Source: a virus
DNA length: 64,000 nucleotides
Direction: 5' to 3' (one strand)
IMG/VR virus record: IMGVR_UViG_3300034685_000230
Location: 1-64,000 of that record
Of the stretch, positions 1 to 64,000 are shown piece after piece. Position 1 is the first letter of the stretch; every line of letters starts with the position of its first letter. The notes under the pieces were generated by a model. The model was not told the DNA's origin and made no database searches. It saw nothing but the letters and a program-made list of their open reading frames with translations. Position numbers and translations under genes: made by a program.

Positions 1-127
1 AGCATCCTATGGTGACTATATATTCCCATATAACGTAGCCCGATAGGGTTAATACCCCCTGGCTGAGGCTAATCAACTGAGCTTGTTAATCACAAGCTCC
101 ACCCTCTATAGGGTGGGGTAGTTGACA
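1..127 (+). ncRNA. IS200/IS605 right-end-like structured element (omega-RNA-like)
   Basis: Gene-free DNA after the tail-fibre gene stop (transcribed toward it). It holds a perfect hairpin GAGCTTGT-loop-ACAAGCTC, then CCACCCT-CTAT-AGGGTGG, and ends in GGGGTAGTTGAC. This is the layout of IS200/IS605 right ends, from which TnpB omega-RNAs are made. It shares the CTAT-loop hairpin and GGTAGTT(C/G)AC end with the element at 35135-35316. No tnpA or tnpB is seen, and the left boundary lies outside the window. The RNA nature is inference. Confidence 0.45.
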
Positions 128-130
128 ATA

Positions 131-2728
131 TTATCCAATAATTACAGCTGTAAATTCACCAGGTTCTAGAATTCTATTAAAAAATAGTGTAATAGTATCT
201 GGTGAAGTTTTTTCTACATAATAATCAATTTCATCATACGGAGAATTCGTTCTCCAAACTGAAATTGTACAAGCTCTAGTATTTAAATTATGTGTTATTA
301 CATACTCAGTATTAATTCCATCACCGATAATTTCAGTATGTTTATATTTTTGCCATATAGGTATACCAGCAATAGAACCTGTTCCTGTCTGGGTTAAAAT
401 TTTTGTGTCTGTAGTAATATTACCAGCTAATCTACCTAAAGTATTAGTAGACGGTGCATATATTATATCGCCTGTTATAAATGAACTTAAACCAGTTCCA
501 CCCTTTGTCGGACCAATTGGACTACTAAAAACAGCATCGGTCAATTGACCACCATTTGTAAAATCAGTATGATTATGAGTAGCATTTGTAAAATTTTCAA
601 TTATAGGTGCTATAAGAGTTTTATTCGTCAGAGTTTGTGTTGCAGTATTGGTAGTTATAATATCGCTATTAACTTTTATTGTTCCAGTACCATTAGATAT
701 AATATTTAAACCAACATTTGCTGAACCAAGAGCTGATAGAGTAATATCTTCATCTAAAGCATTGTTTGTTAACTTTAAATATGTTGTTGCCGATGGTGTA
801 ACACCGAACATTAATAATTTATTATTATTGCTATCTGCAATATATCCTCCATCATTAAATGTCGGTGTAATCATAATAGGTGAAGTAAGTGTTTTATTGG
901 TTAAGTTTTGAACCGCAGCTAATGTTACAACAGTATCAGTAACTGCAGGAAAAGTAATTCTATTTGTTTTATCATTATCTTGGTATAAAGAATTTATAAT
1001 ATTATCAGATAATACTTTATTTATTAATGTTTGTTCATCGGATAGTGTTACAACAGTTGAATCGATTTCAATAACATTACCAATAATGTCAATACCATTT
1101 CCACCAGTATATGCAAGTGTTCCAGTACCAGACCCACTACACTGAACAAAATTAATATCAGTTGTCCACTCAATAATTGAGACATTAGAACATGTCCAAC
1201 ACGTATTAGCTAAAGTGTTACCGTCTGCTACGAATACCGTAGCATGAGCTAATTTATCAGCAGTATTTGTATCAGGTGATCTAGTCCATTCAGAAATAGA
1301 AACAATATATATACCATTTTGTGTAGCATCAGTTTGATTTTTAACTAAAACTCTATCACCTGTTACGACAGAAACCCCATCTATAATCTGTTCTCCAGAA
1401 AGTATTATATTTTCAGTTGTAGCTGCACGTACTTCAGCTTTCCACGATAAACCTGTAATAGCATTGTCAACATATGTTTTAATGGCTTTTTGTGAGGCTA
1501 TTTTTGAATCAGAGGCATATTCTCCATCTAAGTTAACATCAGTTGATAGTAGTGTGTTACTTAAATCAGAAGCCAAAATTTTAGCTGAAATTAATTCATT
1601 TAATGCTCCTACTTTTACAACACCGTTTGCATTTAAATCATTAAAAATATATTTTCCTTTTGTAGTACTAGTAGTTGTATTAAATACAAGGTTATCAGCA
1701 GAAGCTGTTCCACCTGTTAATATTTGTCCTCCAATTCTTCCAGCTAATAACATGTATTGACTATGATCGTCATCGTTTAAACCATTCAATGCTGTACCAT
1801 GATCAAGTTTTCCACCTTTAATTTCATTCGTATGATCATGCATAGCATTAGTAAAATCACTAATCGTAGGTTGTATGAGAGTTTTATTTGTTAAACTTTG
1901 AATAGCTGTATTGGTAGTTATAGTATCTGTATTAACTCTTACTACACCGGTACCCTTTGCTTTTAGCACTAAATCAATACTAGTATCATTACCATCTGGT
2001 TTAATAATAGGAGAATTTCCAGTAGTGGCATTTTCTATTGATATGCTATTTACAGCAGAAAGAGTAGAATCAAAAATTAATATTTTATTTCCAAATTCAT
2101 CAGCTATAAAATCACCGTCAATAAATTTTGGAGCCGAAAGAGTTTTATTACTAAGAGTTTGTGTTCCTGCTAGTGTTACAACCGTTGAATCAATTGTTAA
2201 TTTTTTGTTAGGACTAGTACCTGTTAGCACTAATCCTGCCCCAGTATCAATACTTATTACACCGTTATCTACTGCAATTCCGTCGCTAATTCTTACGTGA
2301 CCAAAGTTATTTTTATCTCCTGCACCATAACTATTAATAGAAGTGGCATGTGCAGGTATGTCACTTGCGTCTAAAGTATTTCCATACGTAATTGTTCCGT
2401 CTGATTCGTTTTTTATAAATCCGGCAATGTTAAACTCTGGAATTTTAATAGTTCCTTTTATATCACTAGTTGTTGATTGGATTATTAAAGTACCGTTAGG
2501 GTTGTTTCCACCTGAAATAGTCTGTCCGTTATACAATCCATCAGCCCAAAAAAGCGATCGGATTTTTTCACCGTCATAAAGTTTAATCTTTTTAGATATG
2601 GTATCTAACCATATCATTCCATCTTTTAAATTTTCAATAGAAGGATCCGTCGTTAATTTTTGCAGTGATACGTTCTGTATCTCGTTTCCTTCAAAGTTGT
2701 AGTGAGTTGCAATTAGTTTAACAGCCAT
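131..2728 (-). CDS. Long tail fibre / distal tail adhesin-like protein
   Basis: 865-residue structural protein, probably a trimeric receptor-binding fibre on the virion. The sequence is low in complexity and internally repetitive. A block built on 'TLTNKTL..P.I..FTNA.H.HT' recurs at least three times, with related 'VVTLAxxQTLxNKTL' segments, as in many phage fibres made of beta-helical or triple-stranded repeats. The first residues (MAVKLIATHY) resemble attachment ends of fibres, and the C-terminus has a compact beta-rich region ending GEFTAVIIG. The start is ATG preceded by GGAGG about 12 bases upstream. The gene is visibly AT-richer than the replication genes, consistent with acquisition or rapid exchange. 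It is the last gene of the minus-strand fibre cluster. Receptor and attachment partner are unknown. Confidence 0.75.
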   Translation of the reverse strand: MAVKLIATHYNFEGNEIQNVSLQKLTTDPSIENLKDGMIWLDTISKKIKLYDGEKIRSLFWADGLYNGQTISGGNNPNGTLIIQSTTSDIKGTIKIPEFNIAGFIKNESDGTITYGNTLDASDIPAHATSINSYGAGDKNNFGHVRISDGIAVDNGVISIDTGAGLVLTGTSPNKKLTIDSTVVTLAGTQTLSNKTLSAPKFIDGDFIADEFGNKILIFDSTLSAVNSISIENATTGNSPIIKPDGNDTSIDLVLKAKGTGVVRVNTDTITTNTAIQSLTNKTLIQPTISDFTNAMHDHTNEIKGGKLDHGTALNGLNDDDHSQYMLLAGRIGGQILTGGTASADNLVFNTTTSTTKGKYIFNDLNANGVVKVGALNELISAKILASDLSNTLLSTDVNLDGEYASDSKIASQKAIKTYVDNAITGLSWKAEVRAATTENIILSGEQIIDGVSVVTGDRVLVKNQTDATQNGIYIVSISEWTRSPDTNTADKLAHATVFVADGNTLANTCWTCSNVSIIEWTTDINFVQCSGSGTGTLAYTGGNGIDIIGNVIEIDSTVVTLSDEQTLINKVLSDNIINSLYQDNDKTNRITFPAVTDTVVTLAAVQNLTNKTLTSPIMITPTFNDGGYIADSNNNKLLMFGVTPSATTYLKLTNNALDEDITLSALGSANVGLNIISNGTGTIKVNSDIITTNTATQTLTNKTLIAPIIENFTNATHNHTDFTNGGQLTDAVFSSPIGPTKGGTGLSSFITGDIIYAPSTNTLGRLAGNITTDTKILTQTGTGSIAGIPIWQKYKHTEIIGDGINTEYVITHNLNTRACTISVWRTNSPYDEIDYYVEKTSPDTITLFFNRILEPGEFTAVIIG

Positions 2729-2771
2729 GTGTTATTAATACCTCCACAAATATCTACTATTTGCATATTTT

Positions 2772-3356
2772 TTAACTTAAACTTGCTTTACCACTTATCG
2801 GTATATTAAATTGAATAACTGTAGTATTTAAATTTAAATGTATAATTGAACCTTCAAGTACTGAACCAGCTGAATCTGTTATTACAACATTTGGATATCT
2901 ATTTAAATAATGATTTAAAACCCAATATGTTGAAGGAGTTGATTGATTATACACATATTTTTGGGTTATTAAATCAACCTGACCTTTAGTATAATAATTG
3001 TTAATATCTTTTCCATCAACAAAATTAGAATTTTTAGCCAGATCAGCAAATTCAGCATGATTGATTTTACCATCATTATTCGAATCATATCTATTTACAA
3101 TACGGTTATAGGGGTCTTCAATCCATACTAAGTCGTAGTTTTCATCACTATTTTTACTCAGTATGTCACCAGCGTTACCTCCAGGGGGCATACCCTCACC
3201 CGAAGGTCCCTGTGCACCTTGTATACCAGGTGGTCCTTGTATACCAACTTCAATAATATCTATAATTTCGTCAATCACATCAACTATAGTACTTTCTTCA
3301 ATTAATTCAATCGTAGTATATTCATCTACTACTTCAAGTGTGGTATTTTCACTCAT
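2772..3356 (-). CDS. Collagen-like fibre protein with an EF-hand-type loop
   Basis: 194 residues. The N-terminus is rich in E, T, V and I. It is followed by a short collagen-type tract of Gly-X-Y triplets (GPPGIQGAQGPSGEG, about residues 40-58) and then by DSNNDGKINHAEF (about 90-102), a good match to the DxNxDGxIxxxE calcium-binding EF-hand/dockerin loop. The C-terminus is beta-rich. Collagen triplets are common in phage fibres and usually trimerise. The loop suggests calcium-stabilised folding (inference). It lies between the long fibre gene and a small tail-type gene, all on the minus strand, with ATG behind GAGGTGACCG. It is AT-rich like its downstream neighbour. Probably a short fibre or fibre connector. 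Confidence 0.6.
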   Translation of the reverse strand: MSENTTLEVVDEYTTIELIEESTIVDVIDEIIDIIEVGIQGPPGIQGAQGPSGEGMPPGGNAGDILSKNSDENYDLVWIEDPYNRIVNRYDSNNDGKINHAEFADLAKNSNFVDGKDINNYYTKGQVDLITQKYVYNQSTPSTYWVLNHYLNRYPNVVITDSAGSVLEGSIIHLNLNTTVIQFNIPISGKASLS

Positions 3357-3357
3357 T

Positions 3358-3717
3358 TTACTCGGTCACCTCAGGTTCAACTACCCATCTACCCCTTATT
3401 AGAGTCTTAAACGGTTTTGCTGGGTCATTCCTGTAGTCTAAACTCCACAAACCGGAGTCGTAGTTAGTTAGAGTTGAAGTAACGTCCTCACCGATGTATA
3501 TTTCTATCGTACCCTCCGCCGGTACCGTGACGATCCCGTTACCCATAGTTAGGGTACAGACAACGTTGTCCTCGCCAAACTCGCGTCGAAACTGCGACTT
3601 AAACTCAAAGCCGGTTAGGTTGATCGGCTCCCTGTACTTATCCTTCCAGCGAAACTTTTTAGTAAAAATCGTTCCCCTCTCAATCTTTAAGAGAACGTTT
3701 TTGCTGGCTAACGGCAT
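3358..3717 (-). CDS. Small tail-fibre-cluster protein
   Basis: 119 residues, predicted mainly beta, ending in a charged RGRWVVEPEVTE tail. No catalytic motif is visible. Short beta proteins with 'kxLIRGRWxVxPEVT' ends often sit beside tail-fibre and baseplate genes. The ATG is 8 bases after AAGGAG and lies inside the 3' end of the ChaB-like gene, so the two are translationally coupled. GC content is higher than in the two downstream fibre genes, marking a compositional step near 3357. Function unknown; likely a virion component. Confidence 0.55.
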   Translation of the reverse strand: MPLASKNVLLKIERGTIFTKKFRWKDKYREPINLTGFEFKSQFRREFGEDNVVCTLTMGNGIVTVPAEGTIEIYIGEDVTSTLTNYDSGLWSLDYRNDPAKPFKTLIRGRWVVEPEVTE

Positions 3718-3955
3718 TGTTTAGACTCCTTATGTACTCAAAGATACGGTTAGACTCCACAGACTTCTTCGACGACCTTTTAACCCACTTCTCCCCTACC
3801 TTTTTGTAACTCTTCTCAACCGCTCCCCAAGCTTTTCTAGCGGCCTTCTCTTCTGAGTCACCGGCATCAATCGCAGACTGGTATACTTTTTTCCACATAT
3901 CGTTGGCTTTTTTAGGCAAGCCTCGGGATGACTTAGCCGAGCGTCCACAACCCAT
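3680..3955 (-). CDS. ChaB-like domain protein
   Basis: 91 residues. The middle fits the ChaB family pattern: LPKKANDMWKKVYQSAIDAG, then SEEKAARKAWGAVEKSYKKVG and a Trp-containing basic tail. ChaB domains are small helical modules found in bacteria, phages and baculoviruses; their molecular role is not settled. The start is ATG after AGAGGAG. It is the first gene of the minus-strand fibre cluster, with an AATTCTAAAATTAA box about 95 bases upstream. The 3' end overlaps the next gene by 38 bases. Start GC-GRSAKSSRGLPKK is strongly basic, so nucleic-acid contact is possible (inference). Confidence 0.7.
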   Translation of the reverse strand: MGCGRSAKSSRGLPKKANDMWKKVYQSAIDAGDSEEKAARKAWGAVEKSYKKVGEKWVKRSSKKSVESNRIFEYIRSLNNAVSQQKRSLKD

Positions 3956-4046
3956 TAAGAATCACTCCTCTTTTTTTCGCAAACTGCAGCGTATAAACAA
4001 AACATTGGTCTTGTTAACTCTATACCGTTTGTCACGCTTCTTGTTA

Positions 4047-4063
4047 CAATTAATTTTAGAATT
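4047..4063 (-). promoter_or_regulatory. Candidate late-promoter box
   Basis: On the minus strand this reads AATTCTAAAATTAATTG. The first 14 bases are identical to the boxes at 17659 and 50255. It precedes the fibre operon that begins at 3955. It is proposed as a site for the phage sigma factor by shared position only. Confidence 0.35.
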
Positions 4064-4107
4064 GTTTAACCACATTTCTAACTCACGAACAGCCAGCTGC
4101 TAGGGTG

Positions 4108-4136
4108 TTTACTTCCCGCTGGTTTTGTGTTATAAT
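4108..4136 (+). promoter_or_regulatory. Host-type promoter with extended -10
   Basis: TTTACT (4108-4113), a 17-base spacer, then TATAAT (4131-4136) preceded by TGT, giving an extended -10. It lies 31 bases before the start of the small gene at 4168 and would drive the plus-strand operon to gp32. Related promoters occur at 5907, 44259, 45902, 53182 and 63861. Confidence 0.75.
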
Positions 4137-4167
4137 ATAACCAAACCTTAGTAAAGGAGTGCATGCG

Positions 4168-4347
4168 GTGAGCAGTCAAAGCGGCAGCGACGAGGTAAGG
4201 GAGTGTTACTGCGACGAGTACAACTACCGTGTAGTGGAGGTTTTAAAGCACCTTCCACCAGACATTCTACTACCGTATGATTTAATGATTGCTTTACACA
4301 ACTTGCGGAAAGTATACGAGCGCGCGAATAACGTTACTACTATTTAA
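4168..4347 (+). CDS. Small hypothetical protein, first gene of the gp32 operon
   Basis: 59 residues from the GTG at 4168, which is 8 bases after AAAGGAG. An upstream in-frame GTG at 4159 overlaps that ribosome site and is unlikely to be used. The protein is acidic at its N-terminus with a CYCDEYNYR segment and a helical C-terminus. No family is recognised. It follows the promoter at 4108-4136 directly, so it is probably made early in infection. Confidence 0.6.
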   Translation: MSSQSGSDEVRECYCDEYNYRVVEVLKHLPPDILLPYDLMIALHNLRKVYERANNVTTI

Positions 4348-4407
4348 AATTTAGTAAAAAAAGCTTGTAAAGCGTAGTAACAAAGTAGTGAAGGGAGTGA
4401 GCGAGAC

Positions 4408-4968
4408 ATTTTAGACGCTGAAAGGTTAGGAGTATTTCATAGGTTCTATAAGTTATTTAACGCTACCGCGCGTAACATGCTGAACCTCAGTAGGGAGAGC
4501 AAGACAGCCGTTGTTATCGTTGACTTGGCTCCCCAGTTTAACGTTCCAAAGAGTAAGAGCGAGTTTGTTGAGTCTTACCTGAGCGAGATCTACCAGCACC
4601 TAACCGACTACTACGTGTACTACACTCACGTGTACAAGCACGCCCTAAACAAAAAGATCTTTGTCGAGACTAGCGAAGACTCGTACAACTCGATCGTTGC
4701 CGTAGCGAGTGAGGTAGAGTACCTACTCACAAACGTTTTGCGCGTTAGCAAAGTTTTAGTGGTAAGTCTAGGAAAGTACAAAGAGTACTCTTACCTGAAC
4801 CGACTCTTAAAGAAGTACTACGAGGGAAACTCCGTTGCGATGAGATTTACGAGTGTTAAGCACTACTCTAACTACGTAAAAAACAGCTGGAACTTAGACG
4901 GCGACAGCTTCTCCTCCGACGTTAAGAGTATTGAGAGAAACATTAAATATTTAGAAAGCGGCGTGTAG
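4408..4968 (+). CDS. Hypothetical protein, apparently without a standard start codon
   Basis: The first in-frame ATG (4477) has no ribosome site. Reading upstream, the frame stays open with protein-like sequence (LDAERLGVFHRFYKLFN) to at least 4396. A good ribosome site, AAGGGAG (4391-4397), lies 10 bases before an ATT codon at 4408, so an ATT start giving 186 residues is possible. The alternative is GTG at 4397 followed by a -1 shift at ACATTTTAG, or a sequencing indel. The protein has AVVIVDLAPQFNVPKS early (around residue 30) and a mixed alpha/beta pattern. No family is recognised. Its stop is 3 bases before the polymerase-like gene, so the two are probably co-expressed. Confidence 0.55.
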   Translation: MLDAERLGVFHRFYKLFNATARNMLNLSRESKTAVVIVDLAPQFNVPKSKSEFVESYLSEIYQHLTDYYVYYTHVYKHALNKKIFVETSEDSYNSIVAVASEVEYLLTNVLRVSKVLVVSLGKYKEYSYLNRLLKKYYEGNSVAMRFTSVKHYSNYVKNSWNLDGDSFSSDVKSIERNIKYLESGV

Positions 4969-4971
4969 AGA

Positions 4972-6255
4972 GTGACTGATAAAGCACTGCTCGTTGACAA
5001 CTGGAACAGGGTGTTTTCCGAGTCTGTAAGTTCTAGCGGGGTAGCCGACTCAGAGAGTGTAGACCAACTCTTTAACGACTACCTAAGGCTGGTAGCGGCT
5101 AACCGCTCCTACACTCTTCGAGAAGACACGTGCTTAGTAGACAAGGTAGGGTACAAGTACTACGTGTACTTCGCTAGAAAGAGTTCGGTAGACAAAGTAG
5201 AGTTCGACGTTCGCTCTAAGCGTAAGTTCTTTTCCACCATCAGCGGTTACAGTACTGTTATAGCAAGAAACTTTCCCTTACAGGACAACTCTCAGGACGG
5301 TAAAACGATACTAAGGTACGAGGTAGTTCGCAACATTCTTACTAGCAACAACACGCACTTTTTCTCTCTAGACCTACCGTTCCCAGTCGACGACTACACC
5401 GTGTTCTTTACGGAAAATTTTTACAGACTACTACTAAGCAACTTGTCTAAGTTTAACTTACTAAAGTTTTCTAGCGCGCTCCTCAACAGCTTTGAGACCG
5501 GGTTAACCGTCGACAACTTTGTCCTAAAGCCAAGCGTTAACGTTAGCCGCTATGGTAGGTGGTACTGGTCAAACACCGAGAAGATTCAGTCTAGCCTAAA
5601 CGTTAGAAGCAAGCTTTATTCTAAGGTAGTAAAGTACGGTAGGGTGTTGAACGTTGACTTTATATCCGCCGAGCCTACCCTGCTAAGCAAGCTGTGCGAC
5701 TCCGAGCTCATGCGTAAGCTAGTAAAGTACCGCGTTGTGGTTAGGAAGTCTAACCCTGAGGTAAGCGACGCTGTAAAGAACCTGCTAAACATATACATTC
5801 ACTCAAACGACTCTCCGACTGAGGCTTTTAAAAAGTTTAAGCGTAAGTACGATTCTGAAAAGGTAGAGAGTGTGTTTGGTGTCAGTATTTTCGACATACT
5901 GAGCTGTTTACAAGATGACTTTTTGTGTTATAATAGACATGTAACTGACAGCTACAGGACTAGCCTAAGCGTTGAGGAGTTTTACCGCAGGGTAGTTAAC
6001 CCGGGAGTCTTTACATGTGACGACAGAGAGGTGATCAAGGAACATAGAAAGTTTTTACAAGGACACGTACACGACCACGTCTTAGAGTTGGCGAGACTAG
6101 TAAGCGAAGACTTAAGCGTACTACCTATATTCACGATACACGACTCACTAAGTTACTTCGTACCGAGAGACTTTGACTTGGACAGGTTAAAGGACAGCTT
6201 GAGTAAGGGTATTAAGAGATTAGGCATTTCGGCAAGAGTAGAAATTATAGACTAG
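4972..6255 (+). CDS. Degenerate family-A-polymerase-like protein
   Basis: 427 residues. The C-terminal half carries three elements in the order seen in family A DNA polymerases and single-subunit RNA polymerases. First is a motif-A-like strand, NVDFISAEPTLLSKL (about 224-238), with Asp and Glu five apart as in DYSQIELR. Second is FLQGHVHDHVLELA (about 366-379), comparable to the QGTAADI helix. Third is a motif-C-like IFTIHDSLSYFVP (about 391-403), with HDS as in T7-type RNA polymerases. Spacing between A and C (about 165 residues) matches PolI. The O-helix motif B is not recognisable, so activity is doubtful. The start is GTG. The next gene is the gp32-like protein, 10 bases on. The window also has a complete family B polymerase. 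It could be a second polymerase, a primase substitute or an inactive accessory factor. Confidence 0.45.
   Translation: MTDKALLVDNWNRVFSESVSSSGVADSESVDQLFNDYLRLVAANRSYTLREDTCLVDKVGYKYYVYFARKSSVDKVEFDVRSKRKFFSTISGYSTVIARNFPLQDNSQDGKTILRYEVVRNILTSNNTHFFSLDLPFPVDDYTVFFTENFYRLLLSNLSKFNLLKFSSALLNSFETGLTVDNFVLKPSVNVSRYGRWYWSNTEKIQSSLNVRSKLYSKVVKYGRVLNVDFISAEPTLLSKLCDSELMRKLVKYRVVVRKSNPEVSDAVKNLLNIYIHSNDSPTEAFKKFKRKYDSEKVESVFGVSIFDILSCLQDDFLCYNRHVTDSYRTSLSVEEFYRRVVNPGVFTCDDREVIKEHRKFLQGHVHDHVLELARLVSEDLSVLPIFTIHDSLSYFVPRDFDLDRLKDSLSKGIKRLGISARVEIID
5907..5934 (+). promoter_or_regulatory. Internal promoter for the gp32-like gene
   Basis: TTTACA (5907-5912), a 16-base spacer and TATAAT (5929-5934) preceded by TGT. 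It lies inside the polymerase-like coding sequence, 330 bases before the gp32-like start. This would give the single-stranded binding protein extra transcription, as expected for a protein needed in bulk. Confidence 0.65.
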
Positions 6256-6265
6256 GAGGATTGAC

Positions 6266-7174
6266 ATGTCAATAAACAAGTATAAGAAGTTACTAGCGGA
6301 GAAGAAAAGGATCATTCAGGCTACGGCTCAACCCGGCGATGCGTTAGACAAGGTAAAGTTTGTAAACTTCTTCAACCCTAACAAGTACGTAAAGGGTAGC
6401 GGCGACTGCTTTGTCCGCGTGCTGCCGAGGAAAAACGACTTGTTTTTCTTACAGTTTAAGAAGCACAGCTTTAAAGTCGGTACGTCGTGGAAGAACGCCT
6501 TCTGCTTCTACAGCCGCGACGGTAGTGGGGAGACCGTCGGCAGCGAGTGCCCGTTCTGCGACTTTATCGAGGAAAACAAGACTAGCCTAAGCAGAGACAC
6601 GCTGTACAAGCTCAGTGCTAAGAACTCACACATGTTTTTAGTGTACAACTACCAGGCGGACGAGGTTCAGAAGTACGAGGCTAACGACTACCGCATCACG
6701 GACGTACTCACGGCCATGCAGTCTGGACTAGCGGATGACGAGACCGAAGACTTTGACGTTGATAGGGAGGGGTTTGACCTATTCTTTAAGAGGGGAGAGT
6801 CTGGGTACGCCGAAGTGTATAAGGTTGAGAGACCGTCCGTTACCATCAGTGAACTAATGAAGAGCTCGAAAAACTTTACTGAGATACCGGACTTGGAGAG
6901 AGAGGTGATCCCACCGTTCAACGACTCTACGCTGAAATCGATTAGGTCTATGCTAGAGCTAGCAGTTAGCGTGTTTGAACCAACGCTGGCTGATAAGAGT
7001 GGTGAGGGAGTAGAAAAAGACGAAGAAGAGTACGCTTTGGGCAGTACGGAAGACGAGTTTGACCCGAACGACGTAGAGTTTAGCGTTGAGGACGAAGTAA
7101 TAGAGTCGGAAGAGCTAGACGACGATGAGGACGTAGAGGACATTAAGAATTTTCTCAAGAATAGAAAGAAGTAG
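6266..7174 (+). CDS. 32: gp32-like single-stranded DNA-binding protein
   Basis: 302 residues. It binds single-stranded DNA at the fork and during recombination. It shows the T4 gp32 plan. The basic N-terminus (YKKLLAEKKR) suits cooperative binding. The core has VRVLPRKND and a zinc site built from His in KKHSF and from SECPFCDFI (C-x2-C plus an upstream Cys/His). The C-terminal tail of about 70 residues is very acidic, as used in gp32 to contact partner proteins. Unusually, the tail ends with a basic KNFLKNRKK. ATG follows AGGAGG. It is the last gene of the plus-strand operon, has its own internal promoter, and ends at a strong two-way terminator. Confidence 0.88.
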   Translation: MSINKYKKLLAEKKRIIQATAQPGDALDKVKFVNFFNPNKYVKGSGDCFVRVLPRKNDLFFLQFKKHSFKVGTSWKNAFCFYSRDGSGETVGSECPFCDFIEENKTSLSRDTLYKLSAKNSHMFLVYNYQADEVQKYEANDYRITDVLTAMQSGLADDETEDFDVDREGFDLFFKRGESGYAEVYKVERPSVTISELMKSSKNFTEIPDLEREVIPPFNDSTLKSIRSMLELAVSVFEPTLADKSGEGVEKDEEEYALGSTEDEFDPNDVEFSVEDEVIESEELDDDEDVEDIKNFLKNRKK

Positions 7175-7222
7175 AGCTGTGTTAACTTAATAATAATAAT
7201 AAAAAAAAAAAAAAAAAAAAAA

Positions 7223-7253
7223 AGAGAGGGAACTTAAGTTTCCTCTCTTTTTA
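7223..7253. terminator. Bidirectional terminator between gp32 and the tail operon
   Basis: An 11-bp stem (7223-7233 with 7238-7248, one G-T pair) with a TTAA loop. It is followed by T5 on the plus side and preceded by a run of 23 A (7201-7223), which serves the minus strand. It separates the convergent genes ending at 7174 and 7275. Confidence 0.85.
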
Positions 7254-7274
7254 CATAACTAAGCGCTGCTTGAG

Positions 7275-7844
7275 TCATCTTGTGAGAACAAAGTTGAAGT
7301 GTGTTGACTTAGTGAGCGCCGCAAACACCGGCACCGGGGAGGAGTTAAACTTTACACTGTACGAACTCTCCTTACCTCTAAAAACCTTGTGTGAGAACTT
7401 AACTACCGTGTCACCGATGCATACGTTTGGAGACTTGTTTGCAAAGTTAGTTAGATTCGCTACAGCTACCCACCTTAGGTTAAGCTTTGCCCTAAGAAGG
7501 TTGGCTTTCAAGTACCGGACAACTTGGTAGTTCTTGTTTATTACCGGGTAGTCTTCCGTCTGTAGTACGTTGTACTGGAATATTTCAGTATCGTTAGTAG
7601 CGTTTAGTATGATGTTTCTACTTGAAAACACGTCGACAAACCTGACCTCGTACACGTCTGTATTAGTGCTCTCCACAACTTCGTCAACTTCCGTAAAGTA
7701 GTACGTCAAGTAGTTGGGAGACGCTGCGTCCGTGTTAAACGTTAGCACTTTAGGCAGCGGTAAACTGTTTTTCTGTAAACTTAATAGATCACTTATAGAA
7801 AGTAAACCCACTTCGGTATACACGTAGTTGTTAACGCTTAGCAT
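7275..7844 (-). CDS. Stand-alone Hint-like (intein-fold) protein lacking the catalytic Cys
   Basis: 189 residues. The N-terminus aligns by eye with the splicing-domain pattern, and with the intein in this window's own RNR. YVYTEVGLLSISDLL matches block A (LVATADGR...), and DVYEVRF followed by IILNATNDTEIFQ matches block B (DVYEIKLFDGSVIKATGDH). The initiator Met falls where inteins have Cys1, and the block B His is Thr. The C-terminal part (residues about 155-189, VPVFAALTKSTHFNFVLT) recalls the last Hint strands. Self-splicing is therefore not expected; a Hint fold reused as a virion or assembly protein is possible. It has a good AAAGGAG site and is the last gene of the minus-strand tail operon. 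No identified homologue is known to me. Confidence 0.45.
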   Translation of the reverse strand: MLSVNNYVYTEVGLLSISDLLSLQKNSLPLPKVLTFNTDAASPNYLTYYFTEVDEVVESTNTDVYEVRFVDVFSSRNIILNATNDTEIFQYNVLQTEDYPVINKNYQVVRYLKANLLRAKLNLRWVAVANLTNFANKSPNVCIGDTVVKFSHKVFRGKESSYSVKFNSSPVPVFAALTKSTHFNFVLTR

Positions 7845-7861
7845 TAACTGACTCCTTTAGA

Positions 7862-8938
7862 CTACTCAATACCATAAAATATACTTAGTATTTTTTTAGA
7901 ATCTCTAGCCTTATCTAGCTCAGGATAACCTGTAGGTTTGTCTCCTATGTTATACATAATTCTACGCTCTAAATTGATTATATCCTCTTGTACTTTTAAC
8001 TTGTCATTAAAATCAAGCTCAATAGTATCGACTAAGTTAAAAAACGCTTTACGAGTCTCTACATCACCTAAGTATTTTTTATACTTTTCTATAATGTTTG
8101 AATTATTGTTATTTCTAGTATTCTCTAAAAATTTTCTTTTATTTATAATATATTTATTTATTCTAATTGTTTCCTTTTCAACAGGTTCCTTATAAGTTGC
8201 CCCTTTAAACGTGCTCAAGCTGATAGCGCTGGATATCATAAAGTACAGGTTAGATATGGGTCTTAGGTTAGACTCGAGTATCTTGTAGTCCCTAGCAAAG
8301 TCGCGCAGTATCTCAGCGGCTTGGGCAGTTACGTCTCCCGACGGGTTAACCTCGGTGTTTAACCTGTTAGCCAGCTCCCTCAGCAGCTTTGGCACGGCGG
8401 TGTTTGAGTAGAAGCTGTTTAGCTCCTTAGTTATTAGGTTTTTGTACTTATCGGACAGTAGTATCGCTACCATGTTTAAGGTATTGCGGAGTAGTATTTT
8501 CTCGTCATTACTCGCAACGTCGTAGTTTTCCGCGATGTCAATAAGTTCCTTGTCTACGTTTGTGTCCCTCTTCGCCCATTGGTTCATTATGTAGGAATAG
8601 GCTTTCCTAAACCTGAAGTCCTTCTCGTATATCTCGCCTATCCTGTCGACAAAGTCGGTGGACAGACTCTCCTTTACTAAGTCTAAGACACCGTCGAAAA
8701 AGTTAAAGTTAGTCAGCCCCGGACCCCTGGTTAGAAACTCTAGCCCTACCCTAGCAAAGTTCTTACCCGTTCTCTTCATTATCTTAGTTATGTAGGGTTC
8801 GGCAACGTTTTTAATTACTTTCTGCTGGTACTTGTCTAAACCAACCTCTCCGAAGGTGTTATCCCCACCCTCGTCGTCATCGTCGTCCTCGAGCAGCGCT
8901 GAGTAGTTACCCAGCCGCGCGATGTCGTCGTCGGACAT
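7862..8938 (-). CDS. Hypothetical tail-operon protein, probably extended by -1 frameshift
   Basis: 358 residues from the ATG at 8938, mostly helical, with an acidic EDDDDDEGGD stretch near the N-terminus and a basic, Asn-rich, AT-rich C-terminal third. The ribosome site before the ATG is weak (GGGTG). The same frame is open upstream for 27 more codons, up to a nine-A run inside the 56-residue gene at 9010-9180. A -1 slip there would join the two into a protein of about 439 residues. The position after the tail tube gene is where many phages encode a frameshifted tail-assembly chaperone pair. No family motif was recognised, and a chaperone role is inference from position. Confidence 0.6.
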   Translation of the reverse strand: MSDDDIARLGNYSALLEDDDDDEGGDNTFGEVGLDKYQQKVIKNVAEPYITKIMKRTGKNFARVGLEFLTRGPGLTNFNFFDGVLDLVKESLSTDFVDRIGEIYEKDFRFRKAYSYIMNQWAKRDTNVDKELIDIAENYDVASNDEKILLRNTLNMVAILLSDKYKNLITKELNSFYSNTAVPKLLRELANRLNTEVNPSGDVTAQAAEILRDFARDYKILESNLRPISNLYFMISSAISLSTFKGATYKEPVEKETIRINKYIINKRKFLENTRNNNNSNIIEKYKKYLGDVETRKAFFNLVDTIELDFNDKLKVQEDIINLERRIMYNIGDKPTGYPELDKARDSKKILSIFYGIE

Positions 8939-9009
8939 GTATATAACACCCGTATCTGCGGACAGTACAGGTGTTACAACACCGCTACCTGAGACTACCA
9001 GCGAGGCGT

Positions 9010-9180
9010 CTACCCTACTTTTTTTTTACCCAACTCTTTCTTGAACAAGTCAACCTCCTCGGAGTTGTTGAGGAACTCCAGCACTTCCCTCTCAACTCTC
9101 TGGGAGATTAAGTTAATCTTCTCACCGTACTCCTTGACCATCTGCGTAAACTTATCGTTTCCCCACTTGGGATCAGCCAT
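9010..9180 (-). CDS. Small tail-operon protein with slippery A9 run near its end
   Basis: 56 residues (MADPKWGNDKFTQMVKEYG...), charged and helical, ending KKELGKKKVG. ATG at 9180 has AGGTG upstream. Near the 3' end the coding strand reads GGT AAA AAA AAA GTA, an A AAA AAA G slippery run (plus-strand T run 9019-9027). Translation in frame stops at 9010. A -1 shift enters the long open frame of the following 358-residue gene. The layout small ORF, slippery run, larger ORF after the tail tube resembles the lambda G/GT arrangement, though this first product is unusually short. Alternatively the homopolymer is miscounted. Confidence 0.65.
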   Translation of the reverse strand: MADPKWGNDKFTQMVKEYGEKINLISQRVEREVLEFLNNSEEVDLFKKELGKKKVG

Positions 9181-9202
9181 CGTAACACCTCGGCATTCGT
9201 CG

Positions 9203-9300
9203 GTGAACTAATTACAGTCTAAAACTGCAATCTTCCTGCTTCAGCGACTGCAAGGTTCACAGTCTCTACAGGCGTAAATTCCCTGCGTCCCGCAGGTACT
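9203..9300 (-). ncRNA. Structured IS605-end/omega-RNA-like element, copy in the tail operon
   Basis: On the minus strand this 98-base element is a close relative of 44791-44890. The first hairpin reads CCTGCG-GGA-CGCAGG here and CCTGTG-GAA-CACAGG there. Both keep CAGGGAATTTACGCCTGT, AGTCGCTGAAGCAGGAAGA and a final TAGTTCAC. The last hairpin, ATTGCAGT/ACTGTAAT here versus ACTACAACTT/AAGTTGTAGT there, also changes in a compensated way. Ending with a hairpin and TTCAC is typical of IS200/IS605 right ends. It forms part of the leader of the gene at 9180; the sequence just after TTCAC, where a guide would lie, is that gene's 5' region. Confidence 0.6.
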
Positions 9301-9342
9301 AGGTTTATTTATTTTTGAACTATTTTAGTCATAATAATCATA

Positions 9343-9549
9343 TTATTTGCTGAATAAATATTTTTTTGTTATATCGTTCTTACGATTGAGCAATTTAACA
9401 TACTCTCTCTTTATCAAATAAATAATTTTTCTTCTATTGTTAGAGTCCTTTACTTATCAATTTAACTTCTTTTGTAAACGTTTAAGGCACTCACTTTTTT
9501 CAATAGAAACGTTTAACTTCTCACCGTTTGAGAGAGTAATATTAGTCTT
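9343..9549 (-). pseudogene. Remnant of a small tail-region gene
   Basis: The minus strand after the tail-tube stop codes for NITLSNGEKLNVSIEKSE and more. It is interrupted by consecutive stops TGA and TAA (9454-9459) and then continues in the same frame for about 36 protein-like codons. No standard start or ribosome site is seen. The first part resembles in style the small protein at 13649-13903 (TLASGKSIVVTMNEEQA). Most likely a decayed short gene. Confidence 0.35.
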
Positions 9550-9569
9550 AAAATTTATATATTATTAAC

Positions 9570-10097
9570 TTATGAAAAGTTGTTTATCCAAATCTTGTCG
9601 GCGGCGAACATGCTGCTGATCTCCAGCACCCCGTCATCCTCTACCGACAGGGTGATGTTCTCAATGTTCGTCGGCCAGACACCGCTCGCCTTGATCTCGT
9701 ACTGCAGCGAGTTTCCGGAGTCGTCCATGTCGGCCGTGATGTCGTACACGTTTATAGTAGCTTCCTTCTTGTACTCGTGGGCTAGTGCGATGCGGCCCGT
9801 GTTGTGGTCAAACACTAGGTTTCTCCAGCGGTACAGATCTAAGAGCGTGTCGTAAGAGTTGTCAACACCGACGAGAAAACTAGCCGTAATCGTGTACTGC
9901 TGGCTGACTCTCCCCGCCAACTGCATGATACCGCTGATCCACGGTACTGGCACGTTGTTAGTCGCAGGCATGGGTATCGTAAGAGTCCTACAGAGAATGT
10001 GTAAGGGTTCTTGGCCGACAACGATAAGTTCGAACGCGTTCTTGCGTACGAAGTCACTTCTTATGTCTACCGGGTGGTATATGTTTCGGTCACGCAC
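9570..10097 (-). CDS. 19: Tail tube protein (gp19-like)
   Basis: 175 residues, close to the T4 gp19 length (163). It forms the inner tube of the contractile tail. The family pattern is visible: an N-terminal FVRKNAFELIVVGQEPLHILC strand segment, a central basic-aromatic DLYRWRNLVFD, and a C-terminal ASGVWPTNIENITL segment like the 'WP..i' of tube proteins, followed by an acidic end. The start is GTG, 9 bases after AGAGGTG. It lies directly downstream of the sheath gene, as in T4. Confidence 0.85.
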   Translation of the reverse strand: MRDRNIYHPVDIRSDFVRKNAFELIVVGQEPLHILCRTLTIPMPATNNVPVPWISGIMQLAGRVSQQYTITASFLVGVDNSYDTLLDLYRWRNLVFDHNTGRIALAHEYKKEATINVYDITADMDDSGNSLQYEIKASGVWPTNIENITLSVEDDGVLEISSMFAADKIWINNFS

Positions 10098-10195
10098 TGT
10101 TTAATTCACCTCTAAAAGCTTTAAAATTTTTGAAGTAGGGTAGAAGTGTATTCTCCCTCTCTATTAAGTTTAGTTTGCTCTAAGGAGTACTAGTA

Positions 10196-12850
10196 CTACC
10201 CTACCTCTAGCTCGGAGAAGCTAGCTCCCGTAGACGTGATTATAAACCTGTTGATTAGTCTCTCCGCAACCTTCGTCGGCTTGAGCCAAACCTCAGCCAC
10301 CATGGTGTTGTTGTCTATGTCGAATGGGGTGTTCGTAGTCTCGTCGCAGACAACCTTAAACTCGTACAAGCCCCGCCTCTGCTTGATATCCGACAGTAGG
10401 GGGTCAACCAGCTGCGTGTATTGAATCCAAGTAAGCCTGTCGTTAGGCTCAAACAGCAGGTACTTAGTCGCTGTTGCTAGTATCTTCGTAATGTATATTA
10501 TCAGCCTCATAACGTTAACCCTGTCGAGCGCGGACGGTTTTCGCTGCAGCGTCTTCTGACCGTACACTACGATCCCGTCCCCGGTAAAGTCACAGATTGG
10601 GTTGACCGCGTTTGTTCCCGTAGCGTAGAGTAAGTCTCTGTCGGAAACGTTCAGTCGTCTCTCAACTTTCTGTACTTTAAACAGCCTACCGCGGTTTAAC
10701 CCTGCAGGAGCGTTCCACACCTCGGCTACCCTGTCGTTGTACGCGAAGACGCTTACTATCCGCACGCTGGGCGGTACCCACTGCAATGACTCCGTGAACT
10801 CGTCGGAGATCTGGATCCAGGGGTAGTACAGAGCGGCAAAGCTGGAGTTTAAGGCGTTCTCGTTCAGCCAGCGTCCCGACCCGTTGTGCCAGTTAACTAC
10901 GTCCTGAACCGTTAGACCCTGGGGAGGGTCAACGATGGCGAAGCAGTCTCCCCTCTCGTTCTCGCAGAGTTGAATTAGCTTGTTGATAACGGTTTTGTTT
11001 CCAGGAAAGTCCGGGCAAGCGATTAGGTTGATGTCGTACTGCTCTGCGTTGGCGAACTGGGAGAGAGCGCTGACCGCGGAGTACTCAGTGATGTTCTCAG
11101 CGTCGTCGTACCCACCGCTCAGCTGCAGCACCGTGTTTAGTACGGGGACAAACCCGGCTTCCTCGTTCTCTAGCTCTACGCTAACGTAGTTTGAGACAAC
11201 GCGGTTTGTGACAAAGTTTCTGCTAGAGGGGTCGCTAAACTCAATGTTTTTAAACCTCTCGGAGGGCAGCTGGTTTGTGCTTAGCTCGGGTACCCACACG
11301 TCTAACCCGTAGTTTCCGAAGTCGTCTTTGCTAAACCGAACCTTTAAACCGTTGTAGTACTCTCCCTTGTAGAGGGAGCTGACGGTTCCCATCTTAGAAA
11401 GAAAGTCAACGGTGACTGTGTCACCCTCGCTTAGACTTGCTATGTAGTTAACCGAAACGTACCCCGTGTCGTAGTCAACAACGCCGTTGCCGAGACTCCC
11501 TACTAAGTTACCCTCGCCGTCGTCCGTCAGTACTACGTCACTCCCGACTTTTACTCGCACGCTTCCCCTGATGACCGGTCGCGCTGACAGCGTAGCGGAG
11601 GCGTTGCTGGAGGTGTCTCCACCCTCACCCACGGTTTTAATTACGTCTAAGTGCTTGGCCAAGTAGTCGGCTAGTATCTGGTACCCACCCTTAAGGGGGT
11701 AAGTCAGGGCTATGTCTATAGTCTTATTATCGTAGTCTACTTTGTTCTCCGACACTACAACGTCACCCGTAAACTTGCCCTCCCCGTTGTCTTGAGCAAC
11801 CACTGTTTCTCCCACTAACACCGACACCGAGTTAGGGTAGACAACGGTGTTTAGCGAGCCGATGTACGCTCCACCGTAGGTGTACCCGTCGGGCGATGCA
11901 GTCCCTATAGTACCAAGAGTCTTAACCTTAAACGTGCTGTACTCGTAGGACGCCCTAAACACGTCTCCGACCTCAACGTTAGCGCTGCCCGAGAATGCCA
12001 CTTCCCACTGCCCGGTTATAGCGTTAACGCTTCCACTTCCAACGGTAGCTTCGCTCGTGTCTTTTCCAACCAGCGTGTACTCGTTGTTTGTAGGCGTACC
12101 GGTAACGGTAAACGTGTAAGTGTCATCACTGACTTCAACGCTTAACTCAAATGTGTTTAGGTTGACTAAGTTTCCGTGAGACAGCATGCCGGAGTACGTA
12201 TAGTCTACCGAGTTAACGGTAGCTACCGTTAGCGTAGCTTCGCCGGACACGCTCTTTGTAACGGTGTTGTACTTAATTGAAACTTCCGACCCGTCAGTCA
12301 CAACGCTCTCGTCTAGTGTAAACCTGTACTCCCCGGTATCGTAGTCTATAAAGTTTGGGTACAGTGAAATGTTGGGGTTTAACGCCGGTGAGAAAGAGCC
12401 GTGCCCGTCGTCCCTAACCGTTGTGTAGTTAGAGGGGTCGTTTGGGTCAACCAACCTTAGTTCGAGTGTTTCCGGAACCGGCGAGTAGTTTAGGGTAGCG
12501 CTGAATATGTAGCTGTTGTCGTTAGCCGCCGTGGTGACTAACTCGCCCTTAACCTCAACGGCCGTTGGGATACTAACCGTTGCTTTTCTAGCGGAGGGGC
12601 CCAGGGTTCTCGTGAACCAGAGGGAGCTACCGAACTCCAGGAAGCTAACCGCCGCTAAGCTACTGTACTCACCGACTCTAGGGGTTCCGAACAAGTCGAC
12701 AAACTGCCGCACCGACGAAACGAAAGTCGGTTCGGTAGGTCCCTTTCTCGTTTTTCCAACCAGCGCCAGTATAGACTGAGACAGCCTGGGAGCGTACAGG
12801 GAAAAATCTATAGTTTCAAAATACACTCCAGGACTCGCGTGGATAGGCAT
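10196..12850 (-). CDS. 18: Contractile tail sheath protein (gp18-like) with inserted beta repeats
   Basis: 884 residues from the ATG at 12850 (the first in-frame GTG at 12862 overlaps the ribosome site AGAGAGG). The N-terminus PIHASPGVYFETID and the C-terminal half (LSGGYDDAENITEYSA, DFTGDGIVVYGQKTL) are typical of T4-type sheath proteins, which polymerise around the tube and contract. T4 gp18 is about 660 residues. The extra length is a stretch from about residue 95 to 500 made of about four beta-domain repeats with recurring 'DDGxGxxxG', 'xxYDTGxxxVxY' and 'VxxxYxxGT' signatures. These probably form outward-facing domains on the tail. It precedes tube and follows neck/terminator genes on the same strand. 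Confidence 0.9.
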   Translation of the reverse strand: MPIHASPGVYFETIDFSLYAPRLSQSILALVGKTRKGPTEPTFVSSVRQFVDLFGTPRVGEYSSLAAVSFLEFGSSLWFTRTLGPSARKATVSIPTAVEVKGELVTTAANDNSYIFSATLNYSPVPETLELRLVDPNDPSNYTTVRDDGHGSFSPALNPNISLYPNFIDYDTGEYRFTLDESVVTDGSEVSIKYNTVTKSVSGEATLTVATVNSVDYTYSGMLSHGNLVNLNTFELSVEVSDDTYTFTVTGTPTNNEYTLVGKDTSEATVGSGSVNAITGQWEVAFSGSANVEVGDVFRASYEYSTFKVKTLGTIGTASPDGYTYGGAYIGSLNTVVYPNSVSVLVGETVVAQDNGEGKFTGDVVVSENKVDYDNKTIDIALTYPLKGGYQILADYLAKHLDVIKTVGEGGDTSSNASATLSARPVIRGSVRVKVGSDVVLTDDGEGNLVGSLGNGVVDYDTGYVSVNYIASLSEGDTVTVDFLSKMGTVSSLYKGEYYNGLKVRFSKDDFGNYGLDVWVPELSTNQLPSERFKNIEFSDPSSRNFVTNRVVSNYVSVELENEEAGFVPVLNTVLQLSGGYDDAENITEYSAVSALSQFANAEQYDINLIACPDFPGNKTVINKLIQLCENERGDCFAIVDPPQGLTVQDVVNWHNGSGRWLNENALNSSFAALYYPWIQISDEFTESLQWVPPSVRIVSVFAYNDRVAEVWNAPAGLNRGRLFKVQKVERRLNVSDRDLLYATGTNAVNPICDFTGDGIVVYGQKTLQRKPSALDRVNVMRLIIYITKILATATKYLLFEPNDRLTWIQYTQLVDPLLSDIKQRRGLYEFKVVCDETTNTPFDIDNNTMVAEVWLKPTKVAERLINRFIITSTGASFSELEVG

Positions 12851-12906
12851 GTGTAACAACACCTCTCTCTTATATTCTTAAATATCTAGATAGTGATTTT
12901 ATCTTG

Positions 12907-12924
12907 TTTTTAATTTTGAGATTA
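12907..12924 (-). promoter_or_regulatory. Candidate late-promoter box before the sheath gene
   Basis: The minus strand reads TTAATCTCAAAATTAAAA, a variant of the AATTCTAAAATTAA box. It lies about 57 bases before the sheath ATG in a 100-base gap. Assignment is by similarity only. Confidence 0.3.
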
Positions 12925-12964
12925 ACTATATGTAGACTAGTGATTTCATAAAACTATTAGATCT

Positions 12965-13609
12965 TTAGGTCAACAGTGTTTCACTGTCTACAATTCTTCT
13001 CTCGAGACTTATGTCTAAGACAGACTTCGTGTAGTAGTTCGGGTCTAGCAGCATGGTGTACAAACTAAAGGTTGCCGTACCGTGAAAGATTCTAGTGCTA
13101 GTGTCAGGTAGCTCTACGTACGGCGTAGAGTCAGTGAGTGACACGTCGTGTATGTAACCGTTTACCTCTAAGTTGTGGTTTGAAATTTCAACAAAAGTTT
13201 TTACATAGTGACGCTTATATAGGCAGAACAGTAGTTTTTCAGAAATTTCGTTGTACATCTCTTGCGTTAGGGTAAAGTAGTCAAGCTGGTAGTTTATGTT
13301 GTACGGCATCATCTCCGCACCCTCGTAGACTCTCTTATCGCTGCTAATGCTGTACAGCATCGGTCTGTTTACCTTACTCTTTACAATCTTTGTCTCTGGG
13401 TTTGGAGACAAGCCAGTTCTAACAACTGCCAGCAGGGGGAGTAGGGGAGTTTTACTCTCAGAAACTTCAAGCTTAACCCCCTGCCTAGAAGGCAGGGCAA
13501 ACGTTACCTGCGGGGAGTCTACACCCTCTCCGGTGTCAACTTTAATGTTGTCTTTAAAGTATGCAACGACTGACTCGTCGTAGAATCTTATAACGGACAA
13601 GCAATACAT
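12965..13609 (-). CDS. Putative tail terminator / sheath-stabilising protein (gp15-like)
   Basis: 214 residues, mixed alpha/beta. The segment from NRPMLYSISSD to EISEKLLFCLY (about 83-130) resembles the gp15 pattern in which 'P..M.Y.L.I.T...D.M.QI.EQILPYF' is conserved: a peptide bond-rich strand, a beta-alpha unit, then a helix. T4 gp15 is 272 residues and caps the tail at its junction with the head. The position immediately before the sheath gene and after the neck genes fits that role. Similarity is weak and by eye; it could be another tail-completion protein. Confidence 0.45.
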   Translation of the reverse strand: MYCLSVIRFYDESVVAYFKDNIKVDTGEGVDSPQVTFALPSRQGVKLEVSESKTPLLPLLAVVRTGLSPNPETKIVKSKVNRPMLYSISSDKRVYEGAEMMPYNINYQLDYFTLTQEMYNEISEKLLFCLYKRHYVKTFVEISNHNLEVNGYIHDVSLTDSTPYVELPDTSTRIFHGTATFSLYTMLLDPNYYTKSVLDISLERRIVDSETLLT

Positions 13610-13648
13610 CTATCCTTTTTTAACTGTATTTTTAACGCTTAAGCGTTA

Positions 13649-13903
13649 CTACTTGCTAAAGTCGGTTTCAACCATCTGAATCGCCGAGATCTCCGACAGT
13701 AAGATACTTACGGCTTCGATAATACTGTTGTCCTTCTTTTTCTCAATCTTTATCTTCGAAACGTCGACTTTTTCCTTGGGAATAAAGTTAACCCACTGCT
13801 CGTAGATTGAGAAAGCTTGCTCCTCGTTCATCGTAACTACGATGGACTTACCACTCGCTAGCGTAAACACCATCTTTATAACGCGGTTAGCCTTTTGAGA
13901 CAC
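13649..13903 (-). CDS. Small hypothetical protein of the neck/tail operon
   Basis: 84 residues. A short beta hairpin (MVFTLASGKSIVVTM) precedes helices and a lysine-rich middle. The start is GTG behind GAGGAGG. It overlaps the end of the upstream gene by 17 bases, so translation is coupled. No family is recognised. Its N-terminal strand pair resembles the decayed gene at 9343-9549. Confidence 0.6.
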   Translation of the reverse strand: MSQKANRVIKMVFTLASGKSIVVTMNEEQAFSIYEQWVNFIPKEKVDVSKIKIEKKKDNSIIEAVSILLSEISAIQMVETDFSK

Positions 13904-14396
13904 TTCTACTTTCCTCCTCTGTAGTATTGTATTTTTTATATAAACTTATATACTGGTCAATTATTGAGTACGCTTTCTTCACGTTTCCCTCAAACACACT
14001 CTTCTCTATATCGGGGTACAGTTTTACCGTGTCGCTGTAGCTAGAGTGGAGCATCTTGTGCACGCAGTGCATGAGCGGAACGTACGGAACGCAATTCTGC
14101 AGGTGTATGTCCGCCAGTATCATCAGCACGAAGAAGGTGTTGAAGGGAACGCCGCGTTCAACAAACTTGTCAACTATAGTTTCTACCCAGTCCCAGATAG
14201 TCTTACCGTAATGGTGTACCTCTATGTCTACGTTGGACTCGTACTTGTTAACTCCCGTAGCGGCGCAGGTACTCCTGTTACACTGGTTTAACCACATGCC
14301 GTACTCGGGGCTGAGCCTAAATAGCTTTACAACACTCTTTACAAACTGCTCGAAGTCTTCCTCGTCGAATAACTCGTAAAATATCGCGCTACTCAT
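13887..14396 (-). CDS. HNH-like zinc protein of the neck operon
   Basis: 169 residues. Residues about 39-60 hold CNRSTCAATG (Cys pair) and then VDIEVHHYGKTIWD, and after a helical stretch CVPYVPLMHCVHKMLH. The order Cys-Cys, 'E-V-H-H', and a late H-C-x2-H resembles diverged HNH nucleases of large phages. HNH proteins near the terminase often assist packaging cleavage, which would fit this position. Catalytic competence cannot be judged. The start ATG lies 8 bases before the upstream stop region. The alternative is a purely structural zinc-binding protein. Confidence 0.4.
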   Translation of the reverse strand: MSSAIFYELFDEEDFEQFVKSVVKLFRLSPEYGMWLNQCNRSTCAATGVNKYESNVDIEVHHYGKTIWDWVETIVDKFVERGVPFNTFFVLMILADIHLQNCVPYVPLMHCVHKMLHSSYSDTVKLYPDIEKSVFEGNVKKAYSIIDQYISLYKKYNTTEEESRSVSKG

Positions 14397-14403
14397 GTGA
14401 TTA

Positions 14404-15168
14404 CTACCCGACCGCGATGAACGTTTCGGGAAACTTATGCCTAGACTTTAGCTCTTCAATTAGAGCCTTCTCCATCTCTACCGACTCAGCGTACAGGGAG
14501 TTGCCCGACGGTTCCAGGGACCCTACGGGTAGTGTAACACCGCTGTATTTTCTCCTTATCTGCCCCAGCACCTTGCCTACGTTAGCTTGGCAAAACCTTT
14601 CAAGCCAGTTAATCTCAAAATCATTTAGGGAGGAGAGGTCCGGTAGGTGGTCAACGAGTAAGTCAAACTTGAATATAGTCTCCATAAACGGTGCTGGGTT
14701 GATGCTGACAAAGTTTGGCTGGACGAGTTCAGCTCTGGGTTTCGTTCCAAACATCCGCTTGGCAACGTCGTACGCTTGAAACATTGATATAAAGTTGATC
14801 AAGTGCTGACTGTTTCTAGCCGCGGCTAGTGACATCGGCACCCCCAGCACGGCTTGGATAGGAAGACCCAAACCTATCAGGTACTCCACTGAGACAAAAA
14901 CGTCCAGCACCCCGTTTACCTGGGGAAAGTCAAACATCTCGTAGAGGGTAACGTACGGCCTGACAGTCTTAGATACTAGTACTTCCCGCGGGGAGTAGGT
15001 GTTTAGAAACGATATAGCCTTCTTGACTATGTACTTAAAGCTGTCGTCGCCTATCTCCACGGCGACCGTCGGCCAGCCGAACTGGCTGTACACCCTCTGC
15101 TTTAGCTCGTTGAAGTCGTCAAGTTCTAACTGAATGTTAGCGTCGGTTGCGTTGTATAAAACACCCAT
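14404..15168 (-). CDS. Neck / head-completion protein (gp13-like)
   Basis: 254 residues. The pattern FGWPTVAVEIGDDSFKYIVKKAISFLN near the N-terminus and WLERFCQANVGKVLGQIRRKY with LPVGSLEPSGNSLY near the C-terminus is characteristic of gp13-type neck proteins of T4-like phages ('G.P.v.vEl...q....i..A' and 'a..AK..LG.iR.Ky...lP'). They attach to the portal after packaging and accept the tail. T4 gp13 is 309 residues. It lies between a SAP-like protein gene and the HNH-like gene in the minus-strand late operon downstream of terminase. Confidence 0.65.
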   Translation of the reverse strand: MGVLYNATDANIQLELDDFNELKQRVYSQFGWPTVAVEIGDDSFKYIVKKAISFLNTYSPREVLVSKTVRPYVTLYEMFDFPQVNGVLDVFVSVEYLIGLGLPIQAVLGVPMSLAAARNSQHLINFISMFQAYDVAKRMFGTKPRAELVQPNFVSINPAPFMETIFKFDLLVDHLPDLSSLNDFEINWLERFCQANVGKVLGQIRRKYSGVTLPVGSLEPSGNSLYAESVEMEKALIEELKSRHKFPETFIAVG

Positions 15169-15185
15169 TTTGTATCAAACTCTCT

Positions 15186-15710
15186 CTACCCGTTAACTTT
15201 AGCTATCTCAAGCGCTAGCTCTCTCTTAGTCTTACCCTCAGTATCGATGTTTAGCTTTTCCGCTAGTTCTACCAGCTTAACCTTGCTTAGCTTAGCTAGC
15301 TCGGATTCCCGAATGTCTACCGCCGCCGTGTTGTTACTCTCTTCCCAAGACAACGCTTCCTCAAACCCAGCTTCTAACTCTTCTACTTTATCTACTTCCT
15401 CTATTGCTGTGTCTTCTTTAAACAGGCTTGAATCACTCGGTGTGCGAGGACCCTCGATGAGTATGCCGACGGTGTTTTCTTCGTTAACGACTGGTTCAGG
15501 CGCCGGTTCACTAACTTCAAGCTTAGATAAAAGTATTTCATCTAACAGCCGCTTTGGCTTAGCAAGAGGCTGGGCCGACTCTATCTTGCTCTGCTCTTTG
15601 AGAAAGTTAATGTCTTCCTTAGAAAACTTAACTACGTCGCTGTCAAACACTTCTCCTCCCTTAATCCTTACACCGTTGTGTATAAAGTCTATAAACGCTC
15701 TGTACTTCAC
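15186..15710 (-). CDS. Protein with C-terminal SAP/HeH-type nucleic-acid-binding motif
   Basis: 174 residues. The N-terminal 40 residues form a small beta unit (DFIHNGVRIKGGEVFD). The middle is a long acidic, Pro-rich linker. The C-terminal 35 residues read LSKVKLVELAEKLNIDTEGK plus KRELALEI, the helix-extended loop-helix arrangement of SAP, HeH and Rho-N domains. The domain probably binds DNA or RNA. Position next to the large terminase suggests a packaging accessory or a small-terminase substitute (inference). GTG start after AAGGGGTG; it begins 14 bases after the terminase stop. Confidence 0.55.
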   Translation of the reverse strand: MKYRAFIDFIHNGVRIKGGEVFDSDVVKFSKEDINFLKEQSKIESAQPLAKPKRLLDEILLSKLEVSEPAPEPVVNEENTVGILIEGPRTPSDSSLFKEDTAIEEVDKVEELEAGFEEALSWEESNNTAAVDIRESELAKLSKVKLVELAEKLNIDTEGKTKRELALEIAKVNG

Positions 15711-15724
15711 TACACTTCACCCCT

Positions 15725-17542
15725 TCAGTACTTTCCCTTGTAGAATGCTTTGTAAATGTTGCTTAGTGACGATGATTCTTCAGGCTTCTCCTTGCCGTTT
15801 TTAGCATTATTAATTTCTAAATTTTCACCGTACTCTTCGTCTAGTATCTTCTGAATGTCCTCGGGTCTTAGCGAGTTCCAAATGTTAGAGTTAGAGTGCT
15901 CTTGGACAAACTTAATCGACTCTAACTGGTTTCTCCTACTGTCCTCAACACCGACGGTTCGACTTAGTATACTAGCAAAGTTTCTTAGCAGCAGCTGCTT
16001 ACTCTTTGTAAAAGCGTACAGCGCGTGCACCCAGGCAAATATTAAGTCGGTTCTAGGACCGTCGGCTCGACCGTGCTCGTCTACTACAAAGTTTAGAAGC
16101 TGGTGGTGTAACCTCTCCGACTTTATAATCCCGTACTTCTTAACTACACTGTCGCTTCTCCTATTCTGCATGATCATCTCAAACTTTCTCCTAGCGTCAA
16201 ACTTGTCCTCCTCCGCTGATATGATTGAGTCCACGGCCTCCGTGTACTTGTCGATTATGATGTTGTACATGTTGGCTAGAAGGATGTCCCTAGACACGCC
16301 GGTAACGTCCGTTCCTATAGACGAGCGGTACAAGTCCCTACCGTAGTCGTAACCCGCTGTTAGCTCATTTTTCGACTTATCCCTAAACAAGTTCACGCCT
16401 ATACCGTTGTTAGTCTTGTTAAGTATCTTGTCTATTAGTATCTTACCCACGGCGTTTCTCTCTATGTTGACTAGGCAGTTGTTGTACCGCTTAGTCAAGT
16501 CGATAACAACGTCGGCGAACTTGTCCGGAATTATCGTGTTAGAGTCGTACTCAGCGACTTGCTCTAGCGTGCTAGCCTTTACGATCTGAACGGTACTCGA
16601 GTCTTTTCTGTCTCCGTACGCAACGTCTACTCCGGCTACGTAGACTTCACCCGGAACGGGGTTCTCAAAAATCCAGAGGCGGCCGTCGAAATCTGTCATG
16701 ACTGGGTCGACCGTAGCGATGGAGTCTAGAATTTGCCCCGGAACGTAGGTGTTTCCAGACGACACGAACGAGAGCTCCAGCTCGGCAGCTATCGACCTGT
16801 AGTTCCAGTTTAGCTGGCTGCACTGGTCGAGGTACCAGCTCTCGTCGTACTCCGGCACCGCGCTCCAGTGTACCCTGACTGGAACGTACTTGTTGTCCCC
16901 GTTGAGCGCTCCCTCGTACATCTGGTAGTACCACTTACCGGTGCCGGAGATACCGTTGGGGGTTGAGATAATTATGATTCCGTACGGTTTTCCCTTACTT
17001 GACTTAAACGCCCTAGAGATAGTCGGGTACGCGGCCTGGTACACGTCTTCCACTCTCTCTATGAAGGCAGCTTCGTCGATGACTAGTAAGTTAATAGACT
17101 CACCCAGAGAAGCGCTTCGAGTAGCCGGGAGGGCTGTTACCTTTGACCCGTTGGAGAATACTAGGGACTGCTTGTTGTCTGTTTCAAGCTTAAGCTTCCA
17201 AGAACTGTTTGGGAGTAGCTCATACATCTTTCTTATCTTTGAGAGAAAGGAAGCCGCGTTGCGCTGACCAGCGGATATGATGAGTATGTTGTAGTTTGAG
17301 TAGTGTAGCAGGCTCCACAAGCATATTGCCTGTACCAGTGTTGACATGCCTATCTGCCTAGACTTAAGCGTTATGATAAAGTGTTTAGCTAGAAACAGCT
17401 TGACTATCTTCTTCTGAAAGTCGTACATGTTAAACGGTATCAAGCCGTGGGCCGGGTGCTGGATCTTAACGTTGCTCTCCATCCACTGAATGGGGTCTCT
17501 TCTGTTCTTTATTAAACTCTCTAGCAGTTCTTCCGTATTCAT
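15725..17542 (-). CDS. 17: Large terminase subunit (gp17-like)
   Basis: 605 residues, near T4 gp17 (610). It pumps DNA into the prohead and cuts it. The N-terminal ATPase has FITLKSRQIGMSTL (Walker A-like, about 60), INLLVIDEAAF (Walker B and catalytic Glu, about 150) and IISTPNG (motif III, about 193). The C-terminal RNase H-fold nuclease has VYVAGVDVAYGDRKDSS (first Asp, about 313) and later NIERNAVG and DLIFAWVHA, supplying further acidic residues. ATG follows GGGTG. It is the first gene of the minus-strand late operon, divergent from the sigma-factor gene. Confidence 0.93.
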   Translation of the reverse strand: MNTEELLESLIKNRRDPIQWMESNVKIQHPAHGLIPFNMYDFQKKIVKLFLAKHFIITLKSRQIGMSTLVQAICLWSLLHYSNYNILIISAGQRNAASFLSKIRKMYELLPNSSWKLKLETDNKQSLVFSNGSKVTALPATRSASLGESINLLVIDEAAFIERVEDVYQAAYPTISRAFKSSKGKPYGIIIISTPNGISGTGKWYYQMYEGALNGDNKYVPVRVHWSAVPEYDESWYLDQCSQLNWNYRSIAAELELSFVSSGNTYVPGQILDSIATVDPVMTDFDGRLWIFENPVPGEVYVAGVDVAYGDRKDSSTVQIVKASTLEQVAEYDSNTIIPDKFADVVIDLTKRYNNCLVNIERNAVGKILIDKILNKTNNGIGVNLFRDKSKNELTAGYDYGRDLYRSSIGTDVTGVSRDILLANMYNIIIDKYTEAVDSIISAEEDKFDARRKFEMIMQNRRSDSVVKKYGIIKSERLHHQLLNFVVDEHGRADGPRTDLIFAWVHALYAFTKSKQLLLRNFASILSRTVGVEDSRRNQLESIKFVQEHSNSNIWNSLRPEDIQKILDEEYGENLEINNAKNGKEKPEESSSLSNIYKAFYKGKY

Positions 17543-17658
17543 CTAAACACCCATTTTTAATAATATTTACTACGTAGCAAATGTATTTAAGTTTAACTTG
17601 TATGGATAAGTTAAATTTAATAAAAAGCCCGCATAGTATTAATTTCACAATTAGTGTA

Positions 17659-17675
17659 TAATTCTAAAATTAAAC
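17659..17675 (+). promoter_or_regulatory. Candidate late-promoter box before the sigma-factor gene
   Basis: TAATTCTAAAATTAAAC, identical over 17 bases to the box before the homing endonuclease at 50306. It ends 24 bases before the sigma-factor start. A TATAAT (17657-17662) overlaps its left end, so host polymerase may also use this site. Confidence 0.4.
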
Positions 17676-17699
17676 CTAAGGTGGTAGTGTCATAACAAA

Positions 17700-19022
17700 A
17701 TGAGAGGCATGATAGACAAATCAGCCTTTAACTGGAACTTTAGGGAAGACGACTGGCTAGTGGACTTAGTCCTTAACAACCAGCGGCTAAGGCAGAAGAT
17801 ATTTACCTTAAAGAACTACTCGTCGCTTAGGATTAACGAGATAGTGTATGAGATATACAACATAGTTAAAAACTACAGGCAGGGTTTAGAAATAGAGTCA
17901 GAGTCTTTCCTAAAGAAAAAGCAGTTTCTAGTACTGGCCGAGAAGAGTGAAGACAGCGATAGGATACAGCTGACTCTAGAAGACGAGTACAAGCTAAAGG
18001 ACTTAATCGAACAGTACAAGATATACGAGTTGATCGGTTGGTTTCACTTGGGTAAAAACTCAAAGGTGTTTAAAATTTGCACGCTAAAGAAGCAGGAGAT
18101 ACTCGAAAAGATATACCCTATAGTCGACCTAAGTATTCGAAAGGTTATTGGGTCAAAGGTTATAAACCCGAAGAGCCCGGAGTTTGAGGAAGCCGTTAAC
18201 AACGCGTGGCTGGCTATCATTAAGTACCTACCGAAGATTGACACGTCAAAAGTGATGTTTAGTATATTCGTTGGGGTTGGCCACCGCTCCGCTATATACT
18301 ACAACATTACAAACTTGAGGGAAAAGTACAGCACTGTAAAGATAAATGACCTTAAGTCAGTAAGTGACGATGACGACGGCGTGGAAGAAGACTTGTTTAT
18401 AAGTACGGTTGTTGGTAACAGCGTAGAGAGTAACTACGATGCTGTTAGTGTCGAGAACGACGTTATCGATAGAATCGACTCAGGTAGTGTAGGGGAAGAG
18501 TTTTACTTAGAGTCGGTAGACAGCATGACGGAGGAAGCCGAGAGAGTCATTGAATCGTTGGAAAGAGACAATAAAGCAAATTACCTACAGCAGAACGTGC
18601 TAGCACACTCGTTTAACATACTGTCGGGTAAGGTAAAGAAGCTGTGCTTTGAAAAAATCTTTGCTGAGTTTTTTAGCGACTTGATAAACTCTAAAGTGTC
18701 GGAGAGAATCTTAATAAAACACTCCCCAACCCTGATTGAGATAATGAACCTTACGACGATTGACCCGGACTTAGTGGATGACGAAGAAGCCAACAACAGC
18801 GTGTACAAGCTGTTTAGGGATTGGATCAAGGAAAAGATAGAAGACAAGCTGTACAAGTACAACATTAGGCTAACGGATGACATGGATGAGTTTAAAAAGC
18901 AGCAGCTCTTAGAGATAGTTAAGAGAGAGAACAACATGATTAAGTATATGAAGGAAAACAAGAGGGACTTTATAAAGAAGTTACTCGAGTTTCGAAACTC
19001 TTGCATTAACTTCAAGACGTAA
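17700..19022 (+). CDS. 55: Phage sigma factor (gp55-like), probably for late transcription
   Basis: 440 residues. Residues about 145-210 carry a sigma region 2 pattern. LEKIYPIVDLSIRKVIGSK leads into a helix, then EEAVNNAWLAIIKYLPKID and VMFSIFVGVGHRSAIYYNI, comparable to 'DllQegxlgLlxAixkFD' and 'FstYaxxxIrxaI' of sigma-70 proteins. T4 gp55 keeps only this region and directs late transcription with the sliding clamp. This protein is much longer (gp55 is 185), with a helical N-terminal part and a long acidic middle. It opens the plus-strand late operon, divergent from terminase. The ATG at 17700 has AAGGTGG 17 bases upstream; a second ATG at 17709 is possible. Confidence 0.6.
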   Translation: MRGMIDKSAFNWNFREDDWLVDLVLNNQRLRQKIFTLKNYSSLRINEIVYEIYNIVKNYRQGLEIESESFLKKKQFLVLAEKSEDSDRIQLTLEDEYKLKDLIEQYKIYELIGWFHLGKNSKVFKICTLKKQEILEKIYPIVDLSIRKVIGSKVINPKSPEFEEAVNNAWLAIIKYLPKIDTSKVMFSIFVGVGHRSAIYYNITNLREKYSTVKINDLKSVSDDDDGVEEDLFISTVVGNSVESNYDAVSVENDVIDRIDSGSVGEEFYLESVDSMTEEAERVIESLERDNKANYLQQNVLAHSFNILSGKVKKLCFEKIFAEFFSDLINSKVSERILIKHSPTLIEIMNLTTIDPDLVDDEEANNSVYKLFRDWIKEKIEDKLYKYNIRLTDDMDEFKKQQLLEIVKRENNMIKYMKENKRDFIKKLLEFRNSCINFKT

Positions 19023-19036
19023 AGGAGACACTCAAG

Positions 19037-19834
19037 TTGCCGTCGGTTTTAAGACACGAAAGAGAAAATCAGTTTTCCAAGCTAGTGCTCTCCATTCTAA
19101 ATGACAGCTACGGTGGGAACGTACTCAAGTACAAAGACGCTGAGAGAGACGCTCGCGACTTTACGCAATTGAGTAAGAAACTACGGAGAGCGTCAGCTCT
19201 CGGGTTAGACTTAAGCAAGGTTAAGAGTCCGTACCTTAAGTACACGCACGTAGATCTTAAGAACTCCGCGGTGTCGGTAGTCTTAACGGAGTGTCCCGAA
19301 GTACTACTAGGGTACAACATCGACTACCTAAAGTCTAAGAGATTTTTCCCGTTTGGTTTAGACTCTCTGTTTCAGAGGAGTAAGTCTAAAGACCTATACA
19401 AGATAAGAGACAACAGAGATAAAGAACAAGAAGCTAAGTACGTGTTTAACTGGGTGAGAGACAGAGTACTAAACAACTACTTCTCCATCAGCAACATCCA
19501 GGTTGACAGAAAGTTGGGGAGAGTTGAGTTCAGCTCAAACTTTAGGGACCAAAACTACGGTATGACTATCCAGAACATAGTAGCAAAGATACCTGACGAT
19601 AAGAATTTGAATATATCGGGGCTTAAGGGAACTGCGTTAGAACTAAGTAGAGACTACGACACGCTGTTCCTATACTTCTCCATGCTGGGATTTACAGAAA
19701 TATTTGCAAAGTGCTCTTGCCCGGAGTACGTGAGAAAGCACTCACGCAAGTACGGTATATCAAACTACTTTTGCTCGCACCTACTGTACTCGATAATGCA
19801 GTTTCCGTACTACCTAATGTACGCTCTACAGTGA
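19037..19834 (+). CDS. SWIM-type zinc-finger protein 1
   Basis: 265 residues, TTG start 9 bases after AAAGGAG. The C-terminus has a SWIM zinc finger: CSCPEY, then a 14-residue gap, then FCSHLL (C-x-C...C-x-H). The N-terminal 150 residues are basic and helical, with FSSNFRDQNYGMTIQNIV strands before the finger. SWIM fingers bind nucleic acid or protein, and related proteins occur in structural operons of large phages. The next gene has the same kind of finger; the two are probably paralogues or partners. Confidence 0.6.
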   Translation: MPSVLRHERENQFSKLVLSILNDSYGGNVLKYKDAERDARDFTQLSKKLRRASALGLDLSKVKSPYLKYTHVDLKNSAVSVVLTECPEVLLGYNIDYLKSKRFFPFGLDSLFQRSKSKDLYKIRDNRDKEQEAKYVFNWVRDRVLNNYFSISNIQVDRKLGRVEFSSNFRDQNYGMTIQNIVAKIPDDKNLNISGLKGTALELSRDYDTLFLYFSMLGFTEIFAKCSCPEYVRKHSRKYGISNYFCSHLLYSIMQFPYYLMYALQ

Positions 19835-19852
19835 GTAGGGAGACACCTTAAG

Positions 19853-20776
19853 ATGAAGAGAGTACTACTCTCCGCTAAGCTAGACTACCTGTTAGACTAC
19901 GCGAAAAAACAGTACAGCGTGAGAAGGGGCCTACGCTTAAACTCGAAAGACTGGGAGTCATTCGTCAGCATAAGGAGTGCCGTATACTACTCCTTTCTAA
20001 TCAACGGTACGGTAAAGTTTACGACTAAGTCAAAGATTTCCGGTAAGACGTACGAGCAGTACGTTAAGCTGGTTAACTTTAAGAGAGTAGAACCGGCGCT
20101 ACTGTTACTCTTTCTAATCGACACACCTGAAGACCAAGTTGTAGAGTTTTTAAACAGCTTTCTACTCAGCGGAGAGGCTAAATTATCGTGTCAGTGTGCA
20201 TCCTATATTTACCACGGAGCTAAATACAACCTAACTAAGCTAAAGTCATGTTACGGCCCGGGTGAGATTAGGCCGCCAGACGTGAGGGACCCTCTTAGAA
20301 AGTTTCTAGTGTGCAAGCACCTGTGGCTAGTCTTAGTCAATTTTGAAAAACATGTTACCGAGTTTGCCAAGGGCTTACTACCCTACTATAAGAGAGCCTT
20401 CGGCTTAGCGTCTCCGACTGGGTTGGAAAGGTTAAAGAAAAACTTAGGTGACAGCGGGTTAAAGAGGGTTGTAGAGGAAGCGGTTAGAAACACCAACGCT
20501 CTCAAGTCTGACCAAGTTAAGCGGCTGTTTGACAAGCTAACGTCCGGTAAGCTTAACGAAGGGATTAATAAGAAGCTAAGCAACACCGACGCGGCCGAGA
20601 GTAGAGAGAATACCCAAAAAGAACAAGATAGTCACGCAACCGAAGAGCATGCTTCTGAAGAAGAAGGTAAACCGGTTCAAAAGGAAGAGTCGCTGAATAA
20701 TAAGAGTAATACAGAAGAAGAAAAAGAAAGCCTTAAGACTACAAAAAGTAAGAGTGAAACCGAGGAGGTACCATGA
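19853..20776 (+). CDS. SWIM-type zinc-finger protein 2 with acidic tail
   Basis: 307 residues. A SWIM-like finger lies near residues 113-160: LSCQCASYIYHG, then a Pro/Arg-rich insert, then LVCKHLWLVL (C-x-C...C-x-H). The 'CxC..yyhGxxYxl..GlCKHl' style is found in proteins encoded near portal genes of several large phages. The C-terminal 90 residues are low-complexity, rich in Glu, Ser and Lys. It sits between its likely paralogue and the small gene before the portal, with a 4-base overlap to the next start. Role unknown; probably head-associated. Confidence 0.6.
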   Translation: MKRVLLSAKLDYLLDYAKKQYSVRRGLRLNSKDWESFVSIRSAVYYSFLINGTVKFTTKSKISGKTYEQYVKLVNFKRVEPALLLLFLIDTPEDQVVEFLNSFLLSGEAKLSCQCASYIYHGAKYNLTKLKSCYGPGEIRPPDVRDPLRKFLVCKHLWLVLVNFEKHVTEFAKGLLPYYKRAFGLASPTGLERLKKNLGDSGLKRVVEEAVRNTNALKSDQVKRLFDKLTSGKLNEGINKKLSNTDAAESRENTQKEQDSHATEEHASEEEGKPVQKEESLNNKSNTEEEKESLKTTKSKSETEEVP

Positions 20777-21282
20777 AACAGTCGCTAGTTAAGATTTTGT
20801 CGGATGACGAGCAGCTAAGTGAGTACATAAGCTCTCTAGAGAGTGAGTTAGAGAACACGGAGTTAGTCGACGCTAAGCTTGACTTAATTCTCGACAACAT
20901 ACTCAGCTTGTACTCTAACTTTACCGACCGCAGGGCCTTGCGCGCGTCGAACATAAGTGCCGTCACGGAAATGCTAAAGTTAAAGGCCGACATACCGATG
21001 AGAAGGATACAGACTAAAAAGATGATTCTCGACATGCTAGCTAAAAAGAGAGAGCTTGAGATAAAGGAAAGGAGTGTTAGCGCTAGTGACCAACTGGTTG
21101 GAACGACGAGTGACTTGCTCAGAGCTATCTTCAACCGCTTAGACCAAAGCAACATTCACCCGATAGTAGACACTAGTGTACTAGAAAGTGAGTGTCTAGA
21201 TATTGTAGACTCTCCTAAAAGCTTGAGTGACTCAAGCTGTGATTCAGAAAGCGAAAACCGTGGGGATGATGCCGTTGCCTAG
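20773..21282 (+). CDS. Hypothetical helical protein before the portal
   Basis: 169 residues, acidic overall, with a helical N-terminus (SEYISSLESELENTELVDAK) and a basic helix around 70-100 (IPMRRIQTKKMILDMLAKKR). The start ATG is 4 bases after GGAGG and overlaps the previous gene. Its 3' end overlaps the portal start. No family is recognised. The position suggests a portal or packaging partner, possibly a small-terminase-like factor (inference). Confidence 0.55.
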   Translation: MKQSLVKILSDDEQLSEYISSLESELENTELVDAKLDLILDNILSLYSNFTDRRALRASNISAVTEMLKLKADIPMRRIQTKKMILDMLAKKRELEIKERSVSASDQLVGTTSDLLRAIFNRLDQSNIHPIVDTSVLESECLDIVDSPKSLSDSSCDSESENRGDDAVA

Positions 21283-23107
21283 AGATAAAGTAGGTTTGTT
21301 CGGTGACATAGGCGACCGCCTGAGTGAGTACATCCAGCAGTACAACAGACTGCGGTACGACAGCTTAATATACGATGATTCCGGTAAGAAGTTAGACATA
21401 TCCAAGCTGATACCGCAGCGGGAGCTGTCTAAGTTACTCCAGACTGTCTCTTCGTCGAACATATTCGGCCAGTCTATGTTTGAAAGGTTCTTTGACTTAC
21501 AGGTGGGGAGGGCTGCAAGGTATACGGAGTACGAGCAGATACTGTACAGGATACCCGAAGCTTCCCAAGCCCTGCAAGTCTACGTTGACAGCATACTGGC
21601 ACCCAACGTTGGGAGCAGGGACAACCAGATGAACTTTAACATATGGGAAGACAACCCTGTAGACGTCAAGGCTAAGACTCTAGCAGAGACGATGTTGAAG
21701 AGAAGCGGTTTCTTCGACATACTCCCGCAGATTATATACACCTCTCTTCTCTACGGAGACTCTATAGTAGAGTTAGACAAGACTGAGTCGGGTATCCGAT
21801 ACGTGCTACACACGCCTAAGAACTGCACGATACTCTTTGACCAGAAGACCGACATTGAGCTGGGTGTCTTGATCCAGCAGGACGTGGAGTCGTCTAAGCT
21901 GCTAGACATGCTCTCCTACGCTTACCCAACGCTAAACGTTGAGGTACCCGACAAGTTTGTGTCGATCGTAAGCAGCGTTCACCGCATAGACGACTACCAA
22001 GAGAAGCACATAGAGCAGCAGATAAAGTCTCTAATCGAAGACTTGTTTAAAGACCACGGGGCAAAGTACAAGTACTTGTCGCCGAGAAGGTACGTTAAGT
22101 TTCCGATATACTACAACAACATGTACTACCCGTACGGAACGTCTCTCTTCGACCCCGTAAGGTCCATCGCTAAGCAGCTGCTGCTAGTCGAAGCCGCCCT
22201 GTCCATCTACCGCGCTACCCGCACCCCGCTGCGGACCTTGTGGACAATCGAGGTCGGCAACACCCCTGAGCCTGAGATTCCGTCGCTAGTCAACGGGATA
22301 ATGGACAGGATAAGGCGACAGAAGGTTATCGACCCTGAGAACGAGGGTACCACGTCCCTAGACTCCATACCCGAGATGATGTCCTTAGAAGAGGATATCT
22401 GGAGCCCGTCGATCGGTGGCGCACCGCTGCTCAGAGCTGAGCCTATTCAGGGCGGTGATATATCACCCTACATTAACGACGCCGAGTACTTTAAGAGAAA
22501 GCTCATCGCAGCGCTGGGTATACCCCCCGCTTACTTAGCCGAGGAGCAGGCCGCGGGAACGAGAGCACTACTGACGCTGGAAGACATTAAGTTTAGTAGG
22601 ACGATAAGAAAGTACCAAACAGATATTAACAACTCCCTCAATGATCTAGTCAACACGTGTTTCCTACTGACGGGTAACTCGGAATTCTACAACAAAGTAA
22701 CGCTGTCTCTGCCGGAACCTAAGACTATCGAAGACAACATCAGGATAGAGAACATCAACAACAGGTTAAACGCGGCGGACTCGTTTATGAACTCATTCCC
22801 CAACATTCCCAAGCTGTGGGTGTTGAAGAACCTAATAGGGTTGACCGACGACGATATTGAGGACATGGTAAAGATGGTAGAGGATCAAAAGAAACTCGTT
22901 ATCTTTAGTGAGCAAGTACCGGGTAAGGAGCAGGGAGAGGGTAGTGTCGGCGGTGGCTTAGGTGGTGGGTTCGGAATGGAAGAAGGACCCGTGGGTATGG
23001 GTGAGAACTTAGGCGGGGAGTACGAAGAGCCCGAGTCGCTCGAGGGTCCGCTCGGAGAGATAGAGTTTGAAGAAGAAGAAACTGAAACTGAGGAGTTACC
23101 AACATAG
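21266..23107 (+). CDS. 20: Portal protein (gp20-like)
   Basis: 613 residues from ATG 21266; a GTG at 21227 or ATG 21269 are alternatives and the ribosome site (GTGGGG) does not settle it. Portal hallmarks are visible: RYTEYEQILYRIPEASQALQ with VYVDSI (about 85-110), YGDSIVELDK, KFPIYYNN, and the region 'IPPAYLAEEQA..TRALLTLEDIKFSRTI' typical of gp20. It forms the dodecameric ring through which DNA enters. The C-terminal 70 residues are Gly- then Glu-rich. It is followed by prohead genes in the T4 order 20, core, 21, 22, 23. Confidence 0.9.
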   Translation: MMPLPRDKVGLFGDIGDRLSEYIQQYNRLRYDSLIYDDSGKKLDISKLIPQRELSKLLQTVSSSNIFGQSMFERFFDLQVGRAARYTEYEQILYRIPEASQALQVYVDSILAPNVGSRDNQMNFNIWEDNPVDVKAKTLAETMLKRSGFFDILPQIIYTSLLYGDSIVELDKTESGIRYVLHTPKNCTILFDQKTDIELGVLIQQDVESSKLLDMLSYAYPTLNVEVPDKFVSIVSSVHRIDDYQEKHIEQQIKSLIEDLFKDHGAKYKYLSPRRYVKFPIYYNNMYYPYGTSLFDPVRSIAKQLLLVEAALSIYRATRTPLRTLWTIEVGNTPEPEIPSLVNGIMDRIRRQKVIDPENEGTTSLDSIPEMMSLEEDIWSPSIGGAPLLRAEPIQGGDISPYINDAEYFKRKLIAALGIPPAYLAEEQAAGTRALLTLEDIKFSRTIRKYQTDINNSLNDLVNTCFLLTGNSEFYNKVTLSLPEPKTIEDNIRIENINNRLNAADSFMNSFPNIPKLWVLKNLIGLTDDDIEDMVKMVEDQKKLVIFSEQVPGKEQGEGSVGGGLGGGFGMEEGPVGMGENLGGEYEEPESLEGPLGEIEFEEEETETEELPT

Positions 23108-23205
23108 TTGTAAGCTACAGTTTGTTGGTAAATAATACTGTGAAAACTGCAGCGCGTTATTAACAAACCGTACCGCTAGAGTGTAGTTAGTTTACGCAAC
23201 AAGTG

Positions 23206-23223
23206 AAAAATAAAATTAAATAC
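23206..23223 (+). promoter_or_regulatory. Candidate late-promoter box before the prohead genes
   Basis: AAAAATAAAATTAAATAC, a looser member of the AAAATTAAA group, 34 bases before the start at 23257, in a 149-base gap between portal and prohead genes. A promoter here would separate portal from core and capsid expression. Confidence 0.3.
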
Positions 23224-23256
23224 ATAAAAGCTAAAGTGTAGGAGGCAAACACTTCT

Positions 23257-24789
23257 ATGGTTAAGAATAGATTAAAAGATGACATTAGGTTTATGCTGTC
23301 CAACTTAGTAAAGAGTTTTGACGATGCGGGGGAAGACTACAACAGCCTGATATCGGAGATCTACGATGAGTTAGACAACCTGTCTCTAGTTGACTTGTGC
23401 GTTACGAGGGAGTACATTAAAGACTCAGTAAGCGCCTTGAATTCCAGCAAGCAGTTTAAGAAACCTAAGAAAAGCATGCTGGCGGCTAGGCTGAAGGTTA
23501 TCTCAGACAACGTTGGCAACTTCTACGTTGTTTCAGAAGACGGCGGGCAGGAAAAGATAGTGTTTCAAACTAGTGATAAGAATAGAGCCGACCAGTTTGT
23601 GCGTGACAACCAAAAGAACGCTGCCGTGGCGGCGGCTCCGGAAGACGAGTTGGAAGGCGACGTTAGCGAAGACATAGCTGAAATTCCCGAGGATGACTTA
23701 CCGAATACTAGAACCGACAAAAACGATACCGACGACGAAGACGAGGACAGCTTAGGCGAGCTAGATGATGAAGAAGAAGAGTTAAACGGTGAAGAGGAAG
23801 ATGAAGTCGATCAAGAAACTCTAGACGAGATTGAAGAGCTAATTGAGAGAGCGGATCACCTGATCGCAGCGATCGACAACTCGATCGACGTTGTCCCGGA
23901 CTTAGACGCGATCACGGATTTAGTAAACATCAAGGTGTCGATTCAGGACAGGGTTGACGAGCTTAACTCGAAAGACCCAGCCGCTCCAGACTTAGACGAG
24001 GCTATGGAAGCACTCCGGAGTGAACTCGAAGAGTACGAGAGTAAAGCGCTGGACATAATCAACAAAAACACACCGAACGGTGAGGAAGATAAAGAAGAGG
24101 AAGAAGAAGCCGAAGATACCGAGCCGGTTGAGGAGAGTACTATCATTAAGGGTGAGGAAGAGCTACCCGACGACGAAACTGACGAGGAAGAGTCTCCTGA
24201 GTCTGAGGAAGACGAGCTCGAACTTGACGAAGAGTTTGACGACAGTGGTGAAGAGTTTGAAGACGTAGAGTTGGACAGTGAGGAAGAGCCGTTCGGCGAA
24301 GACACTGAAGAGTTAAACGAAGAAGAGTTAAGTGAGGATAACATTGACGAGCTTATCGACGACTTACTAAGCAGCGTTGAAGACCTTGAAGAAAAAATAG
24401 AAGACGTAAGAGAAATTGTTGAGGAAAAAAAGCAAGAAAAAGACATAGAAGAGGTTGACTTAGATACTGATAGTAAGGATACTGCTGAGGGTGAAGAAGA
24501 GCTAGGAGAAGAGTTAAGCGAGGAAACACCGGAAGAAGAGAGTGCCGGCGAAGATGAAGAAGACAAGACTCTAGCTAGTTCGGCGTTGACCCCGCCTGGC
24601 TGGGAGTCGCTAGAAGACGGGGAGGTAAAAGACTCGGAGTTAGAGTCCGACACTCCGACTAGCAAGATGGTACCAGAAGACGACGGTGTTGCGGAAGTTG
24701 GTAGGAAGAAGCCTGACAAAAAGCCGTGTGGAGAATTACCCTTAGACGGAGTTAACCCACTCGAGGCTAAGAAAGCGGCTAAAAGATAA
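23257..24789 (+). CDS. Very acidic prohead-core-like protein
   Basis: 510 residues. The first 120 residues look like an ordinary domain (including a KVISDNVGNFYVVSEDGGQ hairpin). From about 125 to 450 the chain is dominated by Glu and Asp with two helical stretches. The last 60 residues contain LTPPGWESLEDGEVKDSE and a basic end. It lies between portal and protease, where T4 has the acidic core proteins gp67 and gp68. A removable internal prohead or scaffold component is the likely role. The Glu-rich region makes a long Ser-rich open frame on the other strand, which is not a gene. Confidence 0.55.
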   Translation: MVKNRLKDDIRFMLSNLVKSFDDAGEDYNSLISEIYDELDNLSLVDLCVTREYIKDSVSALNSSKQFKKPKKSMLAARLKVISDNVGNFYVVSEDGGQEKIVFQTSDKNRADQFVRDNQKNAAVAAAPEDELEGDVSEDIAEIPEDDLPNTRTDKNDTDDEDEDSLGELDDEEEELNGEEEDEVDQETLDEIEELIERADHLIAAIDNSIDVVPDLDAITDLVNIKVSIQDRVDELNSKDPAAPDLDEAMEALRSELEEYESKALDIINKNTPNGEEDKEEEEEAEDTEPVEESTIIKGEEELPDDETDEEESPESEEDELELDEEFDDSGEEFEDVELDSEEEPFGEDTEELNEEELSEDNIDELIDDLLSSVEDLEEKIEDVREIVEEKKQEKDIEEVDLDTDSKDTAEGEEELGEELSEETPEEESAGEDEEDKTLASSALTPPGWESLEDGEVKDSELESDTPTSKMVPEDDGVAEVGRKKPDKKPCGELPLDGVNPLEAKKAAKR

Positions 24790-24801
24790 AGGGTGAGTAC
24801 A

Positions 24802-25479
24802 GTGCAGAAGGATAAGTATCTAATAAGGTCGATCGTCAACCCTCTCTTAGAGTACAAGATAGTCGAGGGCTCCGAGGTTAAGGGGTCTAACAAAGTAGTG
24901 GCTGAGGCAGTGTTTCAGAAGTGCGACGACCCCAACGCTAACGGGCACTCCTTTCCGCGTAGGGTCTTAGCCGCGGCTGTTGACGAGGCGAGGGAGAATA
25001 TAAGAAACAGGCACTTCTTGGGAGAGCTAGACCACCCGGAGAACATAAAGGACGTTAACAGAATTGCCACCGTGTCGCTTAAAAACGTGTCTCACCTCAT
25101 CACTAACTTAGAGATGGATGGAGACTACGTTGTCGGAAAGTTTGAGACGCTAGATACCCCCAACGGTATGATCCTTGCCTCGCTGCTTAAGGACAAGATA
25201 AAGACCGGCGTCTCTATCCGAGCCATCACCGACCAAGATATTAGCTACGGGTCAGACAAGATAAACAGCATCACTGAGTTTACCCTCATCACCTACGACG
25301 CGGTTCACAACCCCGCGTACTCCGACGCGTACGTAAAGTCCATCATGGCGTCGGTCTACAAGCTTGACTCCGACTACAGCGAGAGACGGATAAGCGTTAG
25401 CGAGGGTGAGTTTAAGGCAATGCTGGCTGAAGCTATAACGGCGGCGGTTAAGAGAATATACGCTAACAGTAAGAGATAA
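24802..25479 (+). CDS. 21: Prohead maturation protease (gp21-like, family U9/S80 type)
   Basis: 225 residues from the GTG at 24802, 8 bases after AAAGGG (the GTG at 24793 overlaps that site). T4 gp21 is 212. The herpes-type protease pattern is clear: ANGHSFPRRVL, then FLGELDHPEN with the catalytic His, then KTGVSIRAITD with the catalytic Ser. It cleaves scaffold and capsid proteins before DNA packaging. It lies upstream of the scaffold-like gene and gp23. Confidence 0.88.
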   Translation: MQKDKYLIRSIVNPLLEYKIVEGSEVKGSNKVVAEAVFQKCDDPNANGHSFPRRVLAAAVDEARENIRNRHFLGELDHPENIKDVNRIATVSLKNVSHLITNLEMDGDYVVGKFETLDTPNGMILASLLKDKIKTGVSIRAITDQDISYGSDKINSITEFTLITYDAVHNPAYSDAYVKSIMASVYKLDSDYSERRISVSEGEFKAMLAEAITAAVKRIYANSKR

Positions 25480-25501
25480 CCGTGAACTGAGGTGCTGTGA
25501 G

Positions 25502-25738
25502 ATGGATCTAAACGAGTTTATGAAGAAGTCCCTGAGTCTAGTTGACCCAGTCGACCTTGAGAGGGAGTTCAGCGACACGGAGATGAAGTACGCTTCTAAG
25601 ATCGCTAAAAAGGACATGGAGATAAGCGACTTAGACCGGAAGATAGCTAGCGTAAATAGAAGAACAAGCGACATAAAAGCAAACATTAACACGTTAAAAA
25701 GTAACTTAAAATTAATAAGCGACGCTTTAGAAGACTAA
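25502..25738 (+). CDS. Small coiled-coil prohead-region protein
   Basis: 78 residues, nearly all helix with heptad character (KKDMEISDLDRKIASVNRRT). The ATG follows GAGGTG. It is located between protease and scaffold-like gene. No family is recognised. It may be a small core or scaffold component that is degraded on maturation (inference). Confidence 0.6.
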   Translation: MDLNEFMKKSLSLVDPVDLEREFSDTEMKYASKIAKKDMEISDLDRKIASVNRRTSDIKANINTLKSNLKLISDALED

Positions 25739-25761
25739 GTTGCGAAGGTGGGAAATCAAGC

Positions 25762-26925
25762 ATGCACATAGACAAGGACCTCGTACAGAAGGCTGTCGAC
25801 GAAGCCTTTGAGAAGATCATAAAGGAAAACGAGAGTTACGACGACAGCGAGGTAATATACTCCGACGAGCCTAAGCCGGAGTTGAAAGAGATGCCCGAAG
25901 AGGATAAAGTAGAGGAAGAGGAAAACGTAGAAGACAGGGTGGAGGAAGAGGTTGAGGAAGCCATCGGTGAAAACTCAGACTTTAACTTTCTCGGCTTAGA
26001 CATCAGTATTGAGAAGACCGAGAACGGTAAGTTCAACGTTAAGATAACGAAGGCCGACAAGGAGAAAGTTGAGGTACTAGACGTGGCTGACCTTCCGAAC
26101 ATCCTCGGCTTGATAGAGGACTTCTTCAACGAGTTAGTCTTAGAAGACACAAAGAGCGGTGAGGGTGAGGAAGACGAAGCGGAGAGTGACGAGGAGATCT
26201 CCGAGTTAAACGAGGAAGACGACTCCGACGAGGACGAGCCTGTTGAGCAAGAGTTTGAAGACGAGCTAACCGAAGGCTACCGAGCTTCAGGCTACCACAC
26301 CTCGCTAGCCTCACTGCGAAGAAAATATGGGAGTAGGGTAGAGGAGATTCTAGAGCACGGGTTGCTGGCTAAGGAGTTAGCGCTGGAGATGGTTAAGGGT
26401 AACTTAGTTAAGGGCACAGTTAAGGAGCTAGTCGACACAGTCAGGGAGAAGGACGCTCTGATCGCCGCTAAGAAAACCGATCTGCGGAAGTCAAGCGTTA
26501 GGTACCTCTACGCGAAGAAGATGGAGAGTAGCCTGAAGAAAGCCAGCGCCGTGCTGGGGTCGGCGATCGTTGACTTGAGCAAGCAAGTAAACAGCAGGCG
26601 GGTGTCGCCTGAGTTGGCGCGGAAGGCTGTGAAGAGGTACAAGTCTATCATAGCCGCGATCGTCAACGCTAACAGTCCTAAGACCGTACTGGCTGCTACC
26701 GCCGCGGTGGGTAAGGTACGAAACGCTGTTTTAGCAAATGTTAACAAAAGTAAAATTAAACCCGACAGGAGTAGGAGTGTTAACACTGAGTTTAGGCCGA
26801 GAAATGTACTGAACAGGACTGGAAAGACTGCCAACTCGACTCTACTCTCCGGTAGGCGATATGACGGAATCGACGAGATGAGCGCTGAGATCCTGCGGAT
26901 TGCAGGCATCACTGGTAACAGTTAG
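25762..26925 (+). CDS. Scaffold-like protein (gp22 position)
   Basis: 387 residues. It has an acidic N-terminal part (to about 165) with a short beta unit (FNVKITKADKEKVEVLDV), then a basic, helix-rich part from 170 on (ASLRRKYGSRVEEILEHGLL, KELVDTVREKDALIAAKK). The C-terminus contains RRYDGIDEMSAEILRIAGI, similar in style to the conserved C-terminal helix of T4-like scaffold proteins that binds the capsid protein. The position directly before gp23 is that of gene 22. Assignment rests on position and composition. Confidence 0.6.
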   Translation: MHIDKDLVQKAVDEAFEKIIKENESYDDSEVIYSDEPKPELKEMPEEDKVEEEENVEDRVEEEVEEAIGENSDFNFLGLDISIEKTENGKFNVKITKADKEKVEVLDVADLPNILGLIEDFFNELVLEDTKSGEGEEDEAESDEEISELNEEDDSDEDEPVEQEFEDELTEGYRASGYHTSLASLRRKYGSRVEEILEHGLLAKELALEMVKGNLVKGTVKELVDTVREKDALIAAKKTDLRKSSVRYLYAKKMESSLKKASAVLGSAIVDLSKQVNSRRVSPELARKAVKRYKSIIAAIVNANSPKTVLAATAAVGKVRNAVLANVNKSKIKPDRSRSVNTEFRPRNVLNRTGKTANSTLLSGRRYDGIDEMSAEILRIAGITGNS

Positions 26926-26975
26926 CTTACCAACATTTTAAACTAAACTACATAAACAAGGAGTGTAACGCAACT

Positions 26976-29900
26976 ATGGACAGAAAAGACTACACGGCTC
27001 TCCTGTCAGAGAGAGTCTGGCCCAGGGTTGAGAGACAGCTTTTGGGTGGAATCGCTGACAGGGGGCTTCAGAGAAACTTGAAAACTGTTCTCGCTAACAC
27101 GAGAAACGCGCTTTTGGCTGACACGTCAATGCAGAACATGGTATACCTCAGTGTGGGGTCATTTTAGCGAGAGCTAAAATAGCAAATCGGGTGAATTGCT
27201 GGGACTCTTTAGAGCCTCTAGTGCTACAGCGTAGTCGGTAACGACAAGCGCGAAAGCTCTAAAAAACTTAGAGGATTAGGGAATCAGCAGCCGAGCAGCC
27301 AGTACACTGGTTGAAGGTCCAGAGACTACCGGAGAGATGCTCTTAGTTCTTAAGAGCGAGTTCTCTTAATAACCGGCTAGAGCGCCCGACCCTTAGTTAT
27401 AAAGCTAAGGTGAAGATATAGTCCATCCCACAGCGAAAGCTGCGGACAAGATGCCCGAAAATTGTACTACCGTTAGTTAGACGTCTCAACGTAGGGACCG
27501 CTGTAGGGTAACCTACAGTTGCAAATTCGGTGAATTGCTGGGAGCCTTTAGAGCCCTCGGTGCTACAGCGTAGCTGGCAACGGCAGGCGCGAACGCTCTA
27601 AAAAACCGTAGGGATTAGGTAATCAGCAGCCAAGCTCCCGAAAGCGCAAGATAGTAGGGAGAAGGTTCAGAGACTAGAGGTTGAGCCAGCGCAGGCAATA
27701 ACACCTCCTCGAGCGCCGAATAACTAAAGCAGTATAGCTTTAGTTAATGATATAGTCCACTCTAGGGTGAAAGCCTTAGGTAGAGTGCTTTCCAAAACTG
27801 ATTGCGAATCAGATTATCTCGGTTCAGCCGCTCAACGGACCAACGGGTTATTAATCTAGCTCGTTTAAAATCGGGTGAATTGCTGGGAGTTCCTAAAGCT
27901 CTTAGTACTACAGAGTAGCCGGAAACGGCAAGCTCGAAAGTTTGAAAAACTAAGAGATGCAACAATGGATAACCAGCAGCCAAGCTCCTGAAGGTACATT
28001 AAGAGTATGGAGAAGGTTCAGAGACTAGAGGTTGAGCTAGTACAAGCAATAACACCTCCTAGAGCGCCCGACAAGTATTGAGTACCTTGACAATTAAATA
28101 ATACTATAGATTATATAATAATTAATATAAAAAATATTAATATATTATGGGACAGGTGCTGATCACACTTGATAAATTTAACCCTCATTTATCTTACCAT
28201 AATATATTCAATAAAAAGAGGGTTAATTATGATTCAATGTCCAATATGTAAAAAATATTTTAAGCATATTAATAACATGCATTTAAAAAAACATAATTTA
28301 ACTACTGAACAATTTAAATCATTATATCCTAATTATAATACATGTTCTAAAGAATTTAGTGAAAAACGATCGGCTGCTAATAAAATACAAATGTTAAAAA
28401 TTCATAAAAAAAATCCAAAAGAAAGATATGTTAATGTTGGTATTGGTCGAAAAAAAGCTTGGGATAATTGTTCAGAAGAAAGACGAAAAGAGATAGGGTT
28501 AAAAGCTACTGAATGTTGGAGAAAATATGATTTAAATGAAGAAAATAAACGAAAAAAATATAAAAAAGTTTCTAAATCTCTTAAAAAATATTATAAAAAT
28601 TTAGATCCAAAAGAAAAAGAAAAAATATTGAAAAATAGTTTATTTAAAATTAGAAAACATGGTGGAGCTAAAATAGAAACTAATATTAACGGAAAAATAA
28701 TTAAATTTCGATCAATACCAGAAATTTGGATAGCAGAGTTTTTAGAACAAAGTGGTTTTAGTTGGGAATATGAAACTTTAAAAATTGATTATTTAGACAA
28801 AAATAATAATATGCATATATATATTCCTGATTTTTATATAAAAGATTATAATTTAGTTTTAGAATTTAAAGGTAAAAATTTTCTTGAAGAAGATATTGAA
28901 ATATATAAAAAATACTATACAGAAAAAGCCGGATTTAATTATATTTTATTAATGTATCAAGAAAAATATTTATTATTAAAAGAATTAAAAAAGATTTTTA
29001 ATCTATAGTATTATTTAATTATTAGGTACTCAATACTTGAAGATATAGTCCGTTCCGTAGTGAAAGCTACGGAGTAAAACGTGGATTCGGTTCCTTGACG
29101 CATTTGTTGAACACATTAATCCAGCTACTGGCAACGTAAACATCTACCCCTGGTCTCAGGGTGACAGCACGTACTCTACACCGCAGAATGATTTAACGGT
29201 TGAAATTTCAGCTGATGGTACTGACACAAACTATACTGGAGTACTAAAAGACAGCGATAATAATATACTGGTACCGTCGGAGGGAACGCTCTTTGTGGAG
29301 ATTGAAAGTTCCTCCGGTACGTGGACGAAGATAGCCGAGGCTGACAGGAGTGGAGTGCTTCACTCTCTGAGTTCCGCCTATAAAGTTATAGGTGTCGTTG
29401 ACCCTAAAACACAAGAGTTTGTCGTTAACGTTACAGACTCAGCCGGCACCGTAGTCGGAAAAGCGCTTCGCTTTGCCTTTAAGGAAGACATTCAGAAGAA
29501 CATCCCGTTCGGCGACGGTAAGACCTACAACACGATGCGGTTTGAGATCACCAAGATCGCCGTCGAGGCTAAGACCCGTAAGCTGGGTGCCACGTACAGC
29601 TTCGAGCTCATGGAAGACTACAAGAACGAGTTCGGTGAGAACTTCGAGGACAAGATGGTCGACTACCTAACCACGACTATTCTGACGGAGGTCGACAGTG
29701 AGGTAATCGACACGCTGTTCAGTAAGGCTACCGTAAGCGGTTCTTGGGACGCCACGATGCCGATGACGTGGACTCGCGGTATCAACCAGTGGTACGAGAC
29801 GGTGCTGCCGAAGATAAACAAGCTGAGCAACTACATCTACCAGGCAACCCACGTCTCCGGAGCAACGTTCCTGGTCTGCAGCCCCGTTACGGCTACCATC

Positions 29901-30218
29901 TTCCAGAGCCTGATGCAGTTCAGCGGTAACGGTACGCCGACCGACCAGATGAACGTCGGTACCGTCAACATCGGTACGCTCAGCGGCGTGTACAAGGTGT
30001 TTACGTCGCCGCTCTGCCCCGACAACAAGGTTCTGCTTGGGTTTAAGGGAAGCAAGCCTGAGGACACCGGAGCGGTGTACGCTCCGTACGTTCCGGTACA
30101 GCTCCACCCAATCTACTACTCCGAAGGCATGCCCTCGGTCATGGCCAGGACCCGTTACTGGCTGGGTGTACTGCGGCCCGACTACTACGGGGTACTCAAC
30201 ATCAACGGCACCATTTAG
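26976..30218 (+). CDS. 23: Major capsid protein (gp23-like), four exons split by three group I introns
   Basis: Proposed exons are 26976-27148, 27454-27486, 27788-27848 and 29082-30218, giving 467 residues in one frame. The joined sequence across the junctions reads VYL-PKIVLPLVRR-LFPKLIANQ..SVQPLNGPTG-WIRF, the conserved gp23 block (VRRxxPxLIAxxxxxVQPMTGPTG). This strongly supports the splice sites. Each 5' exon ends in U, with an intron guide able to form the U-G pair; each intron ends in G. Exon 4 holds the rest of the HK97-type capsid fold, including FGDGKTYNTMRFEITKIAV and VEAKTRKLGATYSFELMEDY. Without splicing, translation would stop at 27166. T4 gp23 is 521 residues. A terminator follows at 30254. 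Confidence 0.88.
27149..27453 (+). ncRNA. Group I intron 1 in the capsid gene
   Basis: 305 bases, without an ORF. P1 pairs exon ACCU/C with GGGGU, with the U-G pair at the splice site. P2 is the hairpin ATTTTAGC-GAGA-GCTAAAAT. P3 is TCGGGTG with CGCCCGA. The core has GAATTGCTGGGA, AATCAGCAGC, GGTCCAGAGACTA and AAGATATAGTCC (P/Q/R/S elements, P7 GACTA-TAGTC). This matches the group IA introns of T4 td, nrdB and sunY in general form. Confidence 0.85.
27487..27787 (+). ncRNA. Group I intron 2 in the capsid gene
   Basis: 301 bases, without an ORF. P1 pairs exon GUCU/C with GGGAC. P2 is CTGTAGG-GTAA-CCTACAG. P3 is TTCGGTG with CGCCGAA, a compensated change relative to intron 1. The core is GAATTGCTGGGAG, AATCAGCAGCC, GGTTCAGAGACTAG and TGATATAGTCC. 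Closely related to introns 1 and 3, so probably spread by duplication within this gene. Confidence 0.85.
27849..29081 (+). ncRNA. Group I intron 3 in the capsid gene, carrying a homing endonuclease ORF
   Basis: 1233 bases. P1 pairs exon AACGGGU/U with AGCTCGTT. P10 pairs AATCTA of the intron with TGGATT of exon 4 (six pairs, one G-U). P2 is missing. The core is GAATTGCTGGGAG, AACCAGCAGCC, GGTTCAGAGACTAG, and after the ORF AAGATATAGTCC. The ORF (28229-29008) is inserted between R and S, flanked by AT-rich sequence. The DNA around the ORF is much more AT-rich than the exons. Confidence 0.85.
28229..29008 (+). CDS. Intron-encoded homing endonuclease, PD-(D/E)XK type
   Basis: 259 residues from the ATG at 28229, 7 bases after AAGAGGG (an upstream in-frame start at 28169 has no ribosome site). 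The N-terminus is a zinc finger (MIQCPICKKYF...HLKKH). The middle is a Lys/Arg-rich NUMOD-like stretch suited to DNA binding. The C-terminus has a nuclease core: FRSIPEIWIAEFLEQ, WEYETLKIDYL, then IYIPDFYIKDYNLVLEFKGK, supplying Glu, PD and E-x-K. It would cut intronless gp23 alleles and promote intron spread. Codon use is extremely AT-rich compared with the surrounding capsid gene, indicating recent foreign origin. Confidence 0.8.
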   Translation: MIQCPICKKYFKHINNMHLKKHNLTTEQFKSLYPNYNTCSKEFSEKRSAANKIQMLKIHKKNPKERYVNVGIGRKKAWDNCSEERRKEIGLKATECWRKYDLNEENKRKKYKKVSKSLKKYYKNLDPKEKEKILKNSLFKIRKHGGAKIETNINGKIIKFRSIPEIWIAEFLEQSGFSWEYETLKIDYLDKNNNMHIYIPDFYIKDYNLVLEFKGKNFLEEDIEIYKKYYTEKAGFNYILLMYQEKYLLLKELKKIFNL

Positions 30219-30253
30219 TAAGATTAGTAAGTAGTAAGTAAGCAACACTAGAA

Positions 30254-30290
30254 AGAGGGGGAGACTACGTAGTCTTCCTCTCTTTTTTTA
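30254..30290 (+). terminator. Terminator after the capsid gene
   Basis: A 15-bp stem (30254-30268 with 30269-30283, two G-T pairs) followed by T7. It lies 36 bases after the gp23 stop. It probably limits read-through into the accessory gene at 30366. Confidence 0.85.
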
Positions 30291-30365
30291 TGCACTAGTG
30301 TAAAAGATAAATTAAACATATAGATTAACTAATCATAATTCGTAGTGCTGGAAGGGATATGCAGC

Positions 30366-31415
30366 GTGAGAGATACTCAGTCTGGTTTAAACCTTATAAA
30401 CTACATTCTTGCCGCTACGGCTAAGACTGAGTCAGGAGATATCTTAGACAAGCATAGGATTAAGCATACTCCGTTAACTAAGGATGAGTTGACGGAGTTG
30501 TTAAGAACTGACTACTCATCCGCTTATAAAAAGTTTTTAGAAAATAAAATTATGTTTCGCGGCGTTAACGACAGTACAAGGTACTTTATCGGACGGTACG
30601 GCTTACTAAAACCTGGGCTTAGAGTTTCGCAGTACGCGCGGTACAACTTGTATACTAGGCTGTTCTCAGACATCCTGCCGTCGTGGAAAGGTTACCCGCC
30701 GAGAAACCGGTCGTTTATATGCTCAACCAGCACTAGCTACGCAGCGCAGTTCGCGTCTAGTGAGTCTGGTGGACCACCGACAATGGCTAACGTATACGCT
30801 GTTCTACCAAAAAACGGAGCGGTTATCGGAGTGTGTCCAGATGTAGACCTTTGGTGGTCGTTTGAAACTTTAGTAAAAAAAGGTTTAGGCTTAGAAGACT
30901 TTCAACACCTGTTACTGGGTGTTATTGAGTTTATCGGCATGCAGTTAGATGAAGTTACTTCTGCTAAGACGGGGGTAAAGAGTACCGAGTTTTCTAAGAT
31001 ATGGCTAGACCTAGACAAAGCCGCTAAGTACGAAAGCGCCGCTAGTATAGTTGCGGTGTTTAACACTTTGTCTGAAAAGCTTAAAATATACATTGACGAT
31101 GTTCTTAAAGAGACTAAGAGAAAGTATCCGATTAAGAATGTATACAGCTTTGAGACATACACGGCTAATATTGCCGAGGAGATGCTAGAGGAGATGAAAA
31201 GACGCGGTACTACCGACATTCTTGAAATTTTAGACGATATTTTTAACCCTAAGACAAACGGCATTAAGAAAGTAACTATAGAGCAGTACGGCGAGCGGTC
31301 GCATATAACTACTAAAACCGACACCAAACACAGCGGAAAGGAAGTCTGGACTGACTCCGAGTGTCTGTTTATAAACAAGCGACACTTAAAGTTGTTAAAA
31401 CAAATAGACTTATAA
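30366..31415 (+). CDS. ADP-ribosyltransferase-like protein
   Basis: 349 residues from the GTG at 30366, 9 bases after GGAAGGGA. Features of the ART fold are present in order: KIMFRGVNDS (candidate NAD-binding Arg, about 68), SFICSTSTSYAAQFA (the STS motif), and near the C-terminus GKEVWTDSECLFI (candidate catalytic Glu). A segment LFSDILPSWKGYPPRNRSF precedes the STS motif, a signature I associate with a family common in large phages. T4 uses Alt and ModA/ModB to modify host RNA polymerase and ribosomal proteins. A similar host-takeover role or virion-delivered enzyme is likely. It forms a pair with the next gene. Confidence 0.55.
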   Translation: MRDTQSGLNLINYILAATAKTESGDILDKHRIKHTPLTKDELTELLRTDYSSAYKKFLENKIMFRGVNDSTRYFIGRYGLLKPGLRVSQYARYNLYTRLFSDILPSWKGYPPRNRSFICSTSTSYAAQFASSESGGPPTMANVYAVLPKNGAVIGVCPDVDLWWSFETLVKKGLGLEDFQHLLLGVIEFIGMQLDEVTSAKTGVKSTEFSKIWLDLDKAAKYESAASIVAVFNTLSEKLKIYIDDVLKETKRKYPIKNVYSFETYTANIAEEMLEEMKRRGTTDILEILDDIFNPKTNGIKKVTIEQYGERSHITTKTDTKHSGKEVWTDSECLFINKRHLKLLKQIDL

Positions 31416-31430
31416 GGTGTGTATACTACG

Positions 31431-32933
31431 ATGGACGGTAAAAACGTATTAGGCAACATTAACATATTACTAGCAAAACTTAAGCCCTCGCAGTACCGAA
31501 AGTACTGGAAGATATGGAACGAGCGCTTTAGGGCTAGGTACAGTGATGTTTTCGATAACAAGTACCGGATATACTTAGACTACCCGGAAGACGCCGGTGA
31601 GTCAATAACTGACGCCAAGTCTGCCAAAAACATAAAGCGTATTAACATAATACTACACGACTGTCCGTACACGAAAGACTATGTAGTAAGGGGTGCAAGC
31701 GACTACCTCGAGGGCTACGCTTACAAGAGTAACGGTTTAGAAAAAGTTAAGATCGGCAAGCTCTTAAGTAAAGCGCTAGACTACTTTAAGAAAGAAAATA
31801 TACCGCCGGAGCTGTATGATTTCGACGAAGCACTTCGCGTGTTTAACACTAGGGCTAGCCTTAAGCAGTTGAGTAAACCGAAGCTAGTCTGTATATCAAG
31901 ACACCCCTACGACATTGCCGGGATGAGTACCGACCGACGGTGGAAGTCTTGCATGCGCTTAGAGGACAAGGAGAAGTTTACCGCCGCCGGGCAGTACAGC
32001 GAGTACATTGAGAGTGATATTCGGGAGGGCACTCTTGTTGCCTACTTAATATACGCCGACGACAGAAACATCAACGACCCACTAGCAAGAATCCTCATCA
32101 AGCCGTACATCAACGTCAACGACTCTTCAGACATTCTGCTCGTACCGGAGCCGACTATCTACTCGGACGACTCACTGAACCCGGCCTCGTACCGTAAGTT
32201 TAGGGAAGTAGTAAACAACTGGCTCGAGTCATTCCAGGGAGAAAAGACCGGTACCTACATGTTTAACCCAGAGTTGTACCGCGACAAGAGTCCGGAAGCT
32301 GTGACTAAGGTAGGTAAGGATAAGGTAAAGAGAATAGAGGACAACATTACAGTCGACGGTAACAGCTGGATCTCGTCAGTACGTGATATAGCGTCAATGT
32401 TCCCCTGGCTAGCGGAGGGAAAGTTTGAAAACCTACTAGTATACGTTGACAAGCACGAGCCTGACCGACTAGTCATAAGGCGCGGTACTTGGAAGAGCGG
32501 GGTTGTAGTCGACGCCGTTTTAGAAAAGGACGTCGTTGTCGAGGGTGGGATACTGTACAGCTGCGTCTTTCGTGGAGTCTTCAAGGACGGTGTGTTCTAC
32601 ATGGGATCATTCTACGGTACGTTTGAGAACGGAATCTGGCTAGACGGCGTTTTTAGCAACAGCGCGGTGTGGAGGGACGGAGTTTGGTACAGAGGGTACT
32701 TTGACGGGCGTCTAAGGAACGGTGCGGTTGACATCTTTCCAAAGACACTACTCAACCCCAACATCGTAAAGGAAATTATCTCTAACTGCAAGAGTGAGGA
32801 AGAGTTCGAGTCTAAGTACAAAAAGCGCGAGATAGAGTTCTTTAAAACAAGGGAAAACGTTGAGAGACACCTGAGGATCCTTAAGGCTTACGAGAGTAAA
32901 GTGAAAAAAGCGGTAAAAGACTACTGGCGTTAA
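31431..32933 (+). CDS. Large accessory protein with C-terminal MORN-like repeats
   Basis: 500 residues, start ATG 31431 after AAGGTG. The middle has KLVCISRHPYDIAGMSTDRR plus WKSCM (about 155-180), a signature of a phage family often next to the ART-like protein. The C-terminal 110 residues carry short repeats of the type 'F.nGvwldGvF', for instance YGTFENGIWLDGVF and AVWRDGVWYRGYFDG, a MORN/beta-solenoid pattern. Such repeats bind membranes or proteins. No enzymatic motif is certain. It begins 15 bases after the ART-like stop, so the two are co-expressed and may act together. Confidence 0.5.
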   Translation: MDGKNVLGNINILLAKLKPSQYRKYWKIWNERFRARYSDVFDNKYRIYLDYPEDAGESITDAKSAKNIKRINIILHDCPYTKDYVVRGASDYLEGYAYKSNGLEKVKIGKLLSKALDYFKKENIPPELYDFDEALRVFNTRASLKQLSKPKLVCISRHPYDIAGMSTDRRWKSCMRLEDKEKFTAAGQYSEYIESDIREGTLVAYLIYADDRNINDPLARILIKPYINVNDSSDILLVPEPTIYSDDSLNPASYRKFREVVNNWLESFQGEKTGTYMFNPELYRDKSPEAVTKVGKDKVKRIEDNITVDGNSWISSVRDIASMFPWLAEGKFENLLVYVDKHEPDRLVIRRGTWKSGVVVDAVLEKDVVVEGGILYSCVFRGVFKDGVFYMGSFYGTFENGIWLDGVFSNSAVWRDGVWYRGYFDGRLRNGAVDIFPKTLLNPNIVKEIISNCKSEEEFESKYKKREIEFFKTRENVERHLRILKAYESKVKKAVKDYWR

Positions 32934-32947
32934 GAGCTAAGCTTTGC

Positions 32948-32964
32948 AATTTCAAAATTAAAAT
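32948..32964 (+). promoter_or_regulatory. Candidate late-promoter box
   Basis: AATTTCAAAATTAAAAT, one of the AATTCTAAAATTAA-like boxes, 31 bases before the ATG at 32996. It would give the small protein and NHL propeller genes their own late transcript. Confidence 0.3.
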
Positions 32965-32995
32965 AAGACTAGAAAATAAAAAGGGGAATGCTCGC

Positions 32996-33226
32996 ATGGT
33001 TAGCGTTAAGTTAGACGACGCGCTGTATCTAAAACCTAACCTTACCTTAAAGTTAGACGGTAAGTTTATAATCATATTTAATGACGGAGTAGAGGTTAAG
33101 AGGGAAGAGTACGCCGACGCGACTGCAGCGACGAATAAGTTTAACGGCATTATTACGGCTATAAATACTGCGGTGTCACCGACTACATCAAACATGTTGT
33201 TTTTGGACTTAGACACTCTGCTATAA
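32996..33226 (+). CDS. Small hypothetical protein before the NHL propeller
   Basis: 76 residues, beta-rich N-terminus (LTLKLDGKFIIIFNDG) and a C-terminal helix. The ATG follows AAGGGG. No family is recognised. It is placed with late virion-type genes behind a candidate late-promoter box, so a small decoration or fibre-associated protein is plausible. Confidence 0.6.
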   Translation: MVSVKLDDALYLKPNLTLKLDGKFIIIFNDGVEVKREEYADATAATNKFNGIITAINTAVSPTTSNMLFLDLDTLL

Positions 33227-33271
33227 ATTTCATGATAGACTTAATATATTACAAAAAGGTGGTATAAAGAC

Positions 33272-34183
33272 ATGTTTCAACCAGTTAACTTAGCGATAGA
33301 CAGTAGCGGTAGACTCTTTGTCACCGACTTCGGTGACAACACGGTCAAGGTGTTTGACAATCCAAGTGACCTAGAGACACCCAGTATCGTGCTGACAGGG
33401 TTTAACTTCAACGAGAAGACCTTCTCTTTTCCAGACGTTGTCATAAAACCTAAAGTAACAGAAGAGATAGAAGGAGAGCCAGTAGTTACACAGCCTGAAA
33501 CTCTGTTTGTTTCAGACCCGTTTAACCACGCTGTCAAGGTGTACAGCATCGGTGAAGACGGTCTAGAGTTGGTAGCTACCCTGGGTGGCTTCGGTTCGGG
33601 AGACGCACAGTTTAGCCAGCCGGGAGGGCTAGCCCTCAACGAGGACGGAACGGAGCTACATGTTGTCGACACGATGAACCACAGGATCTCGGTGTGGTCA
33701 GCCGAAACGCCCTTTGCATACATTGCAAGCTACGGTGGCCCGGGTCACGGTGACGATAGCGGGTTGTACTACCCGACGGACATACTACACGCTGGTGCCG
33801 GGGTTATGTACGTTGCCGACTGCGGGCACAACAGGGTAGTCAGCTTTAAGAACGACGGGACCGCGTCGATTCCCTACGTAGTCAAGAAGTTAGACGAGTA
33901 CGTTGGGCACAGCTTGAGCCCAAGCGGAGTCTTGACTCTAACTACAAACACGTTTCCGGTAATCAGCTTGGTAGCTCACGGGACTAGTTTTTACCTGTCA
34001 GACCTATACGTTTCAAACATAGTTGAATTCGACAGTACTTGGGCACAAGACGGTACAGTTTTTCTTTCATACGGTGACGGTACTGAAAAAGTTAAGTTTC
34101 CGAAGGGTATGCACGTAAGCGACGACACGCTGTATGTAGCGGATACGGCTTCAAGCGAAGTCGAAGCAATCTCACTAGTTTAG
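33272..34183 (+). CDS. NHL-repeat beta-propeller protein
   Basis: 303 residues, ATG after AAGGTGG. At least five NHL-type blades are visible: NLAIDSSGRLFVTDFGDNTVKVF, then TLFVSDPFNHAVKVY, FSQPGGLALNEDG with LHVVDTMNHRISVW, YYPTDILHAGAG with MYVADCGHNRVVSF, and FPKGMHVSDD with LYVADTASSEVEA. This suggests a six-bladed propeller that binds protein or glycan. It is the last gene of the plus-strand late operon and lacks a signal peptide, so a virion surface or fibre-tip role is likely (inference). Confidence 0.75.
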   Translation: MFQPVNLAIDSSGRLFVTDFGDNTVKVFDNPSDLETPSIVLTGFNFNEKTFSFPDVVIKPKVTEEIEGEPVVTQPETLFVSDPFNHAVKVYSIGEDGLELVATLGGFGSGDAQFSQPGGLALNEDGTELHVVDTMNHRISVWSAETPFAYIASYGGPGHGDDSGLYYPTDILHAGAGVMYVADCGHNRVVSFKNDGTASIPYVVKKLDEYVGHSLSPSGVLTLTTNTFPVISLVAHGTSFYLSDLYVSNIVEFDSTWAQDGTVFLSYGDGTEKVKFPKGMHVSDDTLYVADTASSEVEAISLV

Positions 34184-34206
34184 CTTATTTTTATAAATAC
34201 ATAAGG

Positions 34207-34236
34207 GGAGAGGATTAAATCCTCTCCTTTTTTTTT
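34207..34236. terminator. Terminator between convergent operons
   Basis: GGAGAGGATT and AATCCTCTCC form a perfect stem around a single A (34207-34227), followed by nine T. It lies between the NHL gene (plus) and the gene ending at 34250 (minus). The minus strand has a shorter, imperfect T tract. Confidence 0.85.
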
Positions 34237-34249
34237 ATGCTAACATACC

Positions 34250-34618
34250 TCAGTGGTAGTAGATCGGTGTGTTCGGGTAACTTACGATAACCCTATATAG
34301 TTTAATCTTCCCACCGTCTGGAAGCTCAGAAGCTTCTTCCGAAAGCTCTCCGCCGCAGTACTGCACGACTACAGCCCTGTCTCCCACACTTAACTCTACA
34401 GTCTCACTACTACAGACTACACCGATGATACTAGCCAACCCCCTGTGCCTAACGTAGCTCTTGTATCCCGACCGAACGTACATGTCCATAACGCTCTTAA
34501 CGTTACCGCGGTCTAAGTTAAAGTAGTCCGTTATGTCGGCAACGTATACGTCGCAGGGAAAAGCGCTGTCCCTCAGCATGTCTAAGCTAAGCGTGTCGAG
34601 AATGTACTCTTCACTCAT
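34250..34618 (-). CDS. DUF1874 / AcrIII-1-like protein, candidate viral ring nuclease
   Basis: 122 residues from the ATG at 34618 (GAGGGGGG site). The order of elements follows the DUF1874 family (STIV B116, SIRV gp29/AcrIII-1, YddF). An N-terminal YILDTLSLDML resembles 'vyLtNAFSinML'. A central YVRHRGLASIIGVV resembles 'IGHDSTinlv', with the family's catalytic His. VELSVGDRAVVVQY and LPDGGKIKLYRVIV resemble 'mneGDealii' and 'GKisFYEV'. AcrIII-1 enzymes degrade cyclic tetra-adenylate and so block type III CRISPR defence. The Arg usually found in 'ISQRLEEG' is not conserved here (CGGEL), so activity is uncertain. The stop overlaps nothing; the start overlaps the previous gene's tail region. 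Confidence 0.5.
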   Translation of the reverse strand: MSEEYILDTLSLDMLRDSAFPCDVYVADITDYFNLDRGNVKSVMDMYVRSGYKSYVRHRGLASIIGVVCSSETVELSVGDRAVVVQYCGGELSEEASELPDGGKIKLYRVIVSYPNTPIYYH

Positions 34619-34629
34619 AAAAACCCCCC

Positions 34630-35094
34630 TCACTGGATAATCTTAACCCTCCACCCCTTAGTCTCGGCATCGTACCACCAGAGTCTAACACTTCTTAAGT
34701 AGACTCGAAGCAAGCTGTAGCATATGCTACACGGGTGTGACGACAAAAGCCTGCGCGTTCCCCTTAAGACAACTACGTCTGTGACACCGTCGGTTAACTC
34801 TTTTCTTAGCAGTTTGATCACGAGGTCTGCTTCGGCGTGAATTGACATGCACTTTAGATCGTGGTAAGTTTCCTTAAGAAAAGGATGTGTCTTCAGCTTG
34901 TTTTCACCGTACTCTACGAGTTTTGAACCGTCGAGAGCTACAGCTACGCAGCGAAGGCTTGAGTCAAAGCGTCGCGTGTTCTTTAAGTTGTGTTCTTTAG
35001 ACATTGTGGCAATCTCGGGTAAGATAGAAGGGAGAGCTCCCTTAAATCTTTTCCCTACTTTAACGTAGCTTGAGTTTAACCCAACACTTTTCAT
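34630..35094 (-). CDS. Cytidine/deoxycytidylate deaminase-like protein
   Basis: 154 residues. Zinc-dependent deaminase motifs: CMSIHAEADLV (HAE, about 96) and SSHPCSICYSLLRVY (PCxxC, about 124). It probably deaminates free cytidine nucleotides; a dCMP deaminase would feed dUMP to thymidylate synthesis. It is shorter than T4 Cd (193) and lacks the extra N-terminal zinc site. The ATG follows GGAGTAAGG. It is the first gene after the element at 35135-35316, whose promoter (35239-35267) points into it. Confidence 0.65.
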   Translation of the reverse strand: MKSVGLNSSYVKVGKRFKGALPSILPEIATMSKEHNLKNTRRFDSSLRCVAVALDGSKLVEYGENKLKTHPFLKETYHDLKCMSIHAEADLVIKLLRKELTDGVTDVVVLRGTRRLLSSHPCSICYSLLRVYLRSVRLWWYDAETKGWRVKIIQ

Positions 35095-35134
35095 ACCTTA
35101 CTCCATCTCACTTTAACTCTATAAGTTAATTAAA

Positions 35135-35235
35135 TTGTGAACTACCCCCACCTATAGAGGTGGTGGCTTCGTGGTCAATGCTCCCATCGGAGCAAGATTA
35201 CCCACGCTCAAAGGGCTGTTCCTTCCCCAGCTTTA
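35135..35235 (-). ncRNA. Omega-RNA-like structured RNA with IS605-type right end
   Basis: On the minus strand the transcript expected from the promoter at 35239-35267 starts near 35232. It contains hairpins TGCTCC-GATG-GGAGCA and CCACCT-CTAT-AGGTGG and ends GGGGGTAGTTCAC (end near 35138). This is the classic IS200/IS605 right end, the source of TnpB guide RNAs. No TnpB is encoded here. The bases following TTCAC, where a guide would lie, are AATTTAATTAACTTATAGAG. It also acts as the leader of the deaminase gene. Confidence 0.55.
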
Positions 35236-35238
35236 CCA

Positions 35239-35267
35239 ATTATACAGTATTAGGAAAGAATTGTCAA
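35239..35267 (-). promoter_or_regulatory. Perfect consensus promoter
   Basis: Minus strand TTGACA (35262-35267), 17-base spacer, TATAAT (35239-35244): a full match to the bacterial housekeeping consensus. It lies between two palindromic ends and would transcribe the omega-RNA-like element and the deaminase and AcrIII-1-like genes. Confidence 0.85.
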
Positions 35268-35270
35268 GCG

Positions 35271-35316
35271 ACATTCATCACCCACTTATAGAAGTGGGCG
35301 ACTTCTGTCGTTAATT
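35271..35316 (-). repeat. Second IS605-type palindromic end (left-end-like)
   Basis: Minus strand CGAC-AGAA-GTCG followed by CCCACTT-CTAT-AAGTGGG and GATGAATGTCG. It shares the CTAT-loop hairpin with the elements at 1-127 and 35135-35235. With them it would bound a miniature IS605-like element of about 180 bases containing only a promoter and the structured RNA. Confidence 0.5.
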
Positions 35317-35364
35317 AGGTTAAAATACTACGGTATTTTCTACGCCACTGCCTGTTAAATAAAT

Positions 35365-35387
35365 AAGGGGAGTTTGTAGCTCCCCTT
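35365..35387 (-). terminator. Probable terminator after the 35438-35950 gene
   Basis: Minus strand AAGGGGAG, 7-base loop, CTCCCCTT, followed by ATTTATTT. The stem is strong but the T tract is interrupted. Confidence 0.6.
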
Positions 35388-35437
35388 TGAGTTCATCCAC
35401 TAACAGATGCAACTCCCTCCCTCGCAAAAACTGTTTC

Positions 35438-35950
35438 TTACCCCTGCAGCTGCTCTTGGCAGAACAGCTTTATCATAACAAAGGAGTGTATGTAAGACCT
35501 AACTAGCTCCCCAATCTCTTCTAAGTTTGACAAAGACAATGGTAGCTTAAAACTAATTTCCCTACCGTCGGCTTCTGTAGAGTTAAACCAAAATGTTGCA
35601 AACTTAGGCTTTGATATATCTTTATCATCGGTAAAGTACGACAGAGTAACTTTCTTATTGTACTTTTCGCTGTTTCTATACAGCTCTACAATGCTAGCAA
35701 CATTCTTAGACTTGATAAACTCTAGAATATTTAAGCAGTCTTGAAACGTTAGCGAGACAACTATTTGCGAAGCGTAGTCAAATATCTTAGTTCCCTTAGG
35801 TATCTGCCCGGGTTTAATACCGTCGGGTAGCTTACCAGGTGTGTACGACGGTGCCGCTACTAACGCTAAGTTACCAGCCTTGTTAATCTTAAACTGCAGC
35901 TTCGCGTACTTTGGAAACACCATTTCATGAACATCAACACTGTACTTCAA
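35438..35950 (-). CDS. Hypothetical protein, mixed alpha/beta
   Basis: 170 residues, TTG start 9 bases after GGGAGG. There are beta strands near the N-terminus (YAKLQFKINKAGNLALVA) and in the middle (KPKFATFWFNSTEADGREIS). The helices are amphipathic. The C-terminus ends IKLFCQEQLQG. No catalytic motif or known family is recognised. The sheet-helix pattern could fit a small nucleic-acid-binding protein, but this is a guess. It is followed by a probable terminator and preceded by the nuclease-like and kinase-like genes. Confidence 0.6.
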   Translation of the reverse strand: MKYSVDVHEMVFPKYAKLQFKINKAGNLALVAAPSYTPGKLPDGIKPGQIPKGTKIFDYASQIVVSLTFQDCLNILEFIKSKNVASIVELYRNSEKYNKKVTLSYFTDDKDISKPKFATFWFNSTEADGREISFKLPLSLSNLEEIGELVRSYIHSFVMIKLFCQEQLQG

Positions 35951-36037
35951 ACCTTACTACCTCCCTTACGTTTTACGGAGTACTCTCCGGTGTTTTACTG
36001 CTATAGTTATAACTTTTAAAGCTTTAAAAACCTTACG

Positions 36038-37102
36038 TCACACTACATTATCGTATATCAGAATGTTCTTGTTCAAGCGACTCTTGTACACAGCTAGTAC
36101 TCTTAAACCACGGTAACCGAGCTTCTTAGAGTTTCGGGAAGCGTCGTTTCTTATTAGAAAAGCTACGTCGTCGTGGTCGTCTACATCGTCTAGACTGGTG
36201 ATCACTTTTGTTACAGGTATCTTAAACCAACCCTCATCGTCAACGCTAACGGTAGTGTCTAAGTCAAAACTCTTGACGACAACCGCACCGTTCGGTAGTA
36301 TGTCACTACCGAACACAACGTCTCTCTTCTCCTCTTCGGTGGGTAAAAAAGCAACGTTCGGTTTTAAACGGTACACACCCTTGTCAGTCAGCTCGAGTTC
36401 TACTACACCCTTCTCTACAAGCTCGTCTACAACTCTTCTAGCCTTAGCCCCCATGTAGTCATCGGCGGACTCCCAAGTTTCAGCATTGTCCTTCTTAAGC
36501 GATACAGGGTAGTCTAAGTTTCCCTGCAGTACTAAGTCCGCCTTTCGCCTGTTCTTTGTATCCGTTCCGGTCAGAACGCAGTTTTTAACGCCAACACAGC
36601 TAAACGTTTTATTCTTACCGACAAACCTTACGTTAACGGGCCCGTTAGCACACAGCTCGTTTATCTTATCCGCTAGAATCTTTTCGTTTAACACCCCGGC
36701 GCTGTGTTCTTTGTTCGGTTTGGCGACAAGCCTTATGTTGTTGTCTAGCTTAACGTAGCCTACCGACGAGACACCGCTCGGGGTGTCAATGTACACGCCG
36801 TCTAACTCGTCAGCTAGAAACTTTAGGAGCTTAACCCTGTTTTCATCGGTCTTTATATGAATTAACCTACTGTTCTTAACTACTACGCTCCCAACGTTTA
36901 AAGCTTTTAGTTTCTCCGCTACTTCAAGCACTTCTGGGTTAAAACTCTTCTCAGCTAGCAGTAAGTTTTTCACCCTTTTAAACAACTCGTCTTTGTCTAA
37001 CATGATGGGGGTGTGTGGTACCCTAGCTATAAAGCTACCACTCTTTTTCTTTTTCTTCTTACCCTTACTAATGTCGTACTTTCGCTCTACCGGCTTAGCC
37101 AT
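36038..37102 (-). CDS. Putative PD-(D/E)XK-fold protein paired with a kinase
   Basis: 354 residues from the ATG at 37102, 7 bases after GGAGAGG; the longer reading from 37156 has no such site. The N-terminus is a lysine tract (KGKKKKKKSG). Around residues 150-220, GVLNEKILADKINE, TKNRRKADLVLQGNLDYP and VSLKKDNAETWESADDYMG give an E, D, x-K order like restriction-type nucleases, a combination seen in a family of large-phage proteins. The C-terminal 100 residues are beta-rich. The start overlaps the stop of the P-loop kinase gene by 8 bases, so the two are translated together and may form a repair or modification pair. Confidence 0.4.
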   Translation of the reverse strand: MAKPVERKYDISKGKKKKKKSGSFIARVPHTPIMLDKDELFKRVKNLLLAEKSFNPEVLEVAEKLKALNVGSVVVKNSRLIHIKTDENRVKLLKFLADELDGVYIDTPSGVSSVGYVKLDNNIRLVAKPNKEHSAGVLNEKILADKINELCANGPVNVRFVGKNKTFSCVGVKNCVLTGTDTKNRRKADLVLQGNLDYPVSLKKDNAETWESADDYMGAKARRVVDELVEKGVVELELTDKGVYRLKPNVAFLPTEEEKRDVVFGSDILPNGAVVVKSFDLDTTVSVDDEGWFKIPVTKVITSLDDVDDHDDVAFLIRNDASRNSKKLGYRGLRVLAVYKSRLNKNILIYDNVV

Positions 37103-37937
37103 GAGACGCCTCTCCAGGGTTAACGTGCTGGGTAATTCTCTGGAGCATCTCGTCACTCAGTTCAAACTTACCGTTGGTCTTCTCCAACTTAAACGCCGTG
37201 TCTCTAAACTTAGAGCGAAACGTACTTTCGTCGGTATTCTTACTAAACACAACCCAGAGCTCGTCTAGAGTGTTTAGTAGCCCCTGCCGGACAGCCCTGG
37301 GGATAGTGTTTAGGATCTTTCTGTGCACGTGTTCTAGATAGTCTTCGGGAACTACGCGGTCCCTAGTCTTGTTACGTATCTTAGCCAAGTCAATACTCGT
37401 GACTACCCAAACTAGGGCAACCCTGTAGCCTAAGTCTTTAAACAAGCGTGTGTTTAAAACTAGCTCTTCAACGTTGTTACCGGTCGTGTCTATCACGAAG
37501 TTCTGAAGTTTCTTTCCCGAACTTCTTAGAAAACTGTCTAGCGCTTTGCTAAACAGATGTCTTTTCCAGCTAGTATATTTATGCAGCTCCTCCATGTCTC
37601 GAGGGTTCTTTGGGTCCGGCAGCCTACCGCCGTACGGTTCTAGAATCTGCTCCTTAACTCTCGGACTAGTCTCCGGGCTGTTGACTAGCTTTTCTAGCAG
37701 CTTAACGTACAGCATCTTTATGTTGTCGCTGTCTAACACCTTGGCGTCGATTAAAAGTTGGTTCCTAATAGTGTACGACTTGCCGGACCCCGGTCCACCG
37801 CACGTAAACACGGCCCAACCGCTTCTAGGGTACGGCTGGTTTCCAAACTTTACGGCTGAGTCTTCGACTACACCGACTAAGTTATACCTAGTGTTTTGCA
37901 GCGTCGCTTTAATTAAATCATGTAGTTTGTCTGGCAC
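37095..37937 (-). CDS. P-loop kinase-like protein
   Basis: 280 residues. The start is placed at GTG 37937, 8 bases after TAGGAGGT and just past the ThyX stop; the longer reading from 38006 lacks a site. Walker A is FTCGGPGSGKSYTIRN (about residue 47). A later LQNFVIDTTGNNVEELV gives the Walker-B-like Asp and a 'DTTG' lid-type element as in zeta-toxin and polynucleotide-kinase-type proteins. VALVWVVTSIDLAKIRNKTR follows. It probably phosphorylates a nucleotide, nucleic acid end or sugar. Co-translated with the nuclease-like gene. Confidence 0.6.
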   Translation of the reverse strand: MPDKLHDLIKATLQNTRYNLVGVVEDSAVKFGNQPYPRSGWAVFTCGGPGSGKSYTIRNQLLIDAKVLDSDNIKMLYVKLLEKLVNSPETSPRVKEQILEPYGGRLPDPKNPRDMEELHKYTSWKRHLFSKALDSFLRSSGKKLQNFVIDTTGNNVEELVLNTRLFKDLGYRVALVWVVTSIDLAKIRNKTRDRVVPEDYLEHVHRKILNTIPRAVRQGLLNTLDELWVVFSKNTDESTFRSKFRDTAFKLEKTNGKFELSDEMLQRITQHVNPGEASHG

Positions 37938-37950
37938 TGGTACGTACCTC

Positions 37951-38559
37951 CTACGTAGTGAAAAACTCTTCATACAAAAATCTATGACTATACGGTAGTT
38001 CGTCAAACATCTTTCTACACAATGTTTGAAACTCTTTTAAAGCTCTTGGACTAGTCCTAAGCCTGAAAATGTGGCGCAGTTCCCTAGCGTTTAGTGTCAT
38101 GACTAGCTTTGTTGTGGTTGACTCTTGAATGTAATACTTTAAAACATCGTTCGGTATACCGCACCGCACCGCTTCCTCTAACTGCGACTGTAGTGTCTCG
38201 GAAGTTTCCTTAAGCTTACTCAAAGTCGCAGCTTTGTCACTATCCTGTAAAACCACCGCTTCGTCTTCTGAGAATACGTGCTCATTTCGCACGGTTTTAC
38301 CCAGCGCCCACCTAGTAGACTGCACGCTTAGCGACACGTGTCTGTGGCGAGCTAGCTCTTGAAGCAGGGCTCTCGACACTCCCTCTATCACGAAGCTGTA
38401 GACAACATGCTCGACAACACTCTCGTGACCCATCGAGACTAGTTTTTTCAGAAACTCCGCCGCGTCGTAGCTGTCTATCTTACTCTCGGAGTTCGTGCAA
38501 GTTAGGGCAGCTTCTAGAGCCACCGTAACGGGCGTTAGATTTAACAAGCTAACTCTCAC
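37951..38559 (-). CDS. thyX: Flavin-dependent thymidylate synthase
   Basis: 202 residues. The ThyX signature RHRHVSLSVQSTRW (RHRxxSxxxxSxR, about 70-83) binds FAD and dUMP. Also typical are GHESVVEHVVYSFVIEGVSR before it and LNARELRHIFRLR near the C-terminus. It makes dTMP from dUMP with methylene-tetrahydrofolate and NAD(P)H. GTG start after AGGGAATGG. It slightly overlaps the previous gene. A ThyA-superfamily protein at 60531 would be redundant with it if both made dTMP, pointing to a different role for the latter. Confidence 0.9.
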   Translation of the reverse strand: MRVSLLNLTPVTVALEAALTCTNSESKIDSYDAAEFLKKLVSMGHESVVEHVVYSFVIEGVSRALLQELARHRHVSLSVQSTRWALGKTVRNEHVFSEDEAVVLQDSDKAATLSKLKETSETLQSQLEEAVRCGIPNDVLKYYIQESTTTKLVMTLNARELRHIFRLRTSPRALKEFQTLCRKMFDELPYSHRFLYEEFFTT

Positions 38560-38923
38560 TGCTTACCATTCCCTTTTCATTAATTATATCATATATTTCC
38601 TTATCTCTACTGTTTGTATCCGTGTAGTACGCCTCTACCTTCCTAGCGATGATTAAGCTCGCTAAGTCAGCGTACTTCAGCTTTATTAAACCTTCATCAT
38701 CGCTTGACACCGTAGTATCACCGCTTAGTGGCTTCGTCTTATACATCACGTGCATGTACACGTAGTCCTTGTCTTCAGTTATAACGTCTGAAAACAATAT
38801 CATCCCACCGACATATACCCTAATATTCTGGGTCTGGTCGGTAAAGTCTGACTTTACGATAAAGTACGTTGAGTTTCTATCCCGCTTAAACTTTAGCGCT
38901 GCTAGCAGCCTGTCGTAGTCCAC
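38549..38923 (-). CDS. Hypothetical protein
   Basis: 124 residues, beta-rich (STYFIVKSDFTDQTQNIRVYVGG), GTG start. The end overlaps thyX by 11 bases, and it starts at the last base of the preceding gene. No family is recognised. It belongs to a tight run of genes with the M15-like protein. Confidence 0.55.
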   Translation of the reverse strand: MDYDRLLAALKFKRDRNSTYFIVKSDFTDQTQNIRVYVGGMILFSDVITEDKDYVYMHVMYKTKPLSGDTTVSSDDEGLIKLKYADLASLIIARKVEAYYTDTNSRDKEIYDIINEKGMVSSES

Positions 38924-39384
38924 TAGAAGTCAGACTCCCTTCTATCCTGGTAGTAGACGTTTAGTACTACGCTGTAGCAGACGTCCCTGTGCACGTCGGT
39001 GCTACCCAGCTGAAACTTGTAGTACCGGTCGTCGTAGGGAAGCTTAAGCTCAACGATGTCATCTTCCTTAGGGTGGTCGTCGAACTTCATGATTCCGTTT
39101 AGCGTAGTGTTTGTCTCTACCGAGTGTCCGTAAGCTTTGAGTACTTCGTTGAACCGGTTGTAGTCAACGTAAACGTGAGTGTTTACCGTGTGGTACAAGT
39201 CCTCGTCCGTATGGTACGTAGTAGGGGTGTCTTGATACATAGGGTCCAGGACGGGCTGAATCCCTACCCATTTTCTAAGCCTGCACGGTATACCGTACAG
39301 TTCGATAATCTCGTCAGCGTAGTGCCTGAGTAGCGGCTTGTCGTCTAACTCGTGAAATATCTCGTTAAAGTTGATCTCTGCCAA
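38923..39384 (-). CDS. Hypothetical virion-type protein
   Basis: 153 residues, using TTG at 39384, two bases after the M15-frame stop; the longer reading from 39402 lies inside that gene. It has an N-terminal helix (NEIFHELDDKPLLRHYADEI), then a strand-rich half with LKLPYDDRYYKFQLG and VVLNVYYQDRR. The layout resembles small head-tail or baseplate proteins of large phages, but no family assignment is safe. Confidence 0.5.
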   Translation of the reverse strand: MAEINFNEIFHELDDKPLLRHYADEIIELYGIPCRLRKWVGIQPVLDPMYQDTPTTYHTDEDLYHTVNTHVYVDYNRFNEVLKAYGHSVETNTTLNGIMKFDDHPKEDDIVELKLPYDDRYYKFQLGSTDVHRDVCYSVVLNVYYQDRRESDF

Positions 39385-39385
39385 C

Positions 39386-39946
39386 CTACACCACCATTCC
39401 AAACCAGTCAGTTTGCTTGTCTTTTCGCATCGCAGCTAGCGTGTGCTCAACAGTGTTAAAGTAAGTGTAGACTCTCTTACCCCTATCGCTGTCGTAGCGC
39501 GAGAGCCAGTACAGCAAGGAACTCCTAGTGTCTACGTGTATAAACGACAGTTTACTACCGCTTTCAAGCTGGTTTAAACCGACGCAGTTAAAAACACCCG
39601 TTGCTTTTAGCAACACCTCACCGGCGTTTAACTTTCCGCATGTAGTAAAGTCAACGGCATCTCCGCTTGAGTGCAAGCTTGAGTTACACAGCTCAGTACT
39701 TCTACCGCACTCTAGACAGCGGTAAGCGCTTACGATCCTGACCGGAGTGTTACCAATGCCAGACCTAAGCTTTTCCAGTCTGTCAAGTAAGCTCGCGCTT
39801 ACTACTACTCTCCCGCAGTGTCGGCACTTAAACTCACCGACTCTAAAGTGTGGGGACAGGTGCCTACCGCTATAACGGTAACCGTCACTTACTCTAACGT
39901 ATGGTGAGCGGTAAAGCCAGCTCCTACACTTTTCTACGACTGCTCT
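39386..39946 (-). CDS. Peptidase M15-like domain, probably reached by -1 frameshift
   Basis: 186 residues in an open frame without ATG, GTG or TTG upstream of its conserved part. It carries the M15 (VanY/L-alanoyl-D-glutamate) peptidase pattern: HLSPHFRVGEFKC at the start, PVRIVSAYR, then LHSSGDAVDFT (zinc ligands His and Asp), VGLNQLE and FIHVDTR (third ligand His). Two CxxC pairs (CRHC, CLEC) are added. It would cut host peptidoglycan cross-bridge peptides. The frame is entered at T TTT TTA (39946-39952) of the preceding gene by a -1 shift, giving a fusion of about 347 residues. This could be an endolysin or a tail-associated peptidase. Confidence 0.65.
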   Translation of the reverse strand, partial: RAVVEKCRSWLYRSPYVRVSDGYRYSGRHLSPHFRVGEFKCRHCGRVVVSASLLDRLEKLRSGIGNTPVRIVSAYRCLECGRSTELCNSSLHSSGDAVDFTTCGKLNAGEVLLKATGVFNCVGLNQLESGSKLSFIHVDTRSSLLYWLSRYDSDRGKRVYTYFNTVEHTLAAMRKDKQTDWFGMVV

Positions 39947-40428
39947 AAAAAAGGGACGTCTTTCTTACTCTCCTCCATGGAGAAGAGAATAACGTTACTC
40001 ACGAACAGTGTCTTCATGTTGTCACTAAGTTCAACGATGTAAAACTTCTGTAGGTCGTCCTCACCTAAGTCAGCTACAAAGTCAACCGTTAGGAAGCCAT
40101 TTATCGTGACGGCGTAGTCGTTGGGTGAGAAGTCTTCAACGTCTACAGCCCTACCGTCGGGCGTCATGATTTTTTGACCTGGGTATACTACAATATTATG
40201 ATCTTGCAGGCCCATGCCTGACACCCTAATCAGCTTACCGACAGCGGCGTCTATCTCCTGCATATTTAGTATATTCGAGGTTTCCTCACCGTTGGGCCTG
40301 AAACCCGCCACTCTGAAGTCTGAGTTGAGTAGTTCTTTCTTAAAACTGTCGTACACCGCGTAGGCTTGTACGTTGCCGTGCGATGTGTACAGCTCGGAGT
40401 TTTCGTGTACAATGAACCTTTGAGTCAT
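39934..40428 (-). CDS. Hypothetical protein, N-terminal part of a frameshift fusion with the M15 peptidase
   Basis: 164 residues in frame, ATG after AAGGAG. Mostly beta (GKLIRVSGMGLQDHNIVVYPGQ, DYAVTINGFLTVDFV). No known family. Its last codons read CCT TTT TTA GAG CAG TCG TAG, containing the U UUU UUA heptamer. A -1 slip there removes only three residues and adds the M15 domain. The in-frame product would then be a short form without peptidase activity. A virion-linked targeting domain is a reasonable guess. Confidence 0.6.
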   Translation of the reverse strand: MTQRFIVHENSELYTSHGNVQAYAVYDSFKKELLNSDFRVAGFRPNGEETSNILNMQEIDAAVGKLIRVSGMGLQDHNIVVYPGQKIMTPDGRAVDVEDFSPNDYAVTINGFLTVDFVADLGEDDLQKFYIVELSDNMKTLFVSNVILFSMEESKKDVPFLEQS

Positions 40429-40468
40429 TTCGTACTCTCCTTTAGCTTAACTACTTATAATATTAAGT

Positions 40469-43321
40469 TCAAAAATACTTAACTTTACTGCTTCTACTCT
40501 TAGACATAAACTTGTTAAACACACCGTTGCTCTTAGCGGTTACCTCAAACGGTAGCTGCCAGCCCAGTGCGTTGTAAAAAGACTCAACTGGCTTAATAAT
40601 TAGTCTTTCCTTCATCTTATCGTAGTCAACGTCAAGCTTACCCTCGATTAGCTGCCAGTACTGGCTTCCGTCCGGTACGGACAGCACGTACTCCTTCCTT
40701 TGGTTTAACTCACTATCACTCCATTTCTTAACGTATATGTACTTAACTTTACCGGTCTTAATCTTGTCAGTCTTTTTCTTAGCAAAGTAGTCGTTCCACA
40801 CCCTGGCTCCCCTTATGTGAACGGGGAGGTTCTTGACGTATGAGTCGACGTTGTTCACCGATATGGGGAGAGCTATATCCTTTAGCTGGTACTCGTTCCT
40901 TAACCTCTCGCACTCTCGCACAACTATAGAGTCTACTCTGTCCTTACCATCAAGCTTTAGTATACTTAGCAAAACATTTTCTAAAAACGGTTTTAGCGCC
41001 TTCGGCGTGCTAGACCGTCTTAGGGATATACCGACGGACTTTAGCTTGTCTACCGGTACACCCTCGCTGAATATAATGTGTATGGCGTACGCTTTCTTCG
41101 CCACAAATATCCCCGTGTCGGCTAGCCACTCGTTCTTTATAGTCAAAAAATTATTAGACCTACTTACCCTATACTTGTAGAATATGTCTCTACACACCGA
41201 GTATATAGACTCGTTGATGTAGTCTTGACACTCCTTAGAGACAGCGGATATCTTCTTCAAAACTTCAGGGTCCCTCTCCGTTGGGTTGTAGTCTACCACG
41301 CCCTCGAGAGTAAATATGATTGAGTCGGTGTCGTTCGTTATAACATAGTCTTTTTCCTGGCTGGCTTGTGTCTTACCGTTTAGAAACTTATTCAGGAGGT
41401 AAGAACACGTTCTTATCAAGAGCTGGCCCGTAGTTGTAATACCCTCCGATATGTCTAAGTTGTACAGCCTGAAGCCCTCGTTAGCCGTAGCCCCGTAGAC
41501 CGAGTTGTTGATGATTTTAACAGCCGTTTGGTAGACGTTGTACATGTTGTAGAGACTCTCGTTTCCCCGCTCTAAGTTGGCTAACATAAGCTTCTTATAC
41601 TTTTCTCTCGACTGCATTATGTCGTCGATAACCTTAGCGATAATAGCATCATCTTTACTCTGGTCGACTATCAGCCCGTTTGGTAGTAGGCAAAAGTTGT
41701 TGTCTCTCAGCCATCTCTTAAGGACCCCTAAGTTCTCAAACTTGCTCGGAAAACCCTTGTCTGTGTACAAGTCGTAATACTCAACTTCCATGTCGATATA
41801 CTCTCTCTCAACGGACTTTAAGTTTACAGTACTCTTACTCTCAATATCTTTAAGGAGCCTAACGTCGTACTGCAGGTACTTCGGTAGCAGCTCGTCTCTA
41901 ACGTACTCTAGACTGTCGATATTTAGCGCTTTTGCTATAGTGTAAGCGACTAGCTGCTGGTAGCAGTCTACCCTGCCGACCAATGTTTCGGTAGACAGTA
42001 AAAACGTTTTAACTATTGACGGGTATAGGGACTTAAAGTCTAGGTCAGACACCCACTTGAACAGTCCCTTAAGCGGTGGCTTTACGTACGCTCCTAAGTA
42101 CTTATCCTTCGAAGTGTGCTTTGGTTTTGATGGAAGCACGTAGTTCCAGCCGCTCTCCTCCCTACGCCTAACAGCCTCCATTAAGAGAAGGTTGTCTATA
42201 ACTCGAGTCTCGTAAAATATGTCCTGAAAGTTAACCTTTGAGATGTTTCTTATCGTAACAGCTAAGTTTATTATCTTCAGCTTGTCTTCCAGCATTGTTA
42301 GCAAGCGTACGTCTTGAACGTTGTACTTGCAAAACTTAGTAAAATCACTTAAGTACAAGTCGGACGGGTCAACGTACTCTTCGTCACCCGCGCCGTTGAT
42401 TAGCTTTGACTCGCCGAGTTCTTCCTCGGCGATGTACTTCAGCGCGTACGACGGTTTTTCGGTGTCGGTGTACTTCTTGTACAGCGTTAGCATGTCTACA
42501 ACGTCTATACCTGGGATAACGTTGTCCATGTCTAAGTCTTGGTTGTTTTCAAGCGCGTACCTAACCTTTGAGCTAACGTAGTCAAACGGGCTTAACACTC
42601 TAAGCCCGTCTACACCGATGTAGTCGACTACCTTCCTACAGATGTACGGAATGTCAAACTTAGAATTCCAAGCGGTTACAATGTCCGGGTAGTTCTTCTT
42701 AACAAACTGTATAAACGAAACGAGTAGCGCTTTGGGACTGTCAAAGAGGTATACCTCTACCTCACCGTACTCCCTTACTTCCTTCTCAACTTTCGCCTGC
42801 GCGACTGATCGCTTGTTAGCTTCGTCTCTAGTTAGCAAAAACCACGAGTAAAACTTACTCGTGTAGTTGTCGTATACCGTTACGGCGTTTATGTCGGCTA
42901 GGTTGTTCTTAAAGCTAGGCATGTTCCCGTCGGTGACGTAAGTCTCAATGTCTAGGTAGAATATTCTCGGGGATATAGTCGACGGAAACTCTACGTTGTA
43001 GAACGAGTCACACACAAACCTCTGCTCGGGTGACACGTCCGCTTCCCCGTGCGGTAGGTTGGATGACTTGTAGAGTTCGTACGCTTCCTTAGGGCTAACG
43101 TACACTTTTACTAATTCTTCACCCGTGTTTAAGTGCTTGTAGACAGTATCGTTGACACCGTACCTACGGTATCTAGAAGACATAAAAATGTAGTGGTCGA
43201 AGGGAACTGAAGCGTAGTTAAGTCGGTGTGCCCCCCTCACCCTGTAGTACATGTCAATGCAGCGGTTCTTACTGTTATACTTTATCTTAGTAGGTAAAAA
43301 ATTAATCTTTCTATGCGTCAC
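40469..43321 (-). CDS. 43: Family B DNA polymerase (gp43-like)
   Basis: 950 residues; T4 gp43 is 898. It is the replicative polymerase with proofreading. Exonuclease motifs: FYLDIETYV (Asp124, Glu126), VTAWNSKFDIPYI, and FCKYNVQDVRLL. Polymerase motifs: VSDLDFKSLYPSIV (A), KIINNSVYGATANEGF (B) and YVITNDTDSIIF (C, DTD). All catalytic residues are present. The C-terminus ends in a basic FMSKSRSSKVKYF, a position where T4 polymerase contacts the clamp. The start is GTG with a weak site. Clamp and clamp loader lie at 59668-62579 on the same strand. Confidence 0.95.
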   Translation of the reverse strand: MTHRKINFLPTKIKYNSKNRCIDMYYRVRGAHRLNYASVPFDHYIFMSSRYRRYGVNDTVYKHLNTGEELVKVYVSPKEAYELYKSSNLPHGEADVSPEQRFVCDSFYNVEFPSTISPRIFYLDIETYVTDGNMPSFKNNLADINAVTVYDNYTSKFYSWFLLTRDEANKRSVAQAKVEKEVREYGEVEVYLFDSPKALLVSFIQFVKKNYPDIVTAWNSKFDIPYICRKVVDYIGVDGLRVLSPFDYVSSKVRYALENNQDLDMDNVIPGIDVVDMLTLYKKYTDTEKPSYALKYIAEEELGESKLINGAGDEEYVDPSDLYLSDFTKFCKYNVQDVRLLTMLEDKLKIINLAVTIRNISKVNFQDIFYETRVIDNLLLMEAVRRREESGWNYVLPSKPKHTSKDKYLGAYVKPPLKGLFKWVSDLDFKSLYPSIVKTFLLSTETLVGRVDCYQQLVAYTIAKALNIDSLEYVRDELLPKYLQYDVRLLKDIESKSTVNLKSVEREYIDMEVEYYDLYTDKGFPSKFENLGVLKRWLRDNNFCLLPNGLIVDQSKDDAIIAKVIDDIMQSREKYKKLMLANLERGNESLYNMYNVYQTAVKIINNSVYGATANEGFRLYNLDISEGITTTGQLLIRTCSYLLNKFLNGKTQASQEKDYVITNDTDSIIFTLEGVVDYNPTERDPEVLKKISAVSKECQDYINESIYSVCRDIFYKYRVSRSNNFLTIKNEWLADTGIFVAKKAYAIHIIFSEGVPVDKLKSVGISLRRSSTPKALKPFLENVLLSILKLDGKDRVDSIVVRECERLRNEYQLKDIALPISVNNVDSYVKNLPVHIRGARVWNDYFAKKKTDKIKTGKVKYIYVKKWSDSELNQRKEYVLSVPDGSQYWQLIEGKLDVDYDKMKERLIIKPVESFYNALGWQLPFEVTAKSNGVFNKFMSKSRSSKVKYF

Positions 43322-43376
43322 TTTAGCCAGCTGTTAACTTCTAACCCCCCTTCAAACTTGCTCTTCTCAACACTCA

Positions 43377-44171
43377 CTAAACTTCTAAAATTCTACTAAG
43401 ACGACTGGCCTGCCACTCCTCCGCCTCACCCTTCGCTTTCTTAGCTACGGCTCGGGCATCTTCTATCTCTACGCTATTATCCGCTAGCGTGTCAGCTAGA
43501 ACCGTAGCGTACACGGCGTTTCTAGCCGCTCTGGCGGTAAGCTTCGCGGCACTCACCGCGCTACCGTCAGTTAGCGAGGCAAACATGTCGCTTAGAGCTA
43601 TTAACCGGCTGTGGTGGGAGTCAACCTCGCGCGTACACATTGCCTTAGACTTAACCGACCGGCTGAAAATATCATGCACCCACTGCCGGGTGTGGTCGTA
43701 GTTAATCTTGTGTACGTACGCTTTCCTACACGCAAACGCATTGGTTAGGAAGCGCGCCGCGTCTACCGCGCTGAACAGGTAAGCGTTGTCAGGGTACATT
43801 TTTTCGTACAGCGCAAGCACGTACTCCACACAGTCGGAGGCAAACTTTCGAGCCGCGTCCTCAGTCCAACCGGTGCATTCTCTCACAAGCCTACACTCTC
43901 GAGCAACGTACTCGTCACCGCAGTCAACCACCTCTTGACCAACCTCAGTTTTGAATATTCTAGGACCCAACCGGTTTAGTAGCTGTCTAGTATCGGCAAC
44001 GTGGTACCCGTTTGAACACCCCTTTAACTCTCCGTCGGCTAGACTCATCCACTCACCGGGAGTCCAGCTGCCGTTTCTGCTAAGCGTGGGTAGAGACCAC
44101 TTAACCGTGTCGCCGTGACACGAGTACCCTGACTCGTTGAGTACCTTGTAGAGGTTAACTTTCCTTTCCAC
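43377..44171 (-). CDS. DUF7666-type accessory protein
   Basis: 264 residues, GTG start 7 bases after AAAGGAGG. The N-terminal 60 residues have YKVLNESGYSCHGDTVKWSLP, then WTPGEWMS and CSNGYHVADTRQLL, a small domain frequent in phages and actinobacteria (DUF7666 style) with 'YK.l...g.s.hGG...WslP...PG.W....g....c..GyH'. The rest is helical and Ala-rich, with several Cys and His. Function unknown. It is preceded by a strong promoter (44259-44286), so it is probably expressed early. Confidence 0.55.
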   Translation of the reverse strand: MERKVNLYKVLNESGYSCHGDTVKWSLPTLSRNGSWTPGEWMSLADGELKGCSNGYHVADTRQLLNRLGPRIFKTEVGQEVVDCGDEYVARECRLVRECTGWTEDAARKFASDCVEYVLALYEKMYPDNAYLFSAVDAARFLTNAFACRKAYVHKINYDHTRQWVHDIFSRSVKSKAMCTREVDSHHSRLIALSDMFASLTDGSAVSAAKLTARAARNAVYATVLADTLADNSVEIEDARAVAKKAKGEAEEWQASRLSRILEV

Positions 44172-44258
44172 AGCATTTCCTCCTTTGTTTAATGAAAAAT
44201 ATTTTCTATTACTATAACACTTTGACTTTTTTTCTCTCCTATTTTATTACCTACACTT

Positions 44259-44286
44259 ATTATATCACATTTCTTTATAAAGTAAA
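44259..44286 (-). promoter_or_regulatory. Host-type promoter with extended -10
   Basis: Minus strand TTTACT (44281-44286), 16-base spacer, TGA-TATAAT (44259-44264). It lies in the 205-base gap before the gene starting at 44171. Nothing else was seen in the gap. Confidence 0.8.
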
Positions 44287-44376
44287 CTAGCAATCAACAC
44301 AAAATATACTTAACACGCTTACATGATATTTTTCTACTAGCTATTTATTCATTTTTTTATATACTGTACACTACTA

Positions 44377-44670
44377 TTATAACTCCCTCATGTACAAGTC
44401 ACCCACGAAGTCAAACTGAGTGCCGTACGGCCACTCGTCAGGATCGTCGTAGTCACTTTTTCTCTCCGTTACCCTAAAGCTACTCTCCGCGACTACTACC
44501 GCTACAACAACGCCGCCCTCCGTAACCTCGTCTGGAATTCCGTCTGGGTCGTCTGAGTAGTCGTCAAGTATGTTTTGAGCCATTCTCATCGCATCTTCCT
44601 TACTGTCGGCTAAGTACTTACAGTTGTTAAATTTATCGTAGACAATCCACCTAACTCTTTTGTCTTCCAT
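44377..44670 (-). CDS. Small hypothetical protein
   Basis: 97 residues, acidic, ATG after AAAGGAG. It begins RWIVYDKFNNCKYLADSKED, like a short beta-beta-alpha unit, with a beta strand VVVAVVVAESSF. No family is recognised. It is part of the minus-strand block of small, probably early accessory genes. Confidence 0.6.
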   Translation of the reverse strand: MEDKRVRWIVYDKFNNCKYLADSKEDAMRMAQNILDDYSDDPDGIPDEVTEGGVVVAVVVAESSFRVTERKSDYDDPDEWPYGTQFDFVGDLYMREL

Positions 44671-44790
44671 CTTACTCTCCTTTTTACTTATAGTTAATAT
44701 ACACCAACAACTTATTATCTATGATCTTTTCATTCAGACTAAATGCTTGCAAAATATAAATTAATAATATAGAAATACTGAGTGTATCAG

Positions 44791-44890
44791 AGTACCTGTG
44801 GAACACAGGGAATTTACGCCTGTGGAGACTTCGGAAGTCTGTAGTCGCTGAAGCAGGAAGACTACAACTTTTAAGTTGTAGTTAGTTCAC
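44791..44890 (+). ncRNA. Structured IS605-end/omega-RNA-like element, second copy
   Basis: 100 bases, homologous to the minus-strand element 9203-9300. Three stems (CCTGTG/CACAGG; GACTTC/GAAGTC; ACTACAACTT/AAGTTGTAGT) vary with compensating changes, while loops and linkers (CAGGGAATTTACGCCTGT, AGTCGCTGAAGCAGG) are kept. It ends TAGTTCAC. The bases that follow, CAAAATCTCTTTATTTTTTC, would be the guide if it worked like omega-RNA. It fills most of the gap 44671-44910; the rest shows nothing. Confidence 0.6.
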
Positions 44891-44910
44891 CAAAATCTCT
44901 TTATTTTTTC

Positions 44911-45162
44911 TTATCTTTCTTTTTTATTTCTTCTAACTTTGTATTCTTCATACTTAAGCTCTTTGATTACTTCCCACGTGGGTTCATCCTCGTTGTATAC
45001 TTCGCACCACGTGTTAAAGATGTCCTTTAACAGGGCGCGACACTCTTGTTCAGAAAAATTGCCGGCTGAACCAGCACTAACACAAACACTCATTATTTTG
45101 TCAAGTAGAAAATCTTTTTTTAAAACTAACTTTTTAAGTTCATCGACACTTAAATCCACCAT
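44911..45162 (-). CDS. Small hypothetical protein with a decayed paralogue nearby
   Basis: 83 residues, ATG after AAAAGGAGG. Helical; SEQECRALLKDIFNTWCEVY and EPTWEVIKELKYEEYKV are the parts shared with the broken copy at 45629-45854. A cysteine-poor, charged protein with a basic end (RRNKKER). No family is recognised. Gene duplication with decay suggests a dispensable accessory function. Confidence 0.6.
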   Translation of the reverse strand: MVDLSVDELKKLVLKKDFLLDKIMSVCVSAGSAGNFSEQECRALLKDIFNTWCEVYNEDEPTWEVIKELKYEEYKVRRNKKER

Positions 45163-45216
45163 TACTTTATCCTCCTTTTACTTTGTATATATTTGAAACC
45201 TATTCCTAACTAAAAC

Positions 45217-45627
45217 CTAGTCTGTGAGTAATTTATCTTGGTTCTCCCTTACAGCCACTGCGGAGGCGTAGTCAGTCTCAAGCTGAGCGTAGTAATCAGC
45301 GTTAAAGCTAGTTATAAACTTGTATACTTCGATCTTACCCCTTTCCAAACCTTCCTGAATAATTCTAACAAACTCTTTAATTGCTTCTACAATGTTACTT
45401 TGAGTGTCCTCCGAACAGGGAGTGTCAAACAAGACGCGAATTTTTACTTTTCTCTCTCCGGTTGGATGGTTTATTAGTATACCTGAATCATTCATTACAG
45501 AGTAGCTAAACATGCAATCAACGTCAATAGAACAGTCGTTAATGTCTTCTCGCTTTGAATTAACAAAGTCCCTAAACTCGCTTAGCTTCATGTGTATGAG
45601 TTCTTCACGCTTCGCTAAGTTAGTCAT
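45217..45627 (-). CDS. Hypothetical protein
   Basis: 136 residues, ATG directly behind the pseudogene stop with GAGG nearby. N-terminal helix, central strands (GERKVKIRVLFDTPCSED) and C-terminal helices rich in Ala and Asp. No family is recognised. Located between two copies of a duplicated small gene, probably in the same early transcript driven from 45902-45930. Confidence 0.55.
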   Translation of the reverse strand: MTNLAKREELIHMKLSEFRDFVNSKREDINDCSIDVDCMFSYSVMNDSGILINHPTGERKVKIRVLFDTPCSEDTQSNIVEAIKEFVRIIQEGLERGKIEVYKFITSFNADYYAQLETDYASAVAVRENQDKLLTD

Positions 45628-45628
45628 C

Positions 45629-45854
45629 TTACGCCTCTTCTTTTAATTTTCTAACTATTCTCCACACGGAGTCGTATTCTCTCTCTACTTCACACCACAC
45701 CGCGTCAATGTCTTTTAATACAGCGCGACACTCATACTCAGGAAAACCGCTGCCAGTAGGACTAGCGTTTAACGTGAACTGTTAGAATCTTATCTAACAT
45801 GGAACCTAACTACAGTGTTACCTTTCTTAACTCCACAATATTCAAGTCAGACAC
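45629..45854 (-). pseudogene. Decayed paralogue of the gene at 44911-45162
   Basis: From a GTG at 45854 (after AAAGGTAGT) the minus strand reads MSDLNIVELRKVTL, then TAG, then LGSMLDKILTVHV. After a one-base frame change (GTTAAACGC) it continues NASPTGSGFPEYECRAVLKD and WCEV..YDSVWRIVRKLKEEA. The intact copy aligns throughout (VDLSVDELKKLVLKKDFLLDKI...QECRALLKD...WCEVYNED). One in-frame stop plus one insertion make a pseudogene more likely than a sequencing error. Confidence 0.7.
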
Positions 45855-45901
45855 TACACTACCTTTCTTCTTCTATTCTTCATTCCATTATTCACGTGTA
45901 T

Positions 45902-45930
45902 ATTATACCATACTGCTACTAAAAAGTAAA
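45902..45930 (-). promoter_or_regulatory. Host-type promoter with extended -10
   Basis: Minus strand TTTACT (45925-45930), 17-base spacer, TGG-TATAAT (45902-45907). It precedes the pseudogene and the small genes down to 44911. Confidence 0.8.
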
Positions 45931-45983
45931 CAGGCCGACACTACAACGTGTGTCGACCTGTACAGTACTTACTCAACAATCCT

Positions 45984-46196
45984 TTACGCGGTTTTAACTC
46001 GCTTTCTTCTATACCTTTCAGAACGGCTATTGGGTTTTAAATCAAACTGGCTACTCACCGGGGTTACCAACAGCTGGTGATCCTCGGGGTCATACTTCAT
46101 GAACACTACGTCACCGGGGTTGACCCTCAAGGATTTTAAAATACCCGGTGGTAGAATAATCCTATTCATCGAGTCAACCTTTGCCGTAGCTTCCAT
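45984..46196 (-). CDS. AbrB/SpoVT-like DNA-binding protein
   Basis: 70 residues from the ATG at 46196 (an upstream GTG at 46208 abuts the GGAGG site). The swapped-hairpin pattern is clear: EATAKVDSMNRIILPPGILK, then LRVNPGDVVFMKYDPEDHQL and LVTPV. Such proteins dimerise and bind AT-rich DNA as transition-state regulators or antitoxins. The C-terminus is basic (SERYRRKRVKTA). No toxin gene adjoins it. It may control the nearby early promoters, or the TGGACATAATGGACAC repeats at 46596-46642. Confidence 0.7.
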   Translation of the reverse strand: MEATAKVDSMNRIILPPGILKSLRVNPGDVVFMKYDPEDHQLLVTPVSSQFDLKPNSRSERYRRKRVKTA

Positions 46197-46240
46197 TAAA
46201 ACGCCCACCCCTCCACAGTTACTCGTGTGATAAATTATTT

Positions 46241-46561
46241 CTACTCACTAACAACTTCTACCTTTAACTTACCCCCACTGTCTAACTCACCACTGCTATA
46301 ATTTAAGTCATCCGTGTTTGAATTCTGTTCTAGCGCCGTAGACCTGTAGTAGTCTATTACTTTATTTATCTGTTCTTGAAACTCATCTTGGCTAATGTAC
46401 TCCTTCTCTACTAGTAGCCTAGCCAACGCTTCTAACCTAACGACAACTTGAAACACCGACACCTCAGTCTCGCTAAGCTGTGACTCTAGCACTGCCACTT
46501 TCTTGCCCAGCTGTCCTACTCCCTTAGCTTGAGTCGAACCGTTCTTAGACCTACTTCCCAC
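46241..46561 (-). CDS. Hypothetical coiled-coil protein
   Basis: 106 residues, GTG start after GGGAGGG. Basic N-terminus, a long helix from about 20 to 75 (LGKKVAVLESQLSETEVSVF, then RLEALARLLVEKEYISQDEF) and an acidic Gly/Ser tail. It probably dimerises. It is upstream of the AbrB-like gene on the same strand and downstream of the repeat region at 46596-46642. Confidence 0.6.
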   Translation of the reverse strand: MGSRSKNGSTQAKGVGQLGKKVAVLESQLSETEVSVFQVVVRLEALARLLVEKEYISQDEFQEQINKVIDYYRSTALEQNSNTDDLNYSSGELDSGGKLKVEVVSE

Positions 46562-46595
46562 ACTTATCCCTCCCTAAATTCTACACCACTCATAT

Positions 46596-46642
46596 TGGAC
46601 ATAATGGACACTAACGGTAACTATAATGGACATAATGGACAC
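46596..46642. repeat. Two 16-base direct repeats, candidate operator
   Basis: TGGACATAATGGACAC occurs at 46596-46611 and 46627-46642, so the hexamer TGGACA appears four times at regular spacing. They lie in the 93-base gap between the RNR stop and the start at 46561, a natural place for a regulator to act on the genes 46561 and 46196. Confidence 0.5.
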
Positions 46643-46654
46643 CGCGCTACCTCA

Positions 46655-49600
46655 CTATATAGTGCACGTTGGGCACGAAGTACCAAAGTGCATAAACTCC
46701 TCGATAGACGGGCTCTCCTTAACCTCCTCACAGTCATCCTCTGCAAGCTTCCTGCTGTCGTACAGCGACAGGTAGTACTTGTTCAAGTCGGCGAGCATCT
46801 TGCTAGCCGCGTCTGGGATACTCTTAACAACGATCTCCTTTCCCCTTAAAGACTTGTAGAACCAAACCTCGGACCCAGCTATGTCGCTCAGCGTGCTGAC
46901 TAAGTCCTCAATGTCTACTCCCGAGCGTAGGGCTAAGCTTATGACTCTACCCAGAGCCTCGGTTATGGACTTTAGGATACTCCCTGACTTACCTATCGAG
47001 ATAAACGTTTCGAACATTCTCTTATCGTCGTCGAAGTTTGCCGTTATGTAGATTGAACCGTACGGGGAGCTACACTTCGTGGTTACTCCCTGCACGAACT
47101 GCGGCCGCGGCCTGACCCTCCCCTTCTGACCCCCTGACTCATCCCTGTCTATCTTCTTAATCGGTTGCCCGCTACGCGAACCGTCCCTGTATATCGTGAC
47201 TCCCTTGATACCGTTGTCGAAACAGTACTCGTAAATTTTTCTAACGTCATCGACGGTTGACTCACTCGGCATGTTAACCGTCTTACTTATAGCGCTGTCG
47301 ATGTACGGAGCGAAGACGGCAACCGCCCTAACGTGCTGCTCAGGCGTGATGTCGTGAGCCTTGACTAGCAACCCCCTCGCCTTGTTCTCCTCGTTGTACA
47401 GCCGGTGGTAGTACGTTAGCTGCCGCCTCTCAGTGGGAGACACGACAACGTCTCTAGTCCACTCGTATGAAAAGTTAGGCTCGATTCCCGAGCTTGTGTT
47501 TAACAGTATCGATATCGTCCCGGTAGGTGCGATCGACAACCTTCTCGAGTTTCTCAAGCCACCCTTGCCCCTCTCAGTACTGAACACCGACTTAAACAAC
47601 TCTAAGACAAGCTCGTCGCTTACAATGTAGCTTCGGTCGTTGTACACGCACGCCAGTGCGTTCTTAAAGGACACGGGTAAGTCGGAGTTAGGGATAACTT
47701 CGCTTACTATACTGTCTATACTACTACTCGATATATCCGAGCCCCTCACAACCCTAGTTAGGTAGTTTCTCTCACCGCTCTCCTCGTCGAAGTGTGGGTA
47801 GGGTCCCTTCAACAAGGCTATGGCTGCGGATGCTATCAGGGAGTACTCGGCTAAAATTCTAGCAACACTCAGCGAGAACTCCTCGAACTCCCTCGAACCG
47901 TACTTAATCCCCATCATAATGCACGCGTCTGCCAACCCCATGATACCCAGTCCGACCGGGCGAATGTCCTTAGTATTCTTCTCTATCTTCTTCAGCGGGT
48001 AGTTTGTTACGTCAATAACTAAGTCTAGGTAGTACACCGACCGCAAGACCTGGTCCTTAAACTCCTTGTAGTTGAAGCTACGGTTCTCGTCTACGAACTC
48101 AGCTAGGTTGATCGACCCAAGGTTGCAGCTAGAGTCGTTAGGCAGCGGCTGCTCACCGCACTGCAGGCTGTTGACAAAGTACAGCTCCGAGTCGGTGCTG
48201 GTAGGTAGTACCGTGCAGATGTTGTGGTACTCGTCTACGGTACCGTTGTAGACCGTTTCCTTACCTATGTAGCTTATGCTTATAATCCTATTGTTGTAGT
48301 GCTGGGACGGTTTTCTCACCCTACCGTAGTCTTCCAACGGTAGCGGTTCCTCTAAAAGCTTAGCTTGTGCTTCACCCTTACTGTATTTACTAATTGATTC
48401 TTTTTTTTCTAATTGTTTATTTAGCTTAGCATTTAAATCTATACGACGTTTAGAAAATCGTTCTTGAATTTCTTTTCTTTTATCAGCTATTAGTTGTCTT
48501 CTTTCTTCACGTGTAGTACTACTGTTAGTTTTAAGAACGGCTAGTTTATGCCCACACTCCGAAGAACATGCGGAAATTTCTCTTCTATTAAAGGGAACGG
48601 TAAACTTTTTACCACAAACTTCACAGTATTTTTCTACGTAAATACTATTCTCGTTAATAAAACATTTTAAATCAGTGTACTGCTGGCATACTTCTAACTT
48701 TTTAGCCAACCTGTCCTGTAAATACCTATCACGTAGATTACTTATTTCTCTTTTAATATTGTCAACCACTGTATTATTATCAATATTAGTATATTTTTGT
48801 CTAAGTTCTGAACTTTGATTAAAATTACTCTTAATGGCTTCTCTTGTTTTTTCCTGAATTTCTAACCTATTCAACTCCACATCATGTAAAATTTTGCTCC
48901 CTACCCACAAGCTGTCGCCTGCGCGCAGCTCTGAAACCTCCTTGTACTCACCGCTCTCCGTCTTAAACTTGTGGTCCCCGGTTGCTTTGATAACGGAGCC
49001 GTCAAACAGTTTGATTTCATAAACATCCTTATCGTAGCCGGTAACCCTCGGGTTTCGCATTGTCTTGACAACGATATGGTTGTCGCTGTTCAAGCAGTAT
49101 ACCGGTACGTCCTTACCCTCCTCGGCTAGCTGCTTAAACGCTACGGCGTTTCTACCGTCGGCTGTCGCTACTAGGGTGTCACCCGTCAAGCACGGGTTTG
49201 TAGCCTCAATACGATACCTCCCGTCACTCTTGAGCAAGTTGTCCCGGTTTGCCGTGTCGATAAAGAATAACCCAGGGTCTCCGTTCTTATGCGCGTTTTG
49301 ACAGATCTTGTCCCACAGATTTCTCGCCTTAACGGTCTTTACCACGCGGCCTGAAGCTGGAGACACTAGGTCGTACACGCCGTCGCTTCTCAAAGCCTCC
49401 ATAAACTTGTCGTCCACGGCTACGGAGATGTTGAAGTAGTTTAGGTTACCGTCGCTTTCCTTACATGAGACAAACTCCTCGATGTCCGGGTGGTGCACGT
49501 TAAGGATTCCCATCAGCGCCGCGCGCCTCTTTCCACCCTGAACTACACTCGAACCCATCGCGTTCCAGTTGTGCATGAAGGAGACCGGACCCGAAGCCCT

Positions 49601-50224
49601 GCCGCCGCAGCCGCCGGCTATCAGCGCTCCCTTCTCTCTCAAGTTTCCAAAGTTAGCACCGACCCCGCCGCCAAACTTTGAAATTATCGCAGCGTTCTTA
49701 ACGCTGTCGAATATCCCCTCGATCGAGTCAGGAACCTCAATGGTAAAGCACGCGAACATCATCTGGTTCTTACTGTAATTCTTAGAAATCTTTTCATACG
49801 TGTCTCTTATCTCTTCGTAATTCTCTCTAGCAAGTGTCTTGTAGAGGTACTTACTCAGCGCTTTGTTTGAGCTGATTCCAACGCCGGCCGAAAACAAAGT
49901 TGGGGAGTTAAACAAAAACCTGTGACTCATCATGTCGTTGTATATACTGTTCTCTATGTTTAGCACGTACTCTAAGTCCTCGTCAGGCATGCCTTCCCTG
50001 TACTCCCCGGCAGCGACAACCCTCGCGACTCTCCGGCACAGCTGGGAGTAGTTACTCTCCCTTTGCCCGTCGGGTAAGTCCATGAAATACCTTAGCTTCA
50101 AAACTTCCTGAGCGTTCTCGTCAACCTCTTTGTTCATGGTTACTAGCGGTGATGGCTGCGCAAACACCCTCTCCCTGTACAGCTTGCTTAAGGAAGCACT
50201 GTCCGTAGGCAACGTATACTTCAC
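46655..50224 (-). CDS. nrdJ: Class II (B12-dependent) ribonucleotide reductase interrupted by an intein
   Basis: 1189 residues, of which 345-688 are the intein; the mature enzyme would have 845. Extein signatures: HRFLFNSPTLFSAG, MMFACFTIE (redox Cys), SKFGGGVGANFGNLR, EATNP/CGEQPLP with the radical-forming Cys just after the intein, LSIAPTGTISILLN and a C-terminal TSCPTC redox pair. It converts ribonucleotides to deoxyribonucleotides using adenosylcobalamin, without oxygen or a radical subunit. The start is uncertain: GTG 50224 touches the AAGGAG site, and TTG 50212 is better spaced. The intein must be removed for activity. Confidence 0.9.
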   Translation of the reverse strand: MKYTLPTDSASLSKLYRERVFAQPSPLVTMNKEVDENAQEVLKLRYFMDLPDGQRESNYSQLCRRVARVVAAGEYREGMPDEDLEYVLNIENSIYNDMMSHRFLFNSPTLFSAGVGISSNKALSKYLYKTLARENYEEIRDTYEKISKNYSKNQMMFACFTIEVPDSIEGIFDSVKNAAIISKFGGGVGANFGNLREKGALIAGGCGGRASGPVSFMHNWNAMGSSVVQGGKRRAALMGILNVHHPDIEEFVSCKESDGNLNYFNISVAVDDKFMEALRSDGVYDLVSPASGRVVKTVKARNLWDKICQNAHKNGDPGLFFIDTANRDNLLKSDGRYRIEATNPCLTGDTLVATADGRNAVAFKQLAEEGKDVPVYCLNSDNHIVVKTMRNPRVTGYDKDVYEIKLFDGSVIKATGDHKFKTESGEYKEVSELRAGDSLWVGSKILHDVELNRLEIQEKTREAIKSNFNQSSELRQKYTNIDNNTVVDNIKREISNLRDRYLQDRLAKKLEVCQQYTDLKCFINENSIYVEKYCEVCGKKFTVPFNRREISACSSECGHKLAVLKTNSSTTREERRQLIADKRKEIQERFSKRRIDLNAKLNKQLEKKESISKYSKGEAQAKLLEEPLPLEDYGRVRKPSQHYNNRIISISYIGKETVYNGTVDEYHNICTVLPTSTDSELYFVNSLQCGEQPLPNDSSCNLGSINLAEFVDENRSFNYKEFKDQVLRSVYYLDLVIDVTNYPLKKIEKNTKDIRPVGLGIMGLADACIMMGIKYGSREFEEFSLSVARILAEYSLIASAAIALLKGPYPHFDEESGERNYLTRVVRGSDISSSSIDSIVSEVIPNSDLPVSFKNALACVYNDRSYIVSDELVLELFKSVFSTERGKGGLRNSRRLSIAPTGTISILLNTSSGIEPNFSYEWTRDVVVSPTERRQLTYYHRLYNEENKARGLLVKAHDITPEQHVRAVAVFAPYIDSAISKTVNMPSESTVDDVRKIYEYCFDNGIKGVTIYRDGSRSGQPIKKIDRDESGGQKGRVRPRPQFVQGVTTKCSSPYGSIYITANFDDDKRMFETFISIGKSGSILKSITEALGRVISLALRSGVDIEDLVSTLSDIAGSEVWFYKSLRGKEIVVKSIPDAASKMLADLNKYYLSLYDSRKLAEDDCEEVKESPSIEEFMHFGTSCPTCTI
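48161..49192 (-). mobile_element. Intein in the RNR, with Gln at its C-terminus
   Basis: 344 residues inserted between EATNP and CGEQP, directly before the catalytic Cys. Block A is CLTGDTLVATADG; block B is DVYEIKLFDGSVIKATGDH; block F is VYNGTVDEYHN; the end is ELYFVNSLQ before Cys+1. Most inteins end in Asn; a few known ones end in Gln. The middle (about residues 105-275 of the intein) is AT-rich, helical and carries a four-Cys finger, CEVCGKKFTVPFNRR..ACSSECGHK. No LAGLIDADG or other nuclease core was recognised. Confidence 0.88.
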
Positions 50225-50254
50225 TCCTTAAAAGTTTAATGTTTCAAGCGCTGT

Positions 50255-50271
50255 TAATTCTAAAATTAAAC
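50255..50271 (+). promoter_or_regulatory. Candidate late-promoter box
   Basis: TTAATTCTAAAATTAAA plus C; from TAATTCTAAAATTAAAC it matches the box at 17659 exactly. It ends 34 bases before the homing endonuclease start at 50306. Confidence 0.4.
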
Positions 50272-50305
50272 TAAACCACACAAACCTACGATCGGAGTTG
50301 GTTAA

Positions 50306-50923
50306 GTGGTAACAGAGTTTAACTTTATCAAGAACCTTGAAAAAAACTACGACCTGCACCCGGTCGTCTGCTACTACTGCGGAAAACCCCTCCCCTTCAA
50401 AAAGTTTTACAAACAGCAAGATGTACCAAAAAAGTTTTGTAGTAAAAAATGTAAGAATTCCTACATTGAAGAAACACGCGATATCGTAGAAACAACCGAA
50501 GAGTTCTCCTCTCAAACCGAAAGAGCCATCTATACCTTCCTAACTATGCAGTACCCCAACTACATAGTAAGACACAACTTGAGGGACGTGTACCCACCCT
50601 ACGAGATAGACATGTGCGTTGAAACTAATAAATTTCCCATTTATCTAGAGTACAACGGGACGTTCCATCAGCCTAACTCTCGTAAGAAACAGCTAAATGA
50701 CAAGATAAAAAAAGACGAACTCTGCGTTCGAAGACAGCTAAAGCTAGTTCGCTTGTGGAGCGAAATCGGAATCTACTCTAGACCCTCTGTGTTTAATGAA
50801 GCTCTTAAAAAACTAAAGGAAGAAATTGATACACTCATTAAGAATAATATAAGCGGCGGTAAGTGTATAGAGATAGTTGTCGACAAGAATGAAGAGTTTC
50901 ATAGATACACCGAAGAGTTTTAG
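50306..50923 (+). CDS. Free-standing homing endonuclease, EDxHD (Vsr-like) type
   Basis: 205 residues, GTG start 8 bases after GGAG. It has an N-terminal four-Cys finger (VVCYYCGKPLPF, then KKFCSKKCKNSY). The nuclease core follows: QTERAIYTFL, YEIDMCVETNKFPIYLEYNGTFHQ, then DKIKKDELCVRRQLKLVRLW. This gives the E, D, H, D/K order of the EDxHD family (I-Bth0305I relatives). It is the only plus-strand gene among minus-strand neighbours and lies beside the intein-bearing RNR, whose insertion lacks a nuclease but has a similar finger. It may drive mobility of the RNR region. Confidence 0.75.
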   Translation: MVTEFNFIKNLEKNYDLHPVVCYYCGKPLPFKKFYKQQDVPKKFCSKKCKNSYIEETRDIVETTEEFSSQTERAIYTFLTMQYPNYIVRHNLRDVYPPYEIDMCVETNKFPIYLEYNGTFHQPNSRKKQLNDKIKKDELCVRRQLKLVRLWSEIGIYSRPSVFNEALKKLKEEIDTLIKNNISGGKCIEIVVDKNEEFHRYTEEF

Positions 50924-50936
50924 AATTTAAGTTAAC

Positions 50937-51404
50937 TTAACCTACAGGTACACTATTCTTCTTAGCTTGCTCCTCTACATATTTCTTACCCTTTCGAATA
51001 GCTACTACTCCCCACCTCGCGTCCCTGTAGTCAATCCACCAGGACGCTCTGGTTTCCTTTAGTAGCTCTGTAAGACCCAGCCTTGCTAAAAATTCCTCCT
51101 GCGTAGACTTTTCTTCAGGGTTGAGTTTGTAAACTTCCAACTGCTTCTCTATTGCTTTTATCGCTTCCATCCTGATCTTAAGCGCCCAGTCGACTTGCTT
51201 TTTGCTCCCCGTTAGTTCGGGGAGTTTCATCTCCCTACTCTTTTCCTTAGCTTCCTCTAGTTCTTTCTCACGCTTCTCGGCCTTACACCCGTCGCACAAC
51301 CAGTAGTAGTGCTCCACCTTGTAGTTCCTATCCTTCATCTTACCGTACAGCTGTACTTCAAACTCTTTCCTACACTCGCGGCACTCAACCTTTGTCCACG
51401 CCAT
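50937..51404 (-). CDS. Zinc-ribbon protein with 'LPELTGSKKQVDWA' domain
   Basis: 155 residues, ATG after GGAGGAG. The N-terminus holds CRECRKEFEVQLYG and YYWLCDGCKAE (two Cys pairs, a zinc ribbon). The second half begins LPELTGSKKQVDWALKIR and ends with RASWWIDYRDARW, a small domain widespread in phages and mobile elements with unknown function. Highly charged helical linker between. Convergent with the homing endonuclease gene. Confidence 0.6.
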   Translation of the reverse strand: MAWTKVECRECRKEFEVQLYGKMKDRNYKVEHYYWLCDGCKAEKREKELEEAKEKSREMKLPELTGSKKQVDWALKIRMEAIKAIEKQLEVYKLNPEEKSTQEEFLARLGLTELLKETRASWWIDYRDARWGVVAIRKGKKYVEEQAKKNSVPVG

Positions 51405-51452
51405 TCCAAATCTCCTCCATTCAGTTTATACACTACCATTTATTGCAACAGC

Positions 51453-52307
51453 TTACTCGTAATTCCTTATCACTACTTCATCAACTTCCCTGTACTTTCC
51501 ATAGGCTAAATTAATTGATCTTCTAGCTCGAACCATGGTAATGTTGTAAGCTGAGTACTGTTCCCTTATAAAATCCGTCGCAGAGTTTGAGAGCATAAAC
51601 TTAATCCCTCTTTTGTTTAAATTATCACAAGACTCACGTAACCTTACCTGATCATCTCGAGTAAACCCACCCGTTGAGTACCCCGTGAAGTAGGACGCGT
51701 TCGAACCACGGTCGTACGGCGGGTCAAGGTAGACAAACGTGTCTTTAGGTAGTAACTCTAGAACTTCTGCAAAATCAGTGGAGGTTAAGTAAATCACCGC
51801 TTTGTTAAAGTAAGTACTCACCGCGCGCAGTGCGGGAGCGTTTACAATGTTAGGGTTACGGTAGTTAGCAAAGGAAGCGTTAAACTCACCGGCGCTGTTA
51901 ACCCTGTACAAACCGTTGTAGCAGGTCTTGTTGAGGTAAATCATGCGGGCAGCTCTTTGCACGTCTGATAGAGTAGAGTACCTCACTTTATCCCTATCCC
52001 AATCTCTGACAGAATAAAAACAATCAGCATCGTTCTTAAACTCTTGCAAAACTTTAATTAGAGATTCTACGTCTTCTTTTATAACCTTGTACGCGTTGAT
52101 TAAATCAGCGTTTATATCGTTAACATACGCTACACTAGGCTGTAAGGCAAAAAGCAGCGCCCCACCGCCGACAAACGGCTCACAGTATGTAGTAACACGC
52201 TGCGGAAGAAGGGGTGTTAGAGTGTTTAACAACCGCTGCTTACCACCAAGCCACTTTAAAACGGGAGCGACTAACTTACTTTTATCCGCTGCAACCTTCT
52301 TCTCCAT
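51453..52307 (-). CDS. dam: DNA adenine methylase (Dam-like)
   Basis: 284 residues from the ATG at 52307. Alpha-class N6-adenine methyltransferase motifs: PVLKWLGGKQRLLN (motif X), YCEPFVGGGALLFA (motif I, AdoMet binding), and FVYLDPPYDRGSNASYF (motif IV, DPPY). T4 Dam and bacterial Dam are about 260-280 residues and modify GATC; the target here cannot be read from sequence. No restriction partner adjoins it. The likely role is protection of phage DNA from host restriction. Confidence 0.85.
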   Translation of the reverse strand: MEKKVAADKSKLVAPVLKWLGGKQRLLNTLTPLLPQRVTTYCEPFVGGGALLFALQPSVAYVNDINADLINAYKVIKEDVESLIKVLQEFKNDADCFYSVRDWDRDKVRYSTLSDVQRAARMIYLNKTCYNGLYRVNSAGEFNASFANYRNPNIVNAPALRAVSTYFNKAVIYLTSTDFAEVLELLPKDTFVYLDPPYDRGSNASYFTGYSTGGFTRDDQVRLRESCDNLNKRGIKFMLSNSATDFIREQYSAYNITMVRARRSINLAYGKYREVDEVVIRNYE

Positions 52308-52483
52308 AATTGTATACTTCACACGGTTAATTAACAATATTATTAATATAGCTAGTTACTATCTGTGTACACGTACACCTAACATAAAACTGTATCACTT
52401 TAAGCCAAAACACCGCCAAGCGTACGCGGTAGAGTAAGTATCCTTTCGTTAACACGTGTATTTCCCCTCTCTACCAGTTAGAC

Positions 52484-53134
52484 TCAGTCTATAATGTAGA
52501 GAACATTCATAAACAAGTCAGTTACGTTGTCTAAATCCACACCGCTATCTAACGTGTCTCTAACGCTCAGAATAGGAAAGTATAACAGCATAGCGTTCTT
52601 AACGGTGTTTCCAGCCGTTAGTCGAGACACACCCGCTAGGGATCCATATACGTCCCCCGCTTCAACGTTACCTACCGTTTTAACTAGTGTAGAAATTGTT
52701 TGTACGCTCGGCAACCAGTTGTTAGACTTACTGTTAGTGTTAGAAGGTTTAAGCGTGTCAGTAATTCTATCTGCAGCCTTGTCAGTCAACTGCAGGTACA
52801 AGCTGTCGCCAAAGTCGTTGTCTAACAGCCTGTAGAAGTAAGCGTGAACCTCTCCGACACCAGCTAGTACCTCATACTTATGCGTGTACACACCTACCCG
52901 GTGCATTGAACTGCCAACCAGAGTTAACTCACTGTAGTCATTTCTATGTAAAGCCGCGTACGCTATATATGTAGTAAACTCTCTTACATTTTTAATGTAA
53001 TACTGAACGTTTGGCTCACTCTTACTGAATACATAGCCGGTGTTGTCACCCTGGTCTACGTACGCGACACCGGCGTACGCTACGCCTGTAAACACTAGTA
53101 AAAAACACGCTAGCAGTATGAAAAATTTTTTCAT
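52484..53134 (-). CDS. Secreted protein A with signal peptide
   Basis: 216 residues from the ATG at 53134, 8 bases after GGGGAGGT. Signal peptide MKKFFILLACFLLVFTGVAYA with likely cleavage after AYA. The mature N-terminus (YVDQGDNTGYVFSKSEPNVQ, YYIKNVREFTTYI) is paralogous to the next gene upstream. The C-terminus is unique and hydrophobic. Exported phage proteins made from their own early-type promoter (53182-53210) often alter the cell surface or block superinfection; here this is inference. Confidence 0.7.
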   Translation of the reverse strand: MKKFFILLACFLLVFTGVAYAGVAYVDQGDNTGYVFSKSEPNVQYYIKNVREFTTYIAYAALHRNDYSELTLVGSSMHRVGVYTHKYEVLAGVGEVHAYFYRLLDNDFGDSLYLQLTDKAADRITDTLKPSNTNSKSNNWLPSVQTISTLVKTVGNVEAGDVYGSLAGVSRLTAGNTVKNAMLLYFPILSVRDTLDSGVDLDNVTDLFMNVLYIID

Positions 53135-53181
53135 AACTCTTACCTCCCCTTCGAACACTGAGCTAACCCACACCTACTAGA

Positions 53182-53210
53182 ATTATAACACACACCGCTG
53201 CGAGTGTACA
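53182..53210 (-). promoter_or_regulatory. Host-type promoter with extended -10
   Basis: Minus strand TGTACA (53205-53210), 17-base spacer, TGT-TATAAT (53182-53187), 48 bases before the start of secreted protein A. Confidence 0.75.
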
Positions 53211-53213
53211 CCG

Positions 53214-53660
53214 TTAGAATTCAATCATTTCGGTAAACCCGTCTTCAGGAACCTCGGGTAGGCCGTGCTCCTCTATGTAGTCCTCAATAATCTTAATGTC
53301 GTTCGCGGACAGTACCATGTCTTGCTCAAACAAGTATCCGTCACCCATAGGGCGGTAAAGCTGTATGACAACCAACCCCTCACCGCACAAAATCTCGTAC
53401 TTATACAAGTGTTTTCCTATATAATACGCCTGGTCTGTTACGTAAATAAAGTGATCATGCTCATTTCTAAGCGCTACTGCATACACAACATATACATAAA
53501 ATTTATACAAGTCTTTAATGTAATACCTAGCGTTTGGATTATCCTCGTCGTATAAGTAGCCGAAGTTGTTTCCCTCGTCTACTAGTGCAAGGTCGGCAAA
53601 CACCGGCGTTGCAAACGCTACTAACAACAAGCAAATTACGAGAGTCAGTACTTTTTTCAT
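53214..53660 (-). CDS. Secreted protein B with signal peptide, paralogue of A
   Basis: 148 residues, ATG behind AGGAGGAG. Signal peptide MKKVLTLVICLLLVAFATPVFA. The mature part begins DLALVDEGNNFGYLYDEDNP and ARYYIKDLYKFYVYV, aligning with YVDQGDNTGYVFSKSEPNVQ and YYIKNVREFTTYI of protein A. The acidic C-terminus ends EDGFTEMIEF. It has its own promoter at 53697-53725. The two genes arose by duplication; function unknown. Confidence 0.7.
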   Translation of the reverse strand: MKKVLTLVICLLLVAFATPVFADLALVDEGNNFGYLYDEDNPNARYYIKDLYKFYVYVVYAVALRNEHDHFIYVTDQAYYIGKHLYKYEILCGEGLVVIQLYRPMGDGYLFEQDMVLSANDIKIIEDYIEEHGLPEVPEDGFTEMIEF

Positions 53661-53696
53661 ACCTATCTCCTCCTATAATCAATTTAAGTTTATTTA

Positions 53697-53725
53697 ATTA
53701 TAATACACTGTATGTAATTTGTAAA
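53697..53725 (-). promoter_or_regulatory. Host-type promoter
   Basis: Minus strand TTTACA (53720-53725), 17-base spacer, TATAAT (53697-53702). It lies at the end of the helicase gene and drives secreted protein B. Confidence 0.75.
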
Positions 53726-53731
53726 CTAGTA

Positions 53732-55318
53732 CTATTCAATACTCAAGTCCGGCCTGAACACCGTATAGTCTATCTCGTCAACCAGCTCGCTTACGTAATT
53801 TAGGTCAAAAAAGCGAGCGCTGTCAAACTTAGACACGCTCCTGACCCACTTGTTGTACAGCAGCAGCTCGTGTAGGTACTCTCCGGCACAGCTTGACTCA
53901 ACGCCGAACTCCGCGTTCAACACCGGTAGTAGTTCACGCAGGTAAATGCTTCCAGTTCTAAAGTACTCGCTAGTCACTAACTCAGCGGTGCGAAGGTTTC
54001 TCTCTAAGTCCCACTCGGGTAAGTAAGACATCACTAAAAGCTTTCTGTACTGGTCATGAAACTGCTGGCCGTAGCGCTCCAGTACGTAGGCTAAGTTGGC
54101 TTTTATTTTCGCGTCAGCCTCAGTAACTAGCCTGTTATAGTAACCTAAATCACTTTTTGGAAAGGCGTACTTACTGCACAGCGCTACCTCGTCCTCTACA
54201 AACCTTCCCAGTATTAGAGCCTGGTAGTCTACGCCGACCCTTATCTCAACGTCCTCTAACTCAGAGTCTACCAACCGGTTAAACTCACTCTCTAAGTCCG
54301 TGTAGCAATCCTCAACGGGAGACTCCCTCAGCCACGTAGCGATACCGACCTCGTGCTGACCAAACCTACCGGCTCTACCGGTGAGTTGGTGAAACTCCGA
54401 GGGTCTTAGGTACCCGATACCAGGTTTGTAGACTTGCGCTATCACCGCGTACTTTGCCGGTAAGTTTACCCCCAGCGCTAGGGAGTCCGTACCGATAACG
54501 GTGTCGACAAAGCCGTTTCTGTACAAGTACTCGATAAACATTTTTTCCTTAGGCAGTAGCTTACCGTGGTACTTTGAAACACCGATCTCCCACTCTGGGA
54601 AAAAGTTAACACGGTACTCCGACGCTAAGTCGGATATCTTTCTTATCTTCTTGTCGGAAATTCTTTTCCTACACCCGTAAAGCTCGTTAATCAGAGTTCT
54701 AATAGCCTTACGCGAAAAGCAAAAGACTAAGGCGTCCCTAACCTTACTCAGCTTAACGCCCCTTCGGTTGACCTCCAGCGGTACTAGCCTCTCCTTCGAA
54801 GTTGCTAGGCAAAACTTCCTGTCGGTTAGACCCTCAACGTACTTCTTAATCTCCGCCGGCTTGCTGCACGTAGCTGACATTAAGAGCATGTCGGTCTTTC
54901 TACTGGTGTTTGTGATGGACTCAGTGTAGCAGCGGGCCCTGTCCTCGTTGTTGAATATGTAGTGAAACTCGTCAATGACTACGTACGACGGGACCTTGTA
55001 GTAGTGCTGGTAGTAGATTTCCTGCGTCATGCAGAGAACCTTAGCCCTTGGGTTCCACTTAACGTCACCGGTGATTAACCCAACGTCCAACCCTTCCTTC
55101 TTCAACTCTCTGTACCGTTCGTTAGACAGAGCCTTGATCGGTGCGGTAAAGATTATCTTTCGAAAGTCATCGCTCAGAATGTTCGCCCAGGTATACGCGA
55201 TCAATGTCTTGCCCGAATTCGTGGGCATCACCACGAGGGCGTTCTTATTCTTTACTCGGTCAATGATTCTTCTCTGAAACTCGGTGGGCTTAAGCTCGTT
55301 GCCGATTAGGTTTTTCAT
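53732..55318 (-). CDS. SF2 DExH helicase, Ski2-like
   Basis: 528 residues from ATG 55318 (GTG 55330 also possible; no strong site). Helicase motifs: VVMPTNSGKTLIAY (I), FTAPIKALSNERY (Ia), SYVVIDEFHYIFNN (II, DEFH), MLLMSATCSKP (III), VIGTDSLALGVNLPAKYAV (V) and FHQLTGRAGRFGQHE (VI). The combination IDEFHY, 'T..LA.GVNLPA' and QLTGRAGR is characteristic of Ski2/Mtr4/Hel308-type helicases. T4 UvsW, the helicase expected next to recombination genes, has a different motif VI. It may unwind recombination intermediates or structured RNA. Confidence 0.75.
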   Translation of the reverse strand: MKNLIGNELKPTEFQRRIIDRVKNKNALVVMPTNSGKTLIAYTWANILSDDFRKIIFTAPIKALSNERYRELKKEGLDVGLITGDVKWNPRAKVLCMTQEIYYQHYYKVPSYVVIDEFHYIFNNEDRARCYTESITNTSRKTDMLLMSATCSKPAEIKKYVEGLTDRKFCLATSKERLVPLEVNRRGVKLSKVRDALVFCFSRKAIRTLINELYGCRKRISDKKIRKISDLASEYRVNFFPEWEIGVSKYHGKLLPKEKMFIEYLYRNGFVDTVIGTDSLALGVNLPAKYAVIAQVYKPGIGYLRPSEFHQLTGRAGRFGQHEVGIATWLRESPVEDCYTDLESEFNRLVDSELEDVEIRVGVDYQALILGRFVEDEVALCSKYAFPKSDLGYYNRLVTEADAKIKANLAYVLERYGQQFHDQYRKLLVMSYLPEWDLERNLRTAELVTSEYFRTGSIYLRELLPVLNAEFGVESSCAGEYLHELLLYNKWVRSVSKFDSARFFDLNYVSELVDEIDYTVFRPDLSIE

Positions 55319-55373
55319 AGAAGACCGCACTTTCTAAGTTGGTTTGCTTTATATTGACTAACTGTAAGTTAAC

Positions 55374-57173
55374 CTAACTCACGGACTCAACTCGAGACGT
55401 TTTGTCTTTCTTTACCACTAGAATGTGCTTAACGTTTGTAGCGCTGTCTATATCCTCGATAGGTAGCGGGATGTGTGATATTACGAAAAGGTCTACCCGG
55501 TGCCTCCTCTGCACGTCGAGCAGGGCCTCGGTCACAGCCTTTATACCTGGGTAGTCTAGGGAGTCAAACACCTCGTCCAGTATAAGAAACTTAGGCATGT
55601 TCGGGTTTAAGTGGGCGGTAAACTCATACAGGGAGAGCATCATAGCGATGTCAATCCTCTTTCTCTCCCCCGAACTCATCTGCCAGTAATTAGTCTCAAA
55701 GTTGTCCTTGTACAGAAGAATGTCTATCTGCCCGTCGTCGTCTATCTCAATCTTACTGAGGATCTCGTTGTTGTAGAGCTTTGAAATGTAGTAGTCAAAG
55801 ATGTCACTCAGTATGTTGATGTACTTTCTAATGATAGCGCTGCGGAGTAGGGACTTGGGCGCGAAGAGGTTGTACCAGTAGTCTAGGTTCTGCTTCCAGT
55901 TGCTTCGAATACCGATAGCCCTACCGATAGCCTCTAGCTTTTTCTCGTACTTATTCTTGTCGACACCGCTGTCGCTACTACTCTCTAGCTCTTCAATCTC
56001 CTTCCTTACCTTTTTAATCTCTGCCTGAACGTTATTTACACTCTGTTCGTTTAGAACCTTGTCGTTGTTAATCTTATTCAGCTGTTCCCTCAACTCACTC
56101 TTACTCTTAGCTACCTCAGTCTTTTTCTTACTAACGCTTTCTACTTCTTTCAAAATTTCTTCTAGCTTGACTGAAAGCTTACTCAACTCATCCTTGTACT
56201 GCTCGCTTATCCTTTCAGTGTGGTTCCTGGGTACGTACTGCTTGCACGTCGGGCACTCGATGTCAACTAGCGAGTCTATCTTCTTTAATTCCTTCTCAAG
56301 CTTGTCCATACTCTTTCTTACGTAGCTAGCGTTGCTCTGGCAGTCTAGCAAGCGCTTGTCTAGATCCTCTATCTCTTTGTCAAGAGTCTTTATACTTGTC
56401 TCTAGCCACTCGGTGTCTTCAAACTCTACGCACTTTAGGTCGTCTAACTTACTAGTTAACTCTAGCAGTCTAGACTCTAAGTAACTCTTGTACTTACCCT
56501 TGTTTTCATCCACTATGTTTATAATCTCTTCGATATTCTTATAGCTGTAGGTTAACCTGTCTAGATACTTTTCGTTTAAGTTTTTAAAGTCCTTAACCTT
56601 GTTGTAGTAGTCGTCTATTATGTTTAGATCTATTATGTTCTTAAAAAAGTCTAAACGCTGCCCGTAGTTCATAGACAAGAGGTTAACGTTGTCCCTGTAA
56701 TACACTATGACCTGGGAAAACACCTCGGGTAAAATGTTCACAAACAGCTTGATGTCCTTGTCGGACAGCCTCTTCGTCCTCTTTGTCTTTTCCTCACCGT
56801 CGATTAAGACACTCACGGAGCTAGACCCGTCGTACTGCTTGATCCTAGTTATGACAAGGTTCTTCGGACCGTCGTCCGTATTGATTAAGTACTCTACCTC
56901 GTTAAACATGTCCTGCGCACCGTACTTAACCATGTCGTTAAGCCGTACCTTCTGCTTTGTCCCCCTCAAGCCCTTACCGTATATGTTGTAGGTTACGGAC
57001 TCGCCTATGAGGGCGGACTTACCGCTGCCGTTGCTAGCATCCTCACTGTCGCTGTCGTAGTTAACACCGCTAATGATATACAGGACCGGGTCGTCGCTGA
57101 CACTCCGCACTAAGTCTAAGTCAACACTACTAAACGACAGAAAGTTTCTAAGCCTTATACTCTTAATGCGCAT
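55374..57173 (-). CDS. 46: Recombination nuclease ATPase subunit (gp46, SbcC/Rad50-like)
   Basis: 599 residues; T4 gp46 is 560. SMC-type ATPase: NGSGKSALIGESVTYNIYG (Walker A, about 50), a long coiled coil with central zinc hook VDIECPTCKQYVP, the signature YWQMSSGERKRIDIAMML, and Walker B PKFLILDEVFDSLD. With gp47 it resects DNA ends for recombination-dependent replication. The gp47 gene lies just upstream on the same strand, separated by a 68-codon gene. Confidence 0.93.
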   Translation of the reverse strand: MRIKSIRLRNFLSFSSVDLDLVRSVSDDPVLYIISGVNYDSDSEDASNGSGKSALIGESVTYNIYGKGLRGTKQKVRLNDMVKYGAQDMFNEVEYLINTDDGPKNLVITRIKQYDGSSSVSVLIDGEEKTKRTKRLSDKDIKLFVNILPEVFSQVIVYYRDNVNLLSMNYGQRLDFFKNIIDLNIIDDYYNKVKDFKNLNEKYLDRLTYSYKNIEEIINIVDENKGKYKSYLESRLLELTSKLDDLKCVEFEDTEWLETSIKTLDKEIEDLDKRLLDCQSNASYVRKSMDKLEKELKKIDSLVDIECPTCKQYVPRNHTERISEQYKDELSKLSVKLEEILKEVESVSKKKTEVAKSKSELREQLNKINNDKVLNEQSVNNVQAEIKKVRKEIEELESSSDSGVDKNKYEKKLEAIGRAIGIRSNWKQNLDYWYNLFAPKSLLRSAIIRKYINILSDIFDYYISKLYNNEILSKIEIDDDGQIDILLYKDNFETNYWQMSSGERKRIDIAMMLSLYEFTAHLNPNMPKFLILDEVFDSLDYPGIKAVTEALLDVQRRHRVDLFVISHIPLPIEDIDSATNVKHILVVKKDKTSRVESVS

Positions 57174-57183
57174 CGAGTCACCC

Positions 57184-57390
57184 TTACTCTACCGGGGGTA
57201 CCGGTGGGTTCTCTTTCGAACTCGCCTGCTCCTTAAACGTATGCTCTAGATACCGAGCCCAGCTGTCGATCGCTATTACTAGTGAGATACCCTCTAGAGT
57301 TTGCTTGTTAATCACCCAAACTGCTAGATTAACAAGCTTGATTGCTAGAGACAACCTCAGTTCCGAAAAAAAATTCTTCACGCTTCTCAC
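57184..57390 (-). CDS. Small hypothetical protein between gp46 and gp47
   Basis: 68 residues, GTG start overlapping the gp47 stop by a few bases, so translation is coupled. One hydrophobic helical stretch (LSLAIKLVNLAVWVINKQTL) could be membrane-associated or buried. The C-terminus is Pro-rich (KENPPVPPVE). T4 also has small ORFs between 47 and 46, but no homology can be claimed. Confidence 0.6.
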   Translation of the reverse strand: MRSVKNFFSELRLSLAIKLVNLAVWVINKQTLEGISLVIAIDSWARYLEHTFKEQASSKENPPVPPVE

Positions 57391-58514
57391 CGTCTCTTAA
57401 CGTACTCAATGATCTTAACCGCATCGTCCCTACCGGTAGGCGGTTTCTTAAACTGAAGGGCGTAGTCAACCAGCTTGTCGTCAGTCAGCAGGTTGTTGGC
57501 TAGGAGTTCCTCAAACTCGCTTATCGCGTTTAGAGACGCTTGGCTAAACTCCTCGGACGCCGTAGACTTAACAAACTTAACGGACTTGAAGAACTCCCTT
57601 AGCTTTGAAACCTTTCGCATGTCCCTAACGCTACTGTACTTGTACAGTATCTTAGTCCTACTCAGCTTTTCCAACTCGCTGTTCTTACAGTAGTCCCTTA
57701 AGTCTTCAAACTTGCTGTAGACTTTGTATATGTACGTGTGTGGGTTGTCGATATACTTCATTGCTTCAGGCTTGTCAAAGTCAAGCACGTGTAGCCCCTT
57801 AGACTCGCCTGTATTTCGAAAGTCAACGTTTCTACTGGACCCAATGTACACCGCTTTTCTTCCGTCTACCACGTACTCAGCAGGGTCATGCACGTGTCCG
57901 AGTAGTACTAAGTCATACTTATACTTTCTCACTAACTCTTCGGTAGTTGGAACGTTCGGGAGACTCTCTCTCCAACCGCCGTACGCGTGCTGCGTTTCGA
58001 GTAGGTTAAAGTGCCCCATCAGGATCCTCTTAGTCCCGGCGCTAAACTTTCGGTCGGCCTCGTCTAGATAGGGGTATACGTCCGTGCTGTACGGGATAAA
58101 GGCAACCTCCACCCCGTCCTGAATCTTGACAACTTTTGGGGAGTCAAAGACAACTACGTTTGGGTAGTGGGCGAACGGGGCGAGTAGGGACGCCCTTACC
58201 CTTACGTCTCTGTCACCGACCCTTACCACTGAGACTTTGTTGTCAACGTCGTCGTGGTTTCCGACTATGAGCAGAACGGTAGTATCCAGCGCTATCTCAG
58301 CTATGAGCTTTGAGATAATGCTCATCACGGAGGACGTGATTGAGTTGGGTGAGTTGAATACGTCGCCGAAGAATATCGTGTAGTCAGGTTTCTCCCTGTA
58401 GATACTGCTTCTTATGAGGTCAAACAGCTGAAACACTTCGCGAAACGAGTCGCTGTCGGTGATCGAAGTCTTAGCGTTGTCAATGTGCATGTCCCCCACC
58501 AGAATGGCCCTCAT
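57387..58514 (-). CDS. 47: Recombination nuclease subunit (gp47, SbcD/Mre11-like)
   Basis: 375 residues; T4 gp47 is 339. Metallophosphoesterase motifs in order: LVGDMHIDN, TIFFGDVFNSPN, LLIVGNHDDVDN, RILMGHFNLL and LVLLGHVHDPAEY, supplying the two-metal site. It is the nuclease partner of gp46. ATG behind AAGGGTGGTG; it overlaps the RNase H gene stop by 4 bases. Confidence 0.93.
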   Translation of the reverse strand: MRAILVGDMHIDNAKTSITDSDSFREVFQLFDLIRSSIYREKPDYTIFFGDVFNSPNSITSSVMSIISKLIAEIALDTTVLLIVGNHDDVDNKVSVVRVGDRDVRVRASLLAPFAHYPNVVVFDSPKVVKIQDGVEVAFIPYSTDVYPYLDEADRKFSAGTKRILMGHFNLLETQHAYGGWRESLPNVPTTEELVRKYKYDLVLLGHVHDPAEYVVDGRKAVYIGSSRNVDFRNTGESKGLHVLDFDKPEAMKYIDNPHTYIYKVYSKFEDLRDYCKNSELEKLSRTKILYKYSSVRDMRKVSKLREFFKSVKFVKSTASEEFSQASLNAISEFEELLANNLLTDDKLVDYALQFKKPPTGRDDAVKIIEYVKRR

Positions 58515-59590
58515 GACACCACCCTTCGCTTGCTTAATAGTTTTACTGCCTCGTTTATTTTGTGTGAAAAATACACTAAAACTGCGGCAGATTTAGCATT
58601 TTTTCGCAGTATTTGTGTGTATTCTAAGTCGTTCCCCTTGTACATGTCTAAGTGAAGGAGTTTGTAGAGTTCTCTTTGGTCGTACTTGAGCTTTCTCTCG
58701 AAAGTTTCCCTCTCTATAGTAGAGTTTACCCTGTATACGAACGGGTTTTCTAAGTTTGACAAGTCAATGACTGACTGGTTGCTCTGAATCAACCTTTTGT
58801 TACCGCTGTCTGACAAGACAGTCTTAAAGTTTTCTAGCAGTCTCTTATCCCTACTACTCAGCCCGTCGGCGTAGTTGCCTAAGATACTAGAAACACTCTT
58901 CTCTAGCTCACCAACGCTGCTAACAGTAGCTTTATCCCCGTACACGCTGTCGATAACGTTAAACACTCTAGAGACCTTCTTCCATCCCCAATTGTACAGC
59001 CCGCTTACACTGTCACTCTTGTCACCGACTATAGACTTCGCTAAGGCGTAGTTACGGTGGCTGAAGCAAGCGTCAAGCTTGTACTTGCTACACCAGTTGT
59101 CGACCGTAACTTCCCCCTTGTACCAGTCAAAAATGGTAGTATCCTCGCCCAGCAGCTGCACAAAGTCTGAGTCACTCGACGCTACGATAAACCTTGCCTT
59201 GTCGTCTAGTCTTCTTAGGTACCTGGTTAAAACGTAAACAATCAGATCCGCTTCCGTATTCTTTACGTCGATGAACGGAAACGGCAGAGTGTACACGACT
59301 TTCTTAAGGTACTCAACGTAACTCTTTTCTTTCTCCTCGTTGGTTAAACTCTTAAACCTCTTGCTACCACTCTTATAACCGCTTAGAATCGCCGTAGCTC
59401 TCCTGTTGTACCCGTTGTCGGAGCAGATATATATTAAGTTTGGCTTAAGCTCACTTACCAAGTCAGTTATCCTGTTTATCAAGCTAACAGTTAAACCGGT
59501 GACTAACTCCGCCTCGTCTAGACTAGAGATGTCTCGCGAGTACGTGTAGCGCTTTACAAGGTTAAGCCAGTCGACTATAAGGTACTTCAC
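58511..59590 (-). CDS. rnh: 5' nuclease of the FEN/RNase H type (T4 Rnh-like)
   Basis: 359 residues from the GTG at 59590, 6 bases after AAGGAG (the longer reading from 59626 has no site). Motifs: KYLIVDWLNLVKRY (first Asp), YICSDNGYNRRATAILSGYK, NTEADLIVYVL, IVASSDSDFVQLL and AKSIVGDKSDSVSGLYNWGWK with the helix-hairpin-helix. It removes Okazaki RNA primers. T4 Rnh is 305 residues. Overlaps gp47. Confidence 0.88.
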   Translation of the reverse strand: MKYLIVDWLNLVKRYTYSRDISSLDEAELVTGLTVSLINRITDLVSELKPNLIYICSDNGYNRRATAILSGYKSGSKRFKSLTNEEKEKSYVEYLKKVVYTLPFPFIDVKNTEADLIVYVLTRYLRRLDDKARFIVASSDSDFVQLLGEDTTIFDWYKGEVTVDNWCSKYKLDACFSHRNYALAKSIVGDKSDSVSGLYNWGWKKVSRVFNVIDSVYGDKATVSSVGELEKSVSSILGNYADGLSSRDKRLLENFKTVLSDSGNKRLIQSNQSVIDLSNLENPFVYRVNSTIERETFERKLKYDQRELYKLLHLDMYKGNDLEYTQILRKNAKSAAVLVYFSHKINEAVKLLSKRRVVS

Positions 59591-59667
59591 CCTACTCTCC
59601 TTCTTAGAAAACACAAGGGTAGACACTTCACCTACCCTTATGTTTCCTGAAACTTGTGTCAGCTAAA

Positions 59668-60447
59668 CTAGTCTCTTCTAGCCGTTACCGCTAGGGTAAC
59701 TACGGACTTGTCATCCTTTAGTGTAACTCCGATCAGTAGGTCACTCACCAGCATGCTTAAGCTACTGTCGCTCCTACACTTTGTAATCTTGTTTAAAACT
59801 TTAACTAAGTTAGTGTCATACTTACCGCTAAAGCCGGGGTCAACTTCTACGTCAAACGTGTACTGAAACTCATTACCCAAGACATCCTTACCCAGCGCCG
59901 TAAGCTTACCGCTCTTTTCCCTAAACTCTAGAGCGTCTAAGTCTGACAAGACTGACACCATGTCGACTAGTTCCTTTAACTGCGGCAGTTCTGGGCTAAA
60001 GACCGTAAACTTTGAGTCCCTGATGTCGTTCTCACTCTTAGCTAACTCGTACAGCTCTTCACCGGTGTGTGGAAACTCAAACACGTCACCCTCGCTTATC
60101 ATGAGTAGCGCCATGTCTAGCTTCTTACTCGGCCCCTTGGCGGAAATTTTATTCTTTGTTACCGTTAGCTCCTCAAAACCGGAGTTCAGCACGCTGTTGA
60201 TCAGAGCTTTGTTGAGCGGTAGCCTTACCACTAAGCCGGAGTTGTCCTCAATATCTTCGAAATCACTGACTACTACCTTTCCGGAAAACACCGTGTCGCC
60301 GTTAATGTCGATAGTCTCGATAGCTACCGCGCTCTCCCCATCCTTCTTGACAAACTTTACCGGTACACTTGAAAAGGTATCTGGACACAGCGCTAGTAAG
60401 TATTTTAGGCTCTCAACATCACTGGGTTTAAGTACTACTTTACTCAT
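59668..60447 (-). CDS. 45: Sliding clamp (gp45-like)
   Basis: 259 residues; T4 gp45 is 228. Predicted two-domain beta-alpha-beta clamp with short acidic helices and segments such as LDMALLMISEGDVFEFP and GKLTALGKDVLGNEFQYTF. It rings DNA to hold polymerase, and in T4 it also activates late transcription with gp55. ATG behind AAGGAAGG. Located between the ThyA-like and RNase H genes in the replication block. Confidence 0.75.
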   Translation of the reverse strand: MSKVVLKPSDVESLKYLLALCPDTFSSVPVKFVKKDGESAVAIETIDINGDTVFSGKVVVSDFEDIEDNSGLVVRLPLNKALINSVLNSGFEELTVTKNKISAKGPSKKLDMALLMISEGDVFEFPHTGEELYELAKSENDIRDSKFTVFSPELPQLKELVDMVSVLSDLDALEFREKSGKLTALGKDVLGNEFQYTFDVEVDPGFSGKYDTNLVKVLNKITKCRSDSSLSMLVSDLLIGVTLKDDKSVVTLAVTARRD

Positions 60448-60530
60448 CGCAAAACCTTCCTTTCACTGTTAGTTGTCAGTTTACAAACTTCTGTTAATTC
60501 CCTACTAACTTCCTGCCTACTCTTCCGCAC

Positions 60531-61604
60531 TCAAACAACGTCAAACATTGCGTTAAAAAACACGTTGTTGTACAGCTCGCACACGTCACTCTCTACGTTA
60601 AACTTTGACGCTAAGTAGACAAACGCCTGCGCTATCTCTAAGTAAGCTGGTATAACGTGACTGTGCATTGTAACCTCCGCGTTACAGTCTGTATTAAGTA
60701 ACTTATACACAGAGTTAATTAACGCTACTATTTCTCGGCGTGACTCTGTGTATACACTAGTAAAAAACGTAGCGATACCGTCGCTGACAGCCTGCGCGTT
60801 CTCAACTAACTCAGCGTGGTCCTTCAGCAACAGCCGTTTCCAACTAACACCGTTGCTAAGCAAGTTGTCGATTAAACCGTAGTCTCTCTCGTAGAAGTGC
60901 GCGCTCCCGATGTGTACCAGCATGTCGCTGTACTGCGCACCCAGCACCCTAGCCAGAAGCTGCCCTACTATGTCCCACCAGGGAATGTCAAAGGTTAAGC
61001 CCTTAACCGCGTCCGAAGACCTGATGTGTACTAAGTTGTACAGCCTTCCGTCCCTTATCAAAAAGTGCTGGGTTTGGGTGCACGTAAAATCCCTAACACC
61101 GTCTTCGTATATGTTCGGCAGGGTGTACTGGATGATAGCTTGCCTGCTGTGTGGGTCCCGGTTAAGCGTTCTAACAACGTACGAGAACGGGCTGTCTGGA
61201 TATGACCTTAACAGGTTGTACTTGTATATCGGAATCTCAGTCACGGGCTTGTAGAAAACGTGGTAACCGTAGTTTGAGTTGACCTTGTTTTCGTGTAGCT
61301 TGACTTCGTGCGGTGGGTAGCGGCGCTCACTTTTAGGGTTTCTTAGACTATCCCACATTCTCCCGAAGCGCGCGATGTAGTCCGGCTGTAGGTAGCCGGA
61401 CATGTACCACATAAACTCCGCGCGTAGGTACCTTCCCTCGGGAGTAGTGCTGTCGGCGGTGTTTCGAAACTTGGAGTTGACTATAGTCTCACTGTTCGTC
61501 ACCCTTAAGTCCTTAAACAAAAGTTCGGTTACTTCCTGCCCTCTCGGGCTAGACTTAAACCCACTAGTCTTAATGTCGCTAACTAAGTCTACATACGTGT
61601 TCAC
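60531..61604 (-). CDS. ThyA-superfamily enzyme, predicted dCMP (hydroxy)methyltransferase (gp42-like)
   Basis: 357 residues, GTG behind AAGGGAGG. ThyA landmarks: NRDPHSRQAIIQYTLP, the active Cys in DFTCTQTQHFLIRDGRL, VHIRSSDAVKGLTFDIPWW and VHIGSAHFYERDY. The residue that reads uracil in thymidylate synthase (Asn177 in E. coli, in PFNIASY) is Asp here (LTFDIPWW). T4 gp42 also has Asp at this site and acts on dCMP. Since thyX is present for dTMP, this enzyme probably makes 5-hydroxymethyl- or 5-methyl-dCMP for modified phage DNA. No glucosyltransferase or dCTPase was seen in this window. Confidence 0.7.
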   Translation of the reverse strand: MNTYVDLVSDIKTSGFKSSPRGQEVTELLFKDLRVTNSETIVNSKFRNTADSTTPEGRYLRAEFMWYMSGYLQPDYIARFGRMWDSLRNPKSERRYPPHEVKLHENKVNSNYGYHVFYKPVTEIPIYKYNLLRSYPDSPFSYVVRTLNRDPHSRQAIIQYTLPNIYEDGVRDFTCTQTQHFLIRDGRLYNLVHIRSSDAVKGLTFDIPWWDIVGQLLARVLGAQYSDMLVHIGSAHFYERDYGLIDNLLSNGVSWKRLLLKDHAELVENAQAVSDGIATFFTSVYTESRREIVALINSVYKLLNTDCNAEVTMHSHVIPAYLEIAQAFVYLASKFNVESDVCELYNNVFFNAMFDVV

Positions 61605-61622
61605 CGGAATACCTCCCTTCTA

Positions 61623-62579
61623 CTACCCGTTACTCTCGCTGATTAACTCCTTTAGTGTAACAACGCAGCTTAGAAACACGAGGTCCCTGTCGACCACGAC
61701 TCTAGACTTGTAGGCGTGGTCGGCTATGACGATGATAGCGTCGGGTATGTCGTAGTTCTCGACAAAGTAGTCCTTCAGCGACGTGTATATGTTTTCGTCA
61801 AAAATGATCCTCTTAGTTAACTTTGCTATGTCCTTAATACTACTAGCTTTGGTAAATATTTGGTCAAAGAGCTTGCGGTAAGACTCTAGAATACCGTCCC
61901 TCAGTACGGCTTCGCTTAGCTTCCCGTGTATAGTGTGTAGTTTCTGCGACTCGTTGATAATCTTTCGCAAGTCAGAGTTGTACTTCTTAATCACGCTTAC
62001 AACGTACTCCTCGGTGTAGCTAACTCCCTCGCTGTCGAGTATCTCAACCAACCGCTTGGCGGCGTCGACCGGTTCAACGTGGGTTTCAAACTCTACACAC
62101 CGGCTTCGAATCGCGTCGCTAATCCTGTTAACGGCGTTGCACGTGAGTATAAACCTGCAGTACTTGCTGGAAGTCTCCATCAGCTCTCGCAGCGAGTCCT
62201 GAGCCGTGTAGTTCAAGCCGTCCGCCTCGTTTAAGACAACAACCTTAAGGGTGTTTCCCCAAGCGGACGACGTAGCAAAGGCCATCACCTTGTCGCGGAT
62301 AGTGTCGATACCGCGCTCCTCAGACGCGTTAATGACTAACTTAGAGCACTTAACGTTGCTTAGGATAACGCTGACAATCGAGTTCTTACCCGTCCCCGGC
62401 TTACCGTAGAGCAGTAGGTTGGGGATGTCTTGCTTTCTAATCGACTCGGTTAGAAACTTCTTAACGTCGCTGCTAGCAGCCAGTTCCTCAACCTTAGTCG
62501 GCCGGTACTTCTCGGTCCACAGCGAATGAACCCTCTCCACTAAGGCACGAACACCCTCACCGATACTTTTGTCACTCAA
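61623..62579 (-). CDS. 44: Clamp loader large subunit (gp44, RFC-like)
   Basis: 318 residues from the TTG at 62579, 8 bases after GGAGG; T4 gp44 is 319. AAA+ motifs: HSLWTEKYRPTKVEEL, LLLYGKPGTGKNSIV (Walker A), VVVLNEADGLNYTAQ (Walker B with Asn in place of the usual first Asp, Glu kept), ILTCNAVNRIS (sensor 1) and AIRSRCVEFE (SRC arginine finger). It loads gp45 on primer ends. No gp62 partner gene is seen in this window. Confidence 0.9.
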   Translation of the reverse strand: MSDKSIGEGVRALVERVHSLWTEKYRPTKVEELAASSDVKKFLTESIRKQDIPNLLLYGKPGTGKNSIVSVILSNVKCSKLVINASEERGIDTIRDKVMAFATSSAWGNTLKVVVLNEADGLNYTAQDSLRELMETSSKYCRFILTCNAVNRISDAIRSRCVEFETHVEPVDAAKRLVEILDSEGVSYTEEYVVSVIKKYNSDLRKIINESQKLHTIHGKLSEAVLRDGILESYRKLFDQIFTKASSIKDIAKLTKRIIFDENIYTSLKDYFVENYDIPDAIIVIADHAYKSRVVVDRDLVFLSCVVTLKELISESNG

Positions 62580-62640
62580 TCCTACATCCTCCAACACTGT
62601 AATTAGCTACCGCTTTGTAGAAGCTTGACTAGTTAGTTGT

Positions 62641-62669
62641 ATTATAACTCGCTTCGGTGATGTTGTACA
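62641..62669 (-). promoter_or_regulatory. Promoter for the replication block
   Basis: Minus strand TGTACA (62664-62669), 17-base spacer, TATAAT (62641-62646), 62 bases before the gp44 start. Probably drives gp44, the ThyA-like gene, gp45 and those below. Confidence 0.7.
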
Positions 62670-62832
62670 TAGCTTTGCTTCAAAGAATAGCAACCACTGC
62701 TATGTTAGCTAAATACACTCTAACTATAGAGATACTTTTATGGTGAAAAAAACGCTGTATTTGTAACTATTTAATATATATTACTCTAGAGCAATATTAT
62801 TTTTAAAAACTACGCTAGTTATAATTATTTAT

Positions 62833-62864
62833 TGGCTCAAAAACATCTAGATGTTTTTGAGCCA
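62833..62864. repeat. Perfect 32-base palindrome, first of pair 1
   Basis: TGGCTCAAAAACATCT joined to its exact reverse complement. It abuts the next palindrome with no spacer. No T run follows, so it is not a standard terminator. Confidence 0.95.
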
Positions 62865-62900
62865 GTCAAAGAATTGCTAGCATGCTAGCAATTCTTTGAC
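62865..62900. repeat. Perfect 36-base palindrome, second of pair 1
   Basis: GTCAAAGAATTGCTAGCA joined to its exact reverse complement. It shares the core AAGAATTGCT with the palindrome at 63053-63081. Confidence 0.95.
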
Positions 62901-63026
62901 TCTAACTGTTAGCAACAATTACTACGTAGCAGTGCTGATTGATTTAATTAACAGTACTGTTTATTATATTTTTTATTAGCAATGCTATAACTAAATATCT
63001 TAGCTATAGTTTTTAATATCAATCAG

Positions 63027-63052
63027 TGTAACATAAACATGTTTATGTTACA
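63027..63052. repeat. Perfect 26-base palindrome, first of pair 2
   Basis: TGTAACATAAACA joined to its exact reverse complement. It abuts the next palindrome with no spacer. Confidence 0.95.
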
Positions 63053-63081
63053 ATCGAAGAATTGCTAAGCAATTCTTCGAT
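63053..63081. repeat. 29-base palindrome, second of pair 2
   Basis: ATCGAAGAATTGCT, a central A, then the exact reverse complement. Same core AAGAATTGCT and same order (unique palindrome then AAGAATTGCT palindrome) as pair 1. Confidence 0.95.
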
Positions 63082-63557
63082 ACAACTACAAGTATTTACA
63101 CTGTATAGTTAACATGTTATCTAAGTTCTAGAATCAATAAATTACCAGTTCTTTATATTGCAATGATTAGTAATATTTTTAATATTTATTTATAAATATT
63201 TTTATTATTATTTATACATAGCTAAGCTAGAGTGCTAAACGCCTACAGTTAAACTAAGCACTAAGGCACTAAACAACATCTACTAACACATGCTACTAGT
63301 GTATTAGCCTTTATTATAATTACGCTACTTTTCGAATCTAGATTCTAGCTGTACTACTCCGCGGAGCGCTCCGCTGCTCGAGCTTAGTTAACTAAACACT
63401 GTACGTTAAAAATTTAAAAACATGTTTGAATTCTTCTAACTACTCACCGCCTTACTTAAATAAAGGCTTTCTACACTTACACTGTATGTAGAGTACTCTC
63501 ACTGTCTAATTATAACTTACTACATCTCTAAGAAAAACGGCTAGTTTTCAAAAAGCC

Positions 63558-63711
63558 CTGCATAAATAGCACCCGTTGCTACTAATTTTTTTGAGAATTG
63601 GAGTCGTCTTGGTGTGTGCAGGGTTTTACTAGTGTCGATAGTTAACTTACTGTAGTTTTAAGAAAGTAATTGGCTTTCGAAGAAGTACTGTATAAATAGC
63701 ACTAGTTGCTA
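63558..63711 (+). repeat. Repeated 24-base unit with TAGCA/TGCTA hairpin
   Basis: CTGCATAAATAGCACCCGTTGCTA (first 20 bases CTGCATAAATAGCACCCGTT) at 63558-63581 and CTGTATAAATAGCACTAGTT plus GCTA at 63688-63711; 21 of 24 bases agree. Both can form TAGCA-loop-TGCTA. The second contains TATAAATA, the T4 late-promoter core. Each is preceded by a GGCT-containing stretch. Confidence 0.6.
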
Positions 63712-63760
63712 TAAATGCATTTTAAAAAAACAACATTAAAAACCGTGTGTTAGCTAGCAG

Positions 63761-63790
63761 TTGTACTTTTCCTACTGCGTGTGATATAAT
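63761..63790 (+). promoter_or_regulatory. Possible promoter with extended -10
   Basis: TTGTAC (63761-63766), 18-base spacer, TGA-TATAAT (63785-63790). The -35 is weak. It lies about 130 bases before the last gene and may form a tandem pair with 63861-63889. Confidence 0.5.
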
Positions 63791-63860
63791 CTCCGTAGAG
63801 AGAGTGAATTCGCTTAAAACTAACCGGCAGTAGAGTTTTACACCGTGCTCAAGACTACTG

Positions 63861-63889
63861 TTTACATTTAACGACTACTGTGGTATAAT
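63861..63889 (+). promoter_or_regulatory. Host-type promoter with extended -10
   Basis: TTTACA (63861-63866), 17-base spacer, TGG-TATAAT (63884-63889), 33 bases before the ATG at 63923. Confidence 0.8.
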
Positions 63890-63922
63890 AAAACAAACGC
63901 GTTAGAAAAACGGGGTGACAGT

Positions 63923-64000
63923 ATGTCTAAATCTAAGCCGCTTACAAGAGAGTACTTTTCCGAAAAAGACATGACTAAGTATGTTAGAGAATACCAGTTA
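63923..64000 (+). CDS. Start of a gene truncated by the window end
   Basis: 26 codons from the ATG at 63923, behind GGGGTGACAGT. The visible part reads MSKSKPLTREYFSEKDMTK and continues VREYQL without a stop. It follows a strong host-type promoter, so it is probably an early gene. Too short to identify. Confidence 0.65.
   Translation, partial: MSKSKPLTREYFSEKDMTKYVREYQL

Follow-up and report, generated by a model that had tools for sequence, protein, structure and literature searches.

As normally described, an OMEGA RNA is joined to its own nuclease, and this locus raises the question of how several such RNAs come to lie in a phage with no nuclease gene beside them. The window, the 64,000-base stretch analysed here (positions 1-64000), is part of an 89,471-base IMG/VR viral record, a linear and incomplete fragment with genes of a T4-like myovirus (Gp23 capsid, tail sheath, T4-like terminase and portal). 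The initial annotation had taken four structured elements in the window as copies of one family, all of them IS200/IS605 right ends of the kind that yield omega RNAs. We find two families of TnpB RNA, here called X (elements A and B) and Y, and one IscB RNA (Table 1); the right-end reading holds for A, B and Y and gives way to HEARO for the element at 1-126. We consider it probable that these are nuclease-less OMEGA guide-RNA units in a T4-like myovirus, derived from IS200/IS605-type elements, and that Y was mobilised in trans.

In ISDra2 the TnpB RNA comprises the tnpB 3' end or right end plus about 16 nt of flanking DNA, and cleavage requires a TAM (PMC8612924). The phage elements resemble this omega RNA (reRNA) in being right-end RNAs with a terminal hairpin followed by TTCAC and with a predicted guide taken from the flanking DNA, and their homologues lie directly 3' of tnpB or overlap it. 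They differ in having no tnpB attached and in belonging to RNA families other than that of ISDra2.

Table 1. Elements and predicted guides in the window, with the evidence for each.
Feature	Position	Strand	Basis
Element A, X-family TnpB omega RNA / right end	9203-9299	minus	Covariance model R1, 107.5 bits (training-set member)
Predicted guide of A, CGACGAATGCCGAGGTGTTA	9183-9202	minus	Position after TTCAC
Element B, X-family TnpB omega RNA / right end	44792-44890	plus	Covariance model R1, 113.1 bits (training set)
Predicted guide of B, CAAAATCTCTTTATTTTTTC	44891-44910	plus	Position after TTCAC
Element Y, whole	35137-35316	minus	Left-end hairpin, promoter, omega RNA, right end
Y left-end hairpin region after TTTAA(C) target motif	35276-35316	minus	About 20 aligned left ends; 40-nt fold -21.3 kcal/mol
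Y promoter TTGACA-17-TATAAT, sigma-70-type	35239-35267	minus	12/12 consensus positions
Y omega RNA and right end	35137-35254	minus	Covariance model R2, 134 bits, E 1.5e-36 (training set)
Predicted guide of Y, AATTTAATTAACTTATAGAG	35117-35136	minus	Position after TTCAC
HEARO 5' part, rest cut off by left contig edge	1-126	minus	RF02033, 49.2 bits, E 2.5e-9
Predicted HEARO guide (5' flank), over stop codon of 865-aa gene	127-146	minus	Sequence read directly

A and B align over 97-99 nt, from GTACC, exactly where the homology starts, to TTCAC, and differ in 19 aligned columns, mostly within stems. Placed on the predicted fold of B, these changes alter both sides of three pairs and one side of five, all of which still pair, and two more involve a gap. 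The features first remarked on in this pair, a shared length of about 100 bases, compensatory stem changes and identical linkers, are thus all present (about 97 nt, with the three double-changed pairs remaining paired). Taken alone, the comparison of A with B is modest evidence (33/35 pairs kept, P ~ 0.05 against random substitution); both folds are more stable than shuffles, with z values of -3.3 and -3.2. A covariance model (R1) was built from three sequences, A, B and a relative linked to TnpB, and 15 of the 391 genomes searched from the class that contains Caloramator match it at E up to 1e-8. Within an alignment of 30 distinct X sequences (A5), which was fitted to the structure of the model and leans towards it, 20 of 26 pairs are double-changed, a number reached by 0/500 shuffles, and 91% of cells pair, falling to 35-46% when the partner is slid by 1-3 columns. 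Covariation in family X is overwhelming once homologues are included, and the selection on RNA structure that was initially proposed is borne out. A blastn search of A against annotated phages gave no match, the element being too diverged, and permissive Rfam scans returned nothing credible for B or Y. An identical copy of B is found in a contig (L003) of a near-identical phage.

The parent of family X is clear: it is a tnpA, tnpB and RNA element of Caloramator australicus (L120), in which intact TnpA (125 aa) and TnpB (380 aa) are encoded and the X RNA follows 12 nt after tnpB. TnpB sequence lies directly upstream in 17 of the 22 clostridial X copies that could be assessed. The X copy of Rhodothermus phage RM378 (25646-25739, R1 E 2e-16) retains a left-end hairpin, a TTGACA/TACAAT promoter and the start of tnpB (MFRAYKYRIYPNKKQKE...) ahead of the RNA; with 164 nt of TnpB-like sequence left, including the N-terminal start, its internal deletion is still visible. 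Upstream of A and B we found no TnpB remnant or pseudogene within 1.6 kb and no left-end hairpin, the best 40-nt folds being -8.9 and -5.3 kcal/mol as against about -21 kcal/mol for the left ends of Y and RM378. A strict search for perfect hairpins missed the RM378 control, and left ends were therefore judged by folding. Relative to the closest collinear phage (G009), A is an insertion: at the A site G009 shares the start region downstream (GAGGTGTTAC.ATGG) and has a short spacer. B is located in a region of extra genes not present in G009. A and B have thus lost tnpB and the left end and keep the full RNA fold. Since no left end is detectable they are not complete miniature elements, and they are probably no longer mobile; as right-end/omega-RNA units of a second family they would have shrunk further than the RM378 copy.

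The sequence TTAATAATATANAAAT has only two exact copies in the window, at 9553-9568 (minus) and 44761-44776 (plus), lying in the same orientation upstream of the X elements, about 250 nt from A and 16 nt from B. Its enrichment near A and B was discounted, because the motif had been picked from the same comparison and the argument is circular.

Y, a relative first placed at 35135-35316, stood up as a structured element and carries both a left-end hairpin and a GTAGTTCAC end. The left ends of about 20 Y copies align as TTTAAC(C)TAAT...GACAGAAGTCGCCCACTTCTATAAGTGGGTGATGAATGTC, and this left end and its TTTAA(C) flank are common to full-length and short copies from Caloramator, phages and the window. 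The left end is about 1.2-1.3 kb from the RNA in full-length copies (about 1.3 kb), with the tnpB region between, and about 70-115 nt from it in short copies, that of the window included. In the region corresponding to the promoter, TTGACA-type sequence also occurs in many of the full-length copies elsewhere and in some of the short ones. Pattern matches come from Caloramator, Fervidobacterium, phages and RM378, some of them near-identical in phages and Caloramator, and the core RNA is identical in the window and two other contigs (L009 and L010). Among 17 copies in phage records, which were collected by sequence pattern and are not a random sample, 5 are preceded by TnpB sequence and the other 12 are not. 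The same ends occur at different sites (L008/L085, L010, L074, L082 and the Caloramator copies): in the related phages G006 and G011 (62% sheath identity), Y adjoins the tail sheath gene, a site other than that in the window, and in RM378 it lies at 128208-128321, behind a sigma-factor gene. The omega RNA of Y in RM378 wholly contains the annotated protein Rm378p143 (27 aa, 84 bp; L011 1607-1690), which is probably spurious. The regions of G009 that correspond to the sites of A, Y and the 1-126 element are free of them. The G009 sites without A and the 1-126 element, and the different position of Y in G006 and G011, led us to reject the idea that the elements serve a conserved role at a fixed locus.

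Judged by its sequence, Y is a non-autonomous but complete derivative of IS605, and the near-identical cores found in several phages point to recent movement. The initial suggestion of miniature elements moved in trans suits Y, with its left end, TTTAA(C) motif, right end and varied sites; it does not suit A and B, which have no left end. We suggest that TnpA from the host or another phage would recognise the left- and right-end hairpins of Y and move it beside TTTAA(C). Deletion of the whole of tnpB would have put the sigma-70-type promoter directly before the omega RNA, so that this RNA should be transcribed alone. In its first stem the window copy is without the GCCA half found in most homologues (alignment A4), and its RNA may be impaired for that reason. 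PATEs and other transposase-free IS605 derivatives (PMC3119063) are likewise short, carry IS605 end palindromes and are presumably moved by TnpA in trans; the phage elements differ from these in retaining the omega RNA, and in Y also a promoter, and in their location in phages.

It is somewhat unlikely, in our judgement, that all four elements are no more than decaying IS ends whose RNA has no function and which no longer move. The absence of tnpB, the missing left ends of A and B and the lost stem half of Y are what such decay would leave behind. Y nevertheless retains both ends and a perfect promoter, its recent movement is indicated by the near-identical cores, and nearly all pairs are retained in A and B; simple decay would not predict such RNA structure without tnpB, unless the loss was recent.

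The element at the contig edge is of another class. At 1-127 a plus-strand TnpB/IS605 right end had been proposed; the structured element itself is confirmed, and it proves to be a minus-strand HEARO. Window positions 126-1 align to positions 1-107 of the RF02033 model, and the score lies below gathering since the 3' truncation leaves half of the RNA; owing to this truncation it did not come up when the whole window was scanned with Rfam at gathering cutoffs. By BLAST, 1-126 is 82% identical to G008:24744-24867, a full-length HEARO beside an IscB gene that matches RF02033 at E 7e-35, and close copies score 159-160 bits; full-length copies occur in related phages. We therefore assign 1-126, on sequence similarity, to the IscB omega RNAs. 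It differs from full HEARO in being cut by the contig edge, and iscB was not found in the record; its 3' half, and any iscB, would lie off the contig. As the contig ends inside the RNA, we make no orphan claim for this element. The guide of a HEARO RNA lies 5' of the RNA, and in the window this side faces an 865-aa structural gene. In another phage record (G019, L147 at about 782-834), a HEARO 5' remnant abuts a tRNA-like 3' part, followed by a tRNA gene.

The search for nuclease and transposase domains extended beyond the window to the complete 89,471-base record. PF07282, PF01385, PF01797 and PF14239 had zero matches in this incomplete fragment; searches for the first three gave positives in control genomes, and PF14239 had no positive in any control genome and is present in four related phages. 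The absence of tnpA and tnpB near the elements, noted at the outset, thus holds throughout the record. Because the record is an incomplete 89 kb, the remainder of the genome may contain a TnpB, TnpA or IscB gene, in which case the elements could not be called orphans. That the unsequenced part does encode TnpB and/or IscB, with A, B and Y as extra guide loci, we regard as unlikely. The linear record ends inside HEARO, and related phages do carry such genes: six IscB genes (PF14239; L158-L160 and L162-L164) are found in G010, G017 (two) and G008 (three), an IscB fragment (L161) and two TnpBs in G009, and one TnpB in RM378. The G009 TnpBs, however, belong to other RNA types, and that of RM378 has its own, different right end. 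G009, the closest relative, carries two complete TnpB-only IS elements with different RNA families (L109; L083 3346-4593), one of which sits between the orthologues of window 15725-17542 and 17700-19022.

Within the preferred reading, in which IS200/IS605-type elements left or delivered OMEGA units in the phage without a nuclease gene, each RNA, if transcribed, would have as its guide 16-20 nt copied from the phage DNA beside the element. Since this guide is phage sequence next to the insertion, genomes without the insertion could be cut by a cognate TnpB or IscB supplied by the host or by a co-infecting phage. Cutting would be the expected outcome rather than repression of the TldR type, as the RuvC D-E-D motifs are kept in those TnpBs linked to the X and Y RNA families that were examined (by script, with two members giving no match to the middle motif pattern). 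In plasmids, TnpB can drive an insertion by cutting insertion-free copies (PMC11870625); the predicted logic is alike, the difference being that the phage RNAs would need a borrowed nuclease. Guide activity with a borrowed TnpB or IscB is speculative.

It seems quite unlikely that the solo RNAs load a host or co-infecting TnpB or IscB, cut insertion-free rival phages and so spread like homing elements, although the RNA structures of A and B are complete, Y has a perfect promoter, Caloramator and related phages have cognate TnpBs with intact catalytic motifs, and there is the plasmid precedent. When the bases after TTCAC were compared with phage DNA, as initially proposed, no match beyond chance appeared elsewhere in the record, and against the record and all retrieved DNA the predicted guides gave no convincing second target, Y having a single chance-level 12-mer. 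Recent insertion alone explains why the elements are retained. The broader form of this idea, an RNA-only homing element in which both OMEGA classes borrow TnpB or IscB to cut rival genomes, is more doubtful still. That the RNAs have been domesticated as regulatory guides of a nuclease-dead, TldR-like TnpB, a use also raised initially, is most improbable, and the idea was rejected: phage location and a TnpB-type guide RNA are shared with phage TldR systems, which are known (PMC13418256), and there is an overlap between the guide of A and the ribosome-binding region of the small phage gene that follows, but the record holds no TnpB or TldR domain and no nuclease-dead homologue, the linked TnpBs retain D-E-D, the guides of A and B share nothing, and all guides are mere flanking DNA, as at any IS605 insertion, with no sign of target selection.

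Other features of the window include three tandem group I introns with very short spacers at 27139-29078, just upstream of the Gp23-like capsid ORF (27139-27445, 27475-27779 and 27839-28128 onwards); within the third is an AT-rich ORF (28169-29008) weakly similar to endonucleases, and together they probably split the major capsid gene. A 1189-aa ribonucleotide reductase (46655-50224) contains about 200 residues (441-646) that do not align to G009 and could possibly be an intein or intron.

Each component of the system is already known. What appears to be new is that three OMEGA RNA families have accumulated in a single phage record that has no nuclease gene, and that sibling copies occur in RM378 and other phages; in the part of the literature searched we found no paper on such an accumulation. 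RM378, an isolated phage, carries solo TnpB-type omega RNAs of both families, X and Y, which are unannotated as RNA in its record. A phage lineage that repeatedly holds RNAs of the TnpB and IscB branches without the enzyme, one of them behind a perfect promoter, offers a direct test of trans action and of the way in which IS200/IS605 elements become smaller and spread in lytic phages.
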